Of a stretch of DNA of 64,000 nt, positions 1 through 64,000 are shown piece by piece. The stretch comes from Closterium sp. NIES-65 (taxonomy: Eukaryota; Streptophyta; Zygnematophyceae; Desmidiales; Closteriaceae). Numbering within the stretch: the stretch's first letter is position 1; each line of letters opens with the position of its first letter. The notes beneath the pieces were generated by a model. It was not told the DNA's origin and ran no database searches. It saw only the letters and a list, made by a program, of their open reading frames with translations. The position numbers were made by a program, and so were the translations under genes. The DNA lies in NCBI GenBank assembly GCA_948144175.1, contig CANXME010002013.1:67501-131500 (forward strand). Reading direction: 5' to 3'.

Positions 1-118
1 CTGTTTCTCGCTCCCGTCGAAGCAGTCAGAGCAAGTGATATCATTACAGCTAGTGTGATCTGCTATTGTTTTTGCCTCTCTTCCTCCCGCCTGTCTTAGG
101 GCCTGCCGTAGCCCAGAC
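1..118 (+). other. Upstream sequence of the DUF4378 gene, possible intron end
   Basis: No complete feature is visible. A pyrimidine-rich stretch ends in a possible 3' splice site (tgtcttag, near 99). The first ATG used below, at 119, may therefore lie in an internal exon, with the real start upstream of the window. Codons upstream of 119 stay open in the same frame for a short distance. Confidence 0.35.
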
Positions 119-2783
119 ATGGCTATCCGTCAAGCTCACGCGGAAGAGGATGACAGTACAGACCTGTTCGAGCTTGATTTGTCTCAAGTGGAATTAAAGA
201 AAGACGCGAAACGCGAGAAACCAGCGACCTCTAGCTCCACTAGCCGACTTTTCGCCCCGACGAAATCCTCCCTCGCGAAGACCCTCGCGAAAGGGCGAAG
301 CGGCAGCGATGTTACCAACGGGCATGAAAAGCCACGGTCAGCATCCGAGAGAATGACTTTGGAGAGACGTCCCGCAGCCAACCACTCCAAGTTCTCTTCC
401 CCCTCCCCTTCCGCCTGCGCCTCCCCGCACGCTTCCCCACCCGCATCCCCCCGTGCTGCAACCGGCCGGCGCCGCTCCGACGTCTCGGAGAATCTCGCGC
501 TTCGCTTAAGCCGGCAGCAGGACGGCAGAGGAACTCCTGTTAGCTCCCCGCCAGTCTCGCCGCGATGGTCGGTGATTAGCTCCGAGCCGCGGTCGCCTCG
601 ATCTCCGCGCTTAGCGGTTACCGGAGCGAAGAGACAGCCTCTCGTCCAGAACGCGACTACCCACCGTGGCCCTTCTTCCCTGAGCAAGTCTGGCGCTGGC
701 GTGATCGGCGGCGGAGGTGGTGGCGGTAGGGTGAAGGTTGCAGAGGCGGTTGATTCGAGCACTAGTAATGCTCGTCACCGTGGCGAACACACGCGCGAGT
801 ATGCGACGCGGGGGGACGCGAAGGGCGGACGCGGCGGAGTGGGCGCGCGGAACTCGTGTGGCGCTGCTGTCGGAGGGAGCGTTGGTGCCGCTTGCGGAAA
901 TTCTGGGGGCGGGGGTGGTCCGCGCTCGCCGCGGCAAGACAGCGGCCGACAGGAGAATCGATTCAAGAGCCGTGATGCGGATGACGCGGAGAGGGAGCGG
1001 CGAGCGAAGAAGGCAGAGAGACCCGTGGGTGGTTTTGGTGCTGGTCGTGCGGATTCGGATGCGAGATTATTGTCCAAGGTGAGCAGGACGAGGTTCAGGT
1101 CTCAAGCTGTGAGTGTCATGTTTATTTGCTGGGTTCACTGATGACTGATTACGAGTATAATTTATGTTCCCTGCCCGTCACTCCTTCCACCAACGTACTT
1201 CATCGTGTTTTAATTTCCGCGTTGCCATTCCTACCCTCAGCCTGCTCTAGCCTCCTCTGGTGAGCGACCTCTGCCGACGCATCATGGCGATGAATTTGAG
1301 TCAGACGCGGGCCATCATACGCCGGCGAAGGACATGTCGCAGCTGTCGCACATGGTCGTGCGACGAGAGGAGGGCAGCCCGGTTTCGGTGCTGGATGTGG
1401 GCATGCGACGAAGCGACGAGAGCGATTCCGAAGGCAACAGTGGCGAGTTATTCGCTGGTGAGTTACGACTGCTCTTGCATAACGAACTGACTTAGTTTTC
1501 TGTTCAGAAAATCATGTTGCGTTCTTCCAACATTCATATCGTGATTCCCAATTTACTCTCTTCCCTCTGCTCAGCACACATCCGACGAGTCGTCGCCTCA
1601 CCATTTCCTCTTTCTTCTCTTCGCTTCCCCTTTTCAATCAGATCGTTCCGTCAACTCCGTCTCAGAGTGCTACCCAGACGCGACCGCCGCATTGCGGCGA
1701 CCATCGCAAGCGTCGCTCGCGTCGCCCAGCCAACATGGCGACGTCGCCGTGGACCTCCTCCGCCTGTCACCGCACGACATCGTCGGTGACGTGGCAGGCA
1801 TGGAGCAGGACCTCGAGTACGTGCGACACGTGCTCCTCATCTCCGGTTTTGGCGGGTCGTCAGTGCCGCCAATCTTCTCGCGCAATCTCCCGATAAACCC
1901 GGTGGTTTTCGAGCAACTGGAGTTTGAGATCACGGGACAGCTGTCCCAGCACTTTCCGTCCTCGTTATCCGCGTCCTCGTTATCCAGTACAAGCCCTTCG
2001 TTAATAGGCCTAACAAGCCCAGTTGCTTCTTCCACTGTCGGAGCAGCAACAGGCGCGTCTGCTGGTGCAGTTGGCGCGGGGGTTTCGCGCCCGCCGTCTC
2101 CGTCGCTCTTTCCGCTCCCCAGCTTCGCCGTCGGCGCGCAGAACACGTCGGAGGAGCGCCGCCAGCGCATGCTGTTATTTGATGCGGTCAACGAGGCGCT
2201 AGGCCGCACTCTCGCGCCGTATCTTGAGGAGCTGCAAGTGCAAGATGCGATTAATCGCTGCTCGGGTCGGCCGTCGCAGCTATTCGCAGATACTACTAAT
2301 ACTAGCTATGGCCTCTGGGAATTGGATAACGGCGCGTCTTTTTTCGCGTCGTGCTGTTCCGCCTCGCGCAAGCCCGCGCTTCTCCGCCCGCGCCCAATCG
2401 GCCGCCAGCTGCTGCAGCGCGTATGGGCGGAGGTGCACAGCTGGCCGGTTGCCCCGTCGGATGACGTGTACGACATTCTGGATGACGCGGCAAGGAGGGA
2501 CATGGTCCGCGGAACGGAGCGCTGGACCGCGGAGGAAGTGGCAGCTGCGGAGGTTCCGCAGGTGGTGTTTGCGCTGGAATGCGCGGTGTTAGAGCGCGCG
2601 CTAGAGGAGATTTGCCGCGAGTTTGCGGAAGTGGAGGAGGAGCGCGCGCTGTCGCGGCAGCGGAGGCTCAGCGCGAATGGCGCTGCGGAGGGGGTGTGCG
2701 CGGGGAAAGCTCCTGGGGGAGGGCTGCGGAAAGGGGGGAGCGGAACCGAGAGAAGGTGGCTGCCGCGACGGTTGAATTTCTGA
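119..2783 (+). CDS. TRM/LONGIFOLIA-like DUF4378-domain protein (3 exons)
   Basis: Spliced model: exons 119-1078, 1241-1457 and 1642-2783. They join in phase (0, then 1) with GT-AG borders and give 772 aa. The N-terminal ~320 residues are low-complexity, rich in Ser/Pro, Arg and Gly. Exon 2 carries the short motif GSPVSVLD (about aa 365-372), a hallmark of plant TRM/LONGIFOLIA proteins. Exon 3 carries a DUF4378 domain (about aa 445-735) with EYVRHVLLISGF, a RRQRMLLFDAVNEAL-like segment, DVYDILDDAARRDM and a C-terminal acidic helix. In land plants this family recruits TON1/TRM-PP2A complexes to cortical microtubules and affects cell elongation and division-plane setting. The role here is inferred from the family. 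The 5' end is uncertain because of a possible upstream exon. Confidence 0.8.
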
Positions 2784-3257
2784 TTGTAATGGGTACAATC
2801 AGACTGGTACAAGAAACCGTCCGTTCGTGTGAATAGCACTTACGAACTGGAGAACCGTTTTCATTGATTTAGCTAGAAGGTGGGTGGTTGTAGAGATTGG
2901 TGATGCAGGTTGGGAAGTGGATAAGCCCAAACCCAATTGACAAAATAAGGAAAGCTGTAGTTTGTTACCAGCCTGATTGTATTTTAGGGGTTATAAATGA
3001 TTGATTCTATGGCCTTATGATGAAAAAATTGACACCACACCAGGGATCTTTGGTAAGTTAGGGGCATTACCTTGTTTTCACTATTATGCATTCTTGTTTT
3101 AAACCAATATTACTCGAAAGTTTCACTGCACTGCAGATAGTATTTATTTCCAGCTATGTTTTGCTGCCATTTGATTGGATGTCATGTCGAAATCCATTCG
3201 ATAGAATATTCGCGGCAGCGGTTCCTCCATGTCGTTGGCTCTAGATTTATATATAAT
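2784..3257. other. Intergenic: 3' flank of the DUF4378 gene
   Basis: AT-richer sequence between the stop codon and the Copia-1 insertion. It presumably holds the 3' UTR. No gene or element is recognised. The last five bases (3253-3257, ataat) are the target-site duplication of Copia-1. Confidence 0.6.
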
Positions 3258-3367
3258 TGTCAAATGTTGTAGCCTGTAGTGAGGTTTGTCTTAGGGGGTA
3301 CAGAAGTTAGGGTTTGTTATATGTACCCCAACCAACATCAATGGCATCATCATTCCTCATTTTGACA
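3258..3367 (+). repeat. Copia-1 5' LTR
   Basis: 110 bp, starts TGTCAAATG and ends TTTTGACA (canonical TG...CA). It differs from the 3' LTR by one G/A change. It is very short for an LTR. Confidence 0.95.
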
Positions 3368-3379
3368 TGGTATCAGCTA
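3368..3379 (+). other. Copia-1 primer-binding site
   Basis: Begins directly after the LTR with tggtatcagct, which matches the initiator tRNA-Met 3' end complement used by plant copia elements over its first ten bases. Confidence 0.75.
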
Positions 3380-3639
3380 GGTTAGGATCCTGTGGGATCC
3401 CGTTCCTCCGTTCTCCGTTCGTCCCTCCCGAGCCTGATCCTACCTCTCGTTGGTACCGGTTCCGTTGTTACCGCGCCTAGTACCAAGCCTAGCGCCCTCT
3501 CCCCCGTCGCTTAGCGCCCTTTCTCCCCGTCGCCTAGCGCCCTTTCCCCCCCCCCCCCGGTCGTGTCGCGCCCTTTCCCCCCGTCGCCTAACGCTCTTTC
3601 CCCCCGTCGCGTCGCGCCCGTTCCCCCCGTCACGTCGTG

Positions 3640-3910
3640 TCCGCCCTTTCCCCCCCGTCCCGTCGCCCTGTCCCGTCGCGTCGCCCTGCCCCGTCCCGTC
3701 GCCCTGTCCCGTCGCGTCGCCCTGCCCCGTCCCGTCGCCCTGCCCCGTCGCGTCGCCCTGCCCCGTCCCGTCGCCCTGCCCCGTCGCGTCGCCCTGCCCC
3801 GTCCCGTCACCCTGCCCCGTCGCGTCGCCCTGCCCCGTCGCGTCGCCCTGCCCCGTCCCGTCACCCTGCCCCATCGCGCCACCCTGCCCCGTCGCGTCGC
3901 CCTGTCCCGT
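3640..3910 (+). repeat. 18-bp minisatellite in the Copia-1 leader
   Basis: Tandem units of 18 bp, of the type cgtcgccctgccccgtcc, with alternating cgtcc/cgtcg endings that give a 36-bp super-period. It lies in the untranslated leader between PBS and gag. The long Arg/Pro/Gly reading frames across it are artefacts of the repeat. Confidence 0.85.
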
Positions 3911-4185
3911 CCCTACGCCCTGGCCCGTCGCCCTACCCTACGCCCTGGCCCGTCGCCCTACCCTACGCCCTGGCCCGTCGCCCTACCCTACGCCCTGGCC
4001 CGTCGCCCTACCCTACGCCCTGGCCCGTCGCCCTACCCTACGCCCTGGCCCGTCGCCCTACCCTACGCCCTGGCCCGTCGCCCTACCCTACGCCCTGGCC
4101 CGTCGCCCTACCCTACGCCCTGGCCCGTCGCCCTACCCTACGCCCTAGCCCGTCGCCCTACCCTACGCCCTAGCCCGCTCTTCCG
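3911..4185 (+). repeat. 25-bp minisatellite in the Copia-1 leader
   Basis: About ten to eleven nearly perfect copies of a 25-bp unit containing ccctacgccctggcccgtcg. Directly abuts the 18-bp array. Although the unit contains ccctac, it is not a telomere repeat. Confidence 0.9.
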
Positions 4186-4273
4186 CTGCGACTGAGTCCC
4201 CTTCCCACCTGAACCCTAATTTGCCTCTTCTCCCCGGTTGTTACTCGCCCGTTCGTTCGCGTTAGTTCTCACT

Positions 4274-6649
4274 ATGGCGACTCCGCGAGTTCTTCGTTTC
4301 GACGCTGACGGTAGACCACTTGACTTTTCCGTCTGGCTTCTTCGCGCTCGCCGTCTGTTAGAGAGTCAGGTCCAGGGGGGCGAGACCCTCTGGTCGCACG
4401 CTACTGGTGACCTCCCCGAGCCCCCCGAGCCTACAGCTTTAGGCTCTGCCCCTGACGACGCTGCTACGGCTCGCTTTGCCCGTCAGCGCGCTGACCGGAC
4501 GGCTTGGACGTCGCGTGACGCTGCGGCCTGCATCGCACTCAGCAGCCTCCTCCCTGAGTCAGAGGAGGTCCACTTTACTCAGGTTCGCACCGCTGCTGCG
4601 TACCTCACTGCGATTAAGGCCCGCTACTCTACTCCCGCTACTGTCTCTCTTGGCCGTCTTTTCCTCCCGTTCCTGTTTCCTGATCTCGCCTCGTTTGAGC
4701 GCTCTGCTGACTTGATCGCTCACCTCCGCTCGCTCGACGCTAGTTACCGCGCTGCTTGCACTGAGGCACAGCTTGCACTGCTTCCTCCCCCCATGGCGAT
4801 TACTGTCTATTTCATCGCCACTAGCCTCCCTGACCGCCTAGCCTCCGTTCGTGACGCGCTTCTGCTGAAGCACCCTAGTGAGCTGACTATCGAGGTCCTT
4901 GAGTCTGCACTCAAGGACGTCGAGAGCAACCTTCGCTCGGTAGCTGCCGCCTCTGGTACTGTGTCCCCCCCACTCTTCCACGGGTGCACAGTCCCGCAGT
5001 TACCCACCTTCACTGCCTCTCTCGCCACTGCCGCTACTGACGCGACTGCGGCTGCTGTTACGACTGCGTCGCGGTCCCGCGGCAAGGGGGGCAAGAAAGG
5101 TAGTTCTGGTGGAGGTGGAGGTGGAGGTAGCGGAGGTAGTGGGGGTGCTGTTGCGACTGGCGGTGGTGGGAGTGCAGCGTCTGGAGAGACCCCTCGTGCA
5201 GCGGCTGGTGACTCCACTGCGCCTGCTGGTGGCGGCGACCCCCGAGCTCGTCAGTCGCCTCCTGTACTGCCGACCCCGCTAGGTGGAGCAGCGGCGTGGT
5301 ACCAGGCTCAGCGTCAGCAGCACCTTCAGCAGCAGCAGCAGCCCCTTTCCTCCCGCCAGCCTCAGCAGCAGCAGCGTCAGCAGCTGGCTCCGGGGTCGGG
5401 GCTGCGTCAGCCCCAGCGCGGTGCTTCTTACCCTCCCTGCACCTATCAGGTTCTGACAGGTCCTCGTCGGGGCCACCCTTGTGGCCGCTTTCACCCCCCT
5501 GGTCAGTGCTTTGCTCAGCTCACTGACACGGTCCGGTTGGCCTACGGGGTTGGCGGTCCTGCTCTTGACTGGCTTCCTCTGGTTCAGCGCTACGGCTCCG
5601 CTCTGTGGGGCATGTCTGCTGAGCAGTTAGTTGATCTGATTGGTGCTCCTCATGCTATGTATGCTGTTGTTGACTCTAGTGTTTCTGACTCTGTTTACTC
5701 TGGTGTTGTTAGCTTAGGTGCTAGTCTTGCTCAGTTGCATGTTGCTAGTGTAGGTTCTTGTGTAGACTCTAGACCAGCGACTACCTCAGAGGACGCTTCG
5801 CTGTCGTTCACGCTGGACTCTGGAGCCTCACACTGCTTCTTCCGGGACAGCACGACACTTACACCACTTCCTGCGCCTGTTTCTGTGGCTTTGGCTGATC
5901 CCACTACGGGACCAGTCACTGCACGTCACACTACCACTTTACCGTGTCCTGCTGCTCCCTCCGGGTCTCTCACTGGGTTTCACGTCCCCTCGTTCTCCCA
6001 GAACTTGGTGGGCGTGCGACCCCTCGTGAGTCAGCACGTGGGTGTGTGGTTTGAGTCTTCTGGAGAGACTGCGGTGTGTGTTGACAGAGACTCTTACCAG
6101 CCTCTTGCTACCTTTACTACTGAGCCGGGCTCAGGTCTCTACACTCTTCACACTGGCCCGCGTGCGCCGCAGCAGCAGCCGCAGCAGCAGCAGCAGCCGC
6201 AGCCGCAGCAGCAGCAGCAGCAGCAGCAGCTGCACCAGCGGTCGCACCAGCAGCCGCCCCTACTGCCACTGCCCCCGGTTCCCCCCCCCGTTCGGGTCCC
6301 CGCGTCTCACCAGGTTGCTTCGTCCCCCCAGGTGTCTGTGTCGTGTCAGGTTCCTACGTCTGCTCCAGTCGCTGCGTCGTGCTCCTGCCGGTCGCTTGCC
6401 CACCCCACCGTTCTGTGGCACCACCGGATGGGGCACCCGTCCCTTCCTCGTCTGCGCGCTATGTCTAGTCAGCGTCTTGTCCTAAGTCTCCCACGTGTCT
6501 TGCCGTCGCTGCGCCTTCGCTTGCGCCGCCGTGTCGTCCCTGCGTCGAGGGTCGGCTGCGCGCCGCCCCTCACTCCTCCTCCCTTCGTCCGGCCACCGAG
6601 CCTTTTGAGACGCTTCACTTGGACGTCTGGGGCCCCGCCCCTCGTCTAG
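4274..6649 (+). CDS. Copia-1 gag, protease and start of integrase (frame-broken)
   Basis: Start chosen at 4274 because MATPRVLRFDADGRP aligns with the gag start of Copia-3. The order is: a gag domain (aa ~1-235), a Gly/Ser and Gln-rich linker, an atypical zinc knuckle of spacing C-x13-C-x3-H-x4-C near 5437-5510, an aspartic protease with LDSGAS near 5815, and the GAG-pre-integrase motif HHRMGHPSL near 6420. After about 6508 the frame is wrong: the correct continuation, including HLDVWGP, is read in another frame until it overlaps the next ORF. Gag and protease are therefore intact, and the downstream part is detached by an apparent frameshift. Confidence 0.85.
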   Translation: MATPRVLRFDADGRPLDFSVWLLRARRLLESQVQGGETLWSHATGDLPEPPEPTALGSAPDDAATARFARQRADRTAWTSRDAAACIALSSLLPESEEVHFTQVRTAAAYLTAIKARYSTPATVSLGRLFLPFLFPDLASFERSADLIAHLRSLDASYRAACTEAQLALLPPPMAITVYFIATSLPDRLASVRDALLLKHPSELTIEVLESALKDVESNLRSVAAASGTVSPPLFHGCTVPQLPTFTASLATAATDATAAAVTTASRSRGKGGKKGSSGGGGGGGSGGSGGAVATGGGGSAASGETPRAAAGDSTAPAGGGDPRARQSPPVLPTPLGGAAAWYQAQRQQHLQQQQQPLSSRQPQQQQRQQLAPGSGLRQPQRGASYPPCTYQVLTGPRRGHPCGRFHPPGQCFAQLTDTVRLAYGVGGPALDWLPLVQRYGSALWGMSAEQLVDLIGAPHAMYAVVDSSVSDSVYSGVVSLGASLAQLHVASVGSCVDSRPATTSEDASLSFTLDSGASHCFFRDSTTLTPLPAPVSVALADPTTGPVTARHTTTLPCPAAPSGSLTGFHVPSFSQNLVGVRPLVSQHVGVWFESSGETAVCVDRDSYQPLATFTTEPGSGLYTLHTGPRAPQQQPQQQQQPQPQQQQQQQQLHQRSHQQPPLLPLPPVPPPVRVPASHQVASSPQVSVSCQVPTSAPVAASCSCRSLAHPTVLWHHRMGHPSLPRLRAMSSQRLVLSLPRVLPSLRLRLRRRVVPASRVGCAPPLTPPPFVRPPSLLRRFTWTSGAPPLV

Positions 6650-7491
6650 GCCCTGAGCGTGAGCGCTACTTTCTGGTGGTCGTTGACGACTTCTCCCGCT
6701 ACACCACAGTGTTCCCTCTGGCGAAGAAGTCTGAGGTGACTTCTACGCTGATCAGGTGGTTGCTCACCACCGAGGACACTCGTGGTCGTCGTGTCAGCTG
6801 CCTCCACTCCGACCGTGGGGGTGAGTTTCGCTCCGGCATTCTCGCTGGATTCTGTCGCGAGCAGGGCATTCGTCAGTCCTGGACGCTTCCAGAGTCCCCA
6901 CAGCAGAATGGGGTTGCTGAGCGCCGCATAGGCCTGGTCATGGAGATCGCCCGCACCTCCCTGACTCACGCCTGTGCCCCCCATTTTCTGTGGCCCTACG
7001 CGGTCAGGTACGCCGCGCACCAGCTGAACCTCTGGCCACGTGTCTCTCGACCAGAGGTTTCACCGACCAGTCTTTGGACAGGGTCCCCTGGTGTTGCGTT
7101 GCGGTTTCGTGTCTGGGGGTGCTTGGCTCTTATCCGCGACACCTCCGCGGACAAGCTCTCGCCTCGTGCCGTCCTTTGTGTCTTCCTTGGTTTCCCTGAG
7201 GACTCCTCTGACTTCACCTTTTACCACCCTCCCTCTCACCGGTTCTTTGACTCCCGTGACGTCCGTTTCGAGGAGTCCACTCCGTACTACGTCAGGTACC
7301 CCAGTCAAGGTCTCCTGGTTCCTCCTCCCCCCCTCTTCCTGACTGCCGCTCCCCCTCCTGTTCCCCCGGTACAGCCTCCCTCCTGGTCCAGCCCCGTCGG
7401 GTGTGTCCCAGGCTACCCCTCCTCCTTCGGTAGCCTCTCCGGTACAGCCTCCCTCCCCACAGTCCTCCTCGCAGCGTGCCGCAGGTGCTAG
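6619..7491 (+). pseudogene. Copia-1 integrase core (frame segment)
   Basis: Carries the DDE integrase core: DVWGPAP with the first Asp, HSDRGGEF with the second, and [11 protein letters not shown] with the Glu. A chromodomain-less copia C-terminus follows, with SADKLSPRAVLCVFLGF. The real segment starts upstream of 6619, since the frame is open from about 6508. Near 7385 the frame breaks again before the Ser/Pro-rich linker. Compared with the uninterrupted Copia-3 polyprotein, both breaks look like small indels. Confidence 0.85.
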
Positions 7492-10258
7492 CTCTCGAGA
7501 GGTTGGTGCTGCGCCTGTTCCTGTACCGGTTTCTGGTTCTGGGGGTGGTGGAGTTGGAGCTGGAGTTGGAGCTGGAGTTGGCACTGGAGTTTCTGGTTCT
7601 GGGGGTGCTGGGGTTGGAGCTGGAGTTGGAGCTGGAGTTTCTGGTTCTGGAGTTGGAGCTGACCCGGTGGGTGCAGAGGACTCTTGTCGTCCGGGAGCTG
7701 GTGCTGGTCGCGCGGACACTGGGGGTGAGAGTGCGCCTCCTTCGGGTTCTGGTGAGCCTGGGTCTGGAGCTGGTGTTAGTGCTGCCTCTGGGGGTGGTGC
7801 GCCTGGTTCTTCGGGGGTGGACTCTGGAGCTACCGCTGCTTCGGACACTACTCCGCCCCCCCACCCCTACCCGACTAGGCACCAGGCTCGTGTTCGCCGT
7901 GCCCGTGACGAGCAGCTGGCGTTGGAGAGAGAGGAGAGGGAGTTACAGCGGCTGGAGGAGCAGCAGCAGCAGCTGGACCCGCAGGAGCAGCAGTCCCAGC
8001 AGCAGCCGCTTCCGCAGCAGCAGCAGTCGCAGCAGCAGCAGCAGCAGCCACTTCCTCCTCCTGTCTCGGGTCTTCGGACCCTTGGTCTCCCCTCCCCTTC
8101 TCCTCCCTCCTCCGCCTCTCCTCCTGTCTACGGTCCCACGTTTCCTCCTCCTGACTCCTCCCCCGCTGTTTTCCCCAGTTCTCCGCCTTTGTCCTCTCCT
8201 CCTCCGTCTCGTTCTTGGGCTACTCGTCGCTCCCCTCGTGCTCGTCCCTCGTCTCCTGTTCCCTTCACTGACCTTCGTACTGCCTTCCTTCTTTCTAGTC
8301 CACCTCGTCCGTCTCAGTCTATGCTTCCGTCTCCTCCTGAGTCGGCCCTCACTGTGTCGCTCCCTACTCCTGTCACTGACTACTACCGCACGTACCGTCC
8401 TGTTCTCTCTCGTGTTCTCGCCTCTCTTGTTACTCACCCTCGTGCCTCTGTGTCCTCTGTGTCCGCTCTTACTGCCGCAGTTACTGACTTTGCCTCTACC
8501 CGCCGCCTTGACTACGCCACCACGCTTGTGGCTGCTCCTCCTACCAGTCCTCTGGCCGTCGGGGGTGTGTCTGCCCTTGGCTGTGACGCCCTAGAGGACA
8601 GGCAGTTTGAGCTAGAGTTCCTTGGGGCCGCTTCCCCTCATCTCTGTGCCATGCTCCTCGCCCCTGAGGGTGACCCCGACGCCCTTGACATTCCGACTCC
8701 TCGCACTTACGCTGAGGCAGTGTCAGGGCCTTGGGCCTCTCAGTCGAGAGCTGCCATGGACGCAGAGATGGCCTCCTACAGATCCACAGGCACCTACGTC
8801 GATGAGGTTCCCCCCCCTGGGGCGAACGTAGTCGACGGCATGTGGATCTACAGGGTGAAGCGGCCACCGGGATCTCCCCCGGTCTTCAAGGCGCGCTACG
8901 TGGCTAGAGGTTTCAGTCAGCGCGAGGGAGTTGACTTCTTTCAGACCTTCGCACCTACCCCGAAGATGACCACTCTTCGGGTGTTACTACACGTAGCAGC
9001 ACAGAGAGACTACGAGTTACACTCTCTCGACTTCTCCACTGCTTTCCTTCAGGGCAGCCTACACGAGGAGGTCTGGTTGCGTCGACCCTCGGCCTTCACT
9101 GGCACCTTCCCTCCTGGGACCCAGTGGAGGCTGAGGCGACCTGTTTACGGTCTTCGCCAGGCCCCTCGTGAGTGGCACGACACTCTGCGTTCTACCCTCT
9201 CTGATCTTGGGTTCCAGCCGTCTTCTGCCGGCCCGTCGCTGTTCGTTCGTCGTGGCTCCACACTGTTCTTTGTTCTGGTTTACGTCGACGACCTCGTTTT
9301 CGCCACTCCGGACAGGGTTGCTTTGGCAGACGTGAAGTCCGAACTGCAGAAGAGACACACGTGCACTGGTCTTGGTGAGCTGCGCCACTACCTTGGCCTG
9401 CAGATCACCAGGGACAGAGCCGCTCGCACCATTACACTCTCACAGTCACACATGGTGCAGCAGGTCCTTCAGCGGTTCGGGCTTCAGCACTCCACCGTAC
9501 AGCGCACACCTCTCGCTGTTGACCACAGACTCACTGGTCCCTTTCCTGACGAGCCGTTTGAGCCTAGTGGTCCCTACGCAGAGCTTGTGGGTTGCCTCAT
9601 GTACCTGATGACTTGTACTCGCCCGGACCTCGCCTTCCCTCTCAGCATCCTTGCGCGCTTTGTTGCGCCAGGGAGACACCGTCCTGTTCACTGGACGGCA
9701 GCTGTGAGGGTGGCGAAGTACCTAGCGACTACATCAGGCGTGGGGCTAGTTCTTGGAGGGCAGCAGTCTGTCGTACTCACTGGTCACTGTGACTCCTCTT
9801 ACGCTGACGACGCTGAGACTCACAGGTCTACTCAGGGGTGCTGTTTCAGTCTGGGTTCTGGAGCTGTTTCCTGGCGTTCCACGTGCTCCTCTTCTGTCTC
9901 GACCTCTACAGCTGAGGCTGAGATTTACGCTGGTGCCATGGCGGCACAGGAGTTGCGTTGGTTGACCTTCTTGCTCGCCGACCTTGGTGAGCGGCCGAGC
10001 TCTGCACCGACCTTGTTCACTGACAACAAGGCGTCGATCCTCCTCTGTCGTGAGCCGCGACTTGAGAGCAGAGTGAAGCACATTCACGTCAGGTACTTTC
10101 TTCTGCGAGAGTTGCAGAGACGTGGACAGGCTCGCTTCGAGTTTGTGGAGTCCGAGGCCAACACTGCAGACATCTTCACCAAGGCGCTTCCGCCTCGTGA
10201 CCACCAGAGGTGTTGTGTGCAGTTAGGCCTTGTTGACACAGGTTCTAGTCATGTGTAG
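7403..10258 (+). CDS. Copia-1 linker, reverse transcriptase and RNase H
   Basis: Starts within a Gly/Ala/Val and Gln-rich linker (to about 8600), followed by a copia RT domain (RVT_2). [26 protein letters not shown] is recognisable near 8890, and the catalytic box YVDD at 9281-9292 is intact. RNase H follows, with [11 protein letters not shown] near 9780, [11 protein letters not shown] and TDNKASI. The C-terminus ends in the DIFTKALPPRDH motif typical of copia RNase H. The first Met in frame is unlikely to be a true start. This segment is normally part of one polyprotein. Confidence 0.9.
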   Translation: MSQATPPPSVASPVQPPSPQSSSQRAAGASSREVGAAPVPVPVSGSGGGGVGAGVGAGVGTGVSGSGGAGVGAGVGAGVSGSGVGADPVGAEDSCRPGAGAGRADTGGESAPPSGSGEPGSGAGVSAASGGGAPGSSGVDSGATAASDTTPPPHPYPTRHQARVRRARDEQLALEREERELQRLEEQQQQLDPQEQQSQQQPLPQQQQSQQQQQQPLPPPVSGLRTLGLPSPSPPSSASPPVYGPTFPPPDSSPAVFPSSPPLSSPPPSRSWATRRSPRARPSSPVPFTDLRTAFLLSSPPRPSQSMLPSPPESALTVSLPTPVTDYYRTYRPVLSRVLASLVTHPRASVSSVSALTAAVTDFASTRRLDYATTLVAAPPTSPLAVGGVSALGCDALEDRQFELEFLGAASPHLCAMLLAPEGDPDALDIPTPRTYAEAVSGPWASQSRAAMDAEMASYRSTGTYVDEVPPPGANVVDGMWIYRVKRPPGSPPVFKARYVARGFSQREGVDFFQTFAPTPKMTTLRVLLHVAAQRDYELHSLDFSTAFLQGSLHEEVWLRRPSAFTGTFPPGTQWRLRRPVYGLRQAPREWHDTLRSTLSDLGFQPSSAGPSLFVRRGSTLFFVLVYVDDLVFATPDRVALADVKSELQKRHTCTGLGELRHYLGLQITRDRAARTITLSQSHMVQQVLQRFGLQHSTVQRTPLAVDHRLTGPFPDEPFEPSGPYAELVGCLMYLMTCTRPDLAFPLSILARFVAPGRHRPVHWTAAVRVAKYLATTSGVGLVLGGQQSVVLTGHCDSSYADDAETHRSTQGCCFSLGSGAVSWRSTCSSSVSTSTAEAEIYAGAMAAQELRWLTFLLADLGERPSSAPTLFTDNKASILLCREPRLESRVKHIHVRYFLLRELQRRGQARFEFVESEANTADIFTKALPPRDHQRCCVQLGLVDTGSSHV

Positions 10259-10447
10259 GCTTGAGTTTATTGCCTGCTTCATCTGTACTCTTGCTATATA
10301 TACTTGTGATCTCTTGGACTGGCCTTGTGGCCACTGTTGCTTGTGCTCAGAGAGTGTGGTGACGTTGTGATCCACCCTGAGCTTTGTTTTCTTTTGGACT
10401 GGTCTTGTGACCGTACTCTTTTTTATTTTGCTAGACACCCCTCACTT

Positions 10448-10461
10448 AGGCTATGGGGGTG
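10448..10461 (+). other. Copia-1 polypurine tract
   Basis: Purine-rich ggctatgggggtg immediately before the 3' LTR. The complement of the same sequence occurs next to the LTRs of Copia-3 and Copia-4. Confidence 0.7.
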
Positions 10462-10571
10462 TGTCAAATGTTGTAGCCTGTAGTGAGGTTTGTCTTAGGG
10501 GGTACAGAAATTAGGGTTTGTTATATGTACCCCAACCAACATCAATGGCATCATCATTCCTCATTTTGACA
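10462..10571 (+). repeat. Copia-1 3' LTR
   Basis: 110 bp, one mismatch to the 5' LTR. Followed by the duplication ataat at 10572-10576. Confidence 0.95.
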
Positions 10572-10576
10572 ATAAT

Positions 10577-11313
10577 ACCGTGCGTGCCCAGTCAAGAGCA
10601 ATTCCCGTAATCCACCCACGTCTGCCAACCAACCCCTGACATTCCTCCCATGATGTCCAGCGTGGCAGTTGTTGCAATTCCATTGCGAATCGCGATTACA
10701 GCTGCTGAGGTGTTCTTGACGGATCCATGGTTTCTTGACAGCCAAGAAAGTTGAAGGGGTGGTCAAGTTCCTTGACAATCTCGAAGCAGCGTGTCACTGC
10801 ACTGCAGTGCACCCGTTGAGAATACAGTACACCACGTCAAGGAAAAAGTCATCGCTCTTAGACACAGTAGAAATCTTCACACAACATGAACGCCGGCCAA
10901 CCTAACAAACAGCCGGCAGCGCTCCCCAGAAATAAAGCGCAATGTCAAGTGTAGCCAGCACAGAGTGTTTTTTTGACAGACATATTTTGTTCTCGACATT
11001 TAGAAGACCTACCCTTCAAAAACATTCAAGCCTTAGTCGTGGCGACTCACTGACGTGCCGCCGGCGTTTTGTCGTGAACCAACGGGCTCCGCTCTAATCT
11101 CTCATTCCAACAACTTCTGCTTATTCCACTCTCAGCTCTCGTTCCTGCGACTACTTATCCCACTCTCCAAAAGTGGAGGTCACTCTTCCATCAGAAACCT
11201 CCAGCAGTCTTTCATTCCAGTGCTCAGTTTACAAGCAAGCTTTATTTCTTCCCTCCCTTCATCAGCGGCTCTGCATTCCTTCCCCGTACTCTATCAGCGG
11301 CCTCTTTCTGACG
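10577..11313. other. Intergenic: upstream of thioredoxin-like gene 1
   Basis: No gene recognised. Continues the locus into which Copia-1 inserted. The last ~150 bp is pyrimidine-rich and probably forms the 5' UTR of the next gene. Confidence 0.5.
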
Positions 11314-11640
11314 ATGGCTCAAAGCTTAACAGGTTCCGAATTCAAGACTCACGTTCTGGAAAGCGAGCGTCCCGCCCTGGTCTGCATCTCCGCGGCATGG
11401 TCGAGCCCTTGCAGAAGAATGCTCCAGATTTACGAAAACATCGCTGAGAAGAACGTGGAAAAGTTCACCTTTTACAAGCTGGACAGTGACGCGAACCCTC
11501 AGACGAACAAGGAGTGTGGGATTTTCAGCTTACCCGCTTTCCTGGTCTTCAAAGAAGGGCAGAAAGTGGGCGAGTTGGTTGGAATCACACGTCCGACTGC
11601 CCTCGAACAATTCGTAGAGAGAATCTCTCACGCCGTGTGA
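11314..11640 (+). CDS. Thioredoxin-like protein 1, WSSPC active site
   Basis: Single-exon ORF of 108 aa with the thioredoxin fold order: LTGSEFKTHVL (beta1-alpha1), ALVCISAAWSSPCRRM (active-site strand and helix), KFTFYKLDSDANP, then the cis-Pro loop SLPAFLVFKEGQKVGELVG. The redox motif is WSSPC rather than WCGPC: the nucleophilic first Cys is replaced by Ser and only the resolving Cys remains, so normal disulfide reduction is unlikely. The start at 11314 gives a typical cytosolic-length thioredoxin. An in-frame codon at 11173 would add 47 residues, which do not look like a clear targeting peptide. A diverged paralogue lies at 21575-21892. Confidence 0.8.
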   Translation: MAQSLTGSEFKTHVLESERPALVCISAAWSSPCRRMLQIYENIAEKNVEKFTFYKLDSDANPQTNKECGIFSLPAFLVFKEGQKVGELVGITRPTALEQFVERISHAV

Positions 11641-12217
11641 AACATCGCGTGGTTTTATCATGCTTGCTGCATGACAATTTTGTGAAATCGTGTCAAGTAT
11701 CCCGTGCTCTTATCATGCTTGTTGCATGTCAGAATTTTGGAATAAAAAGAACACGTTTTCAGTTACCTTCTGTGTTTGCAGTCAGACTCTGACGTCGGAC
11801 GTCACACATTCAAGGCGCCGTGAATAAGTCACGCCCAGCGACTGCCTATGTCCGCTCCTAATGAATCATCGACATTCAAGCAGCAGAAAGCACGATGACA
11901 TCAGAAAAATCATTAACAGGATGTGCAATGGAGTCTAGGTGCAAGTATCTGCTACTTATAGCGTTTATATCGTCTTCAGCGTCTATGGTAGCGTTTTTCA
12001 GAAGAAGCTCCCAAATGTTCATTATAATCCCAACAATTTTGTGTATCAATGGCTGGCTGAAGGGGGGAGGGAGAATGTCGAGCTTAGCTTTCGTTGTCCG
12101 CTCCCCTAGCAGGAAAAGAACACTCTTGATCACTGTTGAAAAACGCAAAGCGCAAGGCTTTGTTATTCTTACAGGGAGTCTCGGAGTGGAATCTCGCGCT
12201 GGACTGACGATGCTGTC
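11641..12217. other. Intergenic: 3' flank of thioredoxin-like gene 1
   Basis: Contains a diverged direct repeat of about 30 bp (ttatcatgcttgctgcatg near 11657 and again near 11710), probably within the 3' UTR. No other gene recognised. A 128-aa minus-strand reading frame here resembles nothing known to me. 12218-12222 (ataaa) is the Copia-2 target duplication. Confidence 0.5.
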
Positions 12218-12222
12218 ATAAA

Positions 12223-12726
12223 TGTTGGAGAATCGAGCTTCTGCCGTACCAGCCCTTTGCACACAAGCACCAGCAAGGGGGAATGTCGGCGATGAATCAG
12301 AGGCTTTGGGAAGTACTTCGAAAGTTCCACCACCAATCAGATTTCAGCCGAAGACTCGATACAGTTCAAAGCTGCCTTCAAACCGAAGTGTTGGCAGTTT
12401 CTACAGGTTTCTACACATCAGAATCAGCTATAACAGAAATATCCAGAGTTTTCTTATTCATGCACCTCATGTGGCACTCAAAGTCACTCAAGGTCCATCC
12501 AATCTAGATTGTGCCCAAGTTATCAGGGAAGTTACATTGTCTATCAGCCGAGTTTGAGCTTTCAATCTGTCTTGTTTGTGATGCCTATAGAGTTGTGCTT
12601 TAGTGGGCTTGTTAATCTTGAACATAGTGAAGTTTTACCTCATCCAGTCAATTCCAGCAGCCCTGCTAAGACTTTCCAACCAAGTTTCCAGCCCTCCAGT
12701 AGTCACAGCTACTCTGTTTTACAAGT
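12223..12726 (+). repeat. Copia-2 5' LTR
   Basis: 504 bp, begins TGTTGGAG. The duplication and the PBS both place its end at ...ACAAGT, so the 3' terminus is not the usual CA. Confidence 0.85.
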
Positions 12727-12738
12727 TGGTATCAGAGC
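12727..12738 (+). other. Copia-2 primer-binding site
   Basis: tggtatcagagc, complementary to the 3' end of initiator tRNA-Met, directly adjacent to the LTR. Confidence 0.85.
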
Positions 12739-12792
12739 TCGTCGTTTCGATCAACCTAGCCCACCACGTTCCTATCCTAGCACCATACGAAC

Positions 12793-13930
12793 ATGGCGGG
12801 AGACAATCCATCTGGTCCTGCACTCCAGCCAGCCGGAGGAGCTTCAGAGTCAACATCAGCAGCTACAGGATATGTGGAAGCAGTTGCACCAGGCAGTCCT
12901 TCAACAACATACTCACCACTCACCTCCTTCATGCCTAAGCTTCACCTCCCCAAGTTCAACGGCAAAGATTTTCCAACATGGGCAACTCAGTTTGAGCTCA
13001 CTGCATCCCTTCTGGATCTGTGGCCTTAGTACACTGGAGAAGCAGCCAAACCAGCAGCAGATGCTTCAGAAGCGGAAAAACGACTTTACGAACGACGCAA
13101 CAAGGAGGCCTTCCTCTACCTACTCAATAGCATTCACGAGCAGCAGTTGAAGTCGCTCCTGCCCTGTTCTACCAAGGCAAACAATGCAGAGGAAGCATGG
13201 AGCCGACTGAAGACTATGCACCAGTCAAAATCCGAGAGCAGCCAAGCCGAGATGTGGAGCCGCTTCATGAATCTGAAGATGGAAGAAGATGAATCAGCAC
13301 AAGCCTACCTACAACGAGCTGAAGTAATGTTGGAGGAAGCAGCAGCGATCGGCTTGGAGATTCCAGAGTCTCTTTTCAAGACCGTCATCCTCACCGGCCT
13401 TACACCGGAGTGGGACACTTTCCGTGCAACACTACAAGCGCTCCCGCAGTCAATGAAGAGTCGTGCGTTCATCTTTGAGGCCCTTGTCAACGAGCAGCAG
13501 AGTCGAGACCTTGCACGGAACAAGCGGAGTGACGAAGGTGCGTGGAGTGATGCAGCAGCCACAAGATATGGCAACCAATTCCAGAGGCAAGGAAATTTCA
13601 GCCCAAACCGCCCTCAACCCTACTACGGTACGAAATTTCAGTCACCTTCCAACCCATACAAACCCTCTCGTTTTCCTCAGTCAAGTCCTCCCTAAAAGTC
13701 CAGTCCCTATGTCCACCCAAGGCCTTCGATTCCCAATCAATACCAGCCTAGGAATGCAAGAGTCAATACGCCAAGAGTCAATGATTTCAGCCAAGCCCCG
13801 AACGCTAAAAAGTTTAATTTTGAGTGTTTTTGTTGTCATGAGTGGGGTCACCCGTGGTATGCTTGTCCTAAGAAGCCTCCTAATTGGATCCCCCCACCTC
13901 AGCTACTATCTGAAAAAGGTAAGGCAGCCA
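12793..13930 (+). pseudogene. Copia-2 gag (broken by stops)
   Basis: Starts MAGDNPSGPALQ. A copia gag domain (UBN2 type) is readable through an in-frame TAG at about 13027 and up to a TAA near 13693. The reading continues in frame to a canonical zinc knuckle of spacing C-x2-C-x4-H-x4-C (CFCCHEWGHPWYAC) near 13830. Segments such as KLHLPKFNGKDFPTW and MEEDESAQAYLQRA support the assignment. Confidence 0.85.
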
Positions 13931-16900
13931 TAGCAAATATAGCAAGTCATTCTACAAGCCAAGATGAGTCCAAAGAGTCTGATGGTCCTGTCATTTTTAA
14001 CGCTGCTACTTGCATGCACGTTTTGTCTACTAGTAGTGAGGAGTTTATTCTTGATAGTGGCTGCTCTGAAACCATGACTCCCTATCAGTCCATTCTCAAG
14101 GATTTTCAGCCCTCATATGACTCAAAAGCTGTGACTCTTGCTGATCTTGGCAAAGTACCAATCAAAGGAGTCGGCAAGCTTGAGTTCAAAAAGGATGGTA
14201 AGTCATTTTGTGTCAATAAAGCTTTGTTTGTTCCTGATTTGGGAGCAAACTTGCTCTCAGCCGGACAACTCGAAGAGAAAGGTGCCTCCGTTCTCTTGCA
14301 AGGGGGGAAAGCCAAAGTGTGGGACAGTGCAGGAAATCTGGTGGCTGAAGGCGAGCGTACCGGGCGGCTCTACAAGATGAAGTTGGAGATTAAGCGCGGT
14401 GCTAGCAACACGAAGAGCGACGTTGTCTCGCTTCCCGCTGTTTCAACCGATCAAGTCAACAACAAAGGGAGTATCTCCCAAGCTGAGGTATGGCATGCAC
14501 GCTTGGGGCACGTGGGAGTGCAAGCATTGAAAGAGTTGGTAAATCACAAGAGCGTGGAAGGATTGAGTTTGGTGAAAGTGCAGTCAAGTCCATTTCTTCC
14601 GTTCCATGTCCATCTTGTGTGGAAGGTAAGCTAGCTAGAAAGCCATTCTTCCCTTCTAAGTCTCAGTCAAGGGACCTCCTAGAGTTGGTCCACACTGATG
14701 TCTTTGGCCCCATGCGAGACCCTACTCAAAACGGTAAGAGATATTTGGTGTCTTTCATTGATGACAAGAGTCGTTTCTCGTGGTCCTTTTTCATCAACAC
14801 CAATGATGAAGTTCACAAGTGTTTCAAGCAATGGCTAGCCCTTGTTGAGAGAGAGTCAGGGAAGAAGTTACTCACCTTGAGGTCGGATCGAGGAGGTGAG
14901 TACATGGGGAAAGCGTTTCAGGGGGAGTTGTAGGCATTGGGCATCAAACAACAGTTCACTTGTTCCTATAGTCCTCAGCAAAATGGAGTGGCAGAGAGGT
15001 TTCATCGCACTATCCAGGCTATAGCTACCACTTTCCTTCAGTTCAAAGGCCTTGACAAGCTCTGGTGGGTTGAGGCAATCACTATGGCAATTTATGTTCG
15101 CAACAGGAGACCCACAAGGCCCTTACCGGATGGTGTAACGCCATATGAGGCTTGGTTTGGAGTTAAACCAGATCTGTCTATGCTTCGTGTTTTTGGTTCC
15201 ATGGCCCAATACCGTGTTCCAGATGCAAAGAGACTCAAGCTGGACAGCAAAGCTCATTGGGGCCTCTTCATCGGCATGAGCAATGAGAGCAAGGGATGGG
15301 TCCTTTCGGATCCTGTCACCAAGCGAGAAGTGGTTTCAAGGGATGTTGTCTTCTATGAAGACATGTCCCTTGCAGGTTGGCATAAGTTTTCCTCTTCCTC
15401 CTCTCTACCCTCTATCCAACAGGAACCAGCAAGCGCACTTGAGGAAACAACACAAGAGGAGGAAGAAGATGACAACGATTCTGACCATAGTGGACCGATC
15501 ATCAATCTCCCTCAAGCCGTCATCAATGAGTCCAGCCGTGCCACGCCAGTGCCACCAGCAGCTACTCAACCAAGTGGAGATGAAGTTCAGCCATCAAATG
15601 AAGACAATCCACCGCAGCAAGTCACCGTTCCATCACCACCAAAGGAGCAGCAACCAACAGTCACAAACCAGCCAGCTATATCAACACCAACCTCACAATT
15701 TCAACGCCAACCGGATCAGCCCACCACTACGCCATCAAACCCATCACCAGCCATCACTCCAGAGGCAACTACAGAAGCTCATCATCATCCCATGCAGCAG
15801 CAATCAGCAGCTACAAGACCCCAAGTACCTACATCAACACCATCTACGACTCTTCCTAGCAACAAGTCAACCGTCACCGCAACACCTCGTTCTCATACCA
15901 CACGTTCATCACTTGTTCCAACGTCAAGCCAGCTCATAGCACGAGGATCACTTCAGTGAGTCACCACCAACACCAGCTCCAACAGTCCACTTCTTCACCC
16001 AAGACCTTTCTCAACTTCACCCCCACGTCCCGGATTCGGTCGTCATCAGTTACCACCATCTTCAACACCGAGCAACAACACCAACCAGCCCCAACCATCA
16101 CCACCTCTCGACAAGGCAGCGTCATCATCAATTCTCAAGCTTCTAGTCTCAAGATCCCCACCAAGAGCATCTTCACAACCAACTATGCCGACAAACGTTT
16201 CAGCTTCACCGCCATGAGTCACCATACCTAATCCTCAAGTCAACACCGATAATCAAGATATTTCCACGCCAGGAGAAGAACAAGCAGCCGTGCCACCGTC
16301 GTAGCCGATGTCGCAGCCGTTGTCTCAGCCGCAAATGACCGCATCAACGCAATCAAACACTGTGAGACCGAACCCTACCACTAATGTGTCTCAGCCAAGT
16401 GAGGAGTTTGGTAAAGGTAAACGAGTCCGCAAGGTAAAAAAGCCCTTCACTTTCATGGTTGACAGGTCATCAAGGTGCACATGTGAGGAGAGTGAGAATT
16501 GCATTCACAAGAAGGTAGAGGCAATATGCATGGCAGCATCACACCTTCTGCGAGAGCCCTTGAGTCATCGTGAGGCAATGGCAAGTCCCGAGAGAGAGCA
16601 TTGGTTGAAAGCCGAGGAAGAAGAGATTGAGAGTCTCATGAAGCGAGGTACATGACGTCTTGTTGAGCCACCTCCAGGGAAGAAGGTAATTGGTGTCAAA
16701 TGGGTGTACAAGATCAAGGTAAAAGGTGATGGTAGCCTCGATAGGTACAAGGCAAGGTTAGTGGCAAAAGGTTATTCCCAAATTCCAGGTCTTGACTTCA
16801 CCGAAACCTTTGCCGCGGTAGCAAAGTACACCACGGTACAAGTCCTCCTCGCCATAGCCGCATATCTTGGTCTCCATATCCATCAAATGGATGTCAAGAA

Positions 16901-18277
16901 CGCATTTCTCTACGGTGTCTTGGAAGAAGAGGTATACATGGCACAACCCGAAGGATATGATGACGGTACGGGTCGAGTGTGTCGCTTGGTAAAGTCCCTT
17001 AATGGTCTCAAACAGTCCCCACGGATTTGGTATCATGCTCTTGAGCAGGTACTTTTCAAGCATGGTTTCACAAGGTCCATGAGAGACAACGCTCTGTACT
17101 TCATGCACACGAGTGAGGGGGAGTACATTTGGCTCTTGGTATATGTCGATGACCTCCTCCTAGTCTCAGGTTCTCTTGATCTTCTCAACGAGGTGAAAGG
17201 TATTCTCATAAGTGCATTCACGATGACCGATCTTGGTGAGCCGAGTCATTATCTTGGTATGAACATTGTGAGAGATCGTAAGTCACGGTCCATCTTCCTA
17301 TTCCAGCAAAGGCACATCCAAAAGGTCCTTGAGAGGTTTGGTCTTGATGATAGCAAGCCATCACCTACCCCACTTCCTTCCAACTTTGTCCCTTTGTCTT
17401 CACATCAGCCCTATGAAGAGAGAGAGTCAAGCCTTGATATCATAGGTATTAAGGAGTTGTGTCTTGAGGAGAGTGAGCATCATGGTGAGAATTCACTAAG
17501 GTATCTCCACAAGACCTAGCTCTCTACCAAAGTTAGGTTGGGTATCTCATGTATGCAGCCCTATGCACAAGGCCCGACTTAGCATTCACGGTATCTAAGC
17601 TAGCTCAACACATGAGTGCCCCTTCACCTATTCATATGCATGCAGCCAAGCGAGCTCTTCGGTATCTCAAAGGTACTTCTAATCATGGTCTTCTCTTCCA
17701 AGCCAGCCCATATGCAAGCTCCCTCCAAGGCTTTACCGATGCAGATTGGGCGGGAGAATTGAGCACACGCAAGTCTACCGGCGGCTACATCTTCCTCATG
17801 TGTGGTGCCGCTGTATCTTGGCAATCGCGCAAGCAAAGTTGTGTGGCACTTTCAACAACCGAAGCTGAGTACATGGCAATGACCGAAGGAGCAAGGGAGG
17901 CAATCTGGTTACGTGGACTCTTGGAGGACTTGAGACAGCCGCAAACTCAACCAACTCCGCTCTACGTAGACAACACTTCAGCCATAGCTCTTTCCAAGAA
18001 CCTGGTTCATCATGGGCGTACAAAACACATCGAGGTGCAGTACCACTTCATTCGTGGGCAACTAGAGAAGAGAGTTATCGCCGTCAACTTTTGCCGTTCA
18101 TTCGATCAAGCAGCAGATTTCATAACCAAGGTTCTTCCACATGATGCATTCAACATGTGCAAGGCAAGAGCAGGCCTCATGACACTTCATGAAGCAGTGG
18201 AGCAGTTTGAGGAGAATGAGGAGTGTGAGGGGAAGAGACGTGGGCAGCAACATGAAGTGTATGCTAAGGAGATGTGA
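13931..18277 (+). pseudogene. Copia-2 pol (protease, integrase, RT, RNase H; broken)
   Basis: The protease has ILDSGCSETM near 14047. GAG-pre-integrase VWHARLGHVG is near 14490. A frame change near 14600 precedes the integrase core ([26 protein letters not shown]), which is interrupted by a TAG at 14931. A long Pro/Gln/Thr linker contains further stops (about 15957, 16302 and 16653). RT follows, with VKWVYKIK, KNAFLYG and intact YVDD near 17142. The frame is lost again near 17519. RNase H has DADWAGELSTRKST, TTEAEYMA and VDNTSAI and ends at 18277. The accumulated lesions show that this copy cannot encode a polyprotein. Confidence 0.88.
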
Positions 18278-18378
18278 AAGGAGCATCATCATGGGTGTAT
18301 GTGTGCTTCGGGTCTGGTGCGAGGGGGAGTGTTGGAGAATCAAGTTTCTGCCGCCCCAGCCCTTCGCACACAAGCAGC

Positions 18379-18753
18379 TGTCAGTAGATCTGCACTGTGG
18401 ATGCTCGATTGATCCTAGAGAGGGTTACATGCGCGTTCGCCTGGGGGGTTATGGGCGCACTGACCCGCTACTGAAACAAGCTCTTTTATCCCAATGGTCT
18501 AGTGGTTGGGATTCTGACATGGTATCAGAGCGGTCTCGGGTTCGATTCCCGGTGTATGCACATGTAGGCCGTTGCCGCTGTGCTTAGTCCTGTGCCTCCC
18601 AGTGTGGGGGGGTGTCAGTAGATCTGCACTGTGGATGCCCGATTGATCCTGGAGAGGGTTACAAGCGCGTTCGCCTGGGGGGTTATGGGCGCACTGACCC
18701 GCTACTGAAACAAGCCCTTTTATCCCAATGGTCTAGTGGTTGGGATTCTGACA
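18379..18753 (+). mobile_element. TRIM (miniature LTR element) with tRNA-like Pol III promoter
   Basis: Two 141-bp direct repeats (18379-18519 and 18613-18753, four mismatches), each TGTCAG...CTGACA, flank a 93-bp interior. The interior starts with the PBS tggtatcagagc and ends with the purine tract gtggggggg. A 5-bp duplication gcagc flanks it (18374-18378 and 18754-18758). It has no coding capacity, which is the definition of a TRIM. It is nested in the Copia-2 3' LTR, so it is younger than that element. The LTR end and the start of the interior together resemble a tRNA gene (see next entry). Confidence 0.93.
18495..18549 (+). promoter_or_regulatory. Split A box / B box across the TRIM LTR-PBS junction
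   Basis: A box TGGTCTAGTGG at 18495-18505, inside the LTR end, fits the eukaryotic tRNA A-box consensus. B box GGTTCGATTCC at 18539-18549, in the interior, is a perfect match. Start-to-start spacing is 44 bp, as in tRNA genes. The two boxes and the flanking text resemble tRNA-Glu. The right LTR repeats the A box without a B box. Pol III transcription is inferred, not shown. Confidence 0.7.
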
Positions 18754-19218
18754 GCAGCAGCAAGGGGGAATGTCGGCGATGAATCAGAGGCTTCGGGAAG
18801 TACTTCGAAAGTTCCACCATCAATCATATTTCAGCCGAAGACTCGATACAGTTCAAAGCTGCCTTCAAACCGAAGTGTTGGCAGTTTCTACAGGTTTCTA
18901 CACATCAGAATCAGCTATAACAGAAATATCCAGAGTTTTCTTATTCATGCACCTCATGTGGCACTCAAAGTCACTCAAGATCCATCCAATCTAGATTGTG
19001 CCCAAGTTACCAGGGAAGTTACATTGTCTATCAGCCTAGTTTGAGCTTTCAATCTGTCTTGTTTGTGATGCCTATAGAGTTGTGCTTTAGTGGGCTTGTT
19101 AATCTTGAACGTAGTGAAGTTTTACCTCATCCAGTCAATTCCAGCAGCCCTGCTAAGACTTTCCAGCCAAGTTTCCAGCCCTCCAGTAGTCACAGCTACT
19201 CTGTTTTACAAGTATAAA

Positions 19219-21574
19219 GCGGTCGAAGAGGAGCTGAAAAAACTATGTCCAAAACCCAAAACCCGCCATCCTATCGGCCGCAAGATCACACACTCAGGTG
19301 CAAACTACGTCAAACTAACACGCTGACACGCTGTCCAACGAACGCCACGGGCAGGAATTTGTTGTGTGCTGGCCATCTCTCACCAAACTGTCAAGCTACC
19401 GTCACGTCAATCTCCTTTATTTACCGCTTTCCGCTCTCTCAATGCTTTCTCCCATCAATCCTGCCGCTCCCTCTTGTTGTTCTCGCCGCAGTCGCTCCCT
19501 CGCCGGCAATCCCCTCGCACCCCCAGTGCTCCCAGCTTCGCTCGCGCCGCCCGTCGCTTTCTTACTTGCTCCCACTCTCCTCGCTCACATCACCACTGTC
19601 GCCCTGTTTCTCTAGTCGGTCCTCTCTCTCCTATCGCCCATGTCGGTCCCTCGTTCCTTCGCTGCCTCGTTTGCCCTGCTCCACCGCCTCGCGGAAGCGA
19701 GGAAGCGACGGGCCGTCGCTTTCTCTTCCCCCGTTCGTCCCGTTGCTTCTGTGACTTCCATCATTTCCCCGATACGCTTAAGTTTTCTCTCCCATTCCAA
19801 TTCCATTGAATGATCTCCCTAAGTATTTACGTGACCTGGCTCGTCAAACAAGGATGACAAATTTGAATGACACTAGACTAGACTACCATGGGAAAACATG
19901 TCCACTCACACTGCCTCACATCACGTACCACCACCAAACTGCGGTGAAATAGTTGCTAGGGTGGATGGTCAGGCGACGCGGCGCTCGAGAAGGGAGTTGA
20001 GATTTCATCTTTTTTTGCTGACGAAATTTGCTGCTGGCGGACTAGCGAGCGCACGACATGTTTGTGATGCTCGCATCGCTTTATGACATGACGCACTTCG
20101 ATGGCTAGCGAAGACAGGTCGGCGAATCGCACAAAGCAACAGCGCAACCGTGAGCCCCCGCGAACCGACACCGTGTCGAGCCTCGCACGTAGGTGCGTCG
20201 TAACACCTTCGTTCACACGACACACGTTTGAATGGCCCAAACCAACGTGCCATGAAATGTTATGACTATGTGTTTAGGGTTGATGCCTCTTACGAGTGCA
20301 ATTGAGTGAACGAACGAGAGTTGCACTATCGAAGCAAGAGTCCAATGAGCGAAGGCATGAGCGAATAATATATAGCGAAACTACAGTGGTAGCGGTAATG
20401 GACTGTGGTTGTCGCGCGACGGGCCAGGGACTGAGGTTGGGAAAAAGTGTCGAAGCGAAGGCCCGGAGCGTGGGTTACCCGCCGAGCCGTGAGGTCGGGG
20501 TGCGATGTGCGAAGGTGGCGGGCGGATTGTCGATGCGAGGGTTGCGAGTGGTAACGGTGCTGACTGTGGTGCTACAGTGATGTACGCGTTGAGCAGGGAT
20601 GCGAAGTAAGGAAAATGATTTTTCCTTACAATGCCTCCCTGACCGGATGCATGCCCGTATGGGGTTTATATTTTTTGCCAGCTTGTCCGTTCAGAAATCC
20701 GTCACGTCGTGTGGTCAGGTCTGACGGAGCGCGTGGGTGAGGCCCGAAATTGGTTAGAGACAGGTCCGGACCAGGTTCGAAACATCGCGACACACGAGGC
20801 CCCAACTTGGTTCTATTCCTAGAACTTTGGGGTCCCAATCTGATCATTTCCCTGTTATGTTGGTGCAGCAGGGTCGTGCCGCACGATTCTGGACGGCACA
20901 CCGTCACAACAAAGCCCCTGGCTCGCGTTTCGTGACACCAACAATAGAAACAGTAGTTTCTTGGCAAATGAATCTGGGTTACAGGAGTTCGCAACAAAAG
21001 AGGCGTGAACTGGGGCTCCCTGCCTCTCACTCTCTTGCCCCCCTGAGCCCGCTTCTCCCATTCCTCGCACAAAATCTAGCGGGTGTGCGACTGCACGAAC
21101 CCATTTGCGAGCCCCTCTATTCTGCTTGGCCCGCCATTTCGTAGCATAGGAACTGCTCCCTTGCAGGAGATTTCGCCTCTGCTTTTCGTTTCCGCATCGA
21201 CTCTTGAGGTGCCGATACTTTCTAACCAGTCACATTGGGAACTTCTTAACGCGTATGGAAAGAAAACAAGATTTGGCGTCGGTTCCCAGGTTCGGCGTGG
21301 TTCTTAGCTCTCTCGCTGCATCCCTTCCCGCTGCAACTCCGCTGTATCGCCTTTAGGCTTACATGAAAAGTCGAAGCGCATCCGTTGTGCCTCAGATATG
21401 TAACCCCCGTTTTGACCAATGGGTATCAAAGCGTTTTTTCCGCTCTGCGCGGAGCCCGTCTTATATCAGTCTCAACCGCCTCCCAAGACCAAGTAGCTTC
21501 AATTTGTTTTGAATCTTCACTCGTTTAGTAGCTTCATTCACTTCCATACCCCGTAAGCATATTCCTCGGCAACA
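19219..21574. other. Intergenic: between Copia-2 and thioredoxin-like gene 2
   Basis: No gene recognised in 2.4 kb. Several modest reading frames (for example 19366-19809 and 20626-21072 on the minus strand) lack recognisable domains. The 19.4-19.8 kb stretch is pyrimidine-rich. The last ~100 bp before 21575 is the likely 5' UTR of the next gene. Confidence 0.5.
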
Positions 21575-21892
21575 ATGGTCACAAAGTTGACGGATTCGAA
21601 TTTTGGTCTCGTTTATGAAAGTAAGCTTCCAGCGGTGGTCTTCTTCTCTAATAAATCGGACACCTCTTGCGTAAAAATGCTCTCTATGTTCGAAAGCCTC
21701 GCGGAGGAACACACGAATCTAGCATTCTTCAATCTGGATATTGACGAGAACCCTATTGATAGCCGGGAGTATTTTATCCGCGAGCCGGCTTTCTTACTCT
21801 TTGATGGATGGCAAAATGTTGGCAAGTTTGTCAGCATGGATGATATGGCGGGTCTCAGGCATTTCATAACTCACCGCTTCCGCGTGAAGTGA
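21575..21892 (+). CDS. Thioredoxin-like protein 2, single-Cys active site
   Basis: 105-aa ORF colinear with the paralogue at 11314-11640: KLTDSNFGLVYESKLPAVV, the active-site region SNKSDTSCVKM, AFFNLDIDENP, then the cis-Pro region REPAFLLFDGWQNVGKFVS. The usual WCGPC is replaced by SDTSC, so the Trp and the first Cys are both lost while the second Cys is kept. A redox-inactive or monothiol role is more likely than disulfide reduction. Copia-3 is inserted 3 bp after the stop codon, so the native 3' UTR and polyadenylation signal are displaced by about 7.7 kb and transcripts may end in the LTR. Confidence 0.72.
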   Translation: MVTKLTDSNFGLVYESKLPAVVFFSNKSDTSCVKMLSMFESLAEEHTNLAFFNLDIDENPIDSREYFIREPAFLLFDGWQNVGKFVSMDDMAGLRHFITHRFRVK

Positions 21893-21900
21893 TGTGTACT

Positions 21901-22050
21901 TCTTAAACTAGGCTAGGAGAGAAGTATCGAAAGTATGTTGCGAGTAGTGAGAGGCAAGGGATACAAGTGTCGACCTAAAGTGTTGTACCCTTTAGAGGGC
22001 AACTCACTGTAGCCTAGACTAACAATATAAAGAATATATAACATTTGACA
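21901..22050 (-). repeat. Copia-3 3' LTR
   Basis: 150 bp. On the minus strand it begins TGTCAAATG. The duplication next to 21901 sets its other end at ...TTAAGA, not CA. Its PPT complement (cacccccatagg) follows at 22051. Confidence 0.9.
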
Positions 22051-22257
22051 CACCCCCATAGGCTAAGTGAGGGGCATCAAAGCAAGCAAGGTGAGCACAC
22101 GGTCACAAGACCAGTCAACGCAAGAAACAAGGCAAGCTCAGGGTGGATCTCAAGGATACCACACAAATGCCGAGCACATGCAAGTGGCCACAAGGCAAGT
22201 TCAAGAGTTCACTAGAATATAAATAGGAAACACAAACAAGCAGAGCAAGCAACAGGA

Positions 22258-24559
22258 CTACAGCAACCGAGGGCCAACCTCAACAAGCCCCAACTGCACA
22301 CAGAACCTGTGGTGGTCACCAAGCGCTAAGGCCTTGGTGAAAACGTCTGCAGTGTTGGCCTCTGAGGCCACAAAGTCCAGGCGAGCCTGGCCGCGTCGCT
22401 GCAGCTCTCGCAGGAGGAAGTACCTCACGTCAATGTGCTTCACTCTGCTCTCCAGTCGAGGCTCTCGACACAGGAGGATCATGGCCTTGTTGTCAGCGTA
22501 CAAGGTCGGTGCAGAGCGAGGCCGCTCACCAAGGTCGGCAAGCAAGAAGGTCAACCAGCGAAGCTCCTGTGCCGCCATGGCACCAGCGTAGATCTCTGCC
22601 TCTGCACTGGAAGTAGCCACAGACGACGACCGTGTAGACCTCCACGACACAGCACCATCTCCCAGGCTGAAGCAGTAACCCTGAGTCGAGCGCTGAGTCT
22701 CCACGTCGTCAGCGTAGGAAGAGTCGCAGTGACCAGTCAACACCACTGGCTGAGTCCCTCCAAGCACAAGCCCCATGCCTGAGGTAGTCGCCAGGTACTT
22801 CGCCACCCTCACAGCTGCTGTCCAGTGGACAGGACGGTGTCTCCCAGTCGCAACAAAGCGAGAAAGGACGCTGAGGGGAAAGGCGAGGCCCGGCCGAGTA
22901 CAAGTCATCAGGTACATGAGGAAGCCCACCAGCTCTGCGTAGGGACCACTGGACTCAAAAGGCTCGTCGGGAAAGGGGCCAGTGAGTCTGTGGTCAACAG
23001 CAAGAGGAGTGGGCTGTGTGGTGGAGAACTGGAAGTCGAACCGCCGAAGGACCTGCTGCACCATGTGTGACTGCGACAGTGTGATGGTGCGAGCGGCTCT
23101 GTCCCGGGTAATCTGCAAGCCAAGGTAACGCTGCAGCTCACCCAGGTCAGTGCACTTGTGTCTCTTCTGCAGTTCGGACTTCACCTGAGCTAGGGCTGCC
23201 CTGTCTGCTGTAGCAAACACCAAGTCGGCGACGTAGACAAGGATAAAGAAGGGAGAAGAACCCCCTCGAACAAACAGCAACGGGTCGGCGGAGGACGGGC
23301 TGAACCCAAGGTCACGAAGCGTGGAGCGAAGAGTGTCGTGCCACTTACGGGGCGACTGGCGGAGACCGTAGACTGGTCGCCTCAGGCTCCACTGGGTCCC
23401 AGGTGGGAAGGTGTCAGTGAAGCCAGGAGGACGGCGCAGCCAGATCTCCTCGTGCAGTCGGCCCTGGAGGAACGCAGTGGAGAAGTCGAGGGAGTGCAGC
23501 TCGTAGTCTCGCTGCGCTGCTATGTGGAGTAACACCCGAAGAGTAGTCATCTTCGGGGTCGGGGCGAAGGTCTGGAAGAAGTCAACTCCCTCACGCTGAC
23601 TGAAGCCCCTAGCCACGTAGCGCGCCTTGAACACCGGCGGTGCTCCAGGCGGTCGCTTCACCTTGAAGAGCCACATGCCATCGACTACGTTCGCCCTGGG
23701 AGGGGGAACTGCGTCGACGTAGGTGCCTGTGGATCTCCAAGACGCCAACTCTGAGTCCATAGCCGCTTTCCACTGAGAGGCCCACGCCCCTGACACTGCC
23801 TCGCGGTAAGTGCGAGGAGTCGGTATGTCAAGGGCGTCGGGGTCTCCCTCAGGGGAGAGCAGCATGGCACACACAGAGGGAGAAGCGGCTGCCCAGTACT
23901 CCAGCTCAGACTCTCTGTCCTCTAGGACGTCACAGCCAAGGGCAAACTCACCCCCGACGGACAGAGGACGGTAGGGAGGAGCTGGCACCACAGGGGTGGT
24001 GTAGTCAAGGCAGCTGGCGGCAGCAAACTCAGCGACAGCGGCAGTGAGAGCAGAGACCGACGACGGAGGGAAACGAGAGTCGGTGAAAAGAGTGGCGAGG
24101 ACACGTGCGACAACAGGACAAACAGTGCGGTAGTAGTCAGTGATAGGAGTGGGGAGGGCTGGGAGAGAGGACGGAGAAGGAGACGGGAGAACGGACACAG
24201 GAGAAGGAGAACGACGACGAGACGTACAAAGGAGGGCAGTGTGGAGGTCAGTAACAGGGGACGAGTGACGAGCACGCGGAGGACAACGAGTGACCAAGTC
24301 GCGACGGACCGAAGGAGGAGGAGACTGGGGAGGAGTAGAAGACCAGACCGCCAGACGGTCGTCAGGAGGAGGCAACGGAGGAACAAACACAGGAGGAGAC
24401 TGGGGGCGGACAGGAGGAGAGGAGGAAAGGCCAAGGGCCCGCAGGCCACTCACAGGTGGGAACAACTGCCGCTCCAGAGGAAGCTGCGGTGGCGGCGGCG
24501 ACTGCTGCTGCGGCGTCGGCGGCTGCGGCTGCGGCTGCTGCTGCTGCGGCTGCTGCGGC

Positions 24560-24653
<94 letters not shown>

Positions 24654-27267
24654 GCTGCTGCTCCAGAAGTTCCAGTACCCGCAGCTCCTGCCGCTCCCTC
24701 TCCAACCGCTCCTGCTCCTCACGCTCACGCCGGCGGGCAGCCTGGAGACGTGTGTCGTGGCGGTGGGGAGGCGGAGTGGACTCCGCAGAACCAGGGTCAG
24801 GCTCCTCAGACTCAACACCTGCAGAACCAGCACCTCCAGTGCCAGGACCTCCAACTCCAGCACCCCCAGAACTAGCACCACCAGTGCCAGCACCTCCAGC
24901 TCCAGCACCCCCAGAGCTAGCGCCACCTGCGCCAGCACCTCCAGCTCCAGCACCCCCAGAGCTAGCGCCACCTGCGCCAGCACCTCCCGCTCCAGCACCC
25001 CCAGCGCTAGCGCCACCTGCGCCAGCACCTCCCGCTCTAGCACCCCGCGACCGAGTACCCCCAGACCGAGCACCGCCAGCGGCTGCACCTCCAGCTCCAA
25101 CACCAACCGAGTCCACAGTAACCTGTCGCGGAAGTGCCGAAGGCTGCTGAGGGGACTGTGAGGAGGACTGTGGGGAGGGAGCCGCTACCTGACGCGCGAC
25201 CGAGGGTAGAGGGGTAACGTGGGACACACCAGACGGGGCAGGACCAGGGGGGGGCGGGGGTACCGGAGGGGCGGGAGCAGGAGGAGGAGAGGGTGCGAGG
25301 AAAAGAGGGGGAGGGGGTACCGGGAGACCTCGACAGGGGTACCGGGTGTAGTAGGACACAGACTCGTCAAACCGGACGTCACGAGAGTCTAGGAACTGGT
25401 GGAGGGGCGGGTGGTAAAAGGACCAATCGGCAGAGTCCACTGGGAAACCAAGGAAGACACAGGGGACGGCGCGTGCCGAGAGCTTGTCCGCGGAGGTGTC
25501 GCGAACAAGCGCAAGGCAACCCCAGACTCGAAAGGCCAACCCGACACCAGGGGAACCAGTCCAAAGACTGGTCGGTGAAGCCTCGGGCCGCGAGACACGC
25601 GGCTGGAGGTTCAGCTGGTGTGCGGTGTAGCGAACCGCGTGAGGCCACAGAAAATGGGGCGCACGGGCATGGATCATGGACGTGCGGGCGATGTCCATGA
25701 CCAAGCCTATGCGGCGCTCAGCAACCCCATTCTGCTGTGGGGACTCTGGCAGCGTCCAGGACTGGGTGATGCCCTGTTCGCCGCAGAATCCGCCGAGAAT
25801 GCCGGAGCGAAACTCGCCCCCACGGTCGGAGTGGAGACAACTGACTCGACGACCACGAGTGCCCTCAGTGGCTAGAAGCCACCTGATCAGCGTAGCAGTC
25901 ACCTCGGACTTCTTCGCAAGAGGGAACACTGTGGTGTACCTGGAGAAGTCGTCGACGACCACCAGAAAGTAACGCTCCCTTCCAGACCCCTGCGTCGGGG
26001 CAGGGCCCAAGACGTCCAAGTGGAGAGTCTCGAAGGGAGCGGTGGCCGGACGAAGGGAGGAGGAGTGGGGAGTGGCGCGTAAGCGACCGGCGATGCACGG
26101 AGAGCAAGGAGGGGCAGGCGAGAGAGGGAGCGACGGGAAGGTGCGTGGGAGACCTGAGACAAGTCCCTGACTGAGCATGCTACGTAGGCGAGGGAGCGAC
26201 GGGTGGCCAAGGCGGTGGTGCCACAGGACGGTGCGGTGGGTGAGAGAGCGACAGGAGCACGACGCAGCGACGGGACTGGACACAGCGACCGGACCGGACA
26301 CTACTGCCTGACTAGACACAGCAACTGGACTGGGGACCTGGGCCGAAGGGGACGCAACGACCTGAGGGGAGGACGCGACCGGGGAGCGCTCGGTGTGGAG
26401 GACGTAGAGACCGGAGCGGGGCTCCCGGGTGAACGTGGCCAGAACAGCACCTGTGGTAGCGTCTGTACAGACTGCAGTCCGCCCACCCCCCACGAAGGTA
26501 ACCGTGATCCCCCTGTCCTGGAGGTATCCAACACCCACCAAGTTCCGAGTGAACGAGGGGATGTGGAGGCCGCGCAGGACACCAGAGGGGACCACAGGGC
26601 AGGGGAGGGTGGTGGAGCTGCGCGCAACGGCTGGTCCAGAGGTGGGATCAGCCAGAGCCACCGACACAGGGGTGAGGAGTGGTGTAAGGGTCGTGTGGTC
26701 GCGGAAGAAGCACTCAGACGCGCCCGAGTCCAGCGTGAACGACAGAGAGGCCTCAGCCGGAGGGTCACCTGACTCAGTCGCTACACAAGCACCTAGAGCA
26801 GCAACACAAGCACCTAAGCTAGACAGGCACAAGGCTACACTAGCGGGAGGCAAGCAGGCTAACCTACGAACACGCGAGTACACAGATCCATCAGCACTAT
26901 AGTCAGCATCAACATACAAAGCATGCTGACGCGCATCGTCCATGGACAGATCAAAGACATCAATCTTACGGGCTAACAGACGAGACCAGCGAGGCGTGAC
27001 CGCCAGAGGGCCCCAACGAGCCCGGTAGAGGTCGTCGAGGCGGCGGAAGCACCGCGCGGCAGAGTGGTCGTCGCGACCACAGAGACAGGGGCTGCCCGGC
27101 CCGGTGACGCACCAGTGGGTGCAGGGGCCAGCGTCACGGCGAGGGGGGCGAGGGGCCCAGCTGGAAGAGCTGCTGCTGCGGACGGTGCTCCCAGGGCCTC
27201 CCAGACCCCACTGCGGCGGGGGACCCCAGTGCTGCTGCGGACCCCACTGCAGTGGGGGCCCCCACTG
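22258..27267 (-). CDS. Copia-3 pol polyprotein (zinc knuckle to RNase H)
   Basis: The frame is open from just after the TAG at 27268-27270 to 22258. The first Met is at 26943, but the zinc knuckle (C-x13-C-x4-H-x4-C, near 27060-27130) lies upstream in the same frame. Domains in order: protease [13 protein letters not shown]-pre-integrase HHRLGHPSL, integrase ([25 protein letters not shown]), a low-complexity linker with a long Gln run, RT ([21 protein letters not shown]), and RNase H ([21 protein letters not shown]). The RT catalytic box reads YVAD instead of YVDD: the Ala codon is at 23227-23229. This copy should therefore lack polymerase activity even though its frame is intact. Confidence 0.92.
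24560..24655 (-). repeat. CAG/CTG microsatellite (poly-Gln) in the Copia-3 pol linker
   Basis: About 30 uninterrupted gct/ctg triplets on the + strand, encoding poly-Gln between the integrase and RT domains on the minus strand. Flanked by interrupted Gln/Pro codons. Confidence 0.95.
24830..25060 (-). repeat. Gly/Ala/Ser minisatellite in the Copia-3 pol linker
   Basis: Repeats of a short coding unit ([19 protein letters not shown] type) in about 15- and 45-bp multiples. A comparable Gly/Val/Ala repeat occupies the same place in Copia-1 (about 7530-7660). Confidence 0.8.
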
Positions 27268-28392
27268 CTAGAACTGCTGCGGTGCCTGCTGCTGCTGCTG
27301 TCCCAGCTGTGGCTGGTGCTGCTGTGGCGGCTGCTGCTGTGGCGGCTGCTGCTGGGGGGCAACGCCCCCGCCGGTCGGGCCACCACCTGTGGGTGGGCCT
27401 GTCTGTCCTGCACCTCCTCCAAGGCCCCCTCCCCCTGGTGCACCACCGCCGCCGCCGCCGCCGCCTCCGCCACCACCGCCGCTCCCACCTCCACCGCCAC
27501 CTCCACCGCCGCCACCACCGCCCCCACCTCCCCCCTTCCCGCCCTTCTTGCCACTCTTGCCCCGTTTCTGCCAGTCTGCGGCAGAAACGGCAGCAGTGTC
27601 CTCAGAGACCGACACAGCAGCAGAAGCGCGGGTAGCGGTGAAAGTGGGAAGCTGAGGGGCGGCACACCCCGCAAAGAGACGGGAGGCCACCGCATCAGTG
27701 GCGGAGGCAACGGTGAGGAGACTGCTCTCGATGGTCCCTAGAGCAGTCGCTAGGAGGTCGATAGTGAGCTCAGTGGGGTGCTTCTGAAGAAGCGCGTCGC
27801 GGGCAGTGGCAAGGCGGTCAGGGAGGCGGGTGACTAACCAGTGAAGAGTGAGCCACATGGGGGGGGGAGCAGCTAGAAGCTGTGCGTCGGTACAGGCAGC
27901 GCGGAAACCGGCGTCAAGCGAGCGGAGGTGAGTCACTAGGTCGGAAACAGTCGCAAACGAGCCTAGGTCGGGAAACACAAACGGCATGAGGAGGCGACTG
28001 AGGGAGGCAGAGGAGGGGGTGGAGTAGCGAGCAACAATAGCCTCCCAAACCCCCTGTGCAGTCTCCACCTGGTCAAAGTGGGCGGCCTCAGTCGGGGGGA
28101 GAAGCTCCGACAGAGTGAGAGCGGCGGCTGCGTCACGCGAGAGCCACACGTCCCTGGCCAGGACCCGACGGTTGTAGTCCGCCTGGGCCGTAGGGGTCGG
28201 CTCCGGGGCGGTCGGCAGGGCGGCGGGGGACGGGGGGGCCTGTAGGGCACCAGACGCGTGAGCCCACAGAGTGGCGCCGTCCTGCCGCTGGCTGGTGAGG
28301 AAGCGCGTGGTCTGGCGCTGCCAGGAGCTAAACTCTATTGGGCGTCCCTCCGCGTCGAAACGGAGGCGACGAGACTCCATGACTGATGCCAT
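27268..28392 (-). CDS. Copia-3 gag
   Basis: 374 aa from MASVMESRRLRFDAEGRP, homologous to Copia-1 gag, with the pattern TLWAHASGAL, WLSRDAAAALTLSELLP and VFPDLGSFATVSDLVTHLRS. The C-terminus is a Gly run followed by Gln/Pro. The ORF ends at a TAG (27268-27270) preceded by CAG CAG TTC and followed by CAG TGG. Pol continues in the same frame. This could be a CAG-to-TAG mutation or a readthrough stop. Confidence 0.88.
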   Translation of the reverse strand: MASVMESRRLRFDAEGRPIEFSSWQRQTTRFLTSQRQDGATLWAHASGALQAPPSPAALPTAPEPTPTAQADYNRRVLARDVWLSRDAAAALTLSELLPPTEAAHFDQVETAQGVWEAIVARYSTPSSASLSRLLMPFVFPDLGSFATVSDLVTHLRSLDAGFRAACTDAQLLAAPPPMWLTLHWLVTRLPDRLATARDALLQKHPTELTIDLLATALGTIESSLLTVASATDAVASRLFAGCAAPQLPTFTATRASAAVSVSEDTAAVSAADWQKRGKSGKKGGKGGGGGGGGGGGGGGGGGSGGGGGGGGGGGGGAPGGGGLGGGAGQTGPPTGGGPTGGGVAPQQQPPQQQPPQQHQPQLGQQQQQAPQQF

Positions 28393-28754
28393 GCTAGAGG
28401 CGGCTGGAGCTCGGCAGAGGCTGAGCTAAGAACGAGGAGGAAACCTACGGAGCGCCAGGAGGGAGAACGGCGGAGTACTGCTGGAGCACGGAGGAAAACA
28501 GAGCTAGGAACGCCAGTCTAGTAAACGGCTGGAGGAGGCAGGTCTGACGAGCCGATCGAGGAGCCAGAGAGTCGTTCGAGGGGCTGGCGGAGCTAGGAGA
28601 GATCTAGCTAACAACGAACGTCAAGGCTACCCTAAACAGCTAAGCGGAGCGGCCTCCAGCCGCGACGGTGCGAAACACTGTGAGTATGAGTGACGCGAGT
28701 GACGAACCAACGGAGGTCGGGTGGTCCTAGGTGGTGTGCGCGCGAGATAAGAGG

Positions 28755-28930
28755 ATGTGAGCGGTTGGAAGGGGCTGTGAGCGGTTGGAAGGGGCCGTGA
28801 GCGGTTGGAAGGGGCTGTGAGCGGTTGGAACGGGCTGTGAGCGGTTGGAACGGGCTGTGAGCGGTTGGAACGGGCTGTGAGCGGTTGGAAGGGGCTGTGA
28901 GCGGCTGGAAGGGGCTGTGAGCGGGTGGGA
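28755..28930 (-). repeat. 20-bp minisatellite in the Copia-3 leader
   Basis: About nine copies of a 20-bp unit (tgtgagcggttggaaggggc on the + strand) with few substitutions. Confidence 0.93.
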
Positions 28931-29009
28931 GGTGCTAGCTGGCGCCAACTGCAGGCGGCTAGGTTCCGGTGGCTAGCTGTTGCTGGCGGCTAGCTTCTGC
29001 CTAGCCGTG

Positions 29010-29155
29010 CTGCTGCTGCAGGAGCACGCGCTGCTGCCTAGCCGTGCTTCTGCTGCAATGCACGCGCTGCTGCCTAGCCGTGCTGCTGCAGCAATGCACG
29101 CGCTGCTGCCTAGCCGTGCTGCTGCAGCAATGCACGCGCTGCTGCTGCAATGTGC
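29010..29155 (-). repeat. About 36-bp repeat in the Copia-3 leader
   Basis: Three to four imperfect copies of a unit containing ctgctgcctagccgtgctg and caatgcacgcg. Confidence 0.8.
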
Positions 29156-29480
29156 ATGCTGCAGTGGCGTGCGCGGCTGCCGCTGGCTAACGCGCGCGCT
29201 GCTGCGGGCTAAGGACGACTACGCGGGCCCGCGGGTGGGGGGGGGGGGGAGATTCCCCTCTGGAGCGCGACGAAACGAGGGGCCAGCGGGGCCCTTTAAG
29301 CGCGACGAAAAACGAGGCCCGCGGGGGCCCGTAAACGTGACGAAAACGAGGCCCGCGGGGGCCCTTAAACGCGACGAAAACGAGGCCCGCGGGGGCCGTC
29401 CTACCCGCGACGAAACGGGGCCTAAGGGACGGGCGCCTCGGGACTGGCTAAGGGAGGGAGCGGAAGCGTGGGAGGGATTA

Positions 29481-29498
29481 AAACCTACTCTAATACCA
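29481..29498 (-). other. Copia-3 primer-binding site
   Basis: On the minus strand it reads tggtattagagtagg, adjacent to the 5' LTR. It matches initiator tRNA-Met with one difference from the TGGTATCAGAG of Copia-2. Confidence 0.7.
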
Positions 29499-29648
29499 TC
29501 ATAAACTAGGCTAGGAGAGAAGTATCGAAAGTATGTTGCGAGTAGTGAGAGGCAAGGGATAGAAGTGTCGACCTAAAGTGTTGTACCCTTTAGAGGGCAA
29601 CTCACTGTAGCCTAGACTAACAATATAAAGAATATATAACATTTGACA
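29499..29648 (-). repeat. Copia-3 5' LTR
   Basis: 150 bp, two mismatches to the 3' LTR. Followed by the duplication gtact at 29649-29653. Confidence 0.93.
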
Positions 29649-29653
29649 GTACT

Positions 29654-30201
29654 CCCTTGGAATTCAGGCGCATAAAATGTCGCTGACATTCAGGCGCATT
29701 GCTGGTTGTTGAAATTATCCAGGGCTACGATTTTTTCAGCATCTACACCAGCCAACCCAAGGTTATCAATTCTCCAGCCCGCCCATGTGTGCGAGGCACT
29801 GAAGATCGCAAAAAATCAGTGAAGAGGGGCGTGGGCTGCTGGGAAGAGGGCAAGGGAAGGGAACTCAACCTAAAGAACACTTGCAGTTTGCATGATTCGA
29901 AATCACTAAAATCTTTTGACCTTGACAATCAAATCATTCAGAGGCTTGCCCTGGCAAACTTGATTTGCCTGGACACTTTCCAGCTTTCCTTTTCCCCTTC
30001 CCTTTTTCAGCAAAAGAGAGTAGCTTGTTCTATTGTTTCACTACCCCACCAACCTCCTTGCTCCCACCCAATCAAACCCATCACTCCTCTCCTCTGGAAT
30101 AACTGAACCTTCAGAAACAAGAGATCCTTCAGAGAGGCTCAACGACGAATATCTCAACAACCTCCTCCCTCCTTCCCCTCCTCCCCACGCTGTCGTGAGC
30201 A
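29654..30201. other. Intergenic: 3' flank of the transporter gene
   Basis: No gene recognised. 30107-30201 is one arm of an imperfect ~140-bp tandem duplication whose other arm forms the last codons of the transporter (see next entries). Confidence 0.5.
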
Positions 30202-30358
30202 TCAGCTCCTGCATTCTTCCAAAAAACTCGACTCATCTGACAGAACTGACCCTTCAGAAACAATCGATCCTTCGGAGAAACTTGACGACTCCCGCAACAA
30301 GCTCATCCCTCCCTCCCCTCCTTTCCAAGCCGTTGTGAGCATCAGCTCCTGCATTCTT
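30107..30358 (-). repeat. About 140-bp imperfect tandem duplication at the transporter stop
   Basis: Two arms share gtgagcatcagctcctgcat (near 30195 and 30336) and a gaaacaa...gatccttc pattern (near 30115 and 30257). The arms are used in different frames: one supplies codons QELML, the other ends the protein at ECRS-stop. Confidence 0.75.
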
Positions 30359-33300
30359 GGATGCTGTATTCTAGAATCCGATAACCGTTCTGGATGCGGC
30401 AACACCAGAAGGCCTATCGACGGGACTTCCGGTCTTTGAATAGGCTTTTGGGACGTCAATCCAATCACCTGACCGGTTTTGGAGCCCTGTCTAGGGTCTG
30501 AGTGAGATTCTTTGCTCCCCTGTGCAAGATGCGCCCTCTCCTCTGCCCTTCTTGTCCCCTCTTTGAGCTCACCCGCTCTATCTATACTCTGCTTCCTCAG
30601 CGACCCCTTCTCACCGTCTCGCTCATCCTCCTCGTCCGTTTCCTCATCCTCTGACCCAACCACGATACTGAGAAGAGGAATCCCTTCCCTCTCACCCTCC
30701 TCCCCCCCTGCCAATCCTGCTTCTCCCTTTCCTCGCCCCACTTTTATTCCCGTCACCACTGCTCCTCCCCCTCCCAATCCTCCTCCTGAAGCACTCGCCT
30801 GAGTGGCAGTGGCATGGCCGTACATGACCATTCCTGTGACCGCTATACACATGCCGAGGATGCCTTTAAGGGAGATGGCAGAGTCGAATAGCACCACTCC
30901 CAGCACGAGCACTAGCACGGTCTTCATGTGGCCTAACACCTGGTAAGTCGAGGCGGAGAATTTCCCGATGCAGAGGTAGGCGCTGAGATTGCAGACCACT
31001 GCTAGGCAGCAGGAGAGAGTTATGAAGACCTGTAATGGAAAAGGGAGTACCAAAAGGAAGAGGAGCAGGAGGTGAGGGAGAGCCGAGGGAAGGACGACGA
31101 GGAGCAGCATGAAGGCCTGGAGAGGTGCTGATTGGCTGAAAAGTTAAGGGAGAGGGAGAAACTGAGGTATCAGTTCAGCCGTACTCACAATGGCGTAGGG
31201 CTGGTAATGGTAGTCGAGGAGGGAGCGGGAGGTGAGGAGGAGGTCGAGGGAAGGACCGATGAGGAGCAGCATGAAGGCCTGGAGAGGTGCTGATTGGCTG
31301 AGGAGATCGAAGGAGCCAATGGAGTATCGTTCTTGGAGCAGACCAATCAGCTGTGAGAATGGGAAGGAGAGTATGGGGAGAAAGGAAGGCGATGTTAGCA
31401 GGAGGGAAGGAGAATGGTGGAAGAGGGAGTGGATCGAGAAGGTCGAGTTTCATTCTGCAAGGGCAGAGGGCTAACAAGGGCTTTGCAGAGTGATACCATC
31501 ACATGCACATTGCCATATTTATTGAATGCAGGCATCGTACCATCATGTGCATGGCGGAGCAGAGAACTGCAAATGCAGCCACTGCTAGCCCAAGTGGGTT
31601 GACATGGATCTCCGAGACAGTGCAGAGGGCGACGCCCAGCATGACCACCAATTCTTTGAGTCAATTCAAGTCGAGTCATCAAATCGTACCATCATGTGCA
31701 TGGCCGAGCAGAGCACAGCAAAAGCAGCCACAGCTAGTCCCAGCGGGTTGACATGGATTTCCGAGACAGTGCAGAGGGCGACGCCCAGCATGACCACTGC
31801 GACGGCTGCTTTCACCCGCGGGGTGAACGATCGCCCCTTGAAGACAGCCTCGAAGAAACAGACGGTCGGGATGATGCTGACCTTGGAGATCTACGGTTGA
31901 GAACGGAGGGGGTGTGGCAGGAGAGGGTTGTGGGGGGGAATATGAGACGAGGAGGGGAGAAAGATAGTGAGGGAAAATGAGAGGAGGTGAGGTGAGGGGG
32001 GGGGGAATGAGAGTGAGAGAAGTTGATGGGGCCTGGACCAGCCCGAACCAGGAAGAGCAACAGCACCACACGCCGTAGCTGAGCAGTGTGACTCGTTACA
32101 AGCTGAACAGCGTGACTCGCCAAAAGCTGAACAGCGTGACTCCTCCAAGCCCACCTGGTAGAATCCGACGGAGTTGAGGAGGAGCGAGGGGTTGGTGGCG
32201 ACGAGGGTGACGGAGTGTGACTCGTTACAAGCCAAACAGCGTGACTCGTTACAAGCCCACCAGGGGAACGAAAGGAGAGACCCACCTGGTAGAATCCGAC
32301 GGAGTTGAGGAGGAGCGAGAGGTTGGTGGCGACGAGGCTGGCGTTGCCGAGAAGAGCGAAGCCCAGCAGCACGGGGAGGGGCACGCTGAGCTGCCTGGGG
32401 ACCAGCCCCGCGCACGCTGATGCGACCCCCGTTAGGGCTGTGAGCGCGAAGTGCATCCCCGTCAGTGTGCTGACTGGACGAGGGGGAGTATGGAGGGGAA
32501 GAAGGGGGAATGAAAGGGGAGGTGAGAAGCCCAGCCCAGCAGCACGGGGAGGGGCACGCTGAGCTGCCTGGGGACCAGCGCCGCGCACGCTGATGAAGAG
32601 AGGGGGGAAGGGGATGGGGAGGGGGACGAAAGGGGAATGAGGAGGTGAGAAGGCCAGCGGCACCCCCAGCGGCACGGAGAGCTGCCTGGGGACCAGCCCC
32701 GCGCAGGCTGACGCGCATCCCGGTTAGTGATGAGACTGGGGGAGGGGGAAGGAAAGGGTTGGGGGTGTGAGGAGGCGAGGAACGGGAGGAAGGGAGGCGG
32801 TGTAGGGTGGGGAAGGGAGGGAAGGGGAAAGGGGGACGAAGGGGGAGAGATAGGAAAAGGGATATAGGGGGTTACGAACTCTGTTTCTGCGGTACTACCG
32901 AGTACGAAGCAACTATTACCGAAGACGAGGCAAATACGAATCAGCTCTTACCGAAGCCGTATCCGGAAATGACTTGCTTGTTGACCATAATGATCCCCAC
33001 CCACCCCGGCCATACTCTAACGAGTTACATGGCTTACCGAATCAATTCTTACCGAAGACAAAGCCGTATCCGGACATGACTTGCTTGTTCACCATGATGA
33101 TCCCCACCCACCGACCCCATGAGTCGCTCTAGCCACGTGCGACTGACTAGATTAATAATGTCTTACCGAATAACGAGGCATCTCTTACCGAATACAAAGC
33201 CGTATCCGGACATGACTTGCTTGTTCACCATGATGATCCCCACCGACCCCACCACGTTCATCGACCAGATGCCCACCGTCGCCGCACATGACGGCGGCTC

Positions 33301-33537
33301 TCGCGCTGCTGCTGCTGTTGCGTCGCCGCGCGCTGCTGCCACCATTTCGTTCGACGCAGCTGCTGCTGTCGGTTTAAAGTCGGACCCGAATATTGACGTT
33401 AACTCGTCATGGTTCGATTCGAATGCCGAGAACGTAGGCGACGGCGACGATTCGCGAAACTGTTGGTTTTGCGGTAACTCGAACGACGAAAACGACGACC
33501 TTTCGTACGCCTGTTGCTGCTGCTCTAATGGCGACAT
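30202..33537 (-). CDS. Golgi nucleotide-sugar transporter, UXT/URGT-like (5 exons)
   Basis: Minus-strand exons 33537-33189, 32473-32286, 31890-31690, 31350-31189 and 31029-30202 join in phase (1, 0, 0, 0) with GT-AG borders and give 575 aa. Family markers of the plant NST-KT/TPT group occur in order: IIMVNKQVMSGYGF, STLTGMHFALTAL, LLLNSVGFYQ, ISKVSIIPTVCFFEAVF, EIHVNPLGLAVAAF, FDLLSQSAPLQAFML, CIGKFSASTYQVLGHMKTVLVL and GILGMCIAVTGMVMYG. Such carriers exchange UDP-sugars (xylose, galactose, rhamnose or arabinose) for UMP in the Golgi to feed wall polysaccharide synthesis. The substrate cannot be told from sequence. Oddities: an extra ~90-aa Gln/Ala/Ser-rich N-terminus, a ~200-aa acidic, Ser-rich C-terminal tail after the last membrane span, and partial exon copies in every intron. 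Confidence 0.85.
31085..31142 (-). repeat. Partial copy of transporter exon 4 (intron 4)
   Basis: Repeats the exon-4 stretch encoding SQSAPLQAFMLLL (original near 31250-31300), downstream of the exon in gene orientation. Confidence 0.8.
31536..31650 (-). repeat. Copy of the 3' end of transporter exon 3 with donor (intron 3)
   Basis: Duplicates about 100 bp of exon 3 (ALCTVSEIHVNPLGLAVAAF...HMM) including the gtacga donor, with some substitutions. It lies downstream of the exon and could act as an alternative donor or terminal segment. Confidence 0.88.
32155..32232 (-). repeat. Copy of the 3' end of transporter exon 2 with donor (intron 2)
   Basis: Duplicates the segment encoding TNPSLLLNSVGFYQ plus the gtgggctt donor. 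It lies downstream of the exon in gene orientation. Confidence 0.85.
32525..32722 (-). repeat. Two partial copies of transporter exon 2 (intron 1)
   Basis: Segments at about 32525-32600 and 32650-32722 repeat the exon-2 stretch encoding CAGLVPRQLSVPL and lie upstream of exon 2 in gene orientation. Confidence 0.82.
32946..33120 (-). repeat. Two copies of the 3' end of transporter exon 1 with donor (intron 1)
   Basis: Segments near 32946-33010 and 33049-33120 repeat the exon-1 end (VGIIMVNKQVMSGYG) together with the gtaag donor. Both lie downstream of exon 1. Confidence 0.88.
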
Positions 33538-35577
33538 ATCGCACAACCCCGCACACGAGAGTCTAAGTCCGTAGCCTCCGGCAACAGAGAGAACGTACCT
33601 CGCAGGGTAAAACACCCAGTTAGTACGCAAAATGATGTACTACCTGCCCTGATACCTCTGGTACAGCTGAAACCTCTAACTACTTCTAGCGAGAATGTTA
33701 TGACATAGTAGCGGCTTGAAGCACGGAGGCTGATGCTAGGTCAGTAGCGGGAAAATCCACGACAGACACGTACTGTTGCTGATAAACGCTAGTAAGCCAC
33801 GATATGGCGAGTCCAGGTAAGTGAGGTGGAACATTATTGATTGATGTGAAGGTGCCGAAGTGAGGAGAGGAGAGATTAGGAAGACAGAACGAGAAGTGGG
33901 TGCGAATGGCGGTTGTTGGAAGTTGGACAACCAACCGAAACAACCAATGGGAGTGTTTGAGAGTGACCCGCCCGACTCCCTCCCTATTCTCCCGAATCCA
34001 GGAACAATGCAGAAGACCACCACCACACATTGTTTCTGGTGAAGGTTTTACATTTCGGGACACCCCTTCCGGAGTGCTTTCTCTGCGTTTTTCCTTTTCC
34101 GAACTACCCGTCGACATTTGCTGCTACTAGCCACGGTTTTGGAGCATACACTGGAATATAAAAGTTTGGGGACTGAAGAGTACAGTGGTGCAACCAGTAA
34201 ACCAGGTTGACGCTTTTCCCGCAAACCACAACTCACGTTTCACACCGTGAAGAACAACAGAGAACGCTTGATCTCGATCACAAACCATCACCTTGGATTT
34301 CACCTGAGCGGCCAGGCTTATTTTCAAAGGCGACAAGGCATCCTCCAATAGCTTGGACTGTATCCGCTGTTTCGCCATCAGCTGGTTACTCACAGACATT
34401 CTCGAGAGGCACTGTCAGGTGTTCGTACACAAGCGAGGATTCTGGCGAACTTTGGTGCGAAGTTTGCATGCATGCGATCAGGGCTTTGATCAGTTTTGCA
34501 CAGTGGCGACAGGCTAGGTTGGTGAAATCTCAGGATCCAGGGCACAGGCGAAACGAAACGTCACAGGCAAACGCAAGCAGCAGGTGGGGCAAGCCTGGAA
34601 GGGGTCCACATCAAATTCTATCTTCGGATGGGCGAAAACAAAGTGCGGTACATGATGCCCGCTAAGTACCCACAACTTTTTTCGTCATTTGGGTGTCTAG
34701 TGAGCAACAGCTTTTTCGCCTGCTCGCCAACATTCGCCACGGGCAAAATCGGGTATGTAGTGGGCAGGTGAAGAAATGTAACCAGCGCCTTCAAAAAACT
34801 CTCACGAACGGACAGATGCCAGCGTGATAAGGACGTGTCTCACTTCCAACGAGTCTGCGAGCCGGTCCGCTCTTGGAAACGCTGCACCCCAAAACCGTGG
34901 ACTGGTCCGCCGGACCAGGCTGAGTCCGTACTGGCGAACCAGCTTCGGACTGGTCCGCTGATGAAATCTACAGTGGCGTGTAGGCGAGAACACTGCGTGT
35001 TTTTCCCAACACTAGGTTACTATGACTCGTAAGGACTCCATGTCATTGGGCAATCCGCCATCGCGCGCTGTCAAGTTTTGCGACACTCGTGGGGTGAGTT
35101 CGCAGCTATTCGTGAAAAGACGACTGTTCAGGAGTCCGACGTGGACCAGCTCGCCGAACCAGTCAAGACTCCCCAGTACAGTCCTTTTCCGTCGTTAAAA
35201 CACGCGGGTCCACGCTTCGGTCCACGCTCGGGTCCGTGGTGGTTTGGTGGACTGGTCCACGTCGACCGCCTAGATCCAGCGTGGACCGAAGATTTTGAGA
35301 CACCCTCTAAGCTGTATGTTCAACGGCTGCGATCAAAATATGGGCTTGTATCGTGCGTGCAACTGGCTGGTACCAAATGCAATTGGGCAGGCTTACGGGC
35401 AGACCAAATGTGCGTGCAACAGCTGAGCATCGTGTGTAACGAGAAGGTTGGTCGCGAGATGGGAAGAACAGTGCAATACGCGGTATGCAGGATCACGCGG
35501 AGTCAGGAGTTCTAGTTGTACAACGGGTAATCGCAATACATTGAAATAGGATCGATAACGTGAAAGCTCAAAATGAC
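33538..35577. other. Intergenic: upstream of the transporter, before tRNA-Met
   Basis: No gene recognised. The transporter promoter should lie in the first few hundred bases. Between about 34,850 and 35,290 the sequence is enriched in ggtcc/ggacc motifs in both orientations (for example ctggtccgccggaccag near 34,900), similar in style to the motif-rich MITEs elsewhere, but I could not find terminal repeats or a target duplication. A 145-codon ORF at 35078-35515 has no recognisable domain. Confidence 0.45.
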
Positions 35578-35685
35578 TGCCCCGAGTGAGGATCGAACTC
35601 ACGACCTTAGGATGGCTACCGTCTCACGAAAGTGAGAAGTCGAATTGCTATGAGACCTACGCGCTACCGACTGCGCCATCGAGGC
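35578..35685 (-). tRNA. Elongator tRNA-Met(CAT) with a 35-nt intron
   Basis: On the minus strand: acceptor stem GCCTCGA pairs with TCGGGGC and is followed by discriminator A. The D arm is GCGCAGTCGGTAGCGC, the anticodon CAT is at 35650-35652, and the T arm GTGAG-TTCGATC-CTCAC pairs perfectly. The sequence closely follows plant elongator tRNA-Met (GGCGCAG...GTAGCGCGTAGGTCTCATA). The mature length is 73 nt after removing an intron of about 35 nt placed after position 37, the canonical site. Plant tRNA-Met genes normally carry a shorter intron of about 10-12 nt. Confidence 0.95.
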
Positions 35686-36124
35686 TTGACAACGGCAAAA
35701 ATTTAAATTATTCATCAATGTGTCTTCTGGACACCACTAATCTGGCTGGCGCACGAGCATTGGGCAGGTCTGCAAGTAGCAGCCATGACTTGATTTTTTA
35801 GGGCGCATGGGACATATGATGGCAGCAGTGGCGTCGCGGATGCCGTGACAGAGCGACTGTCTATATGTCACTATTTCTCTCCTGTCAGTTGTAAGAGGAA
35901 AGTAGCGACCCAATTTATCAGCGGTTCACATTAGGAGTAAGCTGCGGGAAGGGGCGGCGGCGAAAACTCGCAGCGTGGTTCAATTTCCTGCCGCCGTTTA
36001 GGCATTCGCCCGTAGCAGCAGCAACAGCGCCGGCCGACGAGCCATTTACTGACAATATGATGACTGCTAATTCGATTAGATATTAAATTCGCCCGTAGCT
36101 GCATCAGCCGCTGAAGAGGCGTAA
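35686..36124. other. Intergenic: between tRNA-Met and the pectin acetylesterase
   Basis: No gene recognised. Probable promoter region of the plus-strand gene that follows. Confidence 0.45.
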
Positions 36125-36339
36125 GTAGCAATGTGGCGCGACCAGACGTCGCTAGTAGATGACTCACCAAGCCACAAAAAGGCTTAAAAATAGCAGCGCA
36201 ACAGCAGTAACAGCACCAGCAACACCACCAGCAACACCACCAGCAACGGGGAGGCGCTAATAGTAGTAGCTATGACGCGGCCAGACGTCGCTAGCAGATG
36301 ACTTACCAGATGACTTACTAGGTCACAAAGACTTAAAAT

Positions 36340-36373
<34 letters not shown>

Positions 36374-36503
36374 AGTAAGAGGTGCTAGTAGTAGCAATGG
36401 CGCGGCCAGAAGTCGCTAGCAGATGACTTACCAGATGACTTACTAGGTCACATAGACTTAATATAGCAGCAGCAGCAGCAGCTGAGGGGCGCTAGTAGTA
36501 GCA
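36125..36503 (+). repeat. Three upstream copies of the pectin acetylesterase start region
   Basis: Diverged copies of the first coding bases (atggcgcggccagacgtcgc) occur near 36131, 36272 and 36393. Each is followed by tagcagatgacttaccag-like sequence, a short 'tcacaaagacttaaaatagcag' type segment and CAG repeats, before the true start at 36504. The copy near 36393 keeps an ATG that would begin a short upstream ORF. Confidence 0.85.
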
Positions 36504-39500
36504 ATGGCGCGGCCAGACGTCGCAATCAGAGCGGCGGGCGGCGGGAGGTGGCGCGGACGGGTGGCAGCGTTGGCGTATCTCGCTGCATTCGCACTCGCTA
36601 TAGGGGTGAACTTGAACCCTCTGTACCGATCCAAACCGCAGCAAATGACACACGATCCCCTTCTCTCTGTTTCAGATTCTGCTGCTGCTGATGCTGCTGC
36701 TGGTGCTGGTGCTGGTGGTGCTGGTGGTGCTGGTGCTGTTAGTGGTGGTCAAGTTAGTGGTTCTGATAGTACTAGTAGCACCTCCCACATAGACTCCTCT
36801 CCCTCATCTACCCTCGCAGCCTCCCATTCTCCTCCGCCTTCCCCTCCGCTTCCTCCCCCCGTTCCCCCTCCGCTTCCTCCCCCCGTTCCCCCTCCGCTTC
36901 CTCCCCCTTTTTCCCCACCACTTCCTCCCCCCCTTTCCCCTCCGCCTCCTTCCCCTCCCGTCTTTCCTCCGCCTGTTCCTCTCATTTCTCCTCCTCCTTC
37001 CGGTTCCCCGCCCCCTCCTTCTCCTCCCCTTTCTCCTCCTCCTTCCGTTTCCCTTCCACCTCCTGCTCCTCTCCTTTCTCCTCCTCCTGCTCCTCTCCTT
37101 TCTCCTCCTCCTGCTCCTCTCCTTTCTCCACCTCCTTCCCCAAGAGAAGAGACAGCAGCAGCAGCACAAACAGCTATACAAGAACCAGCATCAGCAGCAG
37201 CAGCACTCGTTTCACCAGCTGACGTGGCAGGAGCCCCTCCCGTGTCAATCGTTTCAGCTGCTGACGTGGCAGCAGACGCGGAGGAAGGGCAGGAGAGTCT
37301 GCAAGCGGGGCTGACTATAGTGAATACATCTAGTGATCCCGGTGCAGGTAGGTAGGTGCTACAGTCTGGGTGGCTGGGCTGCTGCTAGCGGGGCTGACTA
37401 TAGTGAATGCTTCTAGTGATCCCGGTGCAGGTAGGTGCTATGGTCAGTCTGGGTGGGGGGCCATATAGCTGGAAGGAAGGCTAGGCAGTTACTAGTGATG
37501 GAGGGCTTGGGGGGGTGAACGGCTGGGTGTTGGTGATTCGGTGGGGGCAACACGTGTGGTGAGGTGACTTTTGAGTCGACTCCAAAGCCACCTTGTGAAC
37601 GGCTGGGTGTTGCGATGGATGATGGATGGGTGATTCGGTGGGTGAAACACCTGTGCTGCAAAGGAGGACGGCTAGGTTGCAAGTGGTGGGGCGCGGTGGT
37701 CTTGGGATCGGTTGACGATAAGTACAGGGCTGGCGATAGTGATGCCTTCTGATTATCTTGTTGCTGGGGTTATGAGTTGTCATGTCACTGGGATGGATGG
37801 ATGGATGGATGGATAGGCACGTGGATCAGCTGGCGGGAACGGTAGGCTGCTGTTGTTGGGGTGGGGCTGAGGATAGGCTTCATCATTATCTTGTCCTGAG
37901 AAATGAAAGGGTAGGCTGCTAGTGCTGGGAAACGCGTTGGCTGTGACTTTTGAGTCGACTCAAAAGGACTGCCATGCATGGTGTGGCCAGCAGGAGAGAG
38001 TGAGAGCGTAGCATTTGTGACTTTTGAGTCGACTCAAAAGTCACCTCTGAGGATAGGGATGCTTCATCATTATCTTGTCCTGGAAAACGCGTTGGCTGTG
38101 GGATGGAAGGACGGATGGGTAGGCGGTTGGGTCAGCTGGCCTGACCAGAAGGGTAGGCTGCTAGTGCTGAAGGAAAAGCAGCCTGGCCTGGCGAGGCTGC
38201 TAGTGCTGTCACCCCTCTGCTATAGGGGCGGGGCTGCTGGCCGGATGGGTAGGCGGTTGGGTCAGCTGGCCTGGCCAGAAGGGTAGGCTGCTAGTGCTGT
38301 CGCCCCTCTGCAATAGGGGCGGGGCTAACAATACGGATTTGTCCTGAAGTTCTCAGCACACGTGCTGATTCCCCTCTGCACCCCTCTCCATCCCTCTCCA
38401 TTCCTCTCCACCCCCATGGTCCTCCAGTCTGCCTGGACGGTTCCCCTCCAGCCTTCAACTGGCATCCTGGCAGGGGCACCGGGAGGAACAAGTGGATTCT
38501 CTATCTTGAGGTGGGTGCTGTGCGGTGCAGGGAGGTGATGTGCTGTGCTATAGATTAGCCTACAGTGCATTGCGCAAACTCCTCTCTGGCCTTCAACTGG
38601 CATCCGGGCAGGGGCACAGGGAGGAACAAGTGGATTGTCTATCTTGAGGTGGGTGCTGTGCGGTGCAGGTTGGTGACGTGCGGTGCAGCAAATTGCTGTG
38701 CAATGCTTCAATGTTCAGTGTTGTGGGATGAATTTGTCCCCTCCAGCCTTCAACTGGCATCCTGGCAGGGGCACGGGGAGGAACAAGTGGATTCTCTATC
38801 CTGAGGTTGGTGCTGTGCGGTGCAGGGAGGTGATGTACGGTGCAGAAAATTACAGTGCATTAATGTGCGGTACTGTGGGTTGGATTGCGCAAACTCCCCT
38901 CTGGCCTTCAAATGGCATCCTGGCAGGGGCACGGGGAGGAAAAAGTGGATTCTCTATCTTGAGGTGGGTGCAGTGCGGTGCAGAGTGGTGATGTACGTGC
39001 AGTGCAGTAGATTACAATGCAGTGAGTTGCGGTACTGTGGGGTGGATTTCTCCTCTCCGGCCTTCAACTGGCATTCTGGCAGGGGCATGGGGAGGAACAA
39101 GTGGATTCTCTATCCTGAGGTCGGTGCGGCACGCGGTGTAGTGTGGTTGTATGTGGTGCGGTAGATTACAGTGCGTTGCACCAGTTCTTTCCATTTGCCT
39201 TCAACTAGCATCCTGGGAGGAAAGGGCATGGGGAGGAAGAGCAAGTGGATCCGCGAGCAGTGAGGCGCGTTTTGAGGCGCCTCAAGAATCACCTCAGGGC
39301 ATGGGGAGGAACAGCAAGTGGATCCGAGCTGGTTTTTGAGAATTCTCAAAAACCAGCTCGTATCTTGAGGTGGGCTGCCCACCATAACTGGACACCTCCC
39401 GCCCCGCCCTGCGTGCCACCTGCACTGCATGGACTCAGCACACTGCTACCTGGTCTTCTCCCTTGCACGGCACACACTGCTACCTGGTCTTCTCCCTTGC

Positions 39501-42500
39501 ACGGCACACACTGCTACCTGGTCTTCTCCCTTGCACGGCACACACTGCTACCTGGTCTTCTCCCTTGCACGGCACACACTGCACCTCTATTATTCTCCCT
39601 CCCTGCATCCCACGTGCGTCCCTGCAGCAGGCAGGCATGAGTGCATTGCCGAACCGAACTGGTTCGTTTCGAACCGTCCAGATCCCAGGCCGGTTCGAGG
39701 TTCGGTATTATAGTCATCAAACCGAACCGCGGCATGACCGGTTCGTAGCGAACCGGTTCGGTTCGAACCTTCTCGTCCCTCCTCACCCCTCGTCACCCCT
39801 CCTCGCCCCTCTTCGCCTTTGGATAAAAAAAAATAGTCGAACCGGTCAAACTGTCGAACTAGTTCGATGACAAAACGGTTTGACCCGTTTCAAACCTAAA
39901 CAAGATTACAAGGCTGAGGCTCGGCTCAAACCGAACCGAACCGAACCGCATTGAACCTAACTGCGGTTCGGTTCTTTTCTCATCCCTACCCTGCAGGGTG
40001 GGGCGTGGTGCATGGCCGCAGCTCACTTCATGGACAGCAGCTTCAGCCGAGGTAAAGCGCACATCTCCCTTTTGCTCCCTTGCTTGCACTCTTGCGTCCT
40101 TGCAGGGTGGGGCGTGGTGCATGGCTGCAGCTCCCTGCATCGACCGCAGCTTCAGTTGACTCACAACAAGGCACACCTCCTGCCCTGCCTGCCTTGCTTG
40201 CACATCCCCCCTGCAGGGCGGGGCGTGGTGCGAGGATGCCGCTCACTGCATCGATCGCAGCTTCTCCAACTTCGGTTCCTCCACCACACCTCCCACCCAC
40301 CCCACCTGCCTGCAGGGCGGGGCGTGGTGCATGGATGCAGTTTTGAGACGTCTCAAACCCACCTCCCACCCCACATCCCTGCAGGGCGGGGCGTGGTGCA
40401 TGGACACAGCGCACTGCATCGACCGCAGCTTCTCCAACTTCGGTTCCTCCTCCAAGATGGGCGATTGGATGCTGCAAGGGCTGCTCTCTTCCAGCCGTAA
40501 AACCAACCCCGGTGAGCATAACAACCACCCCTGGTCATGGTAAGTGCACAACTTCGGTTCTTGCACCAAGATGGGCAACTGGTTGCTGCAAGGGCTGCTC
40601 TCTTCCAGCCGTAAAACCAACCCCGGTGAGCATAACAACCACCCCTGGTCATGGTAAGTGCACAACTTCGGTTCTTGCACCAAGATGGGCCACTGGCTGC
40701 TGCAAGGGCTGCTCTCCTCCAGCCATACAACAAACCCTGGTAAGTGCTGGGACTTTTCCCCCCTTGCTTGTGCCCCCCCCCTTGTCAAAACTAGAGCTTA
40801 GAATTGATACATTAGTAACGGGCTTGAAGCTCTTTACGTACATCCAGGATGGGCAAGGAAAGGATGGGAAGGGAATCAGGGGAAATCTCTAGGGATTGGG
40901 GGTTATCCCAAGGCAATCGCCAATTGGTGGGTTGGAGATTGTTTGGAGATCACATTTGGGTTTGGTTGGGATGTTGGTGTACACCCAACCAAACACTACG
41001 CTAGGATATAGAAAGTACAAAATATTAAGTGGGAGATTGATGTCTAACTCGCTCTAGTGACTTCTGCCCCTCCTTTTTAGTGCCGCCTCGCCCCTCCTCT
41101 CCTCCACCAAGGTGGGCCACTGGATGCTGCAAGGGCTGCTCTCTTTAGTGCCCCCTCGCCCCTCCCACTGCGTGCCCCAGCCTCTCTCTAGTGGCTTCTG
41201 CCTCTCCCCTCTAGTTGCCTCTGCCCCCTCGCCCCTCCTCTCCTCCACCAAGATGGGCCACTGGATGCTGCAAGGGCTGCTCTCTTTAGTGCCCCCTCGC
41301 CCCTCCCACTGCGTGCCCCAGCCTCTCTCTAGTGGCTTCTGCCTCTCCCCTCTAGTTGCCTCTGCCCCCTCGCCCCTCCTCTCCTCCACCAAGATGGGCC
41401 ACTGGATGCTGCAAGGGCTGCTCTCCTCCAGCCGTAAAACAAACCCCGGTGAGTCCCTCTATTCCCCCTCTCCCCCACCACCTTCCCTCCCACCTTCCCT
41501 CCCACCCTCCCCCCTACCTTCTCTCCCACCTACCCCCACTCTCTTTCTTCATCCCCCCACTCTCATTGCGATCCCACTCTTTGCGCCTCTTCCCTCTCCC
41601 TCCCACCTCCCCCCACTCCAGACTTCTTCAACTGGAACGCAATGGACCTTACTCCATACCCACACCCTCACTGAAACCCCCCTGCTTCCACCTCTCTTTC
41701 CTTCCCTTCCACCTCCTCCTTCCTCCCCCCCTTCTCCCCCTCCCCTCCCCTACCAGACTTGTTCAACTGGAACCTGGTATGTATCCATCCGCTACTGTGA
41801 TAGAACTTCCTTCATCCCCCCACCCTCATCAAGAGTCCTCTGCTTCCATCCTTCTGTCTGCCCACTCTCTGTGCTCCCTCTCCCCTCCTCTCCCCTCCTC
41901 TCCCCTCCCCTCCCCTCCCCTCCCCTCCCCTCCCCTCCCCTCCCCTCCCCGCCCCTCCGAGACTTGTTCAACTGGAACCTAATTTGTATCCGATCCGTTA
42001 CTGCCATAGACCTTCCCTCCCCAACCCCTGTTCCCTCCTCTTTGCTTCCCCCACCCCACCCCCCCCTCCCTCTCCAGACTTGTTCAACTGAAACAGGGTC
42101 TATATCCGCCGCTACTGCGATGGGGCTTCCTTTGTCCCCCACCCTCATTAAAATGCCTCTGCTCCCATCTCTCTGCCCCCCTCTCCCCACCTCCCTTTCC
42201 CTCCTCTCCAGACTTGTTCAACTGAAGCATGGTCTATATCCACCGCTACTGCGATGATGCTTCCCTTCCCAACCTCTGCTGCCTCCTCTTTGCTTAACCC
42301 TAAACCCCTCCCCTCCCCTTACCTCCCTTCCCAGACTTGTTCAACTGGAACATGGTCTATATGCGCTACTGTGATGGAGCTTCATCCTTCTTGCCTCCAC
42401 CCTTTAAACAATCTGCTTCCACCTCTGCCCCCCCTATTTTACCTGCATTTCCCCCCTCCTCCTCCCAGGCTTCTTCAACTGGAACATGGTTTATATCCGC

Positions 42501-45500
42501 TACTGCGATGGGGCTTCCTTTATCGGCAATGTTGACGAGCCAATCAGAGACCATGTGAGTGCATGGGGAGAAGGAGCACAGGGAATGGTGGAGCTTCTTT
42601 TATCGGCAATGTTGACGAGCCGCTCCGAGACCATGTGAGTGGATGGCTGGTGTGAAGGAGCATAGTAAGTAGCTTGGCTGCTGGGTTGGTGTGGTGTGAA
42701 GGGGCAGAGTGAATGTCAAACGTAGGACTGATGGGGCTTCCTTCATTTCATGGGCAAAGTTGACGAGCCGCTCCGAGACCATGTGAGCCGTTGGTGTGAC
42801 GGAGCAGAGTGAATGGTGTGAATGTGAAGCGGCAGAGTGAATGGTGTGAATGTGAAAGGGCAGAGTGAATGGTGTGAATGTGAAGGGGCGGAGTGAATGT
42901 CAAGCGTATGATCGACTGATTGAGCTTCCTTCATTTCATTGGCAAAGTTGACGAGCCGCTCCGAGACCATGTGAGTGGATGGATTGTTCTGTATGCCATT
43001 AGTTAAAAGGTGCTTCAATCAAATTTTTGAGCGAGTGACAGGGCAAACGTCGGCAAGTTACTTAACTTTAAGGTAGTGCACACATAGTCCTTTCTGACTT
43101 GAAAGGAACTTGACTAACGCCGTCCGGGCTATTAAAGTTAGTCCTCGCTTGGCTCTTTTGAGTCCTCTAAAAACTCTAAGGTGATGCAAATAGTCCTTCC
43201 CGCCTAATGCCGTCCGGGCCGACGTGTCTTCATCGCCATTATCTCCCACCTGTTAGCCCACCATGGCATGCAGTCACCCTCTCATGTTCACTGTTCATCT
43301 CTAGTACCGCATTCCCCCTATCCCCCCCTGTCCCTTCACCCACGCAGGAAGGCAAGCCTCAGATCTACATGCGGGGTCGTCGTGTCTTCAATGCCATTCT
43401 CTCCCACCTGCTAGCCCACCACAGCATGCGCTCAGCCTCCCACATCCTCCTCTCCGGCTGCTCTGCTGGTGGCCTGGCAGCCCTCCTCCTGTGCGACAGC
43501 CTGGCTGACCGCATGAGGAGCTTGAGGGAGAATGAAGAGCTTGAGGGAGTGGGGAGAGGAGGGGAAAAGGGAGGAGTGGTGGTGAAGTGCATGTCGGATG
43601 GCGGGTACTTCCTGGATGCGAGGGATATTGGCGGCAGGCACTTCCTGAGGGAAACCATGTTTCATCGGGTTGCTGCGTTTCATGTGAGACGGCTGGCTGT
43701 GTTATGTCTGAGTTCCTTGCGTTGGATGCGAGGGATATTGGCAGCAGGCTCTTCCTGAGGGAGACCATGTTCAATCGGGTTGCCACGTTCCATGCGAGTT
43801 CAGTGTGGTTCGTGTGTGAGGTCGGTTGCTGTGTCACACACACGTGAGGGAGGGGTGGTGGTGAAGTGCATGTTGGATGGGGGTTACTTTCTGGATGCGA
43901 GGGATATTGGCGGCAGGCTCTTCCTGAGGGAGACCATGTTTCGCCTGGTTACCGCGTTTCACGTGAGTTTGGTGTGTTGTCTTTGAGTTCCTTCCTTGCG
44001 TTGGATGCTAGGGATATTGGCGATTGGCTCTTCTTGAGGGAGACCATGTTTAATCAGGTTGCCGCGCTCCACGTAAGCTCGTCTGGTCTGGTTACATGCC
44101 GTGTTACATTACATGCATCCTCTGGTTGTGGGGGTTACTTCCTGGATGCAAGGGATATTGGTGTCAGAACTTGAGCTTAAAATCCATGCATTAGTAATGA
44201 GCTGAAAGCTCCTTAAGTACATTGGAAATGGGCAAGGTAAGGGTGGGGAGAGAGTCGGGAGCAATCCTAGGAAATTGGGGGTAATCCCAAGGCAATCTCC
44301 TATAGGTGGGCTGGAGATTGCTTGGAGATCACATTTGGGTTTAGTTGGGATGTGGGTGTACACCCAACCAAACATAAAGTGCAAACTACACTAAACTAGG
44401 ATATAAAAAGTACAAGTACAAATGTGAGATTGAGGGCTAACATTAACACCCCGCCACAGGCGTCAATCGAACTCATGGCAGAGAAGGAGGAGCGCAGAGC
44501 CCCATGGTGCCTAGAAGGCGATGATGAGGAACCTTCTCAAGGGGCTTGGTGAACAGATCATAGAAGTTGCAATCAAAAGCTACGTACTCCACATTGAGCT
44601 GCTCCCACTGGACAAGGTCACGGATGAAGAAGTGCCGAAGTTCGATGCACTTGGTGCGAGTGTGGTACATGGGATCCTGGGACAGGTGGATGGTGCTCTT
44701 GTTGTCACACCAGAGCGTGGGAGTGGGCTGAGGGTTGCCAAGCTTCTGGAGTAGGAAGGTGAGCTAGCGGGCCTCCTGAGCCGCCATGGTGCCAGCGTAG
44801 AGCTCGGCCTCACAGGAGGAGAGAGAGACTACAGACGACCGGGTGGAGCGCCAGCTGACAATTCGGCTCCCAAGGGTAAAACAGTAGCCTTGGGAGGAGC
44901 GTCGGTTGGTCTGGTCATCAGCCCAGGAGGAGGCAGTGTACCCTTCCAGTCGAGGAGGAGAAAGCCCACCAAGGGTGAGGACATGAGACTTGGTGCCCTG
45001 CAGATCTAAGTGGAGAAAGACGCACGCGTCCTGCTGCGTCCTGCGTCTCGACGCAGCGTCCAGACGCAGAGACGCAGGACGCACCTCGTTTTTTTTTTCA
45101 GGCTGACCGGAAAAAAAATTGCCTCAGCGCGAAATTGCCTCAACGATTTCGACGCGACTGTCAATTTCGCGTCATGTCGACCCCCCCTAACCCATTTCGA
45201 CCATCAAAAACACCCTAGAGGGTTTACCAAGACAATTCTCCTTCGTAAACCCGAAACCCTGGAAATGTAAAGGGGACGATTTTGCCTCAAATGTGTGCAT
45301 CGTCGTCCCCCCCCCCCCCCCCCTTCCCATACCCTATAACATCATTTTTCGGCTGTCCAGGGTTTTTTTTTGCCCTGCCCGGGCATGCGTCTTTTCATGC
45401 GTCCTTAAGGCCCTCCTCTAGCGTCCTGCGTCTAAGACGCTGCGTGTGGACGCAAGCGTCTTAGACGCAGGACGCGTCTTTCTCCACTTAGCTGCAGATA

Positions 45501-48500
45501 GCGCAGCACCCGCTTTGCCGCTTTCCAGTGAAGGTCGGTGAAGCGCCCAGGAACCGCATACCAAGAGAGGACACTATTAGGGTATGCCAAGTCAGGTCGG
45601 GTACACATCATGGCGTACATGAGGGACCCAAAAAGTTCTGGGTATGGCTCAGTGCATGCCTCTGGTGTGGGTACAGCTGGAGCGGCGAGGAGGTGTTGCA
45701 GCGGCAGAGGGGTGGCCGTAGGTGTGCACAGCTCCATCTCAAAGCGCTTGAGTACATTGTTGATGTAGAACTCCTTGGAGAGTGGAATGGTGCGAGCATG
45801 GCGATCGCGAGTAATCTCCATCCCCAAGTAGTGTTTGAGGTCACTGAGGTCTTTCATCAGGTGGGTCTTGCTCAGGGCCGCCTGGACAGAGGTCATCTGG
45901 GCCGAGTCCTTGGTAACAAGGATGAAGTCATCGACGTAGACAAGGATGTAGAATGGCTCAGAGTGACGATGAATGAAGAGGGTTGGGTCAGCTGAGGATG
46001 GGTGGAAGTCCAATGAGAGAAGAACTTCTTTCACTTTGTTGTGCCATTCACGAGGGGCTTGTTTGAGGCCGTAAAAAAGGCGATTCAGCTTCCAGTCAGT
46101 GTTGGGAGGGAACTCTCCTGGAAAGCCTTCAGGTCGAAGTCTCCTTGAGGTGTCCTTGCAGGAAAGCTGAAGAGACGTCCATGGATTTGATCTCAAAGTT
46201 GTCTTGTGCGGCTACATCCAAGAGCGTGCGAACTGTGGGTGGTTTGGATGTGGGAGAGAAGGTTTTGAAGAAGTGAAAGTGCTGTTGTTGGGTGAATCCC
46301 TTAGCCACATAGCGTGCTTTGAACACGGGTGCCTTGTCCGGAAGCTGCTTCACTCAAACAGCCACTTGCCCCCGACGATGTTAACTCCTGGAGGTGGAGT
46401 TTCATCGTCAAAGGAGTGGTTGCGAGTGAAGGCTTCACAATCAGCTTCCATGGCAGCACGCCACTCGGCAGCATGTGGACCTGAGAGAGCTTGTTGGAGG
46501 GTGAATCAGTGATATCGGGGAAGATGTGCGAGAGCTGGGGAATGACAGCGTGAAGATCACACAGCTCCTCATGCCTGTCTTCCAAAAGGGTAGAAGGCAC
46601 ATCCCCCCCCGCAGGAGGAGTCGGAGTGATCACTGAGCATCGAATGGCGAGTGCCAGCGGAGGAGCAGCCCCATGCGACCGAGTGCCATGAGCCACCGGA
46701 GAGGAGGGTGGAGCGGGCGGCACTGGAGGGGTCGGTTTAGGGGGTTTGGGCGGAGGGATCAGTCGACGCTGGTAGGTGATCAATTCGGGCGGTTGTGGGA
46801 GAGTGGGTTCCTGAGTGGAAGGGGGAACGGAGGGAGGAGGTGGAACCGGGGGTTTCGACCGCCGATGGTATGTGATTGGTGCACTTGGTAGTGGGAGCGC
46901 AGATGGTGGAGTGGGAGAGGGGAGAGATGAGGGAGCAGCTGCCGTGGACACCGGTGAGGACGGGTCAGAGACCTCAAAGTGGAATGGTGCGATGGCAGGA
47001 GAGGTAGGGGGTGAGGGAGCTAGTGCAGGTGGAAGTTCAGGAGGTGCATCAAAGTCAGCCCACACAAGAGAGGGTGGTCCGGAGGAAGGATCCCCCTTCG
47101 AGGAGGAGTAGAAGGGGCGAGTCTCGTCAAAGACGACGTCACGGCTCCGGATTAATTGTTGAGTAGAGGGGTTGAGGAAGAGGGTAGTTAGGGGAGTCGG
47201 CGTTATGCCCAAGATATATGCATGTTTGAGTTTTGGGGCCGAGCTTGCCACCTTGCTGCCGCCGAGCCTGAGGGTTGAGGAGGACATAGGCGATGCACCC
47301 CCATAACCGAAGGGGGCGAGCAGTGGGTGTTTTCCCGAGCCAAAGTGTGGTGGGAGTGGTGTCGAGAAGATGCGGGTGAGGGTAGAGGTTGTAGAGGAAG
47401 GCGGCATGGTAGAGGGCGTACCCCCAGAGTGACAGTGGTGCGTTGGAGTGGCTGAGGAGGCAGCGGGTGATGTATGCCAACGTGTGATTGCGACTCTCTA
47501 CGATGCCGTTCTGCTGCGGGCTGCCAGGAAGGGTGAAGTTTTGTAGAATGCCTTCTGAGGAGCAGAATGCCTTGAGCTTATCGTTGCAGAATTCACCACC
47601 ACCATCTGAATGGAGGGGCTTGACCTTGCGGCCAAAGGTGGTCTGTGCCAGATTGACCCACGCCATGATGACCCCTGGAGCCTCAGCCTTAGTGTGCAGG
47701 AGGTGCATAGAGACGTAGCGGGAGTGGTCATCAACTAAAACAAAGAAATAACGATGTCCACCTCGTGCGGCAACAGGGGCAGGGCCCCAGACGTCCATGT
47801 GCACTAGGTCCAGTGGGGCTGCTGCGACTGAGGGTGAGGCAAGGTGGGGCTGTTGGCGTAGCTTGCTCTTGGTGTTGTCAATGCATGTGGGAGCGGGAGA
47901 GTCAGGTGGTGGAGGGAGTGAGGCTGGTAGGCCGAGAAGAAGTTTCTTGGAGGCCATGTCAGCGAGCGTGCGGAAGTTTGGGTGCCCGAGCCGATGGTGG
48001 TAGAGGATGGTCGGGTTGGAGAAGCTGCGACATGAGCATGGTGTGATAGCAGCCTGTGCTTGGGTGGTTGACACTTGTGGGATAGGTACTCGCAGTGTGT
48101 AAAGGCCGCTGCTATTAGGGGTGAAGCGAGCCAAGACCTTGTTGTTGAGTGGGTTGATGATGTCACAATAGTCCTTGTTCTCCGAGGAGATGGTGCGTAA
48201 CCTCGCCTCCTGAATTTCTGTTTGAGCCACTTGATTGTGGCATAGTGAAGGCACGCACCTACCAGTGACAGTGCCGGATGGGAAGGCGGGGCATGGGACA
48301 GTGGACGAACCCTTGGCAAAGGTGATGAAGCTTGAATCAACTCGCAAGAGAGGAATAGGTGTTGAATAGGGTTTGAAGGAGAGTGTCTCTTTGAGCAATG
48401 TGTGGGTGGCCTCGCTGTCGAGTGTAAACTCTATGTATTGTGGTGCCTGCGGTGGGCCGATATGCTGCAAGGTTACTTCATTGATCATGGCGGTACCAGG

Positions 48501-51500
48501 GATTAACAAGTTGATAGTTGCCGAGGCGAAGGCCATGGTGAAGAACCTCTTTCTCGCGCGAAATGTCTCTCTTGAATCACCGATAAGAACTTCGGGTTTA
48601 GGGTTTACGAAGGAGAATTGCGAAGTAGGGTTTATGAAGGAGAATTTTGAGGAGAGGTTTGGCATTTTCGAAATCCGAAGGTCCCGAAGAGCAAAGAACG
48701 TCAATGTTGGCCGCTTCAAGATGTCTCATAGGAGGTTTAAGGCCGGCGAAAATAGGTTGAAACGGCCGATTTTGGTAGTGTCGACTAACTACTGACCCTG
48801 TTCCCACACACCCCCCCACACACCACCCTCAGCTTCGCGGCTACACTGCTGCTCAGCTTCACTGCTACACGGCTGCTCAGCTGCGCAGCTTCACCTGTTC
48901 AGTTGCGGGGTGATGGAAGTGCTGTTGCGGGGCGATGGGCGGCAGCTCGAAGGTGACGCTGTAGGGCGACGGGCGGTAGCCCGAAGAGAAGATGCAGGGC
49001 GATGGGCGGCAGCTCGAAGGGAAGCTGCAGGGCGACGAGCAGCAGCCCGACGATTGACGAGATGGGAAAAATTGGGTTATGCCGAAGCGGGAAGGACGGC
49101 GGGACAAATCCGCGGTGATGAGGGAGAGCGACGAGGAAATGGTGGCTACGGTTACCTTAAGTGAGACGCATAAATTGGTGCCTCGTAACTCAAGGAAAGG
49201 TAGTGTGGGAGAGAATCTACCCACGAAAGATGTCGCGAATCAACGGCTACGATGACGGCGCGGGAAAAATTCCGGCCGTGAAGATTAGGTTGATGAGGGT
49301 ACTTTACTCGAGCGATGAATGTTGAAGGCGGCTTCGCCTAAGGGTGTGGGAGAGGATTCCGCAAAGGTAAAAGGATCAAGATCCGCATGTGCGGTTGAAG
49401 AGCTCTGATACCATGTCAGAACTTGAGCTTAGAATCCATGCATTAGTAATGAGCTCAAGGCTCCTTAAGTACATTGGAAATGGGCAAGGTAAGGGTGGGG
49501 AGAGAATCGGGGGCAATCCTAGGGGATTAGGGGCTTAGTTCAGAAAGACGCGTCCTGCGTCCTGGACGCATGCGTCCAGACGCATGCGTCCAGACGCAGG
49601 ACGCTGACCCTTGACCTGTAAGACGCACCAAAAGACGCAAGCCCGGGCAGGGCAAAAAAAACCTCCGGGCAGGCCAAAAATATTGTATAGGGCTTGGGGT
49701 GGAAGAAGAAGGAATGCTCGAGGAAACCATAGCGGAGTTTAGGTGGTAAGCTAAGCTAAGGCCTAAAACCTCTATGGGTTTACGAAAGAGAATTGGTGAG
49801 GGGAAAATGAGAAGCCACAAAGGTTGTCATGCTAAATGTGCTTGGTGGTGGTGGGCTACAAAGGTTGGGATTCGTAGATGCCAAGTGGTTGAGAGGTTTG
49901 AGTGAAATTCAATTTTGGTTTAGTTGTTAGGGAATGTTAGGGGGGCTGGTTTTGAATGGCGAATTGGGCTTGGGGTGGGGAGATTTCGCGATTTCGACAT
50001 TCGCGTCGAAATCGCGAATGCCAAAATCGCGATCGTATTTTTTTTTCGGGCTGCCCGAAAAATTTTTTGACGTGCGTCCTGCGTCTGGACGCGCGTCCTG
50101 CGTCCTAGCGTCCAGACGCTGCGTCCGGACGCAGGACGCAGCGTCCTAGCTGCGTCTTTCCGAACTAAGATTAGGGGTAATCCCAAGGCAATCTCCAATT
50201 GGTGGGTTGGAGATTGCTCGGAGATCATATTTGGGTTTGGTTAAGTGCAAACTACACTAAACTAGGATATAAAAAGTACAAGTACAATTGTGAGTAGGCA
50301 TGATCATTAGGCCCGACCCGACCCGACCCGACCCGACTTGGGCGGGCCAGCCGGGTTCCGGGTCGGGTCGGGTCGGGTCGGAACTTCAAAAAATCCTGGC
50401 CCGACCCGGGTATCGGGTGCCGGGTCAGGCGTGACCCGCCCCCGGGTCGGGTCGGGTAGGGGCCGGGTCGGGTCGGGTCGGGCCAGGACCCCATATGCAG
50501 GGTAAGAGGTTCCTAAGTTGGAAAAAACGCTAGTTTCATGTTGCGTATTGAGTTTATACGCATCTAGAATTCGTACGCTGCGGATTTTTCTAAAATTCGC
50601 CAAATTTGGCTCGGGCTGACCGGAAAAAAAAATCAGATGAGTTCGCGATCTGGCGAACTCAAATTTGAGTCTAGAAATTCAGATCTGAGTTCGCGCGTTG
50701 CTAAAGCAACTTCAGATCTGAATTTCGAGATTGTTGGTGGATCATTCCCTCTTATCCACCGCTCACAACCCACCTTCACCCCATCCAATTTGTTGCCAAC
50801 TTCTACCAGACTCACTCAATGTCAGGCCGCTTTTCCCTTCAATAATCTTTGCGTTCAATTTCTTCCTCTTCACTTTGACGATGACCTACTACAGCAACTC
50901 CGGTCTAGGGTTTAGACATTGACTTCGCGATCTGCTCTAGTGCAACTTGTCGAGGGAATGTCAATGTCGAGGGAACAAACAAACCCTAGACATTGACTTC
51001 GCGATCTGCTTTAGTGCAACTTGTCGAGGGAGGAAAAGTCGGGTTGGGCCAAATACTCGACCCGACTTAGGGCGCGGTACCCGAAACCGGGTCGGGTACG
51101 ACTTCGGGTCTAAATCTGACCCGACCCGACCCGACCCGGTTTCGGGTGTCGGGTCGACCCGACCCGACCGGGTAAACCCGACCCGACCCGGCCGGGTCAG
51201 CGCTTCAAAATGCCTGACCCGACCCGGGTCAAAACCCGGGTCGGGTCGGGTCGACCCGACCCGCCGGGGCAGGATGATCATGCCTAATTGTGAGATTGAG
51301 GGCTAACATTAACAATTGGCGGCCGGCACTTTTTGAGGGACACCATGTTCCGCCTGGTTACCGCATTCCACATGAGTTCGCTGTGTTACATGTCAGTTGT
51401 GTTACATTGCATGTGAGTTTGCTGTACTACATGTGAGCTCGCTGTGTTCCATGTGAGTTCCCTGTGTTACATTTCCTTCTCTGCCTTCTCTGCTCCCTCC

Positions 51501-54500
51501 TCTCCCCCCTCTTCGTATTCCTTTGCTCCCATCCCTTCCTTCCACCTCTCCCTCCCTTCTTACCCCTTTCCTCCTCTTCTTCTGCCATCCTCCCCTCTCC
51601 ACCCTCCTCTCCTGACAGGCTGTCATCTCAACCCCCACTGCCTTACCCTTTCGCCCATCCACTAACAGTTCCTCTTAGTGCTTCTTTCCAGAGAACTTTC
51701 TCCCCTTCCTCTCCCTCCCCTCCCTTTCCCTTCCTCCCTTGCCTTCTCCTGACAGAATCTCATCTCAACCCCCACAGCCTCACCCTATCGCCCATCCACT
51801 GATATCTCCTCCCAGTGCTTCTTTCCACCGCACTTCCTCCCCTTCCTCTTCTTTCTCCCCTTCCTCGTCTTCCCATCTCTTGCCCTCCCGATAGAACGTC
51901 ACGCTGAACCCCACTGCTTTGCTTCGCCCATCCACTGACAGCTCCTCCTACTGCTTCTTCCCTTTCCCGTCCCCTCCTGACAGAATGTCATCTCAACCCC
52001 CACTTCCAGCTCCTCCTAGTGCTTCCTCCCCCTCCTCTCTTTCCCTTCCCTTTCCCGTCTCCTTCCTCCCCCTCCTCTCTTTCCCTTCCCATTCCCGTCC
52101 CCTCTTGTCTTCTCCTGACAGAATGTCATCTCAACCCCCACTGACAGCTCCTCCTCCTGCTTCTTCCCTTCTCAGCGCACTTCCTCCCCTTCCCTCATTT
52201 AGTTTCCCTCCCTTGCTCTCCTCACTTGCTCCCCTCCCCCCTCTGCCTCCTCTCCCCCAACAGAATGCCGCACTGAATCCCCACTGCCTCACCCTTTCGC
52301 CCACCCACGGACACCTCCCAGTGCTTTTTTCTCAGCGCACTTTCTCCTCTTCCTCTCCTTCTCCCCCCTTTCCCTTCCCCCCTTCCCTTCTCTCTACAGA
52401 ACGTCACTCTCAACCCCCACTGCATCGCCTCCCAGCCACCCGCGAACACCTCACAGTGCTTCTTCCCACAGAATTTCCTCCCCTTCCTCCACACGCCCTT
52501 CTTCATTCTCAACTCGCTCTACGACTCCTGGCAGGTAAGGCTTGCTCTTTTCTCTTGCATTTCTATTGCAAACCACCCTTGAATTCCTGCCCCACACCAC
52601 ACCCTCCCCTTCCTCCACACGCCCTTCTTCATTCTTAACTCGCTCTACGACTCCTGGCAGGTAAGGCTTGCTCTTTTCTCTTGCATTTCTATTGCAAACC
52701 ACCCTTGAATTCCTGCCCCACACCACACCCTCCCCTTCCTCCACACGCCCTTCTTCATTCTCAACTCGCTCTACGACTCCTGGCAGGTAAGGCTTGCTCT
52801 TTTCTCTTGCATTTCTATTGCAAACCACCCTTGAATTCCTGCCCCACACCGCACCCTCCCCTTCCTCCACACGCCCTTCTTCATTCTCAACTCGCTCTAC
52901 GACTCCTGGCAGGTAAGGCTTGCTCTTTTCTCTTGCATTTCTATTGCAAACCACCCTTAAATTCCTGCCCCACACCACACCCTCCCCTTCCTCCACACGC
53001 CCTTCTTCATTCTCAACTCGCTCTACGACTCCTGGCAACTAAGGCTTGCTCTTTTCTCTTGCATTTCTATTGCAAACCACCCTTGAATTCCTGCCCCACA
53101 CCACACCCTCCCCTTCCTCCACACGCCCTTCTTCATTCTCAACTCGCTCTACGACTCCTGGCAGGTAAGGCTTGCTCTTTTCTCTTGCATTTCTATTGCA
53201 AACCACCCTTGAATTCCTGCCCCACACCGCACCCTCCCCTTCCTCCACACGCCCTTCTTCATTCTCAACTCGCTCTACGACTCCTGGCAGGTAAGGCTTG
53301 CTCTTTTCTCTTGCATTTCTATTGCAAACCACCCTTAAATTCCTGCCCCACACCACACCCTCCCCTTCCTCCACACGCCCTTCTTCATTCTCAACTCGCT
53401 CTACGACTCCTGGCAACTAAGGCTTGCTCTTTTCTCTTGCATTTCTATTGCAAACCACCCTTGAATTCCTGCCCCACACCACACCCTCCCCTTCCTCCAC
53501 ACGCCCTTCTTCATTCTCAACTCGCTCTACGACTCCTGGCAGGTAAGGCTTGCTCTTTTCTCTTGCATTTCTATTGCAAACCACCCTTGAATTCCTGCCC
53601 CACACCGCACCCTCCCCTTCCTCCACACGCCCTTCTTCATTCTCAACTCGCTCTACGACTCCTGGCAGGTAAGGCTTGCTCTTTTCTCTTGCATTTCTAT
53701 TGCAAACCACCCTTAAATTCCTGCCCCACACCACACCCTCCCCTTCCTCCACACGCCCTTCTTCATTCTCAACTCGCTCTACGACTCCTGGCAACTAAGG
53801 CTTGCTCTTTTCTCTTGCATTTCTATTGCAAACCACCCTTGAATTCCTGCCCCACACCACACCCTCCCCTTCCTCCACACGCCCTTCTTCATTCTCAACT
53901 CGCTCTACGACTCCTGGCAGGTAAGGCTTGCTCTTTTCTCTTGCATTTCTATTGCAAACCACCCTTGAATTCCTGCCCCACACCGCACCCTCCCCTTCCT
54001 CCACACGCCCTTCTTCATTCTCAACTCGCTCTACGACTCCTGGCAGGTAAGGCTTGCTCTTTTCTCTTGCATTTCTATTGCAAACCACCCTTAAATTCCT
54101 GCCCCACACCACACCCTCCCCTTCCTCCACACGCCCTTCTTCATTCTCAACTCGCTCTACGACTCCTGGCAACTAAGGCTTGCTCTTTTCTCTTGCATTT
54201 CTATTGCAAACCACCCTTGAATTCCTGCCCCACACCACACCCTCCCCTTCCTCCACACGCCCTTCTTCATTCTCAACTCGCTCTACGACTCCTGGCAGGT
54301 AAGGCTTGCTCTTTTCTCTTGCATTTCTATTGCAAACCACCCTTGAATTCCTGCCCCACACCGCACCCTCCCCTTCCTCCACACGCCCTTCTTCATTCTC
54401 AACTCGCTCTACGACTCCTGGCAGGTAAGGCTTGCTCTTTTCTCTTGCATTTCTATTGCAAACCACCCTTAAATTCCTGCCCCACACCACACCCTCCCCT

Positions 54501-57500
54501 TCCTCCACACGCCCTTCTTCATTCTCAACTCGCTCTACGACTCCTGGCAACTAAGGCTTGCTCTTTTCTCTTGCATTTCTATTGCAAACCACCCTTGAAT
54601 TCCTGCCCCACACCGCACCCTCCCCTTCCTCCACACGCCCTTCTTCATTCTCAACTCGCTCTACGACTCCTGGCAGGTAAGTCTTGCTCTTTTCTCTTGC
54701 ATTTCTATTGCAAACCACCCTTGAATTCCTGCCCCACACCACACCCTCCCCTTCCTCCACAAGCCCTTCTTCATTCTCAACTCGCTCTACGACTCCTGGC
54801 AGGTAAGGCTTCCTCTTTTCTCTTGCATTTCTATTGCAAACCACCCTTGAATTCCTGCCCCACACCACACCATCCCCTTCCTCCACACGCCCTTCTTCAT
54901 TCTCAACTCGCTCTACAACTCCTGGCAGGTAAGGCTTGCTCTTTTCTCTTGCATTTCTATTGCAAACCACCCTTGAATTCCTGCCCCACACCACACCCTC
55001 CCCTTCCTCCACACGCCCTTCTTCATTCTCAACTCGCTCTACGACTCCTGGCAGGTAAGGCTTGCTCTTTTCTCTTGCATTTCTATTGCAAACCACCCTT
55101 GAATTCCTGCCCCACACCACACCCTCCCCTTCCTCCACACGCCCTTCTTCATTCTCAACTCGCTCTACGACTCCTGGCAGGTAAGGCTTGCTCTTTTCTC
55201 TTGCATTTCTATTGCAAATTTGAGCTTTCTAGTTCGACTCAAAAACCACTTTCTTTAACCTCAACTCGCACCCTCGCCCACTCCTTTGCATCTTTCATAG
55301 ACTTCCCAGAAAGCGCATGGCGTGCGTGCCGTGCCGCGTGTCTGCAAGCTCTCTCAACCTCACCTTTTTCCTCTTGCACTGTGCTGCCCAACGCCCCCTC
55401 CACTCCACGCCATCCGCAGATCGCCCACTCCTTTGCATCCTTCACAGTCTTCAAAGAAAAGGCGTGGCACGTGTGGTGCATGGCCTGCTGCTGCAATCTT
55501 TCCTACCCTCATGCATTGTGCTGCCCAACGCCCCCTCCACTCCACGCCATCCGCAGATCGCCCACTCCTTTGCGTCCTTCACAGTCTTCCCAGAAAAGGC
55601 GTGGCACTCGTGCCGCATGTCGCTGCAGGGGTGCAATCAGGAGCGGCTCGATCTTATTCATGGTACGAAAGCATGGTCGATGTGCTAATAATGTCATAGA
55701 TCCATGTGTAAGTAACAGGGAAAAACAACTGTACTGCTGGCTGGTTGTTAGGGTTAGCCCTTGCTCTTCTTTTCTCTCGCATGTCTCCATCTCATCACTT
55801 ATTTCATCTGTTCCTCTCTCGCCCTCGCCTTCCGTTGTCTCCCACTTATTTTCCTCCCCTTATTTTTCTCATCTTGTTTTTCTCCTCTTATTTTCCTCCC
55901 CTTATTTTTCTCATCTTGTTTTTCTCCTCTTATTTTCCTCCCCTTATTTATCTTATCTTGTTTTTCTCCTCTTATTTTCCTCCCCTGATTTTTCTCATCT
56001 TGTTTTTCTCCTCTTATTTTCCTCCCCTTATTTTTCTCATCTTGTTTTTCTCCTCTTATTTTCCTCCCCTTATTTTTCTCATCTTGTTTTTCTCCTCTTA
56101 TTTCCTCCCCTTATTTTTCTCATCTTGTATTTCTCCTCTTATTTTCCTCCTCCTAGTCTCCTCTATCTCACACATGGCAACCCCACCCTCCTGCCCTTCG
56201 ATCCTCTTGTCTCCCACTTCCCCCCATCTCACTCAGTCAAGGCTGCTCTTTCCCTCCCCCTTCTCCTTCTTCTCCCACATTCCCCCGTCTCGTTCAAGGC
56301 AACCCCACTCTCGCCCTCACCTCCTCTCTCTCCCACATTCATGTTTTGATTCTCCCCCTCTCGCCTCACCTCCTGCTGTCGCCCACGTTTTGGCCTCGCC
56401 CCCCCCTTCCCTGCGTTAACAGCCTATCGGGATGAGACGGTGGGCAAGGTGACGCCCCTCCTCTCCTCTCCTTCCCCATCCCAAGTTCTGCCTCTCACCT
56501 TCTCTCCTTCTCTCCTTATCTCCTTGCCGCCCTCCCTCCCCCCCCCCCCCCCCCCCTTTCCCTGCCCCAACAGCCTATCGGGATGAGATGGTGGAAAAGG
56601 TGTCGCCCCTCCTCTCGTCCAATCGCAGCGCGCCACCTGTCCGGCGCCTGTTGGCTGCAGCATCAAGCGAAAGTTCAGCAAACGGAGCGTACCTCGTGTC
56701 CTGCCGAGCACACTGCATGGTGAGTAGGTGCAAAGATCTGATGTGATTGCATGGCAAAGAAATGCAAATTTTTTTATGGATAACAGCTGAGATTTGTTGA
56801 CGTTGTGTGTGGGACCTTCGTCATTCAATATTCCCTAGAGTCTGATTTATGCCAGAACCCATAACAACCAATGTGGCATGCATGGCATGGCAGCATCACT
56901 CCATATTCCCAAGAGTTTATTCCATTGTATGGCATGTGAGATGGCTGTAGGGGGCATCGTCCCATGTGACGTGGTGACTTTGAGTCGACTCAAAAGCATC
57001 ACTCCTCCCACATTCCATACTATGGCATGTAATATGGCCCCATGCGGCATCGTCCCATGTGACATGGCCCCATCCCATGCGGCATCGTCCCATGTGACAT
57101 GGCCCCATGCGGCATCGTCCCATGTGACATGGCCCCATAGGGGCATGGCAGCATGGAATGTCAGCAGTGCTGATCTCCCTCATCTTTCCACACTTTCCAT
57201 ACTCCATGTCTATCCCATGTTTCTTGTCTCCCATTCACGCATGAGATCCATCCATCTCCAGTGTCCATCACACAGGTCATTTTTTAGGAGCCTCAAAAAT
57301 CCATTCACCACACGCTTGTGACCCATCCATCTCATGTGTCCATCACACAGGCCATGGGCCCCATGTCACCCCTCCTCTATCCCATCCCATCCTGATTTAT
57401 GGGTCGACTCAATAATAATTCCCTTACCTGTAATCTGTTACACAGGCGATGCGTCCAGTCTATTCTTTAGACGTCTCAAAACAATTTGTGTTTACATGGC

Positions 57501-57938
57501 ACATGTGTCTATGCTGTCTCCAGGCCTTCAACCCCACTCTCACATCGTCCTTCTCCTGCTGTGATCACTGTACAGGCCATGAGTCCCATGTTGCTCCTCC
57601 CCGCATTCTTCCAATTTCTCATGTGTCCCTTCTGAGAATTTTCATCCTTTTGCAATCCGTGTTACAGGCAATGGGTCCCATGTGGCATGGCAGCACTGCC
57701 CCACAAATACACAACAAGGTACGCTCTTGTCAATACTTTTCCCGTAAGTTTACCGTAGATTTCTTTATTTGTTCCATAGCTCGCATGCATTATTCGTGTG
57801 TTTCCAATTATTTTCCCCTCTGCACCCTTTCTTATCCCCCCACAGACGATGGCAGAGGCAGTGGGAGACTGGTTCTTTGACAGGCAGAGTGTATCCCTTG
57901 TCGATTGTAAACACCCCTGTAATCCCACATGCGCATGA
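36504..57938 (+). CDS. Pectin acetylesterase, membrane-anchored, proline-rich (10 exons)
   Basis: Exons A-J: 36504-37347, 38428-38510, 40385-40511, 42469-42554, 43348-43683, 52400-52534, 55557-55662, 56574-56719, 57668-57718, 57846-57938. All join in phase with GT-AG borders, giving 668 aa. Exon A has a type II anchor (VAALAYLAAFALAIGVNL) and a ~120-aa Pro-rich, extensin-like stretch. Exons B-J match plant PAE (family CE13, Notum relatives): VCLDGSPPAF, LYLEGGAWCM, NWNMVYIRYCDGASF, the nucleophile box GCSAGGLAALL (Ser419), SDGGYFLDARD, CFFPQNFLPFLHTPFFILNSLYDSWQ in two adjoining parts (probable catalytic Asp534), SCRAHCM (His619), and the C-terminal AVGDWFFDR...PCNPTC. The enzyme would remove acetyl groups from wall pectin. 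The introns are packed with partial exon copies and transposons, so alternative splice choices are plausible. For exon D several copies exist, and the full one begins Gly where others give the family-typical Asp. Confidence 0.87.
37391..37433 (+). repeat. Copy of the 3' end of exon A with donor
   Basis: Repeats ctgactatagtgaatgcttc...ggtgcag and the gtaggt donor 86 bp downstream of the original exon end. Confidence 0.9.
37567..37587. repeat. TTTTGAG-type palindrome (imperfect)
   Basis: cttttgagtcgactccaaag: arms TTTTGAG/CTCCAAA around the self-complementary centre TCGA, one mismatch. Confidence 0.75.
37947..37966. repeat. TTTTGAG-type palindrome, 20 bp perfect
   Basis: cttttgagtcgactcaaaag, perfect inverted repeat with centre TCGA, in intron A-B. 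Confidence 0.95.
38017..38044. repeat. TTTTGAG-type palindrome, 28 bp perfect
   Basis: Perfect 14+14 bp inverted repeat. Each arm extends the 37947 palindrome by GTGA/TCAC. It lies 50 bp from the previous one. Confidence 0.95.
39272..39285. repeat. TTTTGAG-type palindrome, centre GCGC
   Basis: ttgaggcgcctcaa, 14 bp perfect, at the truncated front of the last exon-B copy. Confidence 0.85.
39325..39360. repeat. TTTTGAG-type palindrome, 36 bp perfect, inside an exon-B copy
   Basis: 18+18 bp perfect inverted repeat with centre AATT and arms containing TTTTTGAG/CTCAAAAA. It sits between the parts of the exon copy that read gtggat and tatcttgag, so it replaces or splits the copied exon. Confidence 0.95.
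39439..39590 (+). repeat. 34-bp minisatellite in intron B-C
   Basis: Four full copies plus a partial of a unit containing cacactgctacctggtcttc, nearly identical. Confidence 0.95.
39628..39988. mobile_element. hAT-like MITE rich in GGTTCG motifs
   Basis: About 361 bp. Flanked by ccctgcag on both sides (39620-39627 and 39989-39996), an 8-bp duplication that coincides with an exon-C acceptor sequence. Ends are imperfect inverted repeats (caggcaggcatgag; the right end in reverse reads tagggatgag). The interior is filled with aaccg/cggtt words in both orientations. The left TIR contains a 4-bp slip, so its edge is less certain than for the other MITEs. Confidence 0.65.
39997..40384 (+). repeat. 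Four upstream copies of the 5' end of exon C
   Basis: Copies starting at 39997, 40106, 40217 and 40316 repeat the acceptor ctgcag and the start ggcggggcgtggtgcatgg (GGAWCM) before the complete exon at 40385. The fourth is cut off by the palindrome at 40342. Confidence 0.9.
40342..40357. repeat. TTTTGAG-type palindrome, centre ACGT
   Basis: tttgagacgtctcaaa, 16 bp perfect, exactly where the fourth exon-C 5' copy stops matching the exon. Confidence 0.92.
40540..40782 (+). repeat. Two downstream copies of the 3' end of exon C
   Basis: Near 40544-40630 and 40665-40742, each repeating acttcggttc...aagatgggc...ctgctctc..ccagcc and a gtgagc or gtaagt donor. Confidence 0.9.
40783..41048. mobile_element. 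Solo LTR related to the Copia-5 LTR
   Basis: About 266 bp, colinear with the Copia-5 LTR: shared blocks include gagcttagaat, cattagtaa, gggcaagg, cccaaggcaatc, ggagatcacatttgggtttg, gtacacccaaccaaacac and aggatata. It is more diverged than the two Copia-5 LTRs are from each other. No internal region or clear duplication, so it is an old solo LTR. Orientation is as in the + strand LTR text of Copia-5, i.e. minus element. Confidence 0.85.
41091..41449 (+). repeat. 141-bp array of exon-C 3' ends
   Basis: Three copies (starts near 41109, 41250, 41391) of a 141-bp unit combining the exon-C tail (aagatgggccactggatgct) with pyrimidine-rich intron. The last keeps ccgtaaaacaaaccccg and a gtgagt donor. 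Confidence 0.92.
41610..42400 (+). repeat. Six upstream copies of the 5' end of exon D
   Basis: Starts near 41618, 41758, 41962, 42079, 42212 and 42335, each with a cag acceptor and acttgttcaactggaac or close variants (DFFNWN/DLFNWN). Some contain a stop (ctgaaac). The complete exon is at 42469. Confidence 0.9.
42590..42975 (+). repeat. Three downstream copies of the 3' end of exon D
   Basis: Near 42590-42635, 42728-42786 and 42922-42972. Each repeats gttgacgagccgctccgaga ccat followed by a gtgag donor. Short gaatggtgtgaatgtgaag repeats separate the last two. Confidence 0.9.
43218..43275 (+). repeat. Upstream copy of the 5' part of exon E
   Basis: Repeats cgtgtcttca..gccattatctcccacctgttagcccaccatggcatg, matching exon E near 43378-43430, upstream of the full exon. 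Confidence 0.85.
43700..44161 (+). repeat. Downstream copies of the 3' end of exon E
   Basis: Copies near 43718-43794, 43850-43964, 43996-44074 and 44125-44161 repeat ggatgcgagggatattggc...ctgagggagaccatgtt, usually with a gtgag donor. The last is cut by Copia-5 and resumes at 51315-51375. Confidence 0.9.
44162..44448 (-). repeat. Copia-5 3' LTR
   Basis: 287 bp, TGTCAGAACT...ATTAACA as read on the + strand. Contains a 30-bp segment (including gtgtacacccaacc) absent from the other LTR. The next bases, ccccgcca, complement to a short polypurine tract. Confidence 0.92.
44473..48719 (-). pseudogene. Copia-5 pol (protease to RNase H, broken)
   Basis: Minus strand. The protease reads FTLDSEATHTLL, with Glu in place of the Gly of DSG. 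Then come HHRLGHPNFRTL, an integrase core (HMDVWGPAP, HSDGGGEF, QQNGIVESRN), a Pro-rich linker, RT (KARYVAKGFTQQQ, LVYVDD intact at about 45927-45938), then RNase H split by the MITE at 45006-45491. The 3' part has ASSWADDQTNRRS, SCEAELYAGTMAAQEAR, a stop near 44764, and CDNKSTIHL to the end. Frame changes lie near 47150 and 46150. The most plausible start is 48536 (MAFASATINLL) or 48719. No gag domain precedes it. Confidence 0.87.
45006..45491. mobile_element. hAT-type MITE, family A (GCGTCC-rich), in Copia-5 pol
   Basis: 486 bp with terminal inverted repeats ctaagtggagaaagacgc and an exact 8-bp duplication ctgcagat (44998-45005 and 45492-45499). The subterminal regions are dense in gcgtcc/ggacgc words. 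The interior has caggctgaccggaaaaaaaa. No coding capacity. The 8-bp duplication indicates hAT transposase. Confidence 0.95.
48720..49401 (-). other. Copia-5 leader in place of gag
   Basis: About 0.7 kb between PBS and protease with no recognisable gag domain. A gcgatgggcggcagctcgaag unit recurs imperfectly near 48930-49040 (multiple copies of about 36-40 bp). Confidence 0.7.
49402..49413 (-). other. Copia-5 primer-binding site
   Basis: On the minus strand tggtatcagagc, adjacent to the 5' LTR, complementary to initiator tRNA-Met. Confidence 0.88.
49534..50169. mobile_element. hAT-type MITE, family A, in the Copia-5 LTR
   Basis: 636 bp, ends cttagttcagaaagacgc / (reverse) cttagttcggaaagacgc, duplication attagggg (49526-49533 and 50170-50177). 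Same family as 45006-45491: gcgtcc-dense ends and a t-rich cggg..gcccg interior. No coding capacity. Confidence 0.95.
50295..51286. mobile_element. hAT-type MITE, family B (GGGTC-rich), in the Copia-5 LTR
   Basis: 992 bp with terminal inverted repeats taggcatgatcat and the exact duplication attgtgag (50287-50294 and 51287-51294). Both ends carry 100-200 bp of cgacccgacc/gggtcgggtc repeats. The interior contains ggctgaccggaaaaaaaa, also seen in family A, and an internal direct repeat (gacattgacttcgcgatctg near 50918 and 50991). Confidence 0.95.
51315..51605 (+). other. Remainder of the exon-E copy and following intron
   Basis: 51315-51375 continues the exon-E 3' copy interrupted by Copia-5 (ggcactttttgagggacacc...). 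Then several short repeats of catgtgagttcgctgtgtta and pyrimidine-rich intron. Confidence 0.8.
51606..52399 (+). repeat. Six upstream copies of the 5' end of exon F
   Basis: Copies near 51619, 51756, 51893, 51983, 52120 and 52262, typically about 135 bp apart, repeat (acag)aatgtcatctcaacccccactg and part of cagtgcttctt..cagagaac. They are diverged and several lack frame. The full exon starts at 52400. Confidence 0.88.
52475..55217 (+). repeat. 126-bp array: 22 copies of the exon-F 3' end with donor
   Basis: Unit = last ~60 bp of exon F (LPFLHTPFFILNSLYDSWQ) + gtaagg donor + ~60 bp of intron. Donor positions run from 52535 to 55181 in 21 steps of exactly 126 bp. Most units differ by only a few bases. 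At 53039, 53417, 53795, 54173 and 54551 (378 bp apart) the donor reads ct instead of gt. These mark a three-unit higher-order repeat repeated about five times. The last four units carry private changes, as expected at an array edge. The whole array stays open in one frame because 126 is a multiple of three. Confidence 0.97.
55221..55248. repeat. TTTGAG...CTCAAA arms at the array edge
   Basis: The final array unit stops after attgcaaa and continues as tttgagctttctagttcgactcaaaa: the same arms as the palindromes, with a 13-14-bp spacer. Confidence 0.7.
55262..55556 (+). repeat. Two upstream copies of exon G
   Basis: Near 55275-55335 and 55427-55490, repeating the start of exon G (tcgcccactcctttgcatccttc..gtcttc..gaaaaggcgtgg). 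The intron between them (gtgctgcccaacgccccctc...ccgcag) is also duplicated. Confidence 0.88.
55845..56150 (+). repeat. 42-bp pyrimidine-rich minisatellite in intron G-H
   Basis: About seven copies of a unit containing ttattttcctccccttattt and tctcatcttgtttttctcct. Confidence 0.93.
56424..56475 (+). repeat. Upstream copy of the 5' end of exon H
   Basis: acagcctatcgggatgagac followed by ggtgggcaaggtgacgcccc, matching exon H (56574) with a few changes and an intact acceptor. Confidence 0.92.
56955..57600 (+). repeat. Short repeats and upstream copies of the exon-I start
   Basis: gcatcgtcccatgtgacatggcccc recurs at about 56955-57135. Acceptor plus exon-I-like starts (caggccatgggccccatgtc, caggccatgagtcccatgtt, caggcgatgcgtcc) occur near 57349, 57571 and 57443, before the full exon at 57668. 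Confidence 0.82.
56979..56994. repeat. TTTTGAG-type palindrome in intron H-I
   Basis: tttgagtcgactcaaa, 16 bp perfect, following a truncated catgtgac repeat unit. Weaker relatives lie near 57281 (tttttaggagcctcaaaaa), 57403 (gggtcgactcaata) and 57466 (tttagacgtctcaaa). Confidence 0.88.
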
Positions 57939-57999
57939 TTATAGTTGATTTTCTTTTGCATGCCACTTTGTGTTGCATGTAGCATTTATAGTTATGTAG

Positions 58000-58759
58000 C
58001 AGGGCCTCAGAAGTCAGCGAAAAAAGGCTGATTAGGGGTAAAAAGGCTGAGATTTCAGTGCTGGGAAGAAAGGGGGGCTGATTTGTCAGCATTTTTTTCA
58101 TTGTACCGGCTGATTTTTCAGCATTTTTTTCATTGTATGGTCTGAAATTTCAGAGTTTTTTTAGAGGTGTAAACTGACTGATCAGCGTTGTAACGGGTGT
58201 GTGGGCTGAAATCCCACTAGTGGAGATTCGTGCAGTGCCGAGAATCAAAAACCTGCCTGGCCAATCAGATGGCACGAATGTGCAATCTAGTTTCTGGTTT
58301 CTGGATGCAAGTCTTACAGCTTGACTCGTCACTACAGATTTGCCCGAGACAGCAAATTCGCCCCTACAGAACAGATTCGCCCTGTCAGAGCCACAACAAT
58401 TTCGCCCAATCACAAGAATTTTTGCTCTGACACAACACGTTCTTCCAGAAATTCGCCCAATCACTGGAAATTAGCTCGGATTCGCCATGTTGTTGCCGAT
58501 AGAAGGTACTGTATCTTCGTGTGTGAAGCTGTGTAGGCACGTCGTGTGCACTGTTGGCAGCACGTCGCGTGTTGCGCTATAGGAAAGCATGAAGTTGTGT
58601 TCAGCCTTTGTTTTTAAGCAAGGCTGAATGATCAGCCAATTTTTGAAACTAAGCACTGAAATTTCAGCTTTTTTTTTCAAGGCTACCCTGATTAATCAGC
58701 CTTCATCCCACTCCCAAGGTTGACGATTCAGCCTAGGCCAAAACGAATCTGAAGCCCTG
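58000..58759. mobile_element. hAT-type MITE, family C (GGCTGA-rich)
   Basis: 760 bp, terminal inverted repeats cagggcctcaga / (reverse) cagggcttcaga, exact duplication ttatgtag (57992-57999 and 58760-58767). Ends are dense in ggctga/tcagcc words with a- and t-runs. The interior has repeated aattcgcccaatcac. No coding capacity. It lies 62 bp beyond the pectin acetylesterase stop, in its 3' flank. Confidence 0.95.
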
Positions 58760-58814
58760 TTATGTAGATTGATATTTTGTAAGCCACATAAATAGTTTTT
58801 CCTGAGAAAACTGA

Positions 58815-58929
58815 AACGAGAATGAAATGACTAAGGGAAAGTTGGGTACAAGTACAAACCCTAGAAAGCTGTACCCCATATGTGTTACCCCACTATAGCC
58901 TACAGTAGCTATGTCATATAAATCTGACA
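58815..58929 (-). repeat. Copia-4 3' LTR (outer edge uncertain)
   Basis: On the minus strand starts tgtcagatttatatgacata. Contains ggggtacag and tagggtttgt, as in the Copia-1 LTR. Followed on the + strand by the PPT complement cacccccatagg at 58930. Confidence 0.65.
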
Positions 58930-59139
58930 CACCCCCATAGGCAAAGTGGGGTAGAACAAGGGGTCACAAGACCAGTCAAGCAAAGCAAAGCAAAGCAAGC
59001 TCAAGGTGGATCACAAAGTCACCACACATTCCGAGCACAAGTTCAAGGCCACAAGGCCAGTTCACATGCAGGAGTACATATATATAAAAGACTAGACAAG
59101 CAAGAGCAGGTGTATATATATGCAACAGTACAAGCAAGG

Positions 59140-60789
59140 TCAAGAGGTGAGCAAGTGAGGCAAGACAGGCACAAGACCCAGCTGTGTGCAGAAGCGCTGA
59201 TGATCACAAGGCGCAAGTGCCTTGGTGAAGACATCAGCAGTGTTGGCCTCAGAGGCCACGTACGCAAGCCGCAACTGACCACGCTGCTGTAGCTCACGAG
59301 CAAGAAAGTAGCGAAGAGCAATGTGCTTTGTTCTGTGCTCCAGTCTCTGCTCTCGACACAAGGCCAGCATGGCCTTGTTGTCTACGTACAGGACTGGAGA
59401 AGAACAAGGCGACTCTCCAAGGTCGGTCAGCAGGTAGGTGAGCCAGCGAAGCTCCTGTGCAGCCATGGCCCCGGCGTAGATCTCGGCCTCACAACTGGAG
59501 CCGAGAACAGAAGACGAGCGAGTAGTCCGCCACGAAACAGAGCCGGAACCAAGGCTGAAGGTGTAGCCCTGTGACGACCGCTGCGTAGCCCGGTCGTCAG
59601 CCCAAGAAGCGTCCGCGTGCCCAGTGAGGACCACTGGACTCCGCCCTCCAAGCACTAGCCCCATGCCCGACGTACTGCACAAGTAGCGCAACACCCTCTT
59701 CGCTGCAGCCATGTGCTCTGGTCGGTGTCTACCAGGAGCAACATAGCGTGCGAGAATGCTAAGAGGGTATGCAAGGTCAGGTCGTGTGCAGGTCATCAGG
59801 TACATGAGGCAGCCAACAAGCTCTGGATACGGGCCACTCGACTCTACGGACTCATCCGAAGGCAGAGCTGAGAGCGAGTGGCGAGTAGGCAGAGGAGTGG
59901 CCTGAGGCGAGGGGTACGTGAAGCCGAAGCGCTGAAGGACCTGCTGCACCATGTGTGACTGAGTCAGAGTAATGGTGCGCTGTGCTCTGTCCCGGGTGAT
60001 CTGCAAGCCAAGGTAGCTGCGCAGTTCACCCAGGTCTGTGCACTTGTGTCTCTTCTGCAGCTCGGACTTCACGTAGGCGAGTCCAGCAGTGTCAGCTGTG
60101 GCAAAGAACAAGTCCTCGACGTACACGAGGATGTAGAACGGCGGCAGAGAAGTGTCGGTGCGCAGAAACAGCAACGGGTCGGCAGTAGAAGGAGCAAACC
60201 CAAGAGCCGCAAGCGTAGTCCTCAGTGTGTCGTGCCACTCACGTGGCGCCTGGCGGAGACCGTAGACTAGACGCCGGAGACTCCACTGGGTACCAGGAGG
60301 GAAAGACCCAGTGAAGCCAGGTGGGCGGCGCAGCCAGATCTCCTCGTGCAGGCTGCCCTGCAAGAAAGCTGTGCTGAAGTCGAGAGAGTGCAGCTCGTAG
60401 TCACGGTGAGCAGCAACGTGCAGGAGTACCCGAAGAGTGGTCATCTTCGGGGTGGGAGAGAAGGTCTGAAAGTAGTCAACTCCCTGCCGCTGACTGAAGC
60501 CACGAGCCACGTAAGGCGCCTTGAAGACAGGCGGAGAACCCGGCGGCCGCTTCACCCTGAAAATCCACATGCCACTGACGATGTTCGCCCCAGGAGGGGG
60601 GACAGCGTCAACGTAGGTGCCTGTGGACTTCAAGGAAGCCATCTCTGCATCCATAGCTGCCTGCCACTGAGAGGAGTAGGGACCCTCTATCGCCTCCGCG
60701 TAAGAGCGCGGAGTCGGGATGTCAAGTGCATCCGGGTCTCCCTCAGGGGTAAGCAGTACGGACACGAGATGAGGTGAAGCAGCTGCCAA
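59140..60789 (-). CDS. Copia-4 reverse transcriptase and RNase H
   Basis: 549-codon open segment. RT has [27 protein letters not shown] and GLRQAPREWHDTL. RNase H has [38 protein letters not shown] and VDNKAML, and the end is [12 protein letters not shown]. The catalytic box reads YVED instead of YVDD (Glu codon 60115-60117), so the polymerase should be inactive. The first Met is a convenience; the segment is part of a polyprotein and is preceded by a frame break near 60,800-60,910. Confidence 0.9.
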   Translation of the reverse strand: MAAASPHLVSVLLTPEGDPDALDIPTPRSYAEAIEGPYSSQWQAAMDAEMASLKSTGTYVDAVPPPGANIVSGMWIFRVKRPPGSPPVFKAPYVARGFSQRQGVDYFQTFSPTPKMTTLRVLLHVAAHRDYELHSLDFSTAFLQGSLHEEIWLRRPPGFTGSFPPGTQWSLRRLVYGLRQAPREWHDTLRTTLAALGFAPSTADPLLFLRTDTSLPPFYILVYVEDLFFATADTAGLAYVKSELQKRHKCTDLGELRSYLGLQITRDRAQRTITLTQSHMVQQVLQRFGFTYPSPQATPLPTRHSLSALPSDESVESSGPYPELVGCLMYLMTCTRPDLAYPLSILARYVAPGRHRPEHMAAAKRVLRYLCSTSGMGLVLGGRSPVVLTGHADASWADDRATQRSSQGYTFSLGSGSVSWRTTRSSSVLGSSCEAEIYAGAMAAQELRWLTYLLTDLGESPCSSPVLYVDNKAMLALCREQRLEHRTKHIALRYFLARELQQRGQLRLAYVASEANTADVFTKALAPCDHQRFCTQLGLVPVLPHLLTS

Positions 60790-60902
60790 GAACTGGAACT
60801 CCTCCTGCCTGTCCTCAACGACGTCCGTGCCAAGGGCACACTCACCCCCGACGGACGAAGGACAGACAGACTCAGACTCAGCGACAAGACTAGCAGCGTA
60901 GT

Positions 60903-63091
60903 CTAGGCGACAGCGAGCAGCTCAGCAACTAAAGCAGACGCAGCAGTGGACTCGAAGGAAGGGTCAGTGACGACAGTAGCCAGGAGACGCGTGACAGTAG
61001 GACTGGCAGCACGAAGAGAGTCCGACTCCGGGTCGGCAAAAGCAGGAAGAGAGGACGCAGGAGGACAAGGCAAAAGGGCACGCAGAGGAGCAGTGGATGG
61101 ACGCAGAGACATCCTGTGCGAGCCAGGGACAGGAGGAGGACGCTGACGCGAACCACGACCACTAGCGCGAGCAGCACGGACAGGCGACGCAGGGCGAGAC
61201 GCAGGCTCACGACGCTCAGTAAGACCTCCAGTAGGACTAGTGTAGGGAGAAGGAGCAAGCAAAGAGGAGGTAGGCTGCAACTGTAACTGTGACGGGACTG
61301 GCTGTGGACACGCTAAAGAAGGAGGAGGACCAGTAGAAGGCGGAAGACAAAGAACCTGCTGCAGGAGTGGAACGAAGTACGGTCGAGGCCGCGCGGCGAC
61401 GCCAGACACAGCAAAGACAGCACCAGCACCCCCAGCAGGAGCACCCGCTCCAGCTGCACCTCCAGTAGCGCCAGAACCTCCAGCAGTACCAGGAGTACCC
61501 GCAGCAGTACCGCCAGCAGTAGTCTCAGCTCCAACACCCTCAGCAGCACCAGCTCTAGTCGAACCCGCAGGCCCAGCAGCTCCATTACTCCCAGTACGAG
61601 CACCTCCGGGACCCGCGACAGCAGCACCCTCAGTAGCCGAAGAACCTCAAGCACCAGCAGCACGCCTCCAGCGTCGGGCAAACCACTCGCGCAGCTCCCG
61701 TGGAGAGAGTGGCTCCCGCAGAGACGAAGCACCCGGAGAACCTCCAGGCGGAGCACCTCCAAGCTCACCACCCCCAGGCTCAGCACCCCCAGGCTCAGCA
61801 CCCCCAGGCTCAGCACCCCCAGGCGCAGCACCCTCAGACTCAGCACCCCCAGGCTCAGCACCCCCAAGCTCAGCACCCCCAGTCGCAGCACCCCTAGGCT
61901 CAGCACCCTCAGGCTCAGCACCCCCAGTCGCAGCACCCCCAGGCTCAGAACCCTTAGCAGCACCAGAGTCACCAGTGACCTCGACAGGCTCGACTGCGTC
62001 TACCTGGGACACACCTGAAGGGGACGGACCCTGGGGGGGGAGGGGGTCTACCGGAGGGGGACCTGGTACAAGGAAGAGCGGCGGCGGGGGGAGGGACAGA
62101 GTGCGGTAGGGGAAGAGGCGGTAGTAGGGGACCGACTCGTCAAACGTGACGTCCTGGGAGGACAGAACACGGCGAGAGGTGGGGTGGTAGAACTGCCACC
62201 CAGGCGCGTCAGGGGGGAACCCCAGGAAGACGCAAGGAGCAGCACGAGGGGACAGCTTGTCCGCAGACAAGTCGCGGACAAACGCCCGAGCTCCCCAGAC
62301 CCGGAACGCCGACGCATCGCCAACCTTCCCCGTCCACAGCAAGGCTGGGGAGGTCTCCGGCCTGGAGACCCTGGGGTGTAGGTTGATCTGATGCGCCGCG
62401 TACCTCACCGCAAACGGCCACAGAAAATGGGGAGCAGCCGCTGGCATCATAGACGTACGAGCGACGTCCATGACCATGCCAATGCGGCGCTCAGCAATCC
62501 CATTTTGCTGCGGGGAGTCCGGAAGCGTGAAGGTCTAACGGATTCCTCGTGCGCGACAGTAGGCTCTCAGAAAGCCAGAAGAAAACTCTCCGCCTCTGTC
62601 CGAGTGCAGACGCAGATCAGGAAAGTCCGAGCAAAAGCTCAGCCTGAGCTGGAGACGAGCTGCGCGGATCCAGTCGATCAGCACCTCAGTGACATCACCC
62701 TTGCTGCGAAGGGGAAGACTGTGGTGTAACGCGAGTAGTCGTCAACAACAAGCAGGAAGTAGCGCTCGTGACCCTGTCCACGGACGCGGGCTGGGCCCCA
62801 CACGTCCATGTGAAGCGTCTGCAACGGGGCCTCTGTTGGAGGAAACTGGGAGGAGTGAGGGGCAGCACGCTGGCGCCCCTCGACACAGGGGACACAGGTA
62901 GGGCCAGGGCCCTGAGGAAGGGGAGGGAGGGACCGAGGGAGACCAGAGTCAAGAAGACGGGAGGCCATGCCTCTGAGCCGAAGCAGAGAGGGGTGACCAA
63001 GGCGGTGGTGCCAGAGGAGAGTCTCGTGAGACAGGAGACGACACGAACAGGGGGCAGACTCAGGACCAGACCTGGACGCTGCAGCAAGCAC
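60903..63091 (-). pseudogene. Copia-4 integrase and linker (broken)
   Basis: [12 protein letters not shown] and HMDVWGPAR lie near 62,800-63,020. A frame break near 62,690 and an in-frame TAG at about 62535 (where related copies have Gln before the TFTLP segment) interrupt the integrase. QQNGIAERRIG follows. From 62477 the C-terminal part ([20 protein letters not shown]) leads into a Gly/Ala/Glu repeat (GGAEPGGAEPGG type, 61,740-61,950) and a Pro/Ser-rich linker with another frame change near 61,650. Confidence 0.82.
61740..61950 (-). repeat. 15-bp coding minisatellite in the Copia-4 linker
   Basis: Units of the type cacccccaggctcag (+ strand), roughly a dozen, encoding GGAEP repeats. The same position holds other repeats in Copia-1 and Copia-3. 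Confidence 0.9.
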
Positions 63092-63119
63092 CTGACCCGA
63101 CGCAGTGACCCTACCAGAC

Positions 63120-63821
63120 TCAACAACCGGAGGAGACGGAGTGGTCAGTGTGCAGAGGCTCGACCCCGGCCGACGGGTAAACGGCCAGGTGTCGGCCTGT
63201 GCTAGCCTCTGTGCAGTGCGTCACCCGCTCACGCGCAGGAGTGAACTGGTGTACTCCCCCATCCTGTAGGTCAGCACCACTCACCAGGTTCGTAGAGAAC
63301 GAGGGGAGGTAGAGACCAGACAGGGTGCCAGAGGGAGCCGCCAGACACGGGAGGACTGTGGAGAAGTGAGACAGGACAGGACCCCCAGAGGGGTCAGCCA
63401 GAGACACCGCAACCGGCCGACTAAGTGGCGTGAGTGTGGTGCGGTCCCGAAAGAAGGAGCGAGAAGCTCCAGAGTCAAGGGTGAAGGTGAGGGAGGCCGA
63501 AGCCGACGTAGTACATGAGAGCGCAGACTCACCAGTACCTGAGGACGCAGACGCACTAGCACCTAGAGCAGCAGCGTCGCAAGCACCTAGGGCAGCCGCC
63601 TCACCAGTACCTAGAGCAGCAGTCTCAATGCCCGGATCGGGCGGGAAACACCGGTAACAGTCACCCTCATCACTAATAGACACAGCAGACATGGCAGAAA
63701 GGATAGCATCAAAATCAAGATCATAGATGGCAACGCCCGCCCTAGACAGCTCGCCCCAGCGAGGGATCTCTGGTCCGTCAGGCGGCCAAAGCAGCGCTGG
63801 GTGGGGTGCGCACCCCCACAC
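63120..63821 (-). CDS. Copia-4 protease region
   Basis: 233-codon segment with the aspartic protease motif TLDSGASRSFFRDRTTLTPL, PCLAAPSGTLSGLYLPSFS and a leader rich in Ala/Gly/Ser. The frame stops at 63120, just before GAG-pre-integrase, so another break lies there. Upstream, toward 63,900, a zinc knuckle of spacing C-x13-C-x3-H-x4-C is readable in another frame. Confidence 0.85.
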   Translation of the reverse strand: MWGCAPHPALLWPPDGPEIPRWGELSRAGVAIYDLDFDAILSAMSAVSISDEGDCYRCFPPDPGIETAALGTGEAAALGACDAAALGASASASSGTGESALSCTTSASASLTFTLDSGASRSFFRDRTTLTPLSRPVAVSLADPSGGPVLSHFSTVLPCLAAPSGTLSGLYLPSFSTNLVSGADLQDGGVHQFTPARERVTHCTEASTGRHLAVYPSAGVEPLHTDHSVSSGC

Positions 63822-64000
63822 TGCTCACCCGCACGGTCGCCGGTGCGCAGGACGCAGGTGCACGGACCAAAACCCCCACCCCGCTGGCGTGCAGTGTACC
63901 ACTCACAGAGCTGCTGAGGTGACAGGGTCTCACGATCGCGCTGCTGCTGCTGGCGTGGACCACCACCGGAGCCACTCCTCTGCGTAGACCCGGGACCAGC

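Follow-up and report, generated by a model that had tools for sequence, protein, structure and literature searches.

Intron growth is commonly attributed to transposons and to sequence that can no longer be recognised. Human introns are also said to have come from tandem arrays, in work of Zhuo and colleagues from 2007. In the RdRp gene of potato, the available part of one report describes a single tandem genomic duplication across a splice junction, an event that gave a new spliced intron and an inserted stretch of exon sequence, as RNA reads confirm (PMC4974935). Rogers-type intron gain by duplication of an exonic AGGT turned coding sequence into a new intron in the Drosophila cases covered by the accessible sections of PMC2891723. 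Stwintrons of Lipomyces arise by duplication of 4-7 nt at the donor and result in nested introns (PMC7138796), and tandem exon duplication, as outlined in the accessible sections of PMC9013439, produces whole alternative exons.

The pectin acetylesterase (PAE) gene described here resembles each of these systems in part. As in the potato gene, direct tandem duplications extend over intron-exon boundaries and take their splice signals from the parental junction, whereas here the events are numerous within single genes and affect several genes, and the additional piece of exon seems to remain intronic. Small local tandem duplications add splice motifs within a gene in the Rogers-type cases as well, but here existing introns appear to grow while the exons stay whole and the copies intronic. 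A donor element is duplicated within an intron, as in Lipomyces, although in exon-end arrays rather than as 4-7 nt duplications with nested introns. Local duplication takes in exon sequence as in tandem or mutually exclusive exon duplication, yet yields truncated ends only. Judged by its title, the study of Zhuo and colleagues likewise concerns tandem arrays with splice sites inside genes. A literature search, with most subscription journals outside its scope, returned no account of exon-end copies filling introns across many genes. An initial sequence-only reading of this DNA had known of no named phenomenon like it, which, within the scope of that search, holds for the pattern across many genes and not for the single event.

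The PAE gene lies in the window, the whole 64,000-nucleotide stretch of Closterium sp. NIES-65 DNA analysed, and has 10 exons with GT-AG introns (Table 1). As the sequence-only reading had proposed, the intact exons join in phase, giving a spliced coding sequence of 2007 nt and a product of 668 aa. PF03283 covers this product at nearly full profile length (4-354 of 355, E 9e-105), and the product also matches NOTUM (E 9e-20). Copies were mapped by blast of each exon against the region. Matches of low-complexity or very short stretches were set aside; these comprised most matches of the exon A interior, those of exons A, C, E and F on the minus strand, short matches of exon H at 41.1-41.4 kb, one of C at 39426 and one of F at 55840.

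Table 1. Intact exons and retained exon-end copies of the PAE gene, in window positions
Feature	Position	Strand	Details	Basis
Exon A start copies, three (36134, 36272, 36397)	36134..36423	+	upstream of real start codon	blast
Exon A	36504..37347	+	start codon, low-complexity N-terminal region	gene model, profile search
Exon A end copy	37382..37430	+	94%; GTAGGT directly after	blast
Exon B	38428..38510	+		gene model, profile search
Exon B 3' part copies, five, downstream	38580..39250	+	80-97% identity; first four 156-158 bp apart	blast
Exon C start copies, four, upstream	39997..40335	+	AG before each	blast
Exon C	40385..40511	+	127 nt	gene model, profile search
Exon C 3' part copies, five, downstream	40549..41448	+	in 114-bp and 141-bp tandem arrays	blast
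Exon D start copies, six, upstream	41623..42383	+	AG and pyrimidine tract before each	blast
Exon D	42469..42554	+		gene model, profile search
Exon D end copies, three, downstream	42589..42970	+	GTGAG after each	blast
Exon E partial copy (27-95 of the exon), one, upstream	43216..43284	+	without acceptor	blast
Exon E	43348..43683	+	GCSAGG inside	gene model, profile search
Exon E 3' part copies, four, downstream	43723..44167	+		blast
Exon E end copy, fifth downstream	51315..51370	+	past transposon	blast
Exon F start copies, five, upstream	51622..52355	+		blast
Exon F	52400..52534	+		gene model, profile search
126-bp tandem array, 21.8 copies	52477..55218	+	exon F end, donor and intron start; 21 intronic
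Exon G start copies, two, upstream	55274..55498	+		blast
Exon G	55557..55662	+		gene model, profile search
Exon H start copy, one, upstream	56423..56468	+		blast
Exon H	56574..56719	+		gene model, profile search
Exon I	57668..57718	+		gene model
Exon J	57846..57938	+	stop codon inside	gene model

The sequence-only reading had claimed a mirror rule, by which exon starts are copied upstream and exon ends downstream. After filtering, the copies of exons B-H are on the matching side, and among all retained matches no start copy lies downstream and no end copy upstream. The counts given for exons A to D were recovered exactly, as were the single upstream copy of exon E, the 21 end copies of exon F and the upstream starts of G and H. 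Blast gave five rather than four downstream copies of E, five rather than six upstream copies of F, and for exon I, also said to be copied, just three 17-bp matches (E 0.01) and one 13-bp match, which are not convincing. Exon J gave no copies in blast against the region. The copies were further said to keep the acceptor or donor, and mostly they do, with AG retained in 12/13 and GT in 11/13 of the junction-reaching copies outside F, and GT in 16/21 of the F array, but not in every case, the upstream E copy being one exception. The fifth exon B copy lacks the very end of the exon, and two of the five downstream exon C copies end at exon position 106 of 127. At exons B and D, for example, the repeated piece joins exon sequence to the intron sequence next to it. 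None of the 56 copies of exons B-J reaches both exon ends. By a hand estimate, unit sizes alone would yield few whole-exon copies, and selection purging such copies was not adopted as the cause. Nor is this a splice-junction rule as such, as the reading had it, since exon A behaves alike at its start, which is the translation start and no splice junction.

PAE is not alone in showing the pattern, which was also seen in kinesin and CCT chaperonin genes. Of 118 direct copies counted in the adjacent introns of PAE and four CCT genes, 117 obey the rule, as do 41 of 42 exon-side clusters. This count takes direct copies between neighbouring exons and omits the transposon-bearing 44161-51285, and hence the E copy at 51315. 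Copies occur on 42/66 exon sides (0.64) and at 27/33 exons, the latter being the 10 PAE exons and 23 profile-defined CCT cores; two rows of the CCT profile search, L073 1959-2198 and L075 827-949, are copies in their own right and did not serve as exons. Orientation is mostly direct, and a kinesin locus, seen three times, carries inverted exon-end copies. Prevalence is uneven, with copies at 16/60 other family loci.

A second genomic copy of the PAE gene has the same exon-end copies and differs in unit number. Its F array is shorter by 20 units of 126 bp (2520 bp) and its downstream exon C array by one 114-bp unit, and whole repeat units are thus gained and lost. We also considered introner-like elements, that is, near-identical inserts over many loci. 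In the genome searched (874,075,685 bases, 2400 contigs), the exon E stretch 43207-43758 gave nine matches on two contigs, at the window locus and its twin only among the best candidates scored, and this explanation was rejected.

Apparently, then, the introns of several genes hold many worn copies of neighbouring exon ends, left by repeated, tolerated local duplications. The most probable explanation, in which we place considerable though not full confidence, is that local tandem duplication, survival with one intact exon and simple geometry together produced the mirror rule and lengthened the introns. On this view, pieces of about 70-200 bp were tandemly duplicated in place, many times over, in some gene bodies of this genome. 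Duplication across an acceptor would give intron tail and exon start twice, the downstream copy keeping the whole exon; across a donor it would give exon end and intron head twice, the upstream copy keeping it. If the survivors were those duplications that left one intact exon, start fragments would accumulate upstream and end fragments downstream, and would then drift, be re-amplified or be lost as whole units while lengthening the introns. The chemistry behind the duplications, the action of selection on them and the disregard of the relics by splicing are inferred; tolerance may reflect exon definition, since a truncated copy is left with a single splice site of the two that bound the exon. 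Tandem duplication as such, already suggested by the sequence-only reading, is supported: the copies lie close by in direct orientation, often at a regular period, and two arrays differ by exact units between the two loci. Targeting to junctions is not needed for the rule. Counting against the explanation, no age gradient with the nearest copy youngest was found, that copy being more similar in 15 clusters and less in 11, with 2 ties. The inverted kinesin copies, the larger observed than simulated share of exon sides with copies, the closer likeness of exon than of intron parts in most copy pairs, the third-position excess and the duplication-free pieces at 1-12 kb, all described elsewhere in this text, also count against it.

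That some associated process such as transcription, R-loops or breaks at pyrimidine tracts directs duplication to splice junctions or gene bodies is, on the present evidence, unlikely. In its favour, local direct duplications make up 32-66% of intron bases against 0-26% in 12 control pieces, and families touching an exon cover 12948 of 28623 intron bases (45%) against 2589 (9%) for intron-only families. The two kinds of family number 38 and 16, a ratio of 2.4. A TTYATC match at the inferred D unit ends is one suggestive case of microhomology, found by eye. We simulated random tandem duplications with no junction targeting and one intact exon required, under settings of our own choice; 371 of 398 simulated copies obeyed the mirror rule, and the rule therefore needs no special device. 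The simulated ratio of exon-touching to intron-only families was 31, 4.1, 1.9 and 0.65 for starting introns of 80, 150, 300 and 450 bp, the observed value being approached at 150-300 bp. The simulation gave fewer exon sides with copies (0.27-0.52) than observed, a point for targeting, and more total duplication coverage. Against targeting, the start-codon end is affected too, and a repeat that touches a conserved exon can be recognised for longer. The unusual feature is the amount of duplication, not the mirror rule. False duplication during long-read assembly is scarcely plausible. Assembling tandem arrays is difficult, and the two contigs disagree by 20 units in the F array, but many copies match the exon at just 75-97% identity, more divergence than read-stacking errors would leave, the CCT epsilon array (11.5 units of 124 bp) is found on two contigs whose loci differ by 7 mismatches in 7479 columns, and the pattern is not confined to one gene.

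The copies might instead be functional, serving as alternative acceptors or donors or as partial exons under selection, with each junction a regulated splice cluster; the sequence-only reading had likewise proposed clusters of potential alternative splice sites. The retained AG and GT in junction-reaching copies outside F fit this, as does a third-position excess: copies differ from their exons at codon positions 1/2/3 by 80/68/267 in CCT and 73/48/118 in PAE. On protein-level selection the evidence is mixed: changes private to one copy are flat in PAE (20/19/25; 18/64 synonymous against 27% expected) and third-position-biased in CCT (33/22/79; 71/134 synonymous against 29% expected, with no stops among the 134). 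Frame-breaking gaps, 18/23 in PAE copies and 25/28 in CCT copies, and in-frame stops, 4 and 3 respectively, speak against regular coding use, as do the lack of any whole-exon copy and the loss of GT in 5/21 F-array copies. Functional copies are accordingly improbable in our estimation, and for the most part the copies resemble non-coding relics. In these counts the recent CCT epsilon array was taken as one copy for private CCT changes, differences, gaps and stops, and the F array as one copy for differences, gaps and stops; both were omitted from the pair counts. The less diverged member of each copy pair shows 12/4/24 in CCT and 20/27/45 in PAE, the pairs not being independent, and exon parts are more alike than intron parts in most pairs. 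The third-position excess, clearest in CCT, is greater than copy decay and synonymous drift of the parent exon should give. If copy and exon came from different parents, through unequal exchange between alleles or subgenomes that had diverged, this excess would be accounted for, along with its near-symmetry of direction in CCT (107 cases of exon S/copy W, 97 of exon W/copy S), and genome-wide copy-number variation is described for the Closterium complex in the available part of PMC10407611; the private changes in PAE, by contrast, lack this bias. This possibility, rather doubtful at present, would refine local tandem duplication with one surviving intact exon and not oppose it.

If local duplication of this kind is the cause, these introns offer a readable record of intron growth and put the choice of splice sites under stress. 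Growth is legible unit by unit, including the differences between two near-identical gene copies, and rates of gain and loss are therefore measurable. Given the GT donors kept in the exon F end copies, such introns also provide a natural experiment on how splice sites are chosen. Old haplotypes would be preserved in the copies as well if the CCT third-position signal stems from alleles that had diverged. More broadly, and with rather less than even confidence, we suggest that introns of this lineage may grow chiefly by absorbing truncated copies of flanking exons, that much of the sequence in genic introns may thus form a dated archive of older exon versions, diverged alleles among them, and that the spliceosome may routinely pick the outermost donor and acceptor past many intact decoys.

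Elsewhere in the window, one exon core of a TPT-like frame at 30-31 kb (below the Pfam cut-off) was checked and carried no copies, and coding sequence of other genes at 1-12 kb falls within pieces free of local duplications. The window also holds a DUF4378 gene, DUF4378 being a domain with a plant link.

The pectin acetylesterase (PAE) gene of the window, with exons named A to J, yields a spliced product that matches PF03283 over profile positions 4-354 of 355 (E 9e-105), and the C-terminal part of the product matches NOTUM structures at E 9e-20. Intron E-F contains, on the minus strand, transposon sequence for reverse transcriptase and integrase. Each PAE exon was blasted against 34-60 kb of the window, and low-complexity and very short matches were set aside before the side of a copy was judged. 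Most per-exon copy counts of the sequence-only reading were reproduced. The copies of exon I were not convincing, and exon J had none in this search. The reported arrangement, here called the mirror rule, held for exons B to H, in which starts were copied upstream only and ends downstream only, and none of 56 copies of exons B to J spanned both exon ends. Splice sites, said to be kept, were retained in most copies (AG in 12/13 and GT in 11/13 of junction-reaching copies outside exon F, GT in 16/21 in the tandem array of exon F ends) and lost in the rest. A splice junction is unnecessary for copying, because the start-codon end of exon A also has three upstream copies. In the F array (52477-55218) the junction reads ACTAAG, not GGTAAG, in five of the 21 copies, spaced exactly 378 bp (three units), which suggests later amplification of a three-unit block.

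Features located in the window and at the CCT epsilon loci
Feature	Location	Strand	Remarks
Pectin acetylesterase gene	36504-57938	+	gene model; ten exons, GT-AG introns
CCT epsilon 124-bp array	L073 4720-6014		reverse complement coordinates
CCT epsilon 124-bp array, counterpart locus	L077 4712-6139

The pattern is recurrent across genes. Many exons of four CCT chaperonin genes (L073-L076) are flanked by copies, and when their 23 profile-defined cores were counted with the ten PAE exons, copies accompanied 27/33 exons and 42/66 exon sides. Of the 118 counted copies 117 obeyed the rule, with one internal fragment in L076 as the exception, as did 30/30 copies among the 30 best PAE-family matches and 25/25, three of them inverted, among the 30 best kinesin matches. 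The pattern is also uneven, since copies occurred at only six of these PAE-family loci (two being the PAE gene of the window and its twin locus) and ten of the kinesin loci, in samples with many near-identical twins, a bias to long exons and flanks of 1.5 kb. CCT and myosin profile searches gave further fragments of like kind, seen by eye and uncounted. At three similar kinesin loci (L046, L047 and L048) an inverted copy of an exon end adjoins a direct one that lies on the matching side; the inverted copy may derive from template switching. The PAE family is large in the genome, with at least 120 exon-level matches in one search, many as twin contigs.

Tandem duplication across an acceptor would leave the truncated copy upstream, and duplication across a donor would leave it downstream. 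Random tandem duplications, retained only if one intact exon was left, were simulated in 32 runs under four settings, and 371/398 simulated copies obeyed the rule. Because this untargeted simulation yields the rule, targeting to junctions is not needed for it under the model. Targeting is nevertheless possible, as the observed share of exon sides with copies, 0.64, exceeds the simulated 0.27-0.52. With starting introns of 80, 150, 300 and 450 bp, the simulated ratio of exon-touching to intron-only families was 31, 4.1, 1.9 and 0.65, respectively, against 38:16 (2.4) observed, and total intron coverage was higher in the simulation than observed. The simulation thus reproduces the sidedness of the copies, but fits less well in exon-side share and coverage.

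Across six gene stretches, local direct duplications account for 32-66% of intron bases, versus 0-26% in 12 control pieces, of which the transposon-rich ones are possibly younger, so that enrichment in genes is suggestive rather than proved. The highest control piece (30-36 kb) holds a TPT-like frame, and window pieces at 1-12 kb, with coding sequence of other genes, had no local direct duplications.

The copies fit non-coding relics, because changes private to one PAE copy are flat over codon positions 1/2/3 (20/19/25), indels are mostly frame-breaking (18/23 in PAE, 25/28 in CCT) and in-frame stops are present (four and three). Of these 64 private changes, 18 are synonymous (27% expected) and two create stops. 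Against this reading stand the third-position excess and absence of stops among private CCT changes (33/22/79), and past coding use of copies is possible. All copy-versus-exon differences are likewise third-position-rich (PAE 73/48/118; CCT, in L073-L076, 80/68/267), and private changes counted on the less diverged copy of each pair, over non-independent pairs, number 12/4/24 in CCT and 20/27/45 in PAE. By our reckoning, copy decay with synonymous drift of the copy's own exon would put the ratio of third to second position no higher than about 2:1. Diverged alleles are a possible source of the copies and exons.

A single junction-crossing duplication has a precedent in the potato RdRp gene, for which the relevant passages of PMC4974935 describe intron gain through duplication across an intron-exon boundary. 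Other tandem-duplication routes appear in part of a Drosophila study (PMC2891723) and in Lipomyces (PMC7138796). The abstract, section 7 and other passages of the Closterium genome paper (PMC10407611) make no mention of exon-end copies. The earlier remark that no named phenomenon is known to resemble the pattern is therefore too broad for the event type, as far as these passages go, but may hold for its density; we rate this as a known event at unusual density.

The twin PAE locus on contig C1663, an allele or segmental duplicate, has copies of the same kinds. It differs from 36.0-44.2 kb by 37 mismatches in 8029 aligned columns, and from 51.3-58.2 kb by 143 in 4312, an alignment that includes a poorly matched end. 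Its F array is 2520 bp shorter (20 units of 126 bp), its array of exon C ends is without one 114-bp unit, and smaller repeats also differ. The CCT epsilon locus and its twin on C1794 show seven differences in 7479 columns; an exon-start array upstream of one exon has 11.5 units of 124 bp on both contigs, with a difference of one 21-bp repeat unit between the loci. In the transposon-bearing intron, the C1663 twin carries roughly 2.8 kb of additional sequence near 47.08 kb (47081) and is without about 1.6 kb of 49.5-51.3 kb (49533-51286). By eye, the transposon region (about 45030-45480 and 49540-50150) has dense palindromic repeats, CGTCCTGCGTC/GACGCAGGACG, and introns have recurrent short palindromes, for example TTTGAGTCGACTCAAA, at about 37570, 37950, 38030, 39270, 56980 and 57460; the latter look like small inverted-repeat elements.
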